From: Lachnospiraceae bacterium
GTDB lineage: Bacteria; Bacillota; Clostridia; Lachnospirales; Lachnospiraceae
Assembly (NCBI GenBank): GCA_024405115.1
Contig: JAKSPD010000020.1
Span: forward strand, 1 to 34,034
Length of the DNA stretch: 34,034 nt
Direction of reading: 5' to 3'
This document shows positions 1 to 34,034 of the stretch, one piece after another; position 1 is the first letter of the stretch, and every line of letters begins with the position of its first letter. The translations under genes and the position numbers were made by a program. The notes under the pieces were generated by a model. It was not told where the DNA came from, ran no database searches, and worked only from the letters and a program-made list of their open reading frames with translations.

Positions 1-43
1 CTGAATGACTGAAAAATCAGGCTCTGAATCTAAATAATTGAAA

Positions 44-925
44 ATGATTCCAAAGTATTTTGAAACCGCATATGAGTGCTGTGAACTCTGCCCCAGAAGG
101 TGCGGGGTCAACCGTCATGAGAAAAAAGGGTTCTGCAAAGCAGGCACGGAGATAATGGCAGCCAAAGCCATGATACATCTATGGGAGGAGCCGGCTCTTG
201 GAGAAAGGTCAGGAGCCATTTTCTTTTCAAACTGTACGTTAAAGTGTGTTTACTGCCAGAATTTCAAAATAAGCCATGAAGGATATGGAAAGGTGCTTAC
301 CCCTGAAAAACTTTCAAATGTGTTTCTGAGGCTTCAGGATGAAGGGGCGCAGAATATAGACCTCGTGACCCCCACGCATTATCTTCCGGGAATTCTGCAG
401 GCACTCGAATTATGTAAACCAAAGCTCAAGATACCTGTGGTTTATAACTGCGGAGGATATGAGAGAGCAGAAGTATTAAAACTCCTCGAAGGATATGTTG
501 ACATATGGCTTCCGGACGTAAAGTACTTTGATGATGAGAGGGCTTTACGGTATTCCCGGGCGAAAGATGCCTTTAATGTTTCATGTGAGGCACTTTCGGA
601 AATGATAAGACAGAAAAAGGCCGGTTCGTCTAAGGAAGTGATCGTAAGGCATATGGTGCTCCCGGGTGGTAAGGATGACTCAATTGCGCTGTTACGGGCA
701 CTTTCAAAACGGTTTGGAACCGGGGATTATCTTTTAAGCCTCATGAGTCAGTACACCCCGTTTTATAAGGCTTCTGAATGTCCTGAAATAAACAGGCGCC
801 TTACATCCTACGAATATGACCGGGTTTTAGATGAGGCGTTGCGGCTGGGGTTTTCTGGTTTCATGCAGGAACGCACCAGTGCGAAGGAGGAGTATACGCC
901 GGAATTTGACCTTTCCGGGCTGTAA
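44..925 (+). CDS. PflX-like radical SAM protein
   Basis: This 293-residue protein carries the radical SAM signature C-x3-C-x2-C at C64, C68 and C71 (the stretch CTLKCVYCQN), which binds a 4Fe-4S cluster for S-adenosylmethionine cleavage. An N-terminal cysteine set (C13, C16, C20, C31, pattern CELCPRRCG...GFC) is typical of the PflX/COG1313 group of pyruvate formate-lyase activase-like proteins and may hold an extra cluster or metal. The group's substrate is unknown, so activation of a glycyl radical enzyme is only a guess from the name. The in-frame stop at 35-37 rules out a longer protein. A TTG at 38 is an alternative start two codons earlier, and neither start has a clear Shine-Dalgarno. 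It stands alone, followed by a long palindrome and then gdhA. Confidence 0.85.
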   Translation: MIPKYFETAYECCELCPRRCGVNRHEKKGFCKAGTEIMAAKAMIHLWEEPALGERSGAIFFSNCTLKCVYCQNFKISHEGYGKVLTPEKLSNVFLRLQDEGAQNIDLVTPTHYLPGILQALELCKPKLKIPVVYNCGGYERAEVLKLLEGYVDIWLPDVKYFDDERALRYSRAKDAFNVSCEALSEMIRQKKAGSSKEVIVRHMVLPGGKDDSIALLRALSKRFGTGDYLLSLMSQYTPFYKASECPEINRRLTSYEYDRVLDEALRLGFSGFMQERTSAKEEYTPEFDLSGL

Positions 926-1016
926 CTGTCAGGTTACTTATATAAAGAATTGGAATACCGTTTCCTTTACTTATACGAAGGACATTAGGAACTGCTTCCA
1001 GTTTCTGATACAGAAG

Positions 1017-1109
1017 ATATGGGAAACTGCCTCCGGGCGAGGCGTTGTGCGCGAGCGTAGCGAGCTTAATCTTGCGCACACCTGCCGAGCCGGAGGCAGT
1101 TTTCCATAT
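1017..1109. repeat. 93-base palindromic element
   Basis: The 20-base arms at 1017-1036 and 1090-1109 are inverted copies differing at one position (ATATGGGAAACTGCCTCCGG against the reverse complement of the right arm). An inner pair TGTGCGC/GCGCACA lies at 1046-1052 and 1074-1080, and the loop contains the direct repeat GCGAGC-GTA-GCGAGC. The structure could end transcription of the upstream gene. The long near-perfect arms also fit a mobile palindromic (REP or MITE-like) element. A looser copy of the arm, GGAACTGCTTCC, lies just upstream near 988-999. Confidence 0.7.
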
Positions 1110-1212
1110 TAAAGCAGATGTTAATGGCAGTTATCCCTATCATTAAGATACGTTCACTTGGAAAATCAGCTACGTATGATGCGTTAGCTTTATCGGCGCA
1201 AGCCGTATTGTT

Positions 1213-1256
1213 AAAAAAACACACACACAAAAGACAAAAATCTTCTGTGTGTATTT
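1213..1256 (+). terminator. hairpin with T-rich tail
   Basis: Arms ACACACAAAAGA and TCTTCTGTGTGT pair at 11 of 12 positions around a CAAAA loop and are followed by ATTTTTGTG. It may be a weak terminator upstream of gdhA. The low G+C of the stem keeps confidence modest. Confidence 0.4.
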
Positions 1257-1272
1257 TTGTGCAGATTTTTGC

Positions 1273-1300
1273 TTGTAATTTCAACTGAAAGTGGTATCAT
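1273..1300 (+). promoter_or_regulatory. possible gdhA promoter
   Basis: A -35-like TTGTAA (1273-1278) and a -10-like TATCAT (1295-1300) lie 16 bases apart. A small dyad ACGTA-CAA-TACGT follows directly and could be a regulator site. The boxes are imperfect and other A/T-rich hexamers lie nearby, so this is tentative. Confidence 0.35.
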
Positions 1301-1387
1301 ACGTACAATACGTAAAAACTATAATAAATATAATAAAAAAGATATAGATAATTGCAAAGATATAAAAAGTATCAAATGGAGGCTATT

Positions 1388-2734
1388 ATGAACAGTTACG
1401 TAGAGCGCGTCATCAGTGAGTTAAAGGAAAAGAATGCAAATGAGCCCGAGTTTATCCAGGCAGCAGAGGAAGTTCTTTCTTCCATCAGCCCCATCGTGGA
1501 TGCACATCCGGAATATGAAAAGGCAGCACTTCTTGAGAAGATGGTTGAGCCCGAGAGAACAATTGAGTTCCGCGTTCCGTGGGTTGATGACAAGGGCCAG
1601 ACACATGTTAACCGTGGCTACAGGGTACAGTTCAACGGTGCCATCGGACCGTATAAGGGAGGCCTCCGTTTTGCTCCCTCAGTTAACCTTTCAATAATGA
1701 AATTCCTTGGATTTGAGCAGACATTTAAGGACAGCCTTACTACTCTTCCCATGGGCGGAGCTAAGGGTGGTTCAGACTTTGACCCGAACGGCAAGTCTGA
1801 TGAAGAAGTAAAGCGTTTCTGCCAGTCCTTTATGCTTGAACTCTACCGTCATATCGGACCCAGCATCGACGTACCCGCCGGTGACCTTGGAGTGGGCGGA
1901 AGAGAAATCGGTTATCTCTTTGGAATGTACAGAAGAATCTGCGGTAATTATGAGAATGGCGTTCTTACAGGAAAGGGACGTTCTTACGGCGGATCAAGGA
2001 TCCGTCCCGAGGCTACAGGATACGGCGCTGTTTACTACCTTCAGGCAGTTTTAAAGCATGAGAATGATTCAATTGAAGGAAAGACGGTTGCAGTTTCAGG
2101 TTTCGGCAATGTTGCATGGGGCGTTTGCAAGAAGCTTGCTGAAGTGGGTGCTAAGGCCGTTACACTTTCAGGTCCTGACGGATACATCTATGATCCTGAC
2201 GGAATCGCTACGGAAGAGAAGATCAACTACATGCTCGTAATGCGTGCTTCAGGACGCAATAAGGTTAAGGATTATGCTGATAAGTTCGGGGTTGAGTTCT
2301 TCCCGGGACAGAAGCCGTGGGGACAGAAGGTTGACATAATTATGCCTTGCGCAACACAGAACGATGTAACACTTGCGGATGCTGAAAAGATAGCGGCAAA
2401 CGGAATCAAGTATTATATAGAAGTAGCAAACATGCCCACAACTGCTGACGCACTCAAGTTCCTCATGGAAAAGGAAGGCGTAATCGTAGCTCCTTCAAAG
2501 GCTGTTAACGCAGGTGGCGTACTTGTAAGCGGACTTGAGATGAGCCAGAACTCTGAGCGTCTTTCATGGTCAGCTGATGAAGTAAACGAGAAGCTTCAGA
2601 CCATCATGACAGGCATTCACGACGGTTCAGCTAAGGCAGCAGAAGAATATGGTTTAGGATATGATCTTGTGGCGGGTGCTAACCTGGTTGCCTTCCAGAA
2701 GGTTGCAGACGCAATGATGGAACAGGGTATCTGA
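1388..2734 (+). CDS. gdhA: NADP-type glutamate dehydrogenase
   Basis: This 448-residue protein reversibly makes glutamate from 2-oxoglutarate and ammonium, normally with NADPH, and links carbon and nitrogen metabolism in the cytoplasm. It matches the bacterial hexameric family over its full usual length. The substrate-site lysines K90 (GPYKGGLRF), K114 and catalytic K126 (PMGGAKGGSD) are present, as are D166 (PAGDLGVGGRE) and the Rossmann loop SGFGNVAW near 237-244. NADP preference is inferred from family type. I chose the ATG at 1388 because GGAGG sits 5 bases upstream. An in-frame TTG at 1352 would add 12 residues without a ribosome binding site. The gene is monocistronic, with its own terminator at 2783-2820. 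Confidence 0.97.
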   Translation: MNSYVERVISELKEKNANEPEFIQAAEEVLSSISPIVDAHPEYEKAALLEKMVEPERTIEFRVPWVDDKGQTHVNRGYRVQFNGAIGPYKGGLRFAPSVNLSIMKFLGFEQTFKDSLTTLPMGGAKGGSDFDPNGKSDEEVKRFCQSFMLELYRHIGPSIDVPAGDLGVGGREIGYLFGMYRRICGNYENGVLTGKGRSYGGSRIRPEATGYGAVYYLQAVLKHENDSIEGKTVAVSGFGNVAWGVCKKLAEVGAKAVTLSGPDGYIYDPDGIATEEKINYMLVMRASGRNKVKDYADKFGVEFFPGQKPWGQKVDIIMPCATQNDVTLADAEKIAANGIKYYIEVANMPTTADALKFLMEKEGVIVAPSKAVNAGGVLVSGLEMSQNSERLSWSADEVNEKLQTIMTGIHDGSAKAAEEYGLGYDLVAGANLVAFQKVADAMMEQGI

Positions 2735-2782
2735 TGTTGTAATGTTCCTCCCTAGAAAAAAGCAATAATAAGTTACCCTATA

Positions 2783-2820
2783 CCTGCACTCGGATTCACC
2801 ACTTCGGGTGCAGGTTTTTT
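2783..2820 (+). terminator. gdhA terminator
   Basis: Arms CCTGCACTCG and CGGGTGCAGG form a stem with one G-T pair around a 12-base loop and run straight into TTTTTT. This is a typical intrinsic terminator 49 bases after the gdhA stop codon. Confidence 0.9.
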
Positions 2821-2859
2821 ATTGTCCGTTTTTGTAAAAAAAGTTTTATCTGATTTTTG

Positions 2860-2888
2860 TTGACAAAAGAGGGCTTCAAGTGTATAGT
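2860..2888 (+). promoter_or_regulatory. sigma-A-like promoter for BCCT gene
   Basis: A consensus -35 TTGACA (2860-2865) is followed after exactly 17 bases by TATAGT (2883-2888). Transcription should start near 2895. That places the TTG at 2901 almost at the transcript start and supports translation from the ATG at 2970. Confidence 0.8.
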
Positions 2889-2969
2889 GTTCAAAATTAA
2901 TTGAAGAAATCAAAAAATGAACACGCTTTGGTGAAAAGAACGTGTGAGTTAATAGGGACAGGAAAACAA

Positions 2970-4466
2970 ATGAAGAAAATCGATCCGGCTACAACCATAA
3001 TACCGTTTATAATGATACTGGCGCTCTGCCTTTTCTTTATTGTTGACCCGGAAGGCTCAACTACCTCACTTTCATCAATAAGGAACTTCCTCGGGGACCA
3101 GATGGGGCTTTATTACCTTGTTGTGGGCCTGGGGGTTCTGCTTATATCTCTTTACATCGCCTTTTCCGACATCGGAAAGATCACGCTTGGTAAAAAGGGG
3201 GAAAAACCTCAGTACAGCTTTTTTGCATGGGGTTCCATGATGTTCACATGCGGCCTTGCGGCCGACATCCTTTTCTATTCACTCTGTGAATGGCTTCTTT
3301 ATGCTGATGAGCCGCACATTGCGGAGATGGGAAGCATGCAGGACTGGGCGTCCACTTATCCTTTATTCCACTGGGGACCCATCCCGTGGAGCTTTTATGC
3401 GACTCTTGCCGCCGCATTCGGATTCATGCTTCACGTAAGAAACTGCAAGAAACAAAAATACTCAGAGGCCTGCCGGCCGATACTCGGGGACCTTACGGAT
3501 AAGCTGCCGGGTAAGATAATCGACGTACTGGCAGTTATCGCGCTCATAGCAGGAACCGCCACCACGTTCTCACTGGCAACGCCGCTTCTTTCAGATGCCA
3601 TCACTTCACTTATAGGGCTTGGAAGCTCAAAGTGGCTCACCATAGCAATCCTTCTCTTTACATGCCTTGTTTACACAGTTTCAGTCATGCGCGGCATGAA
3701 GGGAGTCAATTTCCTTGCAAGGTCATGCATGTATGTGTTCTTCGCACTTTTAATTTTCGTCCTCTTCCTTGGAGGAGAAGGCATATACTCACTTGAGACG
3801 GGATTTTCCGCAATCGGAAACCTTACCCAGAACTTCATAGTCCTTTCTACCTGGACCGATGCGCTCCGTACCTCATTCTTCCCACAGAACTGGACCATTT
3901 TCTACTGGGCTTACTGGATGGTATGGTGTGTTGCCGCCCCGTTCTTCATGGGAAGCATCTCAAAGGGCAGGACCGTAAAGCAGGTGGTACTGGGCGCATA
4001 TGTGTTCGGACTTGCCTCAACCTTCATTTCCTTCATCATTTTAGGAAATTATTCACTGGGACTTCAGATGCACGGAAGGTTTGACGTAATGGGATTCTAT
4101 GCCGCCTGCGGAAGCCTTTATGACACGATAATCGCTGTAATAAAGACACTCCCCTTATGGCAGGTGGCAATGTTCCTTCTCATCTTTGCAATGATCGCGT
4201 TCTATGCAACATCATTTGATTCCATCACGCTTGTTGCAAGCGCATATTCATATAAGGAGTTTAAGGAGGATGAGGAGGCTTCAAACGGAATGAAGCTTTT
4301 CTGGGCTATTTTACTTATCATGTTCCCGATAGCACTCATTTTCTCTGAGAACAGCATGAACAACCTTCAGACGGTTTCGATTATTGCCGCCTTCCCCATA
4401 GGACTGGTCATCTGCCTTATAATCGCAAGCTTCATAAAGGACGCAAAAAAACACCTTACCGAATAA
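2970..4466 (+). CDS. BCCT-family transporter
   Basis: This 498-residue membrane protein, with about 12 predicted helices, belongs to the betaine/carnitine/choline transporter family. Members move quaternary amines such as glycine betaine or carnitine. Family marks include the FHWGPIPWSFY stretch near 133-143 and the aromatic box W308/Y312/W313/W316/W319 followed by SISKGR near 329-334. In helix 3, where sodium-coupled members usually have GMGIG, this protein reads GLAAD (95-99), so ion coupling may differ or it may be an exchanger (inference). Substrate cannot be assigned. I chose ATG 2970, which follows AGGGACAGG, over the in-frame TTG at 2901, because the latter coincides with the predicted transcript start. 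It stands alone between a strong promoter and a terminator. Confidence 0.9.
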   Translation: MKKIDPATTIIPFIMILALCLFFIVDPEGSTTSLSSIRNFLGDQMGLYYLVVGLGVLLISLYIAFSDIGKITLGKKGEKPQYSFFAWGSMMFTCGLAADILFYSLCEWLLYADEPHIAEMGSMQDWASTYPLFHWGPIPWSFYATLAAAFGFMLHVRNCKKQKYSEACRPILGDLTDKLPGKIIDVLAVIALIAGTATTFSLATPLLSDAITSLIGLGSSKWLTIAILLFTCLVYTVSVMRGMKGVNFLARSCMYVFFALLIFVLFLGGEGIYSLETGFSAIGNLTQNFIVLSTWTDALRTSFFPQNWTIFYWAYWMVWCVAAPFFMGSISKGRTVKQVVLGAYVFGLASTFISFIILGNYSLGLQMHGRFDVMGFYAACGSLYDTIIAVIKTLPLWQVAMFLLIFAMIAFYATSFDSITLVASAYSYKEFKEDEEASNGMKLFWAILLIMFPIALIFSENSMNNLQTVSIIAAFPIGLVICLIIASFIKDAKKHLTE

Positions 4467-4566
4467 AAAGGAAGATTCTTATTCATGCATGAGGTGTCCT
4501 GTTAAGAGCAGAAGGCATGATACTTATGAAAATAGAATTATCATCGTGAACGTTTTGTGAAATATG

Positions 4567-4594
4567 AGCGGCTTTTCTTGCGAAAACCGCTTTT
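4567..4594 (+). terminator. terminator after BCCT gene
   Basis: AGCGGCTTTTC and GAAAACCGCT pair around a short TTGC loop (one unpaired C) and are followed by TTTT. The 3' half overlaps the candidate ftsH promoter. Confidence 0.65.
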
Positions 4595-4606
4595 ATCATA
4601 TATGAT
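4578..4606 (+). promoter_or_regulatory. candidate ftsH promoter
   Basis: TTGCGA (4578-4583) and TATGAT (4601-4606) are 17 bases apart. A transcript from here would have a leader of about 105 bases containing two small inverted repeats: ACAGAT/ATCTGT near 4659-4680, and CCGGAA/TTCCGG just before the ribosome binding site. No known riboswitch is recognised in that leader. Confidence 0.45.
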
Positions 4607-4719
4607 GTTATCCGGAGCAGGAAGCGCCTTTCGCCGATGAGCCCCACATTTTTTACAGATAATGAAATCATCTGTAGTTTTGTGCCGGAAACAGTTCTTC
4701 CGGTACGTTAGGAGAGTTA

Positions 4720-6633
4720 ATGGCAAATTTAGGAAACATTTTTGATTATCAGAACGATCCGGATAAGTCAAATTATGACGGAAGCAATAATAATAACGGA
4801 AACCATTTCAAGCCCAGAAAGCAGATGGTGATCTACTGGATAATTGCGATTGCAGTAATTATCCTTATTAATTCAGTCATTCTTCCGGCAATCGCAAAAA
4901 GAAACGTCGTGGAAGCAGGTTACGATGATTTCCTTGATGCAATCGTAAACGAGACCATCGATGAGGTGGAACTTAATGCAAACACCATCCGTTACACGCT
5001 TAAGAATAACGGAAAGATAATATATGAGACCGGACGAATTGAGTACTTCGGTGAAGTGGACCGTCTTTACAACGCGGGTGCACATTTCACCCAGGAAATC
5101 CCAACGACCATTTCACCTGTCTGGCTCATACTTTATAACCTCCTTCCGTTCGCCCTCATGATATGGCTGGGGATCCGCCTTTCAAGGAGTCTTACTGAAA
5201 ACGGCGGTGCCGGCGGCATGTTCGGAGGCTTTGGCAAGTCTAACGCGAAGATGTACGTTAAGGATAAGACCGGAATCACATTTAAGGATGTGGCCGGTGA
5301 GGATGAGGCGAAGGAACTTTTGGCGGAGATGGTTGACTTCCTTCATGACCCCAAAAAATACCGTGAGATAGGTGCGAAGATACCTAAAGGCGCGCTTTTG
5401 GTGGGCCCTCCCGGAACAGGTAAGACGATGCTTGCAAAGGCTGTTGCCGGTGAGGCAGACGTTCCGTTCTTCTCAATCTCAGGTTCAGAGTTTGTGGAGA
5501 TGTTCGTGGGAATGGGAGCCGCGAAGGTAAGGGACCTCTTCAAGGAGGCTGAAAAGAAGGCACCATGCATCGTGTTCATCGATGAAATCGATGCAATCGG
5601 AAAGAAGAGGGGAACAGGCGCTTACGGCGGAAACGACGAGCGTGAGCAGACATTAAACCAGCTTCTTACTGAAATGGACGGTTTTGACGGTTCAAAGGGA
5701 ATCATAGTGCTTGCCGCAACAAACCAGCCTGACACACTTGACCCGGCACTTTTAAGACCCGGACGTTTTGACAGACGTGTCCCCGTGGAGCTTCCTGACA
5801 TGCAGGGCAGGGTCGACATCCTTAAGGTCCATGCAAAGGATGTAAAGATGGTGGGCAACATCAACTTCGACTCGATTGCAAAGGCCTGCCCGGGAGCATC
5901 CGGAGCAGAGCTTGCAAACATGATAAATGAGGCAGCGCTCCGTGCGGTAAAGGCGGGACGTGACAGGGTAAACCAGCAGGATCTTGAGGAATCCATCGAG
6001 GTCGTTATGGCGGGCTACAAGAAAAAGAACAAGGTTCTCACCGATAAGGAAAAGCTCATCGTGGCTTACCACGAGGTGGGACATGCGCTTGTGGCGGCAA
6101 TGCAGGAGAATTCCGCACCCGTACATAAGATCACCATCATCCCGAGGACATCAGGCGCGCTCGGATTTACGATGCAGGTCGATGAGGACGGAAACCATTA
6201 CCTCATGAGCAAGGAAGAGCTTGAGAACAAGATTGCGACGCTTACCGGAGGACGTGCGGCTGAGGAACTCATCTTTAAGTCTGTAACCACGGGAGCCGCA
6301 AATGACATCGAGCAGGCAACTAAGCTTGCAAGAAGCATGGTCGCATACTATGGCATGAATAAGGACTTCGACATGGTGGCGCTGCAGGCAAAGCAGAACG
6401 CTTACCTCGGAGGCGACATGAGCCTTACATGTTCAGAGGAGATGCAGGCAAAGGTTGACGCGGAAGTGATTGAGATCGTGAAGACCCAGCATGAGAAGGC
6501 TGCAAAGATCTTAGAGGACAACATCATGAAGCTCCATGAGATAGTAAAGTACCTTTACGAAAAGGAGACCATCTCAGGTGATGAGTTCATGGACATATTA
6601 AACGGAAAGCAGGTAGCATCCGATTCCGAATGA
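4720..6633 (+). CDS. ftsH: ATP-dependent zinc metalloprotease FtsH
   Basis: This 637-residue membrane-anchored AAA+ protease degrades misfolded membrane proteins and selected cytosolic regulators. Two membrane helices (about 37-58 and 132-152) flank a short external domain. The cytoplasmic AAA+ module shows Walker A GPPGTGKT (229-236), Walker [12 protein letters not shown] (284-294) and the second region of homology ending in RPGRFDRR (346-353). The zinc site is HEVGH (451-455), which fits HExxH although HEAGH is commoner, with the downstream acidic ligand in [12 protein letters not shown]. The N-terminus has an unusual Asn/Gly-rich leader of about 30 residues. GGAGAG sits 5 bases before the ATG. 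The gene appears monocistronic, ending at the terminator at 6675-6715. Confidence 0.97.
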
Positions 6634-6674
6634 TGGGCTGTAAGACGTAAATAAAAGGAACAGATTCATTGATT

Positions 6675-6715
6675 AATACCCTCTTAACTATTAAGTCAGG
6701 AGGGTATTTTATTTT
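6675..6715 (+). terminator. ftsH terminator
   Basis: AATACCCTC and GAGGGTATT form a 9-bp stem around a 16-base loop that contains a further TTAA..TTAA pairing, followed by TTATTTT. It is well placed after ftsH. Confidence 0.85.
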
Positions 6716-6737
6716 GAGACAGGATGGAAACGGGGCA

Positions 6738-6765
6738 TTGATTTGTTTTTTTTTGGTGGTAAAAT
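6738..6765 (+). promoter_or_regulatory. promoter for aminotransferase gene
   Basis: TTGATT (6738-6743) and TAAAAT (6760-6765) lie 16 bases apart. The -10 context TAAAATGGC recurs at the binding-protein promoter near 10896, which could mean the two units share control (inference). Confidence 0.55.
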
Positions 6766-6890
6766 GGCGCTATGAGTAAAAAATGCGGCAACAGGAAACA
6801 GAGCATACTATTTCATATGAAAAAAGAAAAACCTCTGAGACTGAAAATGCCAGGGGATTTAAAATAAAATAAAATGGAGCAGATAAAAGA

Positions 6891-8105
6891 ATGAAGTACG
6901 ATTTTACAAGCTATTATGACAGACACGGCATGGATTCATCGGCGGTCGACCACGATCCTGAAGGCCCTTCCAGAAAAGGTATAGTATTAAAGGACGGGAT
7001 AACTGACTGGATTCCCATGGAAGTTGCTGATATGAATTTTGCCACTGTCCCGACGGTTCCTGAGGCAATGATCAAGAGGGCGGAACACCCGCTGTTCGGT
7101 TACTACAGGACAAGGCCGGAGTATTTTGAGGAGATAATTGAGTGGCAGACCAGAAGAAATGACGTAAGGGGACTTCTGATTGAAAACATCGGTTATGAGA
7201 ACTCCGTACTCGGTGGGGTGGCAACGGCCCTTCACATGCTGTGCTCGGCAGGCGAACCGGTCCTTGTACATTCACCCTGCTACTGCGGCTTTTTGGGAGT
7301 TTTGAATAATAATGGCTACAAGACCATCGCAAGCCCGCTCAAGATGGATGAAAACGGCATCTGGCGCATGGATTTTGCGGACATGGATAAGAAGATTAAG
7401 GAAAACCGTATCCATGTGGCAATCTTCTGCTCGCCGCATAATCCGAGCGGGCGTGTCTGGGAGAGATGGGAGATAGAAAAGGCCATGGAGGTATATAAGG
7501 ATAATGATGTGACGGTCATCTCCGATGAGATATGGTCTGACCTTATACTCCGCGGAAATAAGCATATCCCCACACAGTCGGTTTCGGACTATGCAAGAAA
7601 CAATACAATCGCCTTTTACTCAATAACGAAGACCTTTAACCTTGCAGGTCTTATCGGTGCATACCATATCGTATACAATAAGACTCTCAGGGAGCGCATG
7701 GAAAAGGAAGCTTCACTCGGACATTATAACGGAATGAACCTTATGTCCATGTATGCCCTTATAGGTGCATATAAGCCGGAAGGATATGAGTGGCTTGATG
7801 AATTAAGGGAAGTTTTAAGTGACAATTCGGAATATTCATATAAGTACATCACGGAAAACTTTAAGGGCGTGACCCTTGCAATGCCTCAGGGAACATACCT
7901 CTTATACATCGACTGCAGTGAGTGGCTTAAGGCACACGGCATGGACCTTGACGCGCTTTTAAAGCTCGGCTTTGAGGCAGGCGTTGACTGGCAGGACGGA
8001 AGGGACTTCTTAAAGCCCGATACCATAAGGATAAATACGGCACTTCCCACCGAAAGGGTAAAGGAAGCAATGAGAAGACTTGATAAGTATGTTTTCAACG
8101 CTTAA
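6891..8105 (+). CDS. MalY/PatB-type PLP aminotransferase
   Basis: This 404-residue fold-type I PLP enzyme resembles the MalY/PatB group, whose members are cystathionine/cysteine beta-lyases or aminotransferases. Marks include the N-terminal PMEVADMNF (42-50), SPHNPSGR (181-188), SDEIWSDL with the PLP-ring aspartate (211-218) and the Schiff-base lysine K247 in SITKTFNLAG. The family usually cleaves C-S bonds of cysteine or cystathionine to pyruvate, ammonia and a thiol. Direct substrate evidence is absent. Only GGAG about 13 bases upstream serves as a ribosome binding site. The next gene, for FG-GAP protein A, begins 37 bases after its stop with no terminator, so the two may be cotranscribed. 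Confidence 0.88.
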   Translation: MKYDFTSYYDRHGMDSSAVDHDPEGPSRKGIVLKDGITDWIPMEVADMNFATVPTVPEAMIKRAEHPLFGYYRTRPEYFEEIIEWQTRRNDVRGLLIENIGYENSVLGGVATALHMLCSAGEPVLVHSPCYCGFLGVLNNNGYKTIASPLKMDENGIWRMDFADMDKKIKENRIHVAIFCSPHNPSGRVWERWEIEKAMEVYKDNDVTVISDEIWSDLILRGNKHIPTQSVSDYARNNTIAFYSITKTFNLAGLIGAYHIVYNKTLRERMEKEASLGHYNGMNLMSMYALIGAYKPEGYEWLDELREVLSDNSEYSYKYITENFKGVTLAMPQGTYLLYIDCSEWLKAHGMDLDALLKLGFEAGVDWQDGRDFLKPDTIRINTALPTERVKEAMRRLDKYVFNA

Positions 8106-8142
8106 AAGGCGGCATTTATCCACTATCGCATAAGGAGATTTC

Positions 8143-10809
8143 ATGAGCATTACACAGGAAGGATTTGAGGTATTCCGTCGCGGTGCCTTTGGCAATGCGG
8201 GGGCCAATCTTTTTGTCGATGCCTCCGGCACGATAAGAAGGATTTCCGATCAGGACCTTAACGGCGACGGGAATTTCGACATTGTTTTCCCGAACAGCCA
8301 CGGATACATTGAAAGAGGACCGACAGCCATCTATAAATATGACGGTTCACAGTGGAACGGAACACTTCTTCCGCATGATTCCTGCTGGAAATCGTATTCA
8401 GTTGACATTGACGGCGACGGCTATCCGGACCTTCTGATTGCAAATGGGGAAAATGGCGTAACAAGTGACCTTACTTCATATATATACTGGGGCGGTCCGG
8501 ATGGACTTACCGGTGAAAGAACGGAGTTCAAAACTGAGGGCGCTTATTCAGCTTCCGCCATAGACCTTACCGGAAACGGTTTAAAAGATGTGGTTTTCTC
8601 AAGTGCATGGCATGACCACCATTACCCGGGTTTTGACTATGCGCAGAAGGTCTTCATTCAGGAAAGTCCGCACATCTTCCGCGAGGCAACTGAGGAGTAC
8701 GGCTTTATCCACAATACCATCATGAACGTGGCCAGTGCAGACCTTACCAATGAAGGCTATGATTCCCTCATCCTTGCCGGTTACAGATCCGCAAAGGATT
8801 CATGTTCAAAAATGTTCATTTACTACGGAGGGCCTTCCGGAATTGCAAAAAAACCGGTGGAGCTTCCGACTTACCTCTGTACCGGAATAAAGGTCTACGA
8901 TGTTTTCGGCACCGGCTATAATGACATAATCCTTACCGGCGGAAACAGGGTAATGATCTATAGAAACCGGAAGGGAAAGTTCTCTGGTGATGATGTTCTT
9001 ACCATTGACGTAAAGGGTGCAATGACCCAGTTCTTTTCCGGAAGTATCGGGTTTGACATCGCTGATCTCGATGATGACGGCATAAATGAGATCATCGTGG
9101 GAACTGCCCTTGGCATTGAGATACGAAAGGTATCCGACCCTGACACCGTATGGCAGAGCCTCGAGGGATTTTTCTGCAGCAGTGTCTGTGCCTGTGACCT
9201 TTTCAACACGGGAAAGAAGGAAATAGTTGCGTGTGTCTATAGCTCCGTTAAATCCTACGATACTGATTCCTTCATTCTTTTTAATAAGGATAATGTATAC
9301 TCGCTGGATAATGCACAGAGTTTTATCACACATGGTGCGGTAAGTGTGAATGTATCTGACATTGATAATGACGGCATGAATGAAATCATTGTCTGCAATA
9401 CGATGTCCGGCCCCAACCAGCGTGATCCGGAGTTCCCGGTTTACTGTTATTACGGATCTTCTGACCATATCTTCAGGGAAGAAAACAGGGTGGAATACCC
9501 GATCGATTCCGGTGCGTACTCGTATGTTTCCGCGGATATAGATAATGACGGTTATCCCGAACTGATTGCAACTACATGGAACGGGGCAAGGATCTTTAAG
9601 GGTACCGAAAACGGTCCTGACCCGAAAAATCATTATGACATAAAGGATCCGAAGCTGAGAATCCCGGGTGGCCTTATCGTAGCCGACCTTAACGGTAACG
9701 GCTGGCTTGACCTCATTCTTTCAACTTCTGCAAGAGCCGATACCGGGATGGATGCCGCAACGGTATTTTATGGCGGTCCTTCAGGATACTCAAATGACAG
9801 ATGCGAGCCCATACCGGCCGAACTTGGATGTGCTCAGGCACTTGTGCTCTGCGATATTGACGGGGACGGTTACCTTGATCTTGTCACAGGAGAGGGCGGA
9901 GGAAACATAAGCATCATTCACGGCTCAAAAGACGGCCTTAAGATAAATGAAAAGCCGGAACACTTTTCTGTCAAAAATGCGAATGGTGCGGAGCTTATAG
10001 GCGTGACCGCAGCTGATGTGGACGGTGACGGAAGGCTTGAAATCATTACCACGTCCTGCGGACATTATACAAGGCGTAAGAGCTATCTTAACATTTTGAA
10101 AAACTATGAGGAAGGCTTTCCTTTTTCAGAACAGGTTTCATTTGAAACCGGAGGTACGACGGGATACGTGTCTTTTGCTGATTTAAGACGCACGGGAAGT
10201 CTTGACCTGATCCTTCCGTTCTACTCAACTACAGAAACAAGGGTTCTTCCGATGAGAATCTTTAAAAACGACGGAAAAGGAAACTTCGATTTCAAAAACC
10301 CGCAGAAGATCCAGTGCGAGTCATCAATAGCAAGTCTTCTGGTGGATCTTGACAGAAACGGCTATCCGGATCTTCTCGTTTGCTGCCACCGTAATGACAT
10401 AGGGCATACCGTACAGTCAGTCCTTTTCCATAACGGACCGGAAGGATTTGATTTCGAAAATCCTCAGAAGCTGTGGGCGTACGGTCCGCATGATTTTACG
10501 AGAAACTGCATCTATAACATTGCTGACAGGACCGAAAGCGAGTATTACACATCGGAAGTGATTGCGGTTACAGATGTACCGAAGACCATGTCATGGGAAG
10601 CTGAATGTAAAAATGACACCGCCCTTTACATGAGGGTAAGGAGCGGAAAGGATGAGGAAAGTCTTCTTTCAGCTTCATTCGGGGAACCTCTTATTAACGG
10701 AGGGAAACTCGGGCTTCCAGAAGATACGGCATTCATCCAGTATGAGGCAGAATTCTTCTCGCCGAATGCCTGCGGCAGCCCTAAACTGCACAAGGTTAAG
10801 TTTGAATAA
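8143..10809 (+). CDS. FG-GAP/VCBS double-propeller protein A
   Basis: This 888-residue protein has 14 evenly spaced Dx(D/N)xxG-type loops, starting near residues 38, 88, 141, 200, 253, 308, 352, 406, 465, 515, 571, 625, 680 and 735. Their spacing of 44-59 residues suggests two seven-bladed propellers binding calcium (inference). Many repeats also show YWGGPxG-type turns (116-121, 228-233, 543-548). The last ~90 residues look like a beta-sandwich, following a GPHD...EYY segment (781-802) shared with protein B. No signal peptide, anchor or sorting motif is present, so it should be cytoplasmic. That is unusual, because FG-GAP proteins are mostly extracellular. No known catalytic motif is recognised and the function is unknown. 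Glycan binding or cleavage is inferred only from context. AAGGAG precedes the ATG. Confidence 0.85.
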   Translation: MSITQEGFEVFRRGAFGNAGANLFVDASGTIRRISDQDLNGDGNFDIVFPNSHGYIERGPTAIYKYDGSQWNGTLLPHDSCWKSYSVDIDGDGYPDLLIANGENGVTSDLTSYIYWGGPDGLTGERTEFKTEGAYSASAIDLTGNGLKDVVFSSAWHDHHYPGFDYAQKVFIQESPHIFREATEEYGFIHNTIMNVASADLTNEGYDSLILAGYRSAKDSCSKMFIYYGGPSGIAKKPVELPTYLCTGIKVYDVFGTGYNDIILTGGNRVMIYRNRKGKFSGDDVLTIDVKGAMTQFFSGSIGFDIADLDDDGINEIIVGTALGIEIRKVSDPDTVWQSLEGFFCSSVCACDLFNTGKKEIVACVYSSVKSYDTDSFILFNKDNVYSLDNAQSFITHGAVSVNVSDIDNDGMNEIIVCNTMSGPNQRDPEFPVYCYYGSSDHIFREENRVEYPIDSGAYSYVSADIDNDGYPELIATTWNGARIFKGTENGPDPKNHYDIKDPKLRIPGGLIVADLNGNGWLDLILSTSARADTGMDAATVFYGGPSGYSNDRCEPIPAELGCAQALVLCDIDGDGYLDLVTGEGGGNISIIHGSKDGLKINEKPEHFSVKNANGAELIGVTAADVDGDGRLEIITTSCGHYTRRKSYLNILKNYEEGFPFSEQVSFETGGTTGYVSFADLRRTGSLDLILPFYSTTETRVLPMRIFKNDGKGNFDFKNPQKIQCESSIASLLVDLDRNGYPDLLVCCHRNDIGHTVQSVLFHNGPEGFDFENPQKLWAYGPHDFTRNCIYNIADRTESEYYTSEVIAVTDVPKTMSWEAECKNDTALYMRVRSGKDEESLLSASFGEPLINGGKLGLPEDTAFIQYEAEFFSPNACGSPKLHKVKFE

Positions 10810-10826
10810 CCAAGACAGACAAAATC

Positions 10827-10848
10827 GTATTTATAAAAATACATTTTA
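10827..10848 (+). terminator. weak A/T hairpin after protein A
   Basis: GTATTT and AAATAC pair around ATAA and are followed by ATTTTAT. It is thin as a terminator, and some read-through from the protein A gene into the transporter genes seems possible. Confidence 0.3.
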
Positions 10849-10867
10849 TAGTTAAAATGACTATAAA
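10845..10867. promoter_or_regulatory. operator-like dyad before binding protein
   Basis: Perfect 8-base arms TTTATAGT and ACTATAAA are separated by 7 bases and end 5 bases before the -35 box of the next promoter. This position suits an activator or repressor site. No regulator gene lies beside it, so the cognate protein is unknown. Confidence 0.5.
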
Positions 10868-10872
10868 TAAAG

Positions 10873-10901
10873 TGGACTGGGGTTCGCTTTTATGCTAAAA
10901 T
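10873..10901 (+). promoter_or_regulatory. promoter for ABC transporter operon
   Basis: TGGACT (10873-10878), a 17-base spacer and TAAAAT (10896-10901), with an extended -10 TGC just before it, form a good sigma-A-like promoter. A strong ribosome binding site AAGGAGG follows at the gene start. Confidence 0.7.
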
Positions 10902-10949
10902 GGCAACTGTATCCAATTCCGTAAAGGATAAATATCAAGGAGGAAACTT

Positions 10950-12341
10950 ATGAAACGTTTTATGGCAGTTATGCTTGCTGCACTCATGGTAATCGGACTT
11001 GCAGCATGCAGTTCAACACCAGCAGCTACCACAGCGGCAGCTACACAGGCAGCTACCGAAGCAGCTAAAGACGAAGTTGTTACCATCAGATGGTACAACG
11101 GAGCTGACGTTGACGGCGGCTGTGCAGCAAGGATTGCAAAGTTTGAAGCTTCACATCCCAACATCAAGGTTGAGTTCGTTGAGTGCGACATCGACAACCA
11201 GATTGATGTAATCGTTGGTTCAGGTGAGGTTGTTGACCTTGTATATACCTATTCACAGAAGGTATATGAGAAGGCTATCAACGGCGGCGCTCTTCCTGTT
11301 AATGAGTACGCTGCAGCAGCAGGTGATGACCTTGTTAAGCTTTTCGGCGCCGGCGCTATGAACATGCTTAACTACGAAGGCAATTACTACGGAATTCCGT
11401 GGTCAAACAACACCTTCAAGGTATTCTACAACAAGACCATCATGGACCAGAAGGGTATCACAATTCCCGAAGTCTGGTCAATCGAAGAGTTCACAGAGAC
11501 AGCTAAGAAGCTCAATGATCCCGCTAACAACTTCTATGGTTGCGTATTCCCCTATGGCTGGGAGGATCTCTGCTTCGTAATGGCTCAGACATCAGGCTGG
11601 AGCTTCACAAAGAAGGATGCTGACGGAAACATCGTTCCCAATTTCGATGATCCGATCCTCAAGAAGAACATGGAATGGCTTTACAACCTTTCAGATCCCA
11701 ACGGCGCTAACGTAGCTCCTTCAATGGCTAAGATGACTTCAGAGTCAATGCACCGCCGTCAGGTTCTTGCTTCTCAGGGAACAGCCCTCATCATTGATGG
11801 CCCCTACACTTTAGTATGGCTTAACAACTACCAGTTCAACGATCCCGGCGAGGGAGCTCTTCCCTTCGAGCTTGGCGTAGCTGAACTTCCTTACGTAGAA
11901 GAAGCAGGTAATGGCGTTGCCTACATGGCACTTGTTGGTGCATTCTACATTCCCAAGACATCAGCTCATCCCCAGGAAGCTTATGAGTTCGCAAAGTTCA
12001 TGGAACTCGAGTGCACTGTTGAGGGATCAAACTACATGCCTGTAGCTCCCACAGCTGACATCAAGGGTGGTGCGTCTACTCTTACAACCTTCAAGGACAG
12101 CAACGGAAATAAGCATGAGAACATTTTCCCGATCGAAACAGCTGTTAAGGCCTGCACAACTGATCTCGTATCACATATCGAAAAGTTCAACTATGATCCC
12201 GGTATGGTTAAGTACGACACAGTTCTTACAGCACTCTTCTATGAGCAGTACTCACTGTTCTTCAACGGAGAGATGGACTTTGATTCATGGGCTGCTATGA
12301 TGAACGAACTCGGCACAGCTGAGCTTGCACAGGTACAGTAA
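10950..12341 (+). CDS. ABC sugar-binding lipoprotein
   Basis: This 463-residue protein is a family 1 type extracellular solute-binding protein that delivers a sugar or oligosaccharide to the two permeases downstream. A lipoprotein signal with lipobox LAAC puts the lipidated cysteine at residue 20. It is followed by an Ala/Thr-rich linker (about 21-40) and the two-lobed binding domain starting near VTIRWYNG. The ligand cannot be read from sequence. The codon choice (mostly AAC, TTC, GTT, GCT) and strong AAGGAGG suggest high expression. A perfect hairpin after the stop probably lets this gene be made in excess over the permeases. It opens the transporter operon. Confidence 0.93.
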   Translation: MKRFMAVMLAALMVIGLAACSSTPAATTAAATQAATEAAKDEVVTIRWYNGADVDGGCAARIAKFEASHPNIKVEFVECDIDNQIDVIVGSGEVVDLVYTYSQKVYEKAINGGALPVNEYAAAAGDDLVKLFGAGAMNMLNYEGNYYGIPWSNNTFKVFYNKTIMDQKGITIPEVWSIEEFTETAKKLNDPANNFYGCVFPYGWEDLCFVMAQTSGWSFTKKDADGNIVPNFDDPILKKNMEWLYNLSDPNGANVAPSMAKMTSESMHRRQVLASQGTALIIDGPYTLVWLNNYQFNDPGEGALPFELGVAELPYVEEAGNGVAYMALVGAFYIPKTSAHPQEAYEFAKFMELECTVEGSNYMPVAPTADIKGGASTLTTFKDSNGNKHENIFPIETAVKACTTDLVSHIEKFNYDPGMVKYDTVLTALFYEQYSLFFNGEMDFDSWAAMMNELGTAELAQVQ

Positions 12342-12370
12342 TCCATAGTCATAAAATCTGAAGGCTTATC

Positions 12371-12404
12371 GTGCCGGGCAGATTGCTCTGCCCGGCACTT
12401 TTAA
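12371..12404 (+). terminator. intercistronic hairpin, partial terminator
   Basis: A perfect 12-bp stem, GTGCCGGGCAGA against TCTGCCCGGCAC with a TTGC loop, is followed by TTTTAAAAA. Its position between binding protein and permeases fits partial termination or 3' end protection, giving more binding protein than permease. Confidence 0.85.
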
Positions 12405-12440
12405 AAAGAAACTTTCCTTTAAAAAGAAAGGATCCGTGTC

Positions 12441-13367
12441 ATGAAGACAAAGAAGAAAAAGACATTTAATGAAGTTGTGCATTCGAGGACTTTCCACGAT
12501 AACCTTACCGGTTATCTTCTTATAATGCCCAACCTCGTTGGTTTTACCGTATTCACTCTTTTCGGTATTATCTTTTCGCTTACAATGGCGTTTACCGACT
12601 GGAACATCATTAAAGGTTACGATGTAGCTAACTGGGTAGGAATCAAAAACTTTACCGACATGGTAGGTGACACTTACCTTAATGCCTGCATCAGGAACAA
12701 CCTTCTTTTACTTCTGGTTATTCCCGTTACCCTTTTCCTTGCAATGATCATTGCATCGGTACTCAATAACCTTGTTTACGGAAAGGCAGGAGCAAGAGCT
12801 CTTTACTTCCTTCCGTACGTAACCAACATCGTTGCGGTAGCAACAGTATGGCGTGCGCTTTTCCATAATACACAGGGCCCCATCAATATGTTCATTAAGG
12901 CTTTTGGTGTTGCTGAAGAGAATCTGCCCGGATGGCTTTCCAGCTCAGACTGGGCGCTTCCTGCCGTGATGATAGTACTTCTGTGGATGAACATCGGATA
13001 TGACATCCTCATGTATTCCGGTGCCATTGCAAACATTCCCAAAGAACTTTATGAAGCTGCCGAAATGGACGGAGCCAATACCGCCCAGCAGTTTTTTAAC
13101 ATAACAATCCCCCAGATCAAGCCCACCACCTTCCTTCTCATGATCCTTGGTATCATCGGATCACTGCAGATGTGGAGCTTCGTGCAGATCATTACAAAGG
13201 GCGGTCCCGGAACGGCTACATATACCATTGGACTTTACATCTATAAATGCTCGTTCCTGACACACAGAGACGGTTATGCGTGCGCACTGAGCTGGTTCCT
13301 TACAGCCATCATAATGGTTGTTACCGCCATCCGCTGGAAGACAGAAAGCACGTTTGATGCAGAATAA
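12441..13367 (+). CDS. ABC sugar permease, MalF/UgpA type
   Basis: This 308-residue inner-membrane component of a carbohydrate ABC importer has about six helices. The cytoplasmic EAA loop, which docks the ATPase, begins EAAEMDGA at residue 205 and ends with ITIPQIKP near 228. It would pair with the next gene's product to form the channel fed by the lipoprotein. No ATPase gene lies in the locus. In many Firmicutes such transporters use a shared MsmX-like ATPase encoded elsewhere (established for the type, inferred here). AAAGGA lies 8 bases upstream of the ATG. The Lys-rich start (KTKKKKT) is an expected cytosolic tail. Confidence 0.93.
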   Translation: MKTKKKKTFNEVVHSRTFHDNLTGYLLIMPNLVGFTVFTLFGIIFSLTMAFTDWNIIKGYDVANWVGIKNFTDMVGDTYLNACIRNNLLLLLVIPVTLFLAMIIASVLNNLVYGKAGARALYFLPYVTNIVAVATVWRALFHNTQGPINMFIKAFGVAEENLPGWLSSSDWALPAVMIVLLWMNIGYDILMYSGAIANIPKELYEAAEMDGANTAQQFFNITIPQIKPTTFLLMILGIIGSLQMWSFVQIITKGGPGTATYTIGLYIYKCSFLTHRDGYACALSWFLTAIIMVVTAIRWKTESTFDAE

Positions 13368-13379
13368 GGAGGTAATGAG

Positions 13380-14225
13380 ATGACTGGTTCACATAAGAAA
13401 AACATGATCATTACCAAAAGCATCATATCCGTTATCGTATGGTTTTTCGGTATTATCATGGTATTCCCGTTCTTATGGATGCTTTCGACATCCTTTAAGG
13501 GAATGAACTCTGTATTTACGTTCCCCATTGAGTGGATTCCCAGGAACCCCACACTTAAGGGCTATAAGGCGCTTTTTGACGGAACAGTACCCTATGTAAC
13601 ATATTTCTTAAATTCGGTTAAGGTTGCACTCATCGCAGCTGCAGGTACATTCTTCTCATGTACGATGGCAGGCTTCGGTTATGCAAAGGTAAGATTTAAA
13701 GGACGTGACGGACTGTTTGTTTTAAAGCTTGCTACCACAATGCTTCCAGGAACAGTACTTATCCTTCCCACATACATGATCTATTCAAGATTTGGTCTTA
13801 TCAATACTCATGCCGCACTGTGGCTTGGAAACTTCCTCGGAGGAACATTCGGTGTATTCCTTATGAGACAGGCTTTCATTTCACTTCCTGAATCAATGAT
13901 TGAGTCAGCCAAGATCGATGGAGCAGGGAACTTCAATATCTACTGGAACATCGCAATGCCAAACGTAAAGTCAAGTATTGCAACGCTTCTTTTCATGTAT
14001 TTTTTGTGGACATGGAATGATTATGAGAAACCCCTTCTGTATCTCTGGGATAAGGCAAAGTACACGCTTCCCATGGCTGTAAAGGCTTTCTCTGATACAC
14101 AGTATCAGAATTACCCGGCCATCATGGCATCTAACGTACTTATGTTACTGCCTGTAATGATTGCCTTTGTAACCTGCCAGAATTTCTTTGTGGAATCACT
14201 TATCGGTTCTTCGGTAAAGGGTTGA
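13380..14225 (+). CDS. ABC sugar permease, MalG/UgpE type
   Basis: This 281-residue second permease has six predicted helices and an EAA-type loop starting ESAKIDGAGNF at 175 and ending IAMP near 194. It pairs with the preceding MalF-like subunit. The gene starts 12 bases after that stop with AAGGAGGT as the ribosome binding site, so the two are translationally close. Substrate is unassigned. The next gene, for a sialidase-fold protein, starts 3 bases after this stop, which ties the transporter directly to the cytoplasmic propeller proteins. Confidence 0.93.
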   Translation: MTGSHKKNMIITKSIISVIVWFFGIIMVFPFLWMLSTSFKGMNSVFTFPIEWIPRNPTLKGYKALFDGTVPYVTYFLNSVKVALIAAAGTFFSCTMAGFGYAKVRFKGRDGLFVLKLATTMLPGTVLILPTYMIYSRFGLINTHAALWLGNFLGGTFGVFLMRQAFISLPESMIESAKIDGAGNFNIYWNIAMPNVKSSIATLLFMYFLWTWNDYEKPLLYLWDKAKYTLPMAVKAFSDTQYQNYPAIMASNVLMLLPVMIAFVTCQNFFVESLIGSSVKG

Positions 14226-14228
14226 TAT

Positions 14229-15350
14229 ATGCTTAAAATAATAGGACACGAAACAATCTACAGGGATGAGGAGTACTGCACATTCCCTAATCTGGCGAAA
14301 TTTCCGGATGGCACAGTTGTCTGTGCCTTTCGTCATGCTAAGGAGCGTCAGAAACAGTACGGTGCCGTAACACACGTTGACCCCACCGCTAAGGATGTTT
14401 ACATTACATCCCCGGACGGCGGAATTACCTTTGGTAAGGAACTCTATCTCATCATCAACGACGGAATGAGTGACCAGGATCCGTGCCTCAACGTTCTTTC
14501 TGACGGAAGGATCATTGCGACATATTTCCGCTGGGAGCTTGTCCGGAAGGGAAAAGGCTTCGCCAGATGGGGTGAACCCTTCGTGCGTTTTGGACGTACT
14601 CTCCACGATAAGCTTGACTGCTTCGGATACGGGGCTTCAATGAGCATCTCCGATGATAACGGAAAAAACTGGGACCACATGCCTCCCATCGTTGTGGACG
14701 GCTGGGATTCAAAGGGTGCCGTAAGAGGAAACATCACGGAACTTCCCGACGGAACACTTCTCCTTCCTTTCTACGGTTCAAAGAAGATGGGCGAGCTTTC
14801 AAGGTCGGTACTTCTAAAGTCCACTGACAGGGGCGAGACATGGGAAGAACTTTCAGTGATGGCTTTTGACCCTGAGTGCAAAAAGAACTACCTTGAGCCT
14901 AATCTTTACCGTACTGAAAGCGGAAGACTTGTGGGTCTTTACAGGACGCAGACGGACTGGACCTTGCCAGGAGCTGACTTTGAGGAAACATACCTTAATC
15001 TTCATATTTCCGTATCGGATGATGACGGAAAGACATTCGGACCAGTACAGGAGATTGAAAATTGCTGGTGCTCTTCACCGGCACATGCGCTCCGCTTAAG
15101 AAGCGGAAATGTTCTTCTTACCTACGGTTACCGTGTTGAGCCGTTTGGAATCCGCTGCCGTGTGGTTAATCCCGAGCTTACAGACATTTCGGAGGCTCGC
15201 GAAATCATCCTTCGTGACGATGCCCCCAACGGGGACCTTGGTTATCCATGCTCACTGCAGCTTGATAACGGAGACATCATCGTCGCATACTATATTTCAG
15301 CACAGGACGGAATCAGAACAATAGACATTACACGTCTCAGGGAGGAATGA
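14229..15350 (+). CDS. sialidase-fold (Asp-box) protein 1
   Basis: This 373-residue soluble protein has four Asp-box motifs (S-x-D-x-G-x-T-[WF] type) at 61-68, 141-148, 198-205 and 263-270, the mark of a six-bladed sialidase-like propeller. There is no signal peptide, so it should act in the cytoplasm. The N-terminal [FY]RIP motif that supplies an arginine in true GH33 sialidases is not seen. At the equivalent place the sequence reads CTFPNLAKFPDG (17-28). A real sialidase is therefore doubtful, and another glycosidase, lyase or binding role is possible. It follows the second permease by 3 bases and overlaps the YesL-like gene. Automated pipelines may call it exo-alpha-sialidase. Confidence 0.85.
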   Translation: MLKIIGHETIYRDEEYCTFPNLAKFPDGTVVCAFRHAKERQKQYGAVTHVDPTAKDVYITSPDGGITFGKELYLIINDGMSDQDPCLNVLSDGRIIATYFRWELVRKGKGFARWGEPFVRFGRTLHDKLDCFGYGASMSISDDNGKNWDHMPPIVVDGWDSKGAVRGNITELPDGTLLLPFYGSKKMGELSRSVLLKSTDRGETWEELSVMAFDPECKKNYLEPNLYRTESGRLVGLYRTQTDWTLPGADFEETYLNLHISVSDDDGKTFGPVQEIENCWCSSPAHALRLRSGNVLLTYGYRVEPFGIRCRVVNPELTDISEAREIILRDDAPNGDLGYPCSLQLDNGDIIVAYYISAQDGIRTIDITRLREE

Positions 15351-16033
15351 TGTCCTTTACACCAGGTCCGGACAAAAGGCTTCCAGAAGCAAAAGATAAT
15401 GAATTCATTAACCGGTCCCCGGATGATTATGAGGGCCGGTTATGGTATGTGATAAGCACACATTTTTTCAAGCTGATCTGGTTCAGCATCATATGTGTTT
15501 TCTTTTCTTTGCCCGTAATTACGGTACCCGCAGCACTGTGCGGACTCTATGCGGCAGTCACAAAGCTTTACAGGCAGGGTTATGACGTTGACTTCCTTAC
15601 TTTTTTCAACGAGTTTAAGAGAAGCTTCCTTAAAAGGATGCTTCTTGGGACATTCTTGGTGGTTTTCCCGCTTTTTATATGGGCTGTAAGCTACAGCATA
15701 GCCGAGGCAGCAGGATACGTATTCGGTGGATTCGCAGTCGTATTTTCACTGGCGGTAATGAGCTGGTATTATCCGCAGCTTGCGCTTTTGGAGCTTAAAC
15801 CGGGTGAAGCCTTAAGAAATGCCCTTATCCTCTCGGGACTGGAGGCGAAGAGTACCTTCCTGGTTCTCCTTATCCAGGTTATATCTATGGGTATCGTGGT
15901 ATTTTTAATTCCGTTTTCGGTATTTGCCATGGTGTTTTTTATTCCGGGCTTTACGTCACTTTTCGTTTCACATGTAACTATGCCTGTCATCCGCGACAGG
16001 ATCATAAATAAAGATAAAAAGGAATCAGAGTAA
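15350..16033 (+). CDS. YesL-like DUF624 membrane protein
   Basis: This 227-residue membrane protein, with about five helices, matches the YesL/DUF624 family in the FFxLIWFSIICVFFSLPVITVPAA region (residues ~40-62) and the following GLYAAVTKLYRQGYD stretch. In Bacillus the family member lies beside an oligosaccharide ABC importer used for rhamnogalacturonan, and the same association is seen here. Its precise role is unknown. I chose the ATG at 15350, which is 4 bases after GGAGG, over the adjacent ATG at 15347, which is only 1 base from it. Either start overlaps the stop of the preceding gene, so translation is coupled. Confidence 0.88.
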   Translation: MSFTPGPDKRLPEAKDNEFINRSPDDYEGRLWYVISTHFFKLIWFSIICVFFSLPVITVPAALCGLYAAVTKLYRQGYDVDFLTFFNEFKRSFLKRMLLGTFLVVFPLFIWAVSYSIAEAAGYVFGGFAVVFSLAVMSWYYPQLALLELKPGEALRNALILSGLEAKSTFLVLLIQVISMGIVVFLIPFSVFAMVFFIPGFTSLFVSHVTMPVIRDRIINKDKKESE

Positions 16034-16034
16034 A

Positions 16035-17156
16035 ATGTCAAAGTATTCTCTCGAACTTATTGAGCAGCACGTTGCCTGCGAAGGACACTATTATCCGGAA
16101 ACCGCTTACTTCAGCCCGGATGCACAGACCATTATCTTTTCGGTAAGGAATCCTTCTAAGGAACCCAAGGATCACTGCATCTTTACTTCTCATGACGGAG
16201 GTAAGACCTTCGAAAAGAGCTTCGATGACTTTTTCCGCTTCACAACGCTTAAAGACGGTACCGCATGGACGGCCATTGGCGGTAATTTTGTTTTCGACAG
16301 GTTCCGCCGCACGCAGTTCCCCATTCCGTATATCGGAAAGGTGGTAACCGCCCAAAGCCCTGAAGAAATGTTAAAGGGAAATTACAATGAGGACTTTGCC
16401 AAAGTAAAGATTCCGGACCTTGCAGTGGGATATGGCGACGGAAACAATGCCCACTCGGGTTCATTTGACCACGGCATAGTTGAGCTTCCAAACGGGGACA
16501 TCCTCTGCACGATGTACGGCCAGTTCAGGCAGGATAAAAACAGGGTGCCTTACATACCGGGAGAGTATTACCAGTACCGCTCATGGATAGCAGTCACACA
16601 TGACAGGGGACAGAGCTTTGAGTATCTTTCGACCCTTGCCGACGCAAATACGTGGCCTCTTCCGGAATATGCTGAGGGCTACTGCGAGCCGGATCTTATA
16701 ATGCTGGAGGACGGTTCTCTTTTCTCAGTAATGCGTTCGGGCGGATTCTACGAGGGAGAGGATAACTGCTATACACCTCTTTACGGCGTGCGTTCAACTG
16801 ACGACGGAAAGACATGGTCACAGCCTGTTGCAATCAACCGGCATGGAGTATATCCGAAGGCAGTGCAGGTAAAAAACGGCGGAATCGTCGTAACGGCAGG
16901 ACGTGACGGACAGTTTATTTCCGTAGGTTCAGAGGACGGCACATGGTGGTCAGAACCCATGTACATGACTGAAAATAAAGGTACCTGGGGACAGGTTCCG
17001 TCAGGCTACGGCTCACTTGCAGTCACAGGTGAGAACGAAGTAACCCTTATTTATGATGACGGATGCGAGGAGTGGTACAAGGGTTATGAGAATCCTGAAA
17101 AGGGTTCACACCATAAGGTATTCATCGCACGTTTCAAAGTCATAAAGAATGACTGA
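16035..17156 (+). CDS. sialidase-fold (Asp-box) protein 2
   Basis: This 373-residue protein has the same length as Asp-box protein 1 but is clearly diverged from it. Asp boxes lie at 52-59 (SHDGGKTF), 188-195 (THDRGQSF) and 254-261 (STDDGKTW), with a degenerate one near 299-305. Segments such as YCEPDLIMLEDGSLFSVMR (216-234) and the DHGIVELPNGDIL strand (145-157) are typical of the sialidase propeller fold. There is no signal peptide. It may be a cytoplasmic glycosidase or lyase on imported oligosaccharide, but no specific activity can be assigned. The start is one base after the YesL-like stop with AAGGAA upstream. The next gene is 115 bases away. Confidence 0.83.
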   Translation: MSKYSLELIEQHVACEGHYYPETAYFSPDAQTIIFSVRNPSKEPKDHCIFTSHDGGKTFEKSFDDFFRFTTLKDGTAWTAIGGNFVFDRFRRTQFPIPYIGKVVTAQSPEEMLKGNYNEDFAKVKIPDLAVGYGDGNNAHSGSFDHGIVELPNGDILCTMYGQFRQDKNRVPYIPGEYYQYRSWIAVTHDRGQSFEYLSTLADANTWPLPEYAEGYCEPDLIMLEDGSLFSVMRSGGFYEGEDNCYTPLYGVRSTDDGKTWSQPVAINRHGVYPKAVQVKNGGIVVTAGRDGQFISVGSEDGTWWSEPMYMTENKGTWGQVPSGYGSLAVTGENEVTLIYDDGCEEWYKGYENPEKGSHHKVFIARFKVIKND

Positions 17157-17215
17157 TGGCATGAATTCATATGGTTTACATAAATCAAAAATTCCCGGCT
17201 TATGGCATCGGAGGT

Positions 17216-17236
17216 TGACATAACTGCAGACAGTTA
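17216..17236. promoter_or_regulatory. dyad upstream of barrel protein gene
   Basis: A TTGACA at 17216-17221 overlaps a perfect dyad TAACTG-CAGA-CAGTTA (17221-17236). No good -10 box follows at normal spacing, so this could be a regulator site or chance. Confidence 0.25.
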
Positions 17237-17271
17237 AAACAGTCAGGGTGTTACCCGAAAGGAAATGCATC

Positions 17272-19080
17272 ATGGAAGAATTAAGAAAAGAAGTTATAGT
17301 AAGTGATCTGGGAGGTCTCTGTGAGCCCCGGCTTAACATATCTCCCTACAGGGAGTATAACAGATGGGCATCAGTACCCTATGAGACAGCTGAAATAAAG
17401 GGAAGCGCCCTTGTGGCAATGCGTGATAACCACCCTAGGGACGTGTCATTTGATCCGCAATTAAAGGGATGGTATAAGATATTCATCGGAATGCTTGCCT
17501 TCTGTGAGTCGGAAAACAACTGCGTTAATGTAAAGCTCTCATCTGCTCCAGCATTCATGCACTGCACTCCCTGCACAGTAGGATATGCCGCACATGCAAT
17601 TCAGGAAGTTTACCTTATAAGTGCCGACATGACTGGTGAAAAGTTCGTGATCGGAAAGGCAAAGGGCGGCTCTCCTTCTGATGCAATGATCTCATGGGTA
17701 CGTTTTGTTCCGATGAGCGATGAGGAGGTTGAGGCATTTAAGGCTGATCAGGCTGAAACAAAGAATAAGCGCCTTTATGCCACAAACGACATGCACGGAA
17801 TGCACGGGCTTTATTATCCAACGACCCCAAAAGAGTGGCATGACCTTGTAGAGGACTATTCACAATCTGACGTTGAGTGGCTTTCAGTGGAGAACGTAAT
17901 GCTTTTTGACGGACAGGTAATTACCGAAAACGAGCAGAACTTCGTTTATCCCAGATACGGCGACATGCTCTGCAACATGGGAATAAGACGTCACTTTACA
18001 TATGAGATGCTTAACGACCTTGTGAAGTTTGGACATGAAAAGGGTCTTAAGATGTGCTGTTCAAGAAGAATGGGCGCATGGGGAATGGAATTCCCGTATG
18101 ACCAGATGTATTTCACGAACACTTTCCGCGAGGAGCATCCGGAGCTTCGCTGCGTTGACAGGGACGGCGTTCCGGTAGAGGCAATCTCATACATGTATCC
18201 CGAAACAAGAAAGTACGTCATCGACATGTTCGTAAAGTCAGCCATGCAGGGATTTGATGCCGTTGAGATGATCTTTACAAGAGGTGTTCCCTACATTCTC
18301 TTCGAGCAGCCGTTTGTTGATGCATTCATTAAGGAATACGGCGAGGATCCTCGCGAGCTTCCCATTGATGATGAAAAGGTTATCGCACTTAAGTGCCGTT
18401 TCATGACTGACTTTGTAAGGGAGCTTCGTGCTGCCCTTGATGAGGCTTGCGGAAAGAATAAGACAGCCATCCATGCACGCTGCCATTTCACAATGTATGA
18501 TTCAAGGCTTTTAGGAGAGGATCTCCTTACATGGGCCAAGGAAGGACTTATCTCCGCAGTCATCTCTTATCCGCAGAGAATAAGGGAAGTGCTTGATGAG
18601 ACAGTATGGAAGGACGATGACAGAAAGCATATCGATATAGGGAAATATCATAACTACTATATCAACAGTGATAAGCTTACCGTATACCGCCGTCAGGACT
18701 TTGAGTTCATGCCTCCGATGGAAGATTCAAGGGGAATCCCGCAGGGACCCGCAGACCAGGATGCGCGTGTAAAGGAATTCATGGAGCTTGAAAAGTACGG
18801 CACAACTGTTTATCTTGAGATCATGCCCCGTTTCATGAGCCCCGATGAGTACAAGAGACGTGCGCTTGACCTTTATAATTCAGGCTGCTCACACATAAGC
18901 TTCTGGGATACATACGGAAGAGTCTGCAACAGGATGGAGTGGAGCATGGTAAGAAGACTGGGCCATATGGATGAGTTAAAGGACTTCACAAACGGTGAGG
19001 GAGAGTATTACAGAAATGTAAGGCTTCTTAGCATCGCAGGTGATGACGTATCCAGATACATTCCCGCGTGGGGCGGCTGA
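17272..19080 (+). CDS. probable glycosidase-like TIM-barrel protein
   Basis: This 602-residue cytoplasmic protein has no signal peptide. The first ~150 residues look like a beta-rich domain (VYLISADMTGEKFVIGKA and neighbours). Residues ~165-570 alternate strands and helices like a TIM barrel of the GHL/GH10-like glycosidase clan. Supporting stretches are VEWLSVENVMLF (201-212), GLKMCCSRRMGAWG (258-271), AVEMIFTRGVPY (330-341), TAIHARCHF (398-406) and SHISFWDTYGR (540-550). Glutamates E207 and E332 lie at strand ends and could be catalytic (guess). I do not recognise an exact family. I chose ATG 17272, which follows AAGGAAA. A GTG at 17248 would add 8 residues. It likely works on the same imported glycan as its neighbours. 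Confidence 0.75.
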   Translation: MEELRKEVIVSDLGGLCEPRLNISPYREYNRWASVPYETAEIKGSALVAMRDNHPRDVSFDPQLKGWYKIFIGMLAFCESENNCVNVKLSSAPAFMHCTPCTVGYAAHAIQEVYLISADMTGEKFVIGKAKGGSPSDAMISWVRFVPMSDEEVEAFKADQAETKNKRLYATNDMHGMHGLYYPTTPKEWHDLVEDYSQSDVEWLSVENVMLFDGQVITENEQNFVYPRYGDMLCNMGIRRHFTYEMLNDLVKFGHEKGLKMCCSRRMGAWGMEFPYDQMYFTNTFREEHPELRCVDRDGVPVEAISYMYPETRKYVIDMFVKSAMQGFDAVEMIFTRGVPYILFEQPFVDAFIKEYGEDPRELPIDDEKVIALKCRFMTDFVRELRAALDEACGKNKTAIHARCHFTMYDSRLLGEDLLTWAKEGLISAVISYPQRIREVLDETVWKDDDRKHIDIGKYHNYYINSDKLTVYRRQDFEFMPPMEDSRGIPQGPADQDARVKEFMELEKYGTTVYLEIMPRFMSPDEYKRRALDLYNSGCSHISFWDTYGRVCNRMEWSMVRRLGHMDELKDFTNGEGEYYRNVRLLSIAGDDVSRYIPAWGG

Positions 19081-19113
19081 TTTAAAAACATTTAACATTA
19101 TCAGAAGGATTGA

Positions 19114-19145
19114 CGGGCCGTGGCAGCATGCGACGGCCCGGTTTA
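19114..19145 (+). terminator. hairpin between barrel and isomerase genes
   Basis: CGGGCCGT and ACGGCCCG form a perfect 8-bp stem around 11 bases and are followed by GTTT. It may attenuate transcription into the isomerase gene or protect the upstream message. Confidence 0.5.
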
Positions 19146-19162
19146 CAGGTGTGGAGGAACAT

Positions 19163-20011
19163 ATGAAATTAGCAGTAGAGACCGGTGCCGTTTTCAGACA
19201 CTACAGTATAGATGACGGCGCAAGGCTCATAAAAGAGACCGGATTTGATGCGGCAGACATGAGCTTCTGCGATGATTCCACGGAAGTCTTCTGTATGGAA
19301 GATTACAGGGAAAAGGCGTATGAGGTTAAGGCGGCGTTTGAAAAATACGGTCTGGCATGCAGCCAGGCACATGCTCCTTACTTTTTTAAGTATGACAGCC
19401 CACAGGATGATTCGGATTTCCAGTACCTTGCCATAAAGAGAAGTATTGAGGCGGCAGGAATAATGGGAGTGGACCACATAGTGCTTCACGGGGTACGTGT
19501 GCCGTATCCGAGCGCATCCAGAAATAACCTTGATTTCAACTATGGTTTTTTAAAGGGATTTGAGCCCCTGTGCGAAAAGTATAACGTTAAGATCTCACTT
19601 GAAAACCTTTCAGGTGCGTTTACATATCCGGACCTTCTGAACGCAATGATTGGGAGACTGGATTCACCGTGGTACACAGGCCTTGTGGACATCGGCCATG
19701 CCTTCTGCCGCGGCGGACTCCAGCCGGGAGACTTCATCCGCCAGCTTGACCCCGGCATCCTTACGGGACTTCATGTACAGGATACCCACGGGATAGACGA
19801 CGAACATATGCTTCCCTACATGGGAAACATTGACTTTGATGACCTTATGCACGCACTTTACGAAACAGGCTACAAGGGCGACTTCACCTTTGAGGCATGC
19901 GCTTATCTGACATATTACGGGGCTAAAGGACTTCTGGAGCCTGCATTAAGGTTTGAGGCTGCTATCGGAAGAAAGCTGATTGGTGACTTTGAAAAAATAT
20001 CCGAAGAATAA
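19163..20011 (+). CDS. sugar isomerase/epimerase, TIM barrel
   Basis: This 282-residue protein belongs to the xylose isomerase-like (AP endonuclease 2) barrel family, whose members isomerise, epimerise or dehydrate small sugars with a divalent metal. Likely metal ligands are E147 (ISLENL), D176 (GLVDIGH), H204 (LHVQDTHG) and E244 (FTFEACAY). H109 (IVLHG) and the QAHAPY stretch also line the usual site. The sugar is unknown. The ATG at 19163 has GGAGGAAC directly before it. An upstream in-frame start at 19040 would overlap the preceding gene and lacks support. As the last gene on this strand before a convergent gene, it fits conversion of the released monosaccharide for entry into central metabolism. 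Confidence 0.85.
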   Translation: MKLAVETGAVFRHYSIDDGARLIKETGFDAADMSFCDDSTEVFCMEDYREKAYEVKAAFEKYGLACSQAHAPYFFKYDSPQDDSDFQYLAIKRSIEAAGIMGVDHIVLHGVRVPYPSASRNNLDFNYGFLKGFEPLCEKYNVKISLENLSGAFTYPDLLNAMIGRLDSPWYTGLVDIGHAFCRGGLQPGDFIRQLDPGILTGLHVQDTHGIDDEHMLPYMGNIDFDDLMHALYETGYKGDFTFEACAYLTYYGAKGLLEPALRFEAAIGRKLIGDFEKISEE

Positions 20012-20043
20012 GGCAGCAAAGGAGAGTCTTTAAACGGGATTTA

Positions 20044-20607
20044 TTATTCATCGGTCTGGATGAATTTAAGAAGATACGCGGAGTTTTCCGCTCCCGCGCG
20101 TTCTGTAAAGTAGATGTAGTAAAGAGGGCTGATGCCCGCATTACCTGCAAGATGACCCAAGGCAGTGTCACTTATATCGGTGGTGCTTACAAGGCCGCCT
20201 GATTCTGAAAGAAGCTCTGCGGTCTTCCGGTCACCCAATATAAGGTCAATGTCCCCGGCTGCGATGTAGGAGCTCAGCTCTATAGATGAAAACATGTTTT
20301 CTGATTCATCCGGGGAGGAAAACGTGCGCTTTATGGGAGCGTATTTTCCGGATGCATCGGGGAAGGCACGGCTTAACGTATCGTTTATGCCGTCCCCGCA
20401 GTGCATTTCAAGTTCGTTCAGGATACCTGCCCTTACAACGGGTTCGAGCTGCTTATTATTAACAACCTGCGAAATGGTGGAGATAATAAAATAAAGGGCC
20501 ACCGCTATTCCTATGGTGGCTGGCAGGTAGTACATTATTACATAGTCCGTGGCTGCTTTTCTGTCCATGGACTTTATTTTTTTTATTTCGTCCTTAACCT
20601 TGATCAT
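20044..20607 (-). CDS. single-pass membrane protein, unknown
   Basis: This 187-residue protein is not recognised. A short basic N-terminus (MIKVKDEIKKIKSMDRK) precedes one helix at about 24-46, and the rest (47-187) should lie outside the cell. The external part contains AAGDIDLILGD (116-126) and GGLVSTTDISD, a pattern like a fragment of a periplasmic binding fold (weak inference). ATG 20607 follows GAGGTG. An earlier in-frame start at 20649 has no ribosome binding site. It is transcribed against the sugar locus and toward the isomerase gene, from a candidate promoter that overlaps the one for FG-GAP protein B. Possible roles are sensor, transporter accessory or anchor. Confidence 0.7.
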   Translation of the reverse strand: MIKVKDEIKKIKSMDRKAATDYVIMYYLPATIGIAVALYFIISTISQVVNNKQLEPVVRAGILNELEMHCGDGINDTLSRAFPDASGKYAPIKRTFSSPDESENMFSSIELSSYIAAGDIDLILGDRKTAELLSESGGLVSTTDISDTALGHLAGNAGISPLYYIYFTERAGAENSAYLLKFIQTDE

Positions 20608-20626
20608 ATGCACCTCGTTAAGCATT

Positions 20627-20655
20627 ATTGTAACACATTTGATAATCATTTGAAA
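20627..20655 (-). promoter_or_regulatory. minus-strand promoter of membrane gene
   Basis: Read on the minus strand, TTTCAA (20655-20650) and TACAAT (20632-20627) are 17 bases apart, placing a start about 20 bases upstream of the ATG at 20607. The -35 hexamer is the same DNA as the plus-strand -35 box of the next gene. Confidence 0.5.
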
Positions 20656-20679
20656 CTTTATGTGGTTTTGAAGTATAAT
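20650..20679 (+). promoter_or_regulatory. promoter for FG-GAP protein B gene
   Basis: TTGAAA (20650-20655), an 18-base spacer and a perfect TATAAT (20674-20679) form a good promoter. A dyad TATGC-TTTT-GCATA at 20689-20702 covers the expected start of the transcript and could be an operator. Confidence 0.7.
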
Positions 20680-20725
20680 AACCTAAAGTATGCTTTTGCA
20701 TAGTCGGTTTTAAGGGGTAGAAAAA

Positions 20726-23437
20726 ATGAGTAAGTGGATATTAAGCGGATTTGATGAAATTTCAAAAGGAACATTTGAAAACGGCGGTCAGAACTTATAT
20801 GTATCAAAAAAGGGCGTGCTTCAGAGGATATGGCAGTATGATCTCAATAAGGACGGCTATGTAGACCTTCTTATTGCAAACAGCCACGGCTACAACGAGC
20901 ATCCGTATCTTTACATTTACGATGATCCTGCAGGTGAAGCTGTGCTTAACGAGGTGCTTACCCAGGGCGCACAGGCTGCGGCCTGCGCGGATATAAACGG
21001 AAACGGATATGATGACCTCATCATCGGGGTTACGCATGACGGACAGCATTCGGACCTTCCGTCATATGTGTATTTCGGAGGTTTCGACGGAATTACCGAA
21101 AACAGGAAGATAGACCTTGCGGCTCCGGCGTGTTTTTCATGCGGAATCGGTGATGTAAACGGCGACGGTAAACGTGAAATCCTGTATCTCATTGCTGACG
21201 GCATCGACGAGGCAAGTGCCGTACACTTAAGCAGCTTCCGTGTCCGTGTTTACTCACAGGAGGATACGGGCTTTAGAATGAACGGCTTTAAGGATTACCC
21301 CATGGAAGCAGCGTGGTTCTCCGTATGTGACGTTGACGGTGACGGAATCGATGACCTTTACTGCCGTATGCGTGACGGAAGCTGGAAGGTATATTTCGGC
21401 TCACCGGAAGGCTTTTCTGAGGAAAACTCCATAGTTCTTTCAGGGGACACAAAGGATAAGGAACGCTTTGACCATATCGAAGGCGGTGGGGGAAATGCTA
21501 TATATAACGAGTTTGCCCGCTCAAAGCAGGTAACTGTAAGAGGTGAAAGATACCTTTTCCTTTCAGATGGGGATGGAGCGCATTTTATTCACTTTACAGG
21601 AAGAAAGCCTGACGAAAAGTGCTTTGTAATCAATGAAAAGAACGTTATATCGGCGGCAGCCGGAAGCATTTATGATAAAGATGGCAGTGACATTGTGCTG
21701 TTAAGAAGCATCAGCATTACGGATGAGAAGGTGCTTATCTATAAAGGCGCGCTCGGATACGAAAAGCCCTTTGAGGAAAGAAATATGCTTACCCCGAGGG
21801 AAGTCATATGCTGTGACTTTTCGGGTTCGGGGCTCATGGACATTGCCGTGGCCCAGGGACGTGACACCAAAAAGCATTCGACGGAGTCGCTCCTTTTTGT
21901 AACGGATGAAAACGGACATGTTTCAGAGGAACCAAAACGCTTTAAGACACATAATTGTGTAGACGTTCTGGCCGGTGATTTTAAGAACGAGGGTAAAAAG
22001 AGCCTTGTATTCGTAAACCAGCAGCAGTCCGAAAGCTACGGCGATGTTCCGGTTTACGTATATCTTGGTTCAAAGGACGGATTCAGTCCGGACAGGAGAC
22101 TTGAATTCCAGGGACATTCTGCAGGCAGCATGATCTCAGCTGACTTTACCGATAACGGCTGGGCTGACCTTCTCATCCTGCAGAACGCGGAGGACCGTCC
22201 GTGGCTTGAGCCGCCGGCGGATCTCTACCTTAACGGGCCGAACGGTTTCAGTACCGAAAGGAAAGCAGAGATAAAGGCACCGCTTTCATGGGGTGGCCAT
22301 GCGGCAGACCTCAATAAGGATGGATACCTTGATCTTATCACATGCGGAAAGGACCTCATGATTCATTACGGCGGACCGGATGGATTCAGTGATGAAAACG
22401 TGGTAATCCTTAATCCCGGTAATGACCTTCCGAAGGGCTCCGCGATTGGTGCATTGTGGCCGGCTCTTGCGGATCTTAACGGAAACGGCTGGCTTGACCT
22501 TGTTGTCCCGCTTTCATGGCAGCCCTATTCGCTGATTTACTGGGGAGGCCCGGAGGGCTTTTCTGACGAAAGACGGACAAAGATCCCTGTTGACGATGCC
22601 CTTACGGTACGTGTTGCGGACCTTAATAAAAACGGATACCCGGACCTCATATTCGGTTCAAGGGCAAGCTACTACAGAAACATTTACCAGGAAGGCTCCG
22701 TTACGATATTCTGGGGCGGTCCTCAGGGGTATTCAGGCTACAACTGCTGCGTGCTTCCGTCATACCAGTCAAACAACATCACTATAGCTGACTTTAATAA
22801 TGACGGTTACCTTGACATCTTCGCATCCTCTTACTTCAATAAGAAGGAGCGTGACATAAACTCATATCTTTACTGGAATGACCACGGTCATTTCTCACTC
22901 ACGAACAGAAAGCGTTTCTTCGCCCATTCATCTTCAGCCGCATGGGCAGGAGACTTTAATGAGGATGGATACGTGGATCTCTGCCTTACGCACCACCGTG
23001 CGTACGGAAGCCATGTTGCAGAATCGGCCATCTGGTGGAACGGACCTGAAGGATTTAAGGAAGAAAACCGTACCTGGCTTCCCACGATAGGGCCGCACGA
23101 CATGGTTCCGAACGACATGGGCAATGTCATGACAAGAGGCCCTGAGGAGTATTACATTACACCGGTTGGGACGGCAGAGGACATAAAGAGTGTTTCATGG
23201 ACTTCGGAGCTTCCGGTAAAGACATGGGTGAACTGCCAGATTAAAACGGCTTCTTCGGAAGAGGAGCTTTCAAAGGCGGCATTTATCGGTAAAGATGGTA
23301 CGGGGAATACAAGGTTTGAATGCGGTGAGGAAATCCCCGCAGAGTTTATAAAAGGAAAATATTTTAAGATTAAGCTGTACCTTGGGGCAGTTAACTCAGG
23401 CGGCACTCCGAGATTAACGGAGATTCGTGTGGACTAA
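20726..23437 (+). CDS. FG-GAP/VCBS double-propeller protein B
   Basis: This 903-residue paralogue of protein A has the same opening pattern (GF[DE]...G.F.N.G.NL.V...RI...DLN.DG...NSHGY). Repeat loops start near residues 39, 89, 143, 202, 316, 364, 418, 473, 528, 583, 632, 689 and 743. A degenerate one near 280 brings the likely total to 14, again two seven-bladed propellers. [YF]WGGPxG[FY]S turns are clear at 605-612 and 662-670. The GPHD...GPEEYY segment (789-810) and a terminal beta-sandwich ending TPRLTEIRVD match protein A. There is no signal peptide, so a cytoplasmic location is predicted. The function is unknown. It has its own promoter, and its stop codon abuts the mutS2 start. Confidence 0.85.
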   Translation: MSKWILSGFDEISKGTFENGGQNLYVSKKGVLQRIWQYDLNKDGYVDLLIANSHGYNEHPYLYIYDDPAGEAVLNEVLTQGAQAAACADINGNGYDDLIIGVTHDGQHSDLPSYVYFGGFDGITENRKIDLAAPACFSCGIGDVNGDGKREILYLIADGIDEASAVHLSSFRVRVYSQEDTGFRMNGFKDYPMEAAWFSVCDVDGDGIDDLYCRMRDGSWKVYFGSPEGFSEENSIVLSGDTKDKERFDHIEGGGGNAIYNEFARSKQVTVRGERYLFLSDGDGAHFIHFTGRKPDEKCFVINEKNVISAAAGSIYDKDGSDIVLLRSISITDEKVLIYKGALGYEKPFEERNMLTPREVICCDFSGSGLMDIAVAQGRDTKKHSTESLLFVTDENGHVSEEPKRFKTHNCVDVLAGDFKNEGKKSLVFVNQQQSESYGDVPVYVYLGSKDGFSPDRRLEFQGHSAGSMISADFTDNGWADLLILQNAEDRPWLEPPADLYLNGPNGFSTERKAEIKAPLSWGGHAADLNKDGYLDLITCGKDLMIHYGGPDGFSDENVVILNPGNDLPKGSAIGALWPALADLNGNGWLDLVVPLSWQPYSLIYWGGPEGFSDERRTKIPVDDALTVRVADLNKNGYPDLIFGSRASYYRNIYQEGSVTIFWGGPQGYSGYNCCVLPSYQSNNITIADFNNDGYLDIFASSYFNKKERDINSYLYWNDHGHFSLTNRKRFFAHSSSAAWAGDFNEDGYVDLCLTHHRAYGSHVAESAIWWNGPEGFKEENRTWLPTIGPHDMVPNDMGNVMTRGPEEYYITPVGTAEDIKSVSWTSELPVKTWVNCQIKTASSEEELSKAAFIGKDGTGNTRFECGEEIPAEFIKGKYFKIKLYLGAVNSGGTPRLTEIRVD

Positions 23438-25804
23438 ATGGAAGAAAAAGCTTTACACATTTTAGAATATGACAAGATAATAAGCATCCTCTGCGGATAT
23501 GCGTCCTCGGAGGCCGGTAAGGCGTTGTGCGCAAAAATCACGCCCTCCACTAACTTAAAGAAGATCCGTGAGTACCAGAAGAACACGACGGATGCGAGAA
23601 AACGCATGAGGGTAAAGGGTACCCCGCTTTCATTCCGCGGGGTGAAGGAGATAACTGACTCCATAAAGCGCCTTAAGGTAAGTGCCACGCTTTCCGCGGC
23701 GGAGCTCATGCGCATAAGCTCCGTCCTTACGGTGGCACAGCGTGCCCGGGATTACGGGATGGATGAGGAGATAAATGACTCGCTTACGGAGGACTTTTCC
23801 TTCATAGAGCCTTTAACGCAGATAAACCGTGAAATCACGCGCTGCATAATTTCGGAGGACATGATTGCGGACGACGCATCACCCACGCTTTACGGCATCC
23901 GTAAAAAGATTACGGCCAGTGCCGATAAGATCCATGACACGATGCAGTCACATCTTAATTCATACCGCGACTACCTTACCGATGCGGTGATAACGCAGAG
24001 GGACGGGCGTTACTGCCTTCCCGTAAAGGCGGAATATAAGGCGAAGGTTCCGGGACTTACTCATGACACGTCCGCAACGGGAATGACGCTCTTTGTCGAG
24101 CCCATGGCCATCGTTAAGTTAAATAACGAGATAAAGGAACTTGAGGTCGAGGAGAAAAAGGAGATCGAGGAGATCCTGCACCGCTTAAGCCTCTCGCTCA
24201 CCCCGCATCTTGATGACATCTCCGATGATGTGAAGATACTCCGTAAGCTTGACATGGTCTTTGCAAAGGCACTTTTCGCGGAGGAGCTTGACGCCACGGA
24301 GCCTGAGTTTTCTACTGACCGCTACATAGAATTAAAGAATGCACGCCATCCTTTAATTGATAAGAAAAAGTGCGTGCCCATCACGGTAAGGCTTGGACGT
24401 GACTTTGACCTTCTCGTGGTGACGGGACCTAACACGGGAGGAAAGACTGTTTCCTTAAAGACCGTGGGACTTCTTACCCTTATGGGACAGGCGGGGCTGC
24501 ACATTCCTGCGGACGAGGGCTCCGTCTTAGGACTTTTTGAAAGCGTGTATGCGGACATCGGTGATGAGCAGTCGATTGAACAGAGCCTTTCGACATTCTC
24601 CGCACACATGACAAACATCGTGCACATCATTTCAGAGGCGGATTCCAAGTCCTTATGTCTTTTTGACGAGCTTGGAAGCGGAACTGACCCGACGGAGGGC
24701 GCGGCACTTGCAATGGCCGTTTTAAGCTTTCTTCACCGCATGAAGACACGCACGATGGCCACCACGCACTATGCGGAGATAAAGGTGTTCGCACTTAAGA
24801 CTGAAGGTGTCGAGAACGCCTGCTGTGAGTTTGACGTGGCATCATTAAGGCCCACATACCGTCTTCTCATCGGTGTACCCGGTAAGTCGAACGCGTTTGC
24901 GATATCAAGGAGGCTCGGACTTCCGGATTATATCATTGACGAGGCTAAGGGATTCATCGGCGAGGCCGACGAAAATTTTGAGGACGTAATACAGAAATTA
25001 AACGACGACCGCCGTGTGGCTGAAAAGGAGAGGCTTAAGGCGGAAGGATTCCGCCGTGAGATGGAGGACATCCGCGGACGCATAAAGAAAAAGGAAGACA
25101 AAATCGACGAATCCCGTGAGAAGATAATCGAGGACGCAAAGGCTGAAGCCGCAAAAATCCTTAAGGACGCAAAGGAGACCGCAGACGAGACCGTAAGAAA
25201 CATTAACCGCCTTGCGGCCGATGCGGACACCTTAAAGGACATTGAGACAGAGCGTGAAAAGCTCCGTGCCGGGATCAAAAAGCATGACACAGGCACAGGA
25301 CTTAAGATTAAAGGACCCGCAAAGCCTGTATCACCTAAAAAGCTTCAGGTGGGTGACACGGTCAGGGTGATGAGTCTCGGAGGTACCGAGGGAACGGTTA
25401 CATCACTTCCCGATAAGGATGGAAATGTTTCCGTACAGATGGGATTCATGAGCACGAAGGTGAATGTGAAAAACCTTGAGCTTTCAAAGTCAGCTGAAAG
25501 TGCCGGGAAGGAAAAAAGCCCGCAGGCTTCATACTCCGGCTTCTCGCCGAAGGCCATGACGGTTTCACCGGAACTTAACCTTATCGGAATGACGACTGAC
25601 GAGGCAGTGCCGGCACTGGAAAAATACCTTGATGACGCATATCTTGCACACCTGCCCTCCGCGCGTATAGTTCACGGACGTGGAACGGGTGCGCTCAAAG
25701 AGGCTGTACATTCAAGGCTAAAAAAGGTAAAATATGTTAAGGAGTACCGTCTGGGTGTGTTTGGCGAAGGCTCCGACGGCGTGACGGTGGTTACCTTCAG
25801 GTAA
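23438..25804 (+). CDS. mutS2: MutS2 endonuclease/ATPase
   Basis: This 788-residue protein is a full-length MutS2. It has a core/lever region, an ATPase domain with Walker A TGPNTGGKT (329-337) and DELGSGTDPTEGAALA, a long coiled-coil clamp (about 510-640, rich in Lys/Glu) and a C-terminal Smr nuclease domain with HGRGTG (746-751). MutS2 lacks the mismatch-recognition domain. In studied bacteria it suppresses recombination, and in Bacillus it has also been linked to rescue of collided ribosomes. The ATG follows the FG-GAP B stop codon with no gap and no good ribosome binding site close by (GGAGAT is about 17 bases upstream). Its translation may therefore depend on the upstream gene, which is an odd partner. 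Confidence 0.96.
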   Translation: MEEKALHILEYDKIISILCGYASSEAGKALCAKITPSTNLKKIREYQKNTTDARKRMRVKGTPLSFRGVKEITDSIKRLKVSATLSAAELMRISSVLTVAQRARDYGMDEEINDSLTEDFSFIEPLTQINREITRCIISEDMIADDASPTLYGIRKKITASADKIHDTMQSHLNSYRDYLTDAVITQRDGRYCLPVKAEYKAKVPGLTHDTSATGMTLFVEPMAIVKLNNEIKELEVEEKKEIEEILHRLSLSLTPHLDDISDDVKILRKLDMVFAKALFAEELDATEPEFSTDRYIELKNARHPLIDKKKCVPITVRLGRDFDLLVVTGPNTGGKTVSLKTVGLLTLMGQAGLHIPADEGSVLGLFESVYADIGDEQSIEQSLSTFSAHMTNIVHIISEADSKSLCLFDELGSGTDPTEGAALAMAVLSFLHRMKTRTMATTHYAEIKVFALKTEGVENACCEFDVASLRPTYRLLIGVPGKSNAFAISRRLGLPDYIIDEAKGFIGEADENFEDVIQKLNDDRRVAEKERLKAEGFRREMEDIRGRIKKKEDKIDESREKIIEDAKAEAAKILKDAKETADETVRNINRLAADADTLKDIETEREKLRAGIKKHDTGTGLKIKGPAKPVSPKKLQVGDTVRVMSLGGTEGTVTSLPDKDGNVSVQMGFMSTKVNVKNLELSKSAESAGKEKSPQASYSGFSPKAMTVSPELNLIGMTTDEAVPALEKYLDDAYLAHLPSARIVHGRGTGALKEAVHSRLKKVKYVKEYRLGVFGEGSDGVTVVTFR

Positions 25805-25818
25805 TTCCGTGCCCGGAT

Positions 25819-25854
25819 GGCGGTCCGTACATATGGGAGACGGACGCCGGTTTT
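25819..25854 (+). terminator. possible mutS2 terminator
   Basis: GGCG(G)TCCGT and ACGGACGCC pair with one bulged G around an 11-base loop, followed by GGTTTT. It is moderate in strength, so some read-through into the regulator gene is possible. Confidence 0.5.
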
Positions 25855-25873
25855 AACTTAGCAGGAGAAGGAA

Positions 25874-26590
25874 ATGGCAGAGAAACAGAAGATCATGATA
25901 GTTGACGATGATGAGTCCATTGCTGAACTCATCTCACTTTACCTGATTAAGGAATGTTATGAGACAAAGATGGTTTTTGACGGGGAATCGGCGATAGCCG
26001 CGTTTCCTGAGTTTAAGCCTGACCTTATTCTCCTGGACCTGATGCTTCCCGGAATGGACGGTTATCAGGTCTGCAGGGAGATTCGTGCAAAGGCTGACAC
26101 TCCCGTCATCATGCTTTCAGCAAAGGGAGAGGTCTTTGACAAGGTGCTGGGCCTTGAGCTGGGTGCTGATGACTACATGATAAAGCCTTTTGACAGTAAG
26201 GAGCTTGTGGCCAGGGTAAAGGCGGTGCTGAGGCGTTATAACCAGAAGACACAGACGGAGACTCCCAAAAAGGAAGGCGGAAAGATCGTTGAGTATCCCG
26301 GCCTTGTTGTCAATCTTACAAACTATTCTGTTCATTACAACGGGGAAAGCGTGGAAATGCCCCCGAAGGAGCTGGAGCTTTTATACTTCCTCGCATCCTC
26401 ACCGAACCGCGTTTTCACAAGGGAGCAGCTTCTTGATAACATCTGGGGATATGAGTATGTAGGAGACACAAGGACCGTGGATGTCCATGTCAAGCGTCTC
26501 CGTGAGAAACTTCCCGGAAACAGAGACTGGAGCATATCCACGGTCTGGGGTATCGGATATAAGTTTGAGGCACACACGGGATCAAGGTGA
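25874..26590 (+). CDS. OmpR/PhoB-type response regulator
   Basis: This 238-residue DNA-binding regulator has a receiver domain (1-120) with acidic residues D11-D13, phospho-acceptor D55 (LILLDLMLPG), S82 and K104 (IKPFD). A winged-helix domain follows (about 140-234) with the usual EQLLDNIWGYEYVGDTRTVDVHVKRLR pattern in its recognition region. Phosphorylation by a histidine kinase should promote dimer binding to direct repeats in target promoters. No kinase gene is adjacent; the next gene is convergent. It is thus an orphan in this window, and its targets are unknown. AGGAGAAGG lies just before the ATG. Confidence 0.93.
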   Translation: MAEKQKIMIVDDDESIAELISLYLIKECYETKMVFDGESAIAAFPEFKPDLILLDLMLPGMDGYQVCREIRAKADTPVIMLSAKGEVFDKVLGLELGADDYMIKPFDSKELVARVKAVLRRYNQKTQTETPKKEGGKIVEYPGLVVNLTNYSVHYNGESVEMPPKELELLYFLASSPNRVFTREQLLDNIWGYEYVGDTRTVDVHVKRLREKLPGNRDWSISTVWGIGYKFEAHTGSR

Positions 26591-26634
26591 TTTCCTTACA
26601 GTGCCGCCTTTATGGATGCGAAGGCATTTGAAGT

Positions 26635-27921
26635 TCACTTTACGGTGACCGCGATGCCGTCCGGGATGGCAAGGATTTTTTCATCCGTGGTTCCCAGAAT
26701 GTCATCGGCCATTCTTACGGCCTCAGCGATGCTTCCGGCAGGGATCATGTGAAGGTCGCGTACCGTCTCATCGTCTGCATCTGAAATATATATGACTTTA
26801 GCATGGAGGAGTACTCTTGCAAATATCTGGGACTGCCATTGGTCAATGATGGTTTCTTCCGGAGGGGTTGCAAGGAAATCCTCCATCATTTTATTTAAGT
26901 CAGGCTGGTTTTTGAATGTCTCATGGAAGACCTTTCCTCCGTCACCGTCATCTGACTTTGCGAGCATTATGATGACTCCGCCCTTTTTCACCGCTGCTTC
27001 AGCTGCCGTCATTCCCTTGACTGCCTGATAGATGTTCTGGTCGAGCGGGAACCCGCCGTTTGTAGTAATCACGATTCCCGGCTTTTCCATGTCTTTTGGA
27101 AGTGAGACACCGCAAAGGCCTGAAAGGAAACGGCATCCGTCAAGGTGGGCCTTTTCCACATCGCCGGCCACGGCGTATACAATCTTATGCTCAGCATCAA
27201 GGACGGTGTTCACGATGAACTTAAGCCCTGCCTTTTTTGCGGCAAAGAGCATGTCACGGTGAATGGGATTTCCTTCGAGCACGCCGGTACGTGAGCACGG
27301 GTTATCGATGAACTGTGCGTTATGGTTATAAATGACGGTCTTTCTTGAGGCTATGCCAGGAAGGACGGACTTCCTGCCGCCTGAAAAGCCTGCAAAGAAG
27401 TGCGGTTCTATGAAGCCTTCCGAAACAAGGAGGTCCGCCTCCACAGCAAGCCGGTTTACCATGAGGCGTCCGCCTGAGGGAAGTTCCCCGATGTCAACAA
27501 GATTATCCATGTCGTCACAGTCGTGGACGACGATGTGTTCCTTTTTTACTGTTTCCTCCCCGAATTTTGCAATGAGTTCCTTTTCCGTCGTCTCCCTGTG
27601 GCATCCTGTGGCAATGAGAATCGTGATGTCCGCATCGGGGTTACCCCTGCGCAGTTCCCGTAACATGGGAGGGATGATGAATTTTGACGGAACGGGCCGC
27701 GTGTGGTCAGATGCAATGAGCACGATGTTCTTCCTGCCTTCCGCAAGCCTTGAAAGGCACTCTGACCCGATGGGGTTAAGAAGCGCGTTTTCAATGAGCG
27801 ACGCCTCATCGGCGCAAGGCCGGTAATCATTAAGTGAGGATGTGAGTGAACCCGCAAACCTTCCGTCCGGGATGTCGAATTCAATTTGTTCCTTTCCGTA
27901 AGGGAATTTTATAAGAGCCAT
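26635..27921 (-). CDS. larA: LarA-family nickel lactate racemase
   Basis: This 428-residue protein matches LarA, which interconverts D- and L-lactate using a nickel-pincer nucleotide cofactor tethered to a lysine. Residues equivalent to the Lactiplantibacillus enzyme fall at the same numbers: R75 (DHTRPVP), H108 (GCHRE), H174 (EPHFF), K184 (GGRK) and H200 (YNHN). That supports a working cofactor site. LarA relatives also act on other 2-hydroxyacids, so lactate is likely but not certain. The cofactor genes larB, larC and larE are not in this window. Its start overlaps the stop of the DUF2232 gene by one base (TAATG), so the two are translationally coupled. It converges on the response regulator gene. 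Confidence 0.93.
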   Translation of the reverse strand: MALIKFPYGKEQIEFDIPDGRFAGSLTSSLNDYRPCADEASLIENALLNPIGSECLSRLAEGRKNIVLIASDHTRPVPSKFIIPPMLRELRRGNPDADITILIATGCHRETTEKELIAKFGEETVKKEHIVVHDCDDMDNLVDIGELPSGGRLMVNRLAVEADLLVSEGFIEPHFFAGFSGGRKSVLPGIASRKTVIYNHNAQFIDNPCSRTGVLEGNPIHRDMLFAAKKAGLKFIVNTVLDAEHKIVYAVAGDVEKAHLDGCRFLSGLCGVSLPKDMEKPGIVITTNGGFPLDQNIYQAVKGMTAAEAAVKKGGVIIMLAKSDDGDGGKVFHETFKNQPDLNKMMEDFLATPPEETIIDQWQSQIFARVLLHAKVIYISDADDETVRDLHMIPAGSIAEAVRMADDILGTTDEKILAIPDGIAVTVK

Positions 27922-28856
27922 TATAAGCCTCCGGTTTTTCTGAGTATTTCCCTGTAAGTGTCAGGGTTTGAAACATATATAAGTCCCAGCACGGCCATGG
28001 GCAGTGCGAGTATGAATACCAAAAGCATGGAAACGATGGATGCCAGGGCACGCTTTCCTTTGAACAGACCCCTCAGTATGAGGTTTGCACCGATGAACCC
28101 GAAGAACAGAAGGAAAAGATAGCCGAACAGACCGACTACCATTATGGCTGTCTGGAGGATGTTATTCTGCCGGACAAGACCGAATGAAAGGTTATAGATA
28201 AGGAAGGCTGCGGCAGCAACGTATCCGGCCGCAACAGGCGGGTGGATGTCGAAAAAGCCGGTGGGTGTGGGAACGTTCTGCTTGAGCTTTTTCATGATCA
28301 GAAGCCCCAGCTCGTATATCAGGAAGCCCTGCAGTGCACCGACTGCGACCATTGATATGATGAGAAGCTTTCCAAGATATTCAAACGTAAGCAGTTCTTC
28401 CGGGAATTCGATGCCGGCCCTGCTGAAGGTCTCGTTGAGGAGCGTCTGATATTCCGTCACCTGGTCCGAAAAACCTATGCCTGTAAGCGAGGCAAGAAAC
28501 ACAAGATAGACCACGTTGACCACTGTTGATGCTGCCATGACCGAAAGCATGGTTTTTGCGGAATCCGCCTTTTTATGAAGGCAGGTCCCGAAAATGAGGC
28601 CGATGACGACGTACATCCCGGCGTAGATGGCTGAAGTGGGCGTGCCCAGCAAAAACGATATGAGGCACATCGCCGCAAAGGCCGGGAGACCTGCCCAAAA
28701 ACCGTATTTAGCGGCATATATGGCCATGGGCAGCGGGAAAATGTACACCAGTATCTCTTCCGCTATGCCTGCCGTCTGTCTGTTAAGGAACATGAGTACC
28801 CCGAAAACGGCGGTTATCAGTGCCCCCTGTGTAAGTTTTAAAGTATTTTCGCTCAT
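27921..28856 (-). CDS. DUF2232/YybS-like membrane protein
   Basis: This 311-residue protein has about eight hydrophobic helices and resembles the YybS/DUF2232 family in the N-terminal region (GALITAVFGVLMFLNRQ, then YIFPLPMAIYAAKYGFWAGL). The family's function is poorly known, and it resembles S-component-like or ECF-type membrane proteins. It is first in a two-gene unit with larA, one-base overlap. A link to nickel or hydroxyacid movement is only an inference from this coupling. No Shine-Dalgarno is evident before its ATG. The gene diverges from proS across about 110 bases. Confidence 0.8.
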   Translation of the reverse strand: MSENTLKLTQGALITAVFGVLMFLNRQTAGIAEEILVYIFPLPMAIYAAKYGFWAGLPAFAAMCLISFLLGTPTSAIYAGMYVVIGLIFGTCLHKKADSAKTMLSVMAASTVVNVVYLVFLASLTGIGFSDQVTEYQTLLNETFSRAGIEFPEELLTFEYLGKLLIISMVAVGALQGFLIYELGLLIMKKLKQNVPTPTGFFDIHPPVAAGYVAAAAFLIYNLSFGLVRQNNILQTAIMVVGLFGYLFLLFFGFIGANLILRGLFKGKRALASIVSMLLVFILALPMAVLGLIYVSNPDTYREILRKTGGL

Positions 28857-28885
28857 GCGGACATTTTAGCGCTTTAAAAAGCTAA

Positions 28886-28914
28886 TTGCAATAAGGCGGC
28901 TTTATTGGTATACT
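28886..28914 (+). promoter_or_regulatory. proS promoter
   Basis: TTGCAA (28886-28891), 17 bases and TATACT (28909-28914) form a good promoter. The transcript leader would be only about 45 bases, too short for a T-box. Confidence 0.7.
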
Positions 28915-28967
28915 CTCAAAGACATAAATAAATCTATGCTTTCAAAGGCGGAAAGGTGGAAAGCCAA

Positions 28968-30413
28968 ATGGCTAAAGAAGAAAACAAGAAAATGGTAGAA
29001 GACATCACGTCAATGGATGTCGATTTTGCCCAGTGGTACACAGATATCGTAAAAAAGGCAGAACTGTGTGATTACTCCTCAATGAAGGGCTGCATCATCC
29101 TTGAGCCCGCAGGATATGCTATCTGGGAAATGATCCAGAAGGACCTTGACCGGAGATTCAAGGATACAGGTGTTGTTAACTGTGCAATGCCGCTTTTCAT
29201 CCCTGAAGGACTTCTTCAGAAGGAGAAGGATCACGTTGAAGGATTTGCACCGGAAGTTGCATGGGTAACTCAGGGCGGTCTTGAGCCCCTGCAGGAGAAG
29301 TGCTGCGTACGTCCCACATCAGAGACGCTGTTCTGCGACTATTACGCTAAGAAGATACATTCATACCGTGATCTCCCGCGTCTCCAGAACCAGTGGTGTT
29401 CAGTGGTCCGCTGGGAGAAGACAACACGTCCGTTCCTCCGTTCACGTGAGTTCTGGTGGCAGGAAGGCCATACAGCTCATGCAACGGCTGAAGAGGCACA
29501 GGCAAGAACAGAGCAGATGCTCAACATCTATGCTGACTTCTGTGAGCAGGATCTTGCAATCCCCGTTGTAAAGGGACAGAAGACTGAAAAGGAAAAGTTT
29601 GCAGGCGCAATCGCGACCTATACCATCGAGGCCCTCATGCATGACGGCCAGGCACTCCAGTCAGGAACAAGCCATAACTTCGGTGACGGTTTCGCAAGGG
29701 CCTTCAACATCCAGTATACAGATAAGGACAACAAGCTTCAGTACGTTCACCAGACTTCATGGGGAATGTCAACACGTATCGTGGGCGCCATCATCATGGT
29801 ACACGGTGACAACGAAGGACTTAAGCTTCCTCCGCACATCGCTCCCACTCAGGTAGTTGTATGCCCGATCATGATGAACAAGGCAGGCGTTCTTGATAAG
29901 GCAAATGAACTTGCAGACCGCTTAAAGGCAGCAGGCATCCGTGTAAAGGTTGATGACCGTGACAAGACTCCCGGCTTCAAGTTTGCAGATTCAGAGATGA
30001 GGGGAACACCCGTACGTCTCGAGATCGGACCCAGGGACATCGAAAACGGGGAGGCTGTACTTGTAAGAAGGGACAACCATGAAAAGGTTGTTGTAAAGAT
30101 TGACGGGATTGAAAAGGCTGTAGCTGATCTTCTTGAGGATATCCAGGCCAGCATGCTTGCGAAAGCAAAAGAGCACCTTGAGAGCCATACCTTCAGCGCT
30201 GCCACCATCGATGAGATGGAGAAGATCCTTGATGAGAACACAGGTTTCGTTAAGGCAATGTGGTGCGGATGCCGTGAGTGCGAGGACGCCATCAAGGAAA
30301 AGACAGGTGCAACCAGCCGCTGCATGCCCTTTAAGCAGGAACACATCGCGGATACATGCATCAACTGCGGTAAGCCCGCAACAAAGATGGTTTACTGGGG
30401 CAGGGCGTATTAA
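28968..30413 (+). CDS. proS: prolyl-tRNA synthetase, short type
   Basis: This 481-residue class II synthetase charges tRNA-Pro with proline. It is of the archaeal/eukaryotic-like short type (ProS type 3), which lacks the editing insertion found in long bacterial enzymes. Motif 2 region [20 protein letters not shown] (148-167) and motif 3 stretch [11 protein letters not shown] with [10 protein letters not shown] are intact, and RPTSET (115-120) lies at the active site. An anticodon-binding domain follows, then a C-terminal domain with cysteines C433, C438, C464 and C467 that likely hold zinc, ending in the conserved Tyr. The ATG at 28968 has GGTGGA 6 bases upstream. A GTG four codons earlier is possible. 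Confidence 0.96.
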
Positions 30414-30420
30414 TAAGTGA

Positions 30421-30536
30421 CACAGGCTCAGGCAAGCACGAAGTGCGCAGGATGAGCCGATGTGGAACTTATGCAGGGAGACCCGGACGGGGCAAGTCCG
30501 AAGGACTTGGAACCGTCGGATCGAGTCGCAATCGAC
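30421..30536. repeat. small nested hairpins after proS
   Basis: The first hairpin has outer arms CACAGGCTCA and TGAGCC-GA-TGTG with an inner GCAC-GAA-GTGC (30421-30464). The second has CAAGTCC-GAA-GGACTTG (30493-30509) inside CCGGACGG/CCGTCGG. A third, GTCG-CAAT-CGAC, lies at 30525-30536. Two share a GAA triloop, like repeated palindromic units. They may also help end proS transcription, though no T-run follows. Confidence 0.55.
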
Positions 30537-30593
30537 ACCCGGAATATTCTGCTGCGTTCGCACGCTTTGTATCCGACAGCGGACTCACGTTAC

Positions 30594-30713
30594 GTATCAT
30601 GTTTTTTAGATGCCTTTACGCGCCGCACATGGCGGCCGTGGGGCCCCACACCGTCTTCCGCGGGTCCCGCCCCACGGCATGTGCGGCTTCAAAGGCATAA
30701 AAATCTATGATAC
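30594..30713. repeat. 120-base imperfect palindrome
   Basis: Paired segments in order are GTATCAT (30594-30600) with ATGATAC (30707-30713), a T-run with an A-run, ATGCCTTT (30610) with AAAGGCAT (30691-30698), GCCGCACATG (30622-30631) with CATGTGCGGC (30678-30687), and CCGTGGGGC (30636-30644) with GCCCCACGG (30669-30677). About 39 of roughly 50 arm positions pair. It resembles a MITE or large folded element. The T/A arm on either side could also act as a terminator in both directions. Confidence 0.75.
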
Positions 30714-30836
30714 TCCACTATGTCCTTAGTCAGATACAAAGCTTTACTCACTTGTTGTGAGTGCAGAATTGAATATCCCTGCAAAATAAAGTGCAGGTGA
30801 ATGTTTAAAGATATTACGACAGGGAAAGGAGCGGAT

Positions 30837-31331
30837 ATGACTGAAAAAAGGAAAGACTACATCAGCTGGGACGAGTACTTCATGGGCGTGGCGCATCTTG
30901 CCGCACAGCGTTCGAAGGACCCGAATTCACAGGTTGGCTGCTGCATTGTAAGTGGTGACAACAAGATTCTTTCAATGGGATATAACGGTTTACCGATGGG
31001 CTGCAGTGACGATGAGTTTCCGTGGAACCGTGAAAATGCGGATACTGACCCGTACAATGCCAAGTACATGTATGTGACACATTCGGAAATGAATGCCATA
31101 CTAAATTTCCGTGGCGGTTCGCTTGAAGGAAGCCGCATCTATGTCACCCTGTTCCCCTGTAACGAATGCACGAAGGCAATCATACAGTCCGGAATCAGGA
31201 CGGTCATCTATGCGGATGACAAGTATGCTGACACCCCGTCGGTGAAAGCCTCAAAACGTATGATGAAGGCTGCGGGAGTGGAGTACAGGGAGTACGCCGC
31301 AACAGGCCGCGAGATAAAAATCAGGGTATGA
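30837..31331 (+). CDS. dCMP deaminase, eukaryotic-like
   Basis: This 164-residue zinc enzyme converts dCMP to dUMP, feeding thymidylate synthesis. Zinc ligands and proton shuttle are H82 and E84 (THSEMNAIL) and C108 and C111 (PCNEC). The stretches RSKDPNSQVG (25-34) and YNGLPMGCSDD (49-59) closely resemble animal and phage dCMP deaminases from memory, in contrast to many ComEB-type sequences. The ATG at 30837 has AAAGGAG 7 bases upstream. An in-frame ATG at 30801 would add 12 residues without a ribosome binding site. It is monocistronic, closed by the strong terminator at 31338-31377. Confidence 0.93.
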   Translation: MTEKRKDYISWDEYFMGVAHLAAQRSKDPNSQVGCCIVSGDNKILSMGYNGLPMGCSDDEFPWNRENADTDPYNAKYMYVTHSEMNAILNFRGGSLEGSRIYVTLFPCNECTKAIIQSGIRTVIYADDKYADTPSVKASKRMMKAAGVEYREYAATGREIKIRV

Positions 31332-31337
31332 ATCAAT

Positions 31338-31377
31338 AAAGTGGTGCTGCATCAGAAGAAAATGCAGCACCACTTTT
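31338..31377. terminator. bidirectional terminator
   Basis: Perfect 15-bp arms AAAGTGGTGCTGCAT and ATGCAGCACCACTTT surround a 9-base loop. T-runs on each strand let it serve both the dCMP deaminase gene and the convergent membrane-protein gene. Confidence 0.92.
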
Positions 31378-31412
31378 CAGTTAGCGGAAGTTTTAAGCCC
31401 GCGGAATTCTTT

Positions 31413-32066
31413 TTATATGTAGCTGTAGGATTTTCTGTCATCCTGCCATGTAAGGAAGCCGAATACCACGAGAATCAGTATGCCTCCCACGAATTCCGTA
31501 AGGAATACGTATTTCTGGAACTCCGGAACGGTTTTCGGGAGTATCTCACAGATAACGGCCAGGGCAACCGTACAGAGCGTGATTCCAATAACGTTTCTTT
31601 TGCTTAAAATGGTCCGAAGAGGCATGTCCGGGAACAGCCATTTCATGACTATCGCAAATACCAGCAGAAGGATGAGCGCAAACAGGAGCCATTTTAGGAT
31701 TGTGAGCAGAAGCGGGGCAAGAAGGGTTGAGAAAAGCCACGTAAGCCCCCTTCTGAGGAGATAACCTATTGCCCAGAGGGGCACTCCGAAAATGGCCCTC
31801 ACCCACCATGGGAGATTCAGGAACCACTTTTTGAACCTGGCGAAGAAACCGCCTTTTTCCTTCTCCTCCTCGTCCTCGCTTGTTCCGTCATCGGAGTCCT
31901 GCATGCCTCCGTCGGGTTCATCGGAGATATCCGCGACTATGGCGGTTTTGTCACCGGGTACATCAGCGATGACATCGGCGGGTGAGCCGAATGTTCCGTT
32001 TACAATTATTCCAAGTGCCGCGCCCAGTGCGATAACTGCCCCCAGCACCTTATTTTTCTTTTTCAT
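31413..32066 (-). CDS. acidic-linker membrane protein, unknown
   Basis: This 217-residue protein has no recognised family. An N-terminal helix or signal anchor (about 7-24) is followed by a strongly acidic linker (49-70, Asp/Glu-rich). Next come a basic, tryptophan-rich segment (FFARFKKWFLNLPWWVRAI, 74-92) and three to four helices (about 93-143, 158-175, 189-206). The Trp/Arg-rich part may sit at the membrane surface. ATG 32066 follows AAGGGAAAA. An earlier in-frame start at 32186 would run into the insertion sequence end and lacks support. Possible -10/-35 boxes TATAAT and TTTCAC lie on the minus strand just left of the IS at 32100-32127. It ends at the shared terminator. Confidence 0.72.
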   Translation of the reverse strand: MKKKNKVLGAVIALGAALGIIVNGTFGSPADVIADVPGDKTAIVADISDEPDGGMQDSDDGTSEDEEEKEKGGFFARFKKWFLNLPWWVRAIFGVPLWAIGYLLRRGLTWLFSTLLAPLLLTILKWLLFALILLLVFAIVMKWLFPDMPLRTILSKRNVIGITLCTVALAVICEILPKTVPEFQKYVFLTEFVGGILILVVFGFLTWQDDRKSYSYI

Positions 32067-32159
32067 GTATTTTCCCTTCAGAAAATGTTTTATAATGACA
32101 TTATAATTGTAGCATACTATTGTGAAAAGAATGTTAAAATACACTGGATATATGTTTAA

Positions 32160-32220
32160 GATGTTGGGGTCAAAAGGCCCCCGCAAATAAGTTGCAAAGC
32201 ACCTTGAAAATCTAATACAA
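32160..32220 (+). repeat. left end of IS, inverted repeats
   Basis: The terminal GATGTTGGGGTCA (32160-32172) is followed by the subterminal ACCTTGAAAATCTAATACAA (32201-32220). Both occur inverted at the right end. The paired outer and inner repeats are probably transposase contact sites. Confidence 0.85.
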
Positions 32221-32255
32221 AAACGGCGAAAGCGCCCAAAAATAAAGCGTTTTGT

Positions 32256-32268
32256 GGTATACTATACC
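32256..32268. promoter_or_regulatory. palindrome at transposase promoter
   Basis: GGTATA-C-TATACC is a perfect 13-base palindrome 21 bases before the transposase ATG and includes a -10-like TATACT. No good -35 box is evident. It could be an operator for self-limitation of the transposase. Confidence 0.4.
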
Positions 32269-32289
32269 TATAGAAAAGAGGTATGCCAC

Positions 32290-33888
32290 ATGTCATTCAA
32301 GACCAACGAAGCACAGCAGATCAGCCTGAACGATGCGTTTCTCAATCTTACGGAAAGAGAGAGAAAAGCACTTCAGAATTCCTGGGCAGAGACTTTTTCG
32401 GAAGAACTCTTCCCGGCCATCGATGAGAAACCGTTCAATGTACTTTATTCTGACAAAGCATCCCGGCCTAACACCCCGGTAAATGTCATCATCGGTGCGC
32501 TCATCATCAAGGAACTCTTTGATCTTTCCGATGACGAGATGGTGGAAAATCTCATGTTGGATCTTCATTATCAGTATGCGCTTCATACCACAAGCTTCGA
32601 AGAGCAGCCCCTCAGCGACAAGACACTCGCCCGATTCCGCAGACGCTGCTATGATTATGAGACGCTGACCGGAAAGGATCTTTACCACGACTGCATAGAA
32701 AGCCTCGGAGGTCATATCGCAAAACTCATGGGGATCAACCAGCGTATCAAACGCATGGATTCCATGATGATCGAGGCAAACATGAAGAAGCTTTCCAGAC
32801 TGGAACTTCTCTATGTATGTGTGGCCAGGGCCGCAATGCTCGTAAATGCAGAGCAGAAAGACCTTCTTCCGGAAAACCTCAGACACTACTGCGAAAAAGA
32901 TGACTACAACAGAGTGATCTACCACACAAGGAATGAGGATTCGGAAGAAAAGATCGTTGCAGTCCTTTCCGATGCGGATGCTCTCCTGGAACTCTGTTCC
33001 GGTAAATATGAAGACAGCACGGAATACCGGCTTCTTGTGAGATGCCTTTCCGAACAGACTGTCGTAGAGGAAGGGATCCGGCGGTTAAGGACAAAGGAAG
33101 ACGGGACAATGACATCTGACATGATGCAGAACCCGTCCGATCCGGAGGCAACCTTCCGCAGGAAAGCCGGAAAGGAACACCGTGGATATGCGGCAAACCT
33201 TGAAGAGTCTGTCGGTGAGAAAGGATCCGTTGTCACCGGTTATCAGTATGATGACAATACCAGAAGCGACTCCAGCTTCCTGAAAGAAAGCATCGAGAAT
33301 ACTGAAAAAGCTGATGAAACCGCCGTTCTTGTAACAGACGGTGCCTATAGTGGTGAAGATAACCGGAAACTGGCTGCCGAAAAGAATATCGAGCTTGTAA
33401 CAACTGACCTTCTCGGAAAAGAGGCGCCGGATATCTATGCCGACTTCGAGTATGACGAAGAAGGGAAAAAGGTAACAAGATGCCCCGCCGGTTATGAACC
33501 TAAGAACAGCAGCTACTCTCCAAGTACAGGACAGTGCACGGTTTCCTTTGAAAAGTCAAAGTGTGAACACTGCAGGTTCCGTGATAAGTGTCATCCGAAG
33601 ATCTATAAGCGGGTAGCCAAGCTTGTTATTTCAAAGAAGGCATCCGACAGGGCTGCGTATGCGAGAACCATGCATACCGAAAGGTTCAGAAATCTTGCAA
33701 GGATCCGGAACGGAATCGAAACCGTTCCGTCGGTCCTCCGGAAAGTCTATCATGTAGACCGGATGCCCAGAGGAAAGCAGCGCGGAAAGTTCTTCTTCGG
33801 AAGCAAAATCGGTGCATTCAACTTCAGAAAGTTCTTCTCCTTCAGGAAGGGCCTGGGCCATTATGCAGAAAATCCACTGATAGCATAA
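32290..33888 (+). CDS. IS1182-family DDE transposase
   Basis: This 532-residue transposase appears intact. The N-terminal domain (about 1-130) contains the family stretch TPVNVIIGALIIKELFDLSDDE and the SDKTLARFRRR motif. DDE catalytic residues are likely the Asp in RMDSMMIEA, the Asp in VTDGAYSG and the Glu in IRNGIETVPS. A Cys-rich insertion (CEHCRFRDKCHP) lies between the last two. It cuts and joins the IS ends during transposition. ATG 32290 has GAGGT upstream. An in-frame start at 32254 would add 12 residues and overlaps the promoter palindrome. No frameshift is seen, so the copy may be active. Confidence 0.93.
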   Translation: MSFKTNEAQQISLNDAFLNLTERERKALQNSWAETFSEELFPAIDEKPFNVLYSDKASRPNTPVNVIIGALIIKELFDLSDDEMVENLMLDLHYQYALHTTSFEEQPLSDKTLARFRRRCYDYETLTGKDLYHDCIESLGGHIAKLMGINQRIKRMDSMMIEANMKKLSRLELLYVCVARAAMLVNAEQKDLLPENLRHYCEKDDYNRVIYHTRNEDSEEKIVAVLSDADALLELCSGKYEDSTEYRLLVRCLSEQTVVEEGIRRLRTKEDGTMTSDMMQNPSDPEATFRRKAGKEHRGYAANLEESVGEKGSVVTGYQYDDNTRSDSSFLKESIENTEKADETAVLVTDGAYSGEDNRKLAAEKNIELVTTDLLGKEAPDIYADFEYDEEGKKVTRCPAGYEPKNSSYSPSTGQCTVSFEKSKCEHCRFRDKCHPKIYKRVAKLVISKKASDRAAYARTMHTERFRNLARIRNGIETVPSVLRKVYHVDRMPRGKQRGKFFFGSKIGAFNFRKFFSFRKGLGHYAENPLIA

Positions 33889-33908
33889 AAAATGAGGAGG
33901 ATATCCAT

Positions 33909-33941
33909 ATGGGAGTAGTCCTGTTTGAGCCATCAGGCTGA
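33909..33941 (+). other. ten-codon frame with strong RBS
   Basis: Just after the transposase stop, GAGGAGG precedes an ATG that opens a 10-residue frame (MGVVLFEPSG) inside the IS. It may be chance or a remnant. It is recorded because the ribosome binding site is much better than expected by accident. Confidence 0.25.
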
Positions 33942-33953
33942 CTGATCGTCCGA

Positions 33954-34032
33954 TTGTATTAGATTTTCAAGGTACAAAATTAATTTTCAAGCTGTAAAGG
34001 GGTCAAAAAAACTTGGTTATGACCCCAACATC
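33954..34032 (-). repeat. right end of IS, inverted repeats
   Basis: The subterminal repeat (33954-33973) and the terminal TGACCCCAACATC (34020-34032) are the inverse of the left end. An extra GGGGTCA/TGACCCC pair (about 33999-34026) lets this end fold on itself, which may block read-in transcription. Confidence 0.85.
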
Positions 34033-34034
34033 AT

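Follow-up and report, generated by a model that had tools for sequence, protein, structure and literature searches.

Import followed by processing in the cytosol is the usual Gram-positive way. In the yes operon of B. subtilis, a DUF624 protein (YesL) accompanies a solute-binding protein and two permeases, and pectin fragments are processed in the cell. In the structure of aldos-2-ulose dehydratase (AUDH), cupin domains follow the propeller. The loci for sialic acid (nan), for example that of R. gnavus, combine an ABC importer and a sialidase with subsequent cytosolic steps, as described in PMC7535918. PL25 and PL24 ulvan lyases are presented in PMC13193363 as seven-bladed propellers with His, Tyr and Arg in an upper-face cleft, and PMC8023676 connects the PL11 rhamnogalacturonan lyase (RGL11) to the VCBS core of propellers.

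The locus described here lies in a 34,034-nucleotide stretch of Lachnospiraceae DNA (contig JAKSPD010000020.1), referred to as the window. It is read, with a probability of about 0.55, as a horizontally acquired accessory locus for cytosolic glycan catabolism, in which two FG-GAP proteins of about 900 residues, the giants, represent a new family of propeller enzymes. The giants, and not the plan of import followed by cytosolic steps, are its unusual element.

Gene content and setting of the locus

The inventory given in the earlier note (an ABC importer, two Asp-box proteins, two FG-GAP giants, a barrel protein and a sugar isomerase, the last being an AP_endonuc_2 protein) is confirmed by open reading frames and Pfam matches. 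The membrane protein at 15347–16033 is missing from that inventory. The features are as follows.

6634–23437, no strand: stretch between ftsH and mutS2, two flanking genes that adjoin in 7/20 same-genus loci examined
6891–8105, plus: PatB-like class I/II aminotransferase, profile match, 37 bp upstream of FG1
8143–10809, plus: FG1, FG-GAP giant of 888 aa (FG-GAP_3, 168 bits)
10950–12341, plus: extracellular solute-binding lipoprotein SBP (SBP_bac_1, 75.1 bits, above cut-off)
12441–13367, plus: ABC permease 1 (P1), BPD_transp_1, Pfam and NCBIfam profile matches
13380–14225, plus: ABC permease 2 (P2), BPD_transp_1, Pfam and NCBIfam profile matches
14229–15350, plus: BNR1, cytosolic Asp-box propeller protein (BNR_2, 65.4 bits), relative of PDB 5hx0
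15347–16033, plus: DUF624/MusI-like membrane protein, both models below cut-off, 4-bp overlap with BNR1
16035–17156, plus: BNR2, cytosolic Asp-box propeller protein (BNR, 31.1 bits, cut-off 27)
17272–19080, plus: X610, 602 aa from the best Shine-Dalgarno start; frame open from GTG 17248 (610 aa)
19163–20011, plus: AP_endonuc_2 (xylose-isomerase-like TIM barrel) protein, 282 aa from the best Shine-Dalgarno start; frame open from 19040
20650–20679, plus: promoter-like site TTGAAA-18-TATAAT 5' of FG2, a consensus match (11/12)
20726–23437, plus: FG2, FG-GAP giant of 903 aa (FG-GAP_3, 140 bits)
22832–23098, plus: FG2 codons 703–791 (Y703, R709, S735, H757, H763, S767, H791), all invariant except S735 (23/24)

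The earlier note had the locus begin at 8143; its natural left edge lies after ftsH (6633), which places the PatB-like aminotransferase gene within the stretch. Among 20 of 30 same-genus ftsH–mutS2 loci examined, the two genes directly adjoin each other in the seven listed above, with the rearranged locus L173 not counted as adjoining. The block between them thus looks inserted, and the stretch is probably an insertion.

Successive gaps from P1 through P2, BNR1 and the DUF624-like gene to BNR2 are 12, 3, −4 and 1 bp, which makes co-transcription of these five genes likely. SBP ends 99 bp before P1 and starts 140 bp after FG1, and the distances of SBP, X610 and the AP_endonuc_2 gene to neighbouring genes are 82–115 bp. 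FG2 lies 714 bp from the remaining genes, beyond a minus-strand ORF, and may be separate from the operon, a point against the main reading. Spacing and strand had been taken as a sign that all genes act together; this is likely for the tight core from P1 to BNR2, whereas FG2 stands apart with its own promoter-like site. The isolation of FG2 would also suit a chance assembly, in which unrelated carbohydrate genes gathered at one insertion spot do not form one pathway, but the near-zero spacing of the permeases, BNR1, DUF624 and BNR2 speaks against it.

The solute-binding protein and the two permeases (75.1, 59.9 and 51.2 bits, all above cut-off) form a CUT1-type importer in one operon. The start of SBP is lipoprotein-like by eye, and its closest PDB sequence is 4r9f (MBP1; E 5.7e-20). 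The proteins scanned from 6891 to 23437 include no ATPase for it; Gram-positive importers usually draw on a shared one. The membrane protein scores 23.4 bits with DUF624, slightly below the cut-off of 24.2, and 36.7 bits with the MusI family, far below that of 160, and is possibly an importer accessory. The soluble proteins, as claimed before, appear to lack signal peptides: their N-termini are not strongly hydrophobic, with 12-residue Kyte–Doolittle maxima of 0.31–1.07 as against 2.87 for SBP.

The match of BNR1 to BNR_2 is above cut-off, and the protein aligns with PDB 5hx0, a solved, uncharacterised protein (E 2.6e-40). BNR2 is borderline for BNR_2 (31.1 vs 31.4 bits), passes for the BNR repeat, and weakly resembles sialidases (E 2e-5). 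The designation "sugar isomerase" is too specific: the protein in question matches AP_endonuc_2 with 100 bits, and its best NCBIfam matches are epimerases far under cut-off. X610 matches nothing in Pfam or NCBIfam at E 0.1 and no PDB sequence at E 1. Its low-confidence structure model (pLDDT 44), whose strands and helices alternate in a way compatible with a barrel, suggests that it probably consists of an N-terminal beta domain and a barrel. Only an exported relative matches GHL10 (glycosyl hydrolase-like 10), at positions 1150–1273 within its X610 region (877–1376) and below cut-off (25.2 vs 27.9 bits); by this profile match, the X610 family is related to GHL10.

The FG-GAP giants and their conserved residues

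The model of FG2 (pLDDT 87.5) comprises two seven-bladed propellers with 14 blades in total, propeller B (about 24–68 and 437–794) and propeller A (69–436), and a C-terminal beta domain (807–903). Propeller A is apparently inserted within propeller B. The earlier note had counted up to six propellers in the locus; the two of FG2 are seen in the model, and those of FG1 and the BNR proteins are counted by homology alone. The top Foldseek match of whole FG2, DDB1, was set aside as a tandem-propeller artefact (TM ~0.2, rmsd ~24–35).

Conservation was assessed in 24 giants, a set that omits the truncated L056 and L065, the distant L071 and L072, and L154. Eleven polar positions are conserved with at most one exception, and nine of them (N23, Y25, Y703, R709, S735, H757, H763, S767 and H791 of FG2) lie on three adjacent blades of the outer propeller B, mostly at BC loops and DA junctions of one face, their closeness being judged by the secondary structure and blade order of the FG2 model. 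Y703, R709, H757, H763 and H791 are invariant and sit at BC-loop edges and a DA junction of adjacent blades. This clustering suggests an enzyme-like active site on propeller B. The other two positions, Y810 and S812 (Thr in FG2), belong to the C-terminal domain, off the site, and count against the main reading.

So does the frequent occurrence of FG-GAP propellers as binding modules without catalytic function. The giants could be such carbohydrate- or protein-binding modules, i.e., a lectin or scaffold that holds the imported sugar or organises cytosolic enzymes, with the conserved site as a ligand site. Fold comparison places integrins, LGI1 and CRTAC1 among the close matches, no more than about 3 Z units from AUDH, and the VCBS/FG-GAP propellers treated in PMC8023676 include fungal PVL lectins as well as integrins. 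However, three His, a Tyr and an Arg are invariant wherever reached (23 or 24 of 24) despite only ~23–40% identity of FG1 and FG2 with the giants of the set, a pattern that is more usual for a catalytic site. The family also moves between the cytosol and the exported space: 16/24 giants have no hydrophobic N-terminus, and 8/24 have a signal-peptide-like start. Judging from these N-termini, a cytosolic location is not a fixed trait of the family. A purely binding role is considered unlikely. The giants are most likely enzymes rather than mere scaffolds, because the family-wide site on propeller B is placed where PL25-like lyases keep His, Tyr and Arg.

FG1 and FG2 represent two deep subfamilies, the former grouping with L063 from an uncultured bacterium; Bacteroidota giants form a separate deep clade. 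Among the matches listed, no open-licence paper concerned FG-GAP giants in glycan loci, as judged by title and the start of the abstract.

Recurrence of the gene families in other genomes

A gene set conserved in related genomes, as proposed earlier, was not borne out. X610 was found in 0/60 related genomes, and a further count in related genomes gave 2/298. Full-length giants were detected in 0/294 genomes of the same order and 1/397 of the same phylum, in searches that scored few candidates per genome and missed some known giants. The source genome has four giants, of which the order search found three and the phylum search two; absences in other genomes may therefore be overcounted.

Outside the relatives, the families recur as a mosaic across many phyla. 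Distant giants occur with importers, BNR proteins and pyruvate-type aldolases, and with X610 relatives in one species. A scan of genome contigs gave at least 80 loci, and none of the loci examined has the exact gene set of the locus described here, as a chance assembly would predict. The nearest echo, L059 of Paenibacillus eucommiae, unites importer, giant, an X610 homologue and an SLH-bearing BNR_2 protein, which argues against chance. A second giant locus exists in the source genome, and both giant sites adjoin importer genes, pointing in the same direction.

A neighbourhood enrichment with seeds partly taken from giant loci was circular and was dropped. It was rerun with seeds from the window and C34 only, and then without L154, since this locus had been brought in by its X610 match. 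Any partner was found near 11/22 giants with L154 (p 0.003) and near 10/21 without it, compared with 9/57 (p 0.006), again at odds with chance. Several results count against the main reading: DHDPS alone (2/22 vs 2/57, p 0.31) and X610 with L154 excluded (1/21 vs 0/57, p 0.27) are not enriched near giants, AP_endonuc_2 and PatB matches lie beside 0/22 other giants, and the window proteins that were scanned include no aldolase. In 10/25 giant loci, three of these ten on contigs below 5 kb, no importer, BNR or aldolase was found, which would also fit a chance assembly. Taken with the evidence on both sides, such an assembly seems improbable.

Some distant loci raise the possibility of a system for sialic-acid-type (nonulosonic) glycans, with the BNR proteins as sialidase-like members and with sialylated or keto-deoxy-acid sugars as the targets of the giants. 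The Bacteroidia locus L066 is a nan-type locus with a giant, where lyase, epimerase, mutarotase, transporter and a sialidase-like gene stand together. Its DHDPS protein has N-acetylneuraminate lyase as best NCBIfam match (153 bits, below the cut-off of 281), a cyclically-permuted mutarotase is fused to a sodium symporter (both above cut-off), and BNR_2, SDR, Gfo/Idh and GlcNAc 2-epimerase proteins are present, with a NanR-like regulator upstream (86 bits, below the cut-off of 260). L067 combines a giant with SusC-like, SusD and BNR_2 (149 bits) proteins, BNR_2 of L069 is slightly above cut-off, and C34 has DHDPS and BNR_2. However, the Bacteroidota giants belong to their separate clade, and for both C34 DHDPS proteins tested the top-scoring model is dapA, below cut-off. 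The scan of the window proteins showed no DHDPS, and C13 gave no own-genome match to it. NanE was not found in the source genome (78.5% complete), which weakens sialic acid as the substrate of the window. This substrate class is thus rather improbable for the locus.

Proposed pathway and comparison with known systems

In the preferred reading, SBP and the two permeases would import an oligosaccharide, probably bearing an acidic sugar, with an ATPase supplied from elsewhere and help from the DUF624-like protein. In the cytosol, BNR1, BNR2 and the GHL10-related X610 would trim it, and the AP_endonuc_2 protein would isomerise or epimerise a released sugar. The giants would perform, as the preferred chemistry, an elimination or dehydration on the acidic sugar; their product would be a 2-keto-3-deoxy acid, passed to DHDPS or HpcH aldolases where present. 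The FG1 and FG2 subfamilies might serve two linkages. The proposal of oligosaccharide uptake with intracellular processing, made before, gains from the single importer with cytosolic soluble partners and from the recurring companions in distant genomes; one shared substrate for all six families is still conjecture.

A further-reaching view is tentative. It sees the giants as a new carbohydrate-active family of propeller-in-propeller build with an outer Tyr/Arg/tri-His site, cytosolic in Gram-positives as well as in several further phyla and exported elsewhere, which with X610 and BNR proteins opens a glycan pathway, perhaps for keto-deoxy or uronic acids, its enzyme family yet to be assigned. 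For the families of the main candidate enzymes, no assigned activity was found. Soluble, spread over many phyla and sharing one strictly conserved site, the giants are concrete candidates to form a new family of enzymes, and the locus is a candidate lead to a glycan not yet tied to a pathway.

Compared with the yes operon, the enzyme families differ. Unlike nan loci, the window has no aldolase, NanE or Gfo/Idh among its scanned proteins. BNR1 and BNR2 are Asp-box proteins like GH33 sialidases and BNR_2 proteins, and have no hydrophobic N-terminus. An assignment of the giants to PL11 was rejected on score, as RGL11_C reaches E 0.034 on FG1 (13.4 bits vs 27) and gives no match for FG2. With AUDH (PDB 4a7y/4a7z/4a7k), the giants share the VCBS seven-bladed propeller; FG2, however, has two propellers and a C-terminal beta domain of ~97 residues, and neither giant has a Pfam cupin match. 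It is propeller A that best matches AUDH, yet the conserved site belongs to propeller B, which counts against the main reading. PL25 and PL24 are absent from the giants' PDB sequence matches. The likeness to these lyases, as PMC13193363 portrays them, lies in the seven-bladed propellers of the FG2 model and in the invariant His, Tyr and Arg, whereas PL25 is a single secreted propeller of BNR-type sequence and the giants are FG-GAP doubles.

Make-up of the locus between ftsH and mutS2

The draft genome that carries the window comprises 1.97 Mb in 65 contigs and is 78.5% complete. The locus features seen by the earlier note are sound, as the genes between ftsH and mutS2 were confirmed by ORFs and Pfam. 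Their order is a PatB-like aminotransferase, the double-propeller protein FG1, the SBP lipoprotein and two permeases (P1, P2) of an ABC importer, the Asp-box propeller protein BNR1, a DUF624-like membrane protein, a second Asp-box protein (BNR2), the 610-aa protein X610, an AP_endonuc_2 protein, a minus-strand ORF and FG2. FG1 and FG2 (888/903 aa) are referred to below as giants.

8143-10809, (+): FG1, FG-GAP double-propeller protein
20044-20649, (-): 201-aa ORF between AP_endonuc_2 and FG2, membrane-type by eye, no Pfam match
20726-23437, (+): FG2, FG-GAP double-propeller protein
32254-33888: IS-type transposase (DUF772 plus DDE), about 9 kb outside the locus edge

Judging from their spacing, P1, P2, BNR1, the DUF624-like gene and BNR2 likely form a single transcription unit, with successive gaps of 12, 3, -4 and 1 bp. 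Counted from the best starts, X610 follows its preceding gene by 115 bp and AP_endonuc_2 by 82 bp. FG2 lies another 714 bp downstream, and 0 bp separate its end from mutS2. The SBP has a hydrophobic N-terminus, which the soluble proteins of the locus lack.

Rarity in close relatives and recurrence at a distance

X610 was found in none of the 60 other genomes searched, 24 of which belong to the same genus. Full-length giants were found in none of 294 further genomes of the order (partial matches in two) and in 1 of 397 other genomes of the phylum (partial matches only in 26 more), in searches of partial sensitivity that listed three (order) and two (phylum) of the four giants of the window's own genome. 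BNR1 relatives occur in 2 of 298 genomes at E 1e-10. These low counts speak against conservation of the gene set in close kin, which the earlier note had named as a result that would refute its reading.

MutS2 is present in all 25 genus genomes searched, the window's own included, though a few of them gave no more than a fragmentary or remote match. Among 20 same-genus mutS2 loci, ftsH lies directly upstream on the same strand in seven, where the distance between the aligned parts is below about 320 bp in six and about 1.1 kb in one. In one further locus the two genes are close together but rearranged, and the remaining 12 have no ftsH match within the up to 1.5 kb of flank examined. None of nine locus proteins matched any of the 20 loci above 60 bits. 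The stretch is probably an insertion, and we infer a gain here rather than a loss in the relatives. The earlier interpretation holds in outline for an importer-linked, cytosolic, propeller-rich locus; rather than being conserved, the locus is probably acquired and mosaic.

Outside close kin, a profile scan of named genomes placed giants at no fewer than 21 loci (L050-L070; matches covering 749 or more query residues) in Latescibacterota, Planctomycetota, Chloroflexota, Armatimonadota, Bacillota (Paenibacillus, Cohnella and yak-cecum Clostridia), Verrucomicrobiota, Lentisphaerota, Kiritimatiellota, Bacteroidota, Acidobacteriota, Aminicenantes and a few unplaced hosts. The giant tree is discordant with taxonomy. 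FG1 is grouped with L063 (support 100/100), and FG2 falls in a different clade of 17 rows, of which 14 are without a hydrophobic N-terminus, L058 and L064 have one, and L154 was outside this test. Such placements indicate that the locus combines two subfamilies that separated anciently. The Latescibacterota giant L050 is immediately followed by a streptomycin-adenylyltransferase-like gene (Adenyl_transf, 12702-13595). The Kiritimatiellae giant ORF (L058, 9434-12760) has about 200 additional N-terminal residues behind a signal-like stretch, which by eye resemble a glyoxalase/VOC domain.

The window's own genome has a second locus on contig C34 (L013, L014). It encodes two further giants together with DHDPS genes, one BNR_2 and one Amidohydro_2 protein and, by eye, Dpp-type importers. 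Four of its DHDPS genes are free of internal stops, including two near-identical copies about 24 kb apart; a fifth match is interrupted. A 153-aa ORF resembling, by eye, the start of a BNR gene lies near a BNR match with an internal stop, which suggests a decayed copy.

X610 is a real family, with relatives in 10 of 20 genomes bearing giants. Fourteen sequences share 23 invariant positions, including D181, D208, R274, Y315, R345, D425 and D554; an AlphaFold model from two sequences was of poor quality. At two Caldilineaceae loci (L149 checked, L150 by eye), a Dpp-type importer and a DHDPS-family gene stand between two X610 genes, with a sulfatase adjoining. In Paenibacillus eucommiae, an X610 region (877-1376) that overlaps a GHL10 match below threshold forms part of a 1901-aa protein, which has SLH domains and a signal-like start and adjoins the second giant of the species. 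This giant (L154) also adjoins an SBP, a DegT aminotransferase and an Amidohydro_2 protein. In yak-cecum Clostridia (G727; L145, L146), X610 genes with 40-42% identity to that of the window occur in tandem pairs, near which importers, giants and the remaining locus families gave no match.

Neighbours, compartment and substrate of the giants

At least one of three partner families was found at 15 of 25 giant loci (window, C34, L022, L050-L070, L154), a count in which the window and L154 are not independent, having been reached via partner families, and in which Pfam covered only some neighbours.

Partner families near giants (25 loci)
Importer (ABC, SSF or SusCD), 11: window, C34, L051, L052, L059, L060, L061, L063, L066, L067, L154
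BNR_2, 7: window, C34, L056, L059, L066, L067, L069
DHDPS or HpcH aldolase, 7: C34, L022, L052, L059, L060, L062, L066
None of the three, 10: L050, L053, L054, L055, L057, L058, L064, L065, L068, L070 (L055, L065 and L068 are contigs below 5 kb)

Enrichment was assessed with the window and C34 as the only seeds, against 57 generic FG-GAP loci in the same scan; the giant loci contributed the smaller share of DNA (331 kb, L154 included, versus 925 kb). Any partner family was found at 10/21 giant loci versus 9/57 controls (p 0.006, uncorrected, as are all values here; p 0.003 when L154 is counted in), a BNR partner at 4/21 versus 1/57 (p 0.017) and an importer at 6/21 versus 5/57 (p 0.036). Neither X610 (1/21 versus 0/57, p 0.27) nor DHDPS (2/22 versus 2/57, p 0.31) was enriched.

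A hydrophobic N-terminus is lacking in 16 of 24 giants (maximum up to 1.10) and present in eight (2.38 or more; L058, L062, L064, L066-L070). This clean split suggests that a giant may act wherever its soluble substrate is located. Signal-less giants are not confined to Gram-positive hosts, being also found in Latescibacterota, Planctomycetota and Lentisphaerota.

The Bacteroidia giant L066 belongs to a sialic-acid-type locus, and BNR_2 genes occur in L067 and L069. NanE had no match in the window's own, 78.5% complete genome. Eight DHDPS matches there are free of internal stops and a ninth has one; none of the nine is on the window's contig. These findings hint at an acidic or keto-deoxy sugar as substrate but fall short of proof for sialic acid.

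Conserved site of the double-propeller family

The main interest lies in the double-propeller family and its conserved site. The FG2 model (pLDDT 87.5, pTM 0.82) has strands for 14 blades. Its PDB matches, tabulated by first and last aligned residues only, form two main groups, residues 69-436 and about 37-775. Since the latter align only about 290-330 residues, they are most readily explained by an insertion of propeller A (69-436) into propeller B (24-68 plus 437-794), directly behind B's first blade.

In 24 aligned giants, mean conservation is highest in blades 13 and 14. At most one exception occurs at 52 positions, where the aspartates belong mostly to calcium-type motifs and 11 residues are polar non-aspartates. 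N23, Y703 and R709 (FG2 numbering) are conserved in 24/24 giants, H757, H763, S767 and H791 in 23/23 (L069 is cut short there), Y25 and S735 in 23/24, and Y810 and S812 in 22/23, FG2 itself having Thr at 812. Given the inserted-propeller reading, nine of the 11 map to three adjoining blades of B (13, 14 and 1); Y810 and S812 lie outside these blades, at the start of the C-terminal domain. DSSP strands of the model place Y703, R709, H757 and H763 at BC-loop edges, S735 and H791 at DA junctions and S767 in strand C, a placement that would put the conserved residues mostly on a single face of propeller B. The giants look like enzymes.

The top fold match of the model is the sugar dehydratase AUDH, about 1 Z unit above LGI1; this match is on propeller A, whereas the conserved site is on B. 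PL25 propeller lyases hold His, Tyr and Arg within a cleft (PMC13193363), and such residues are conserved on propeller B of the giants. The giants are therefore proposed, with modest confidence, as putative eliminases or dehydratases.
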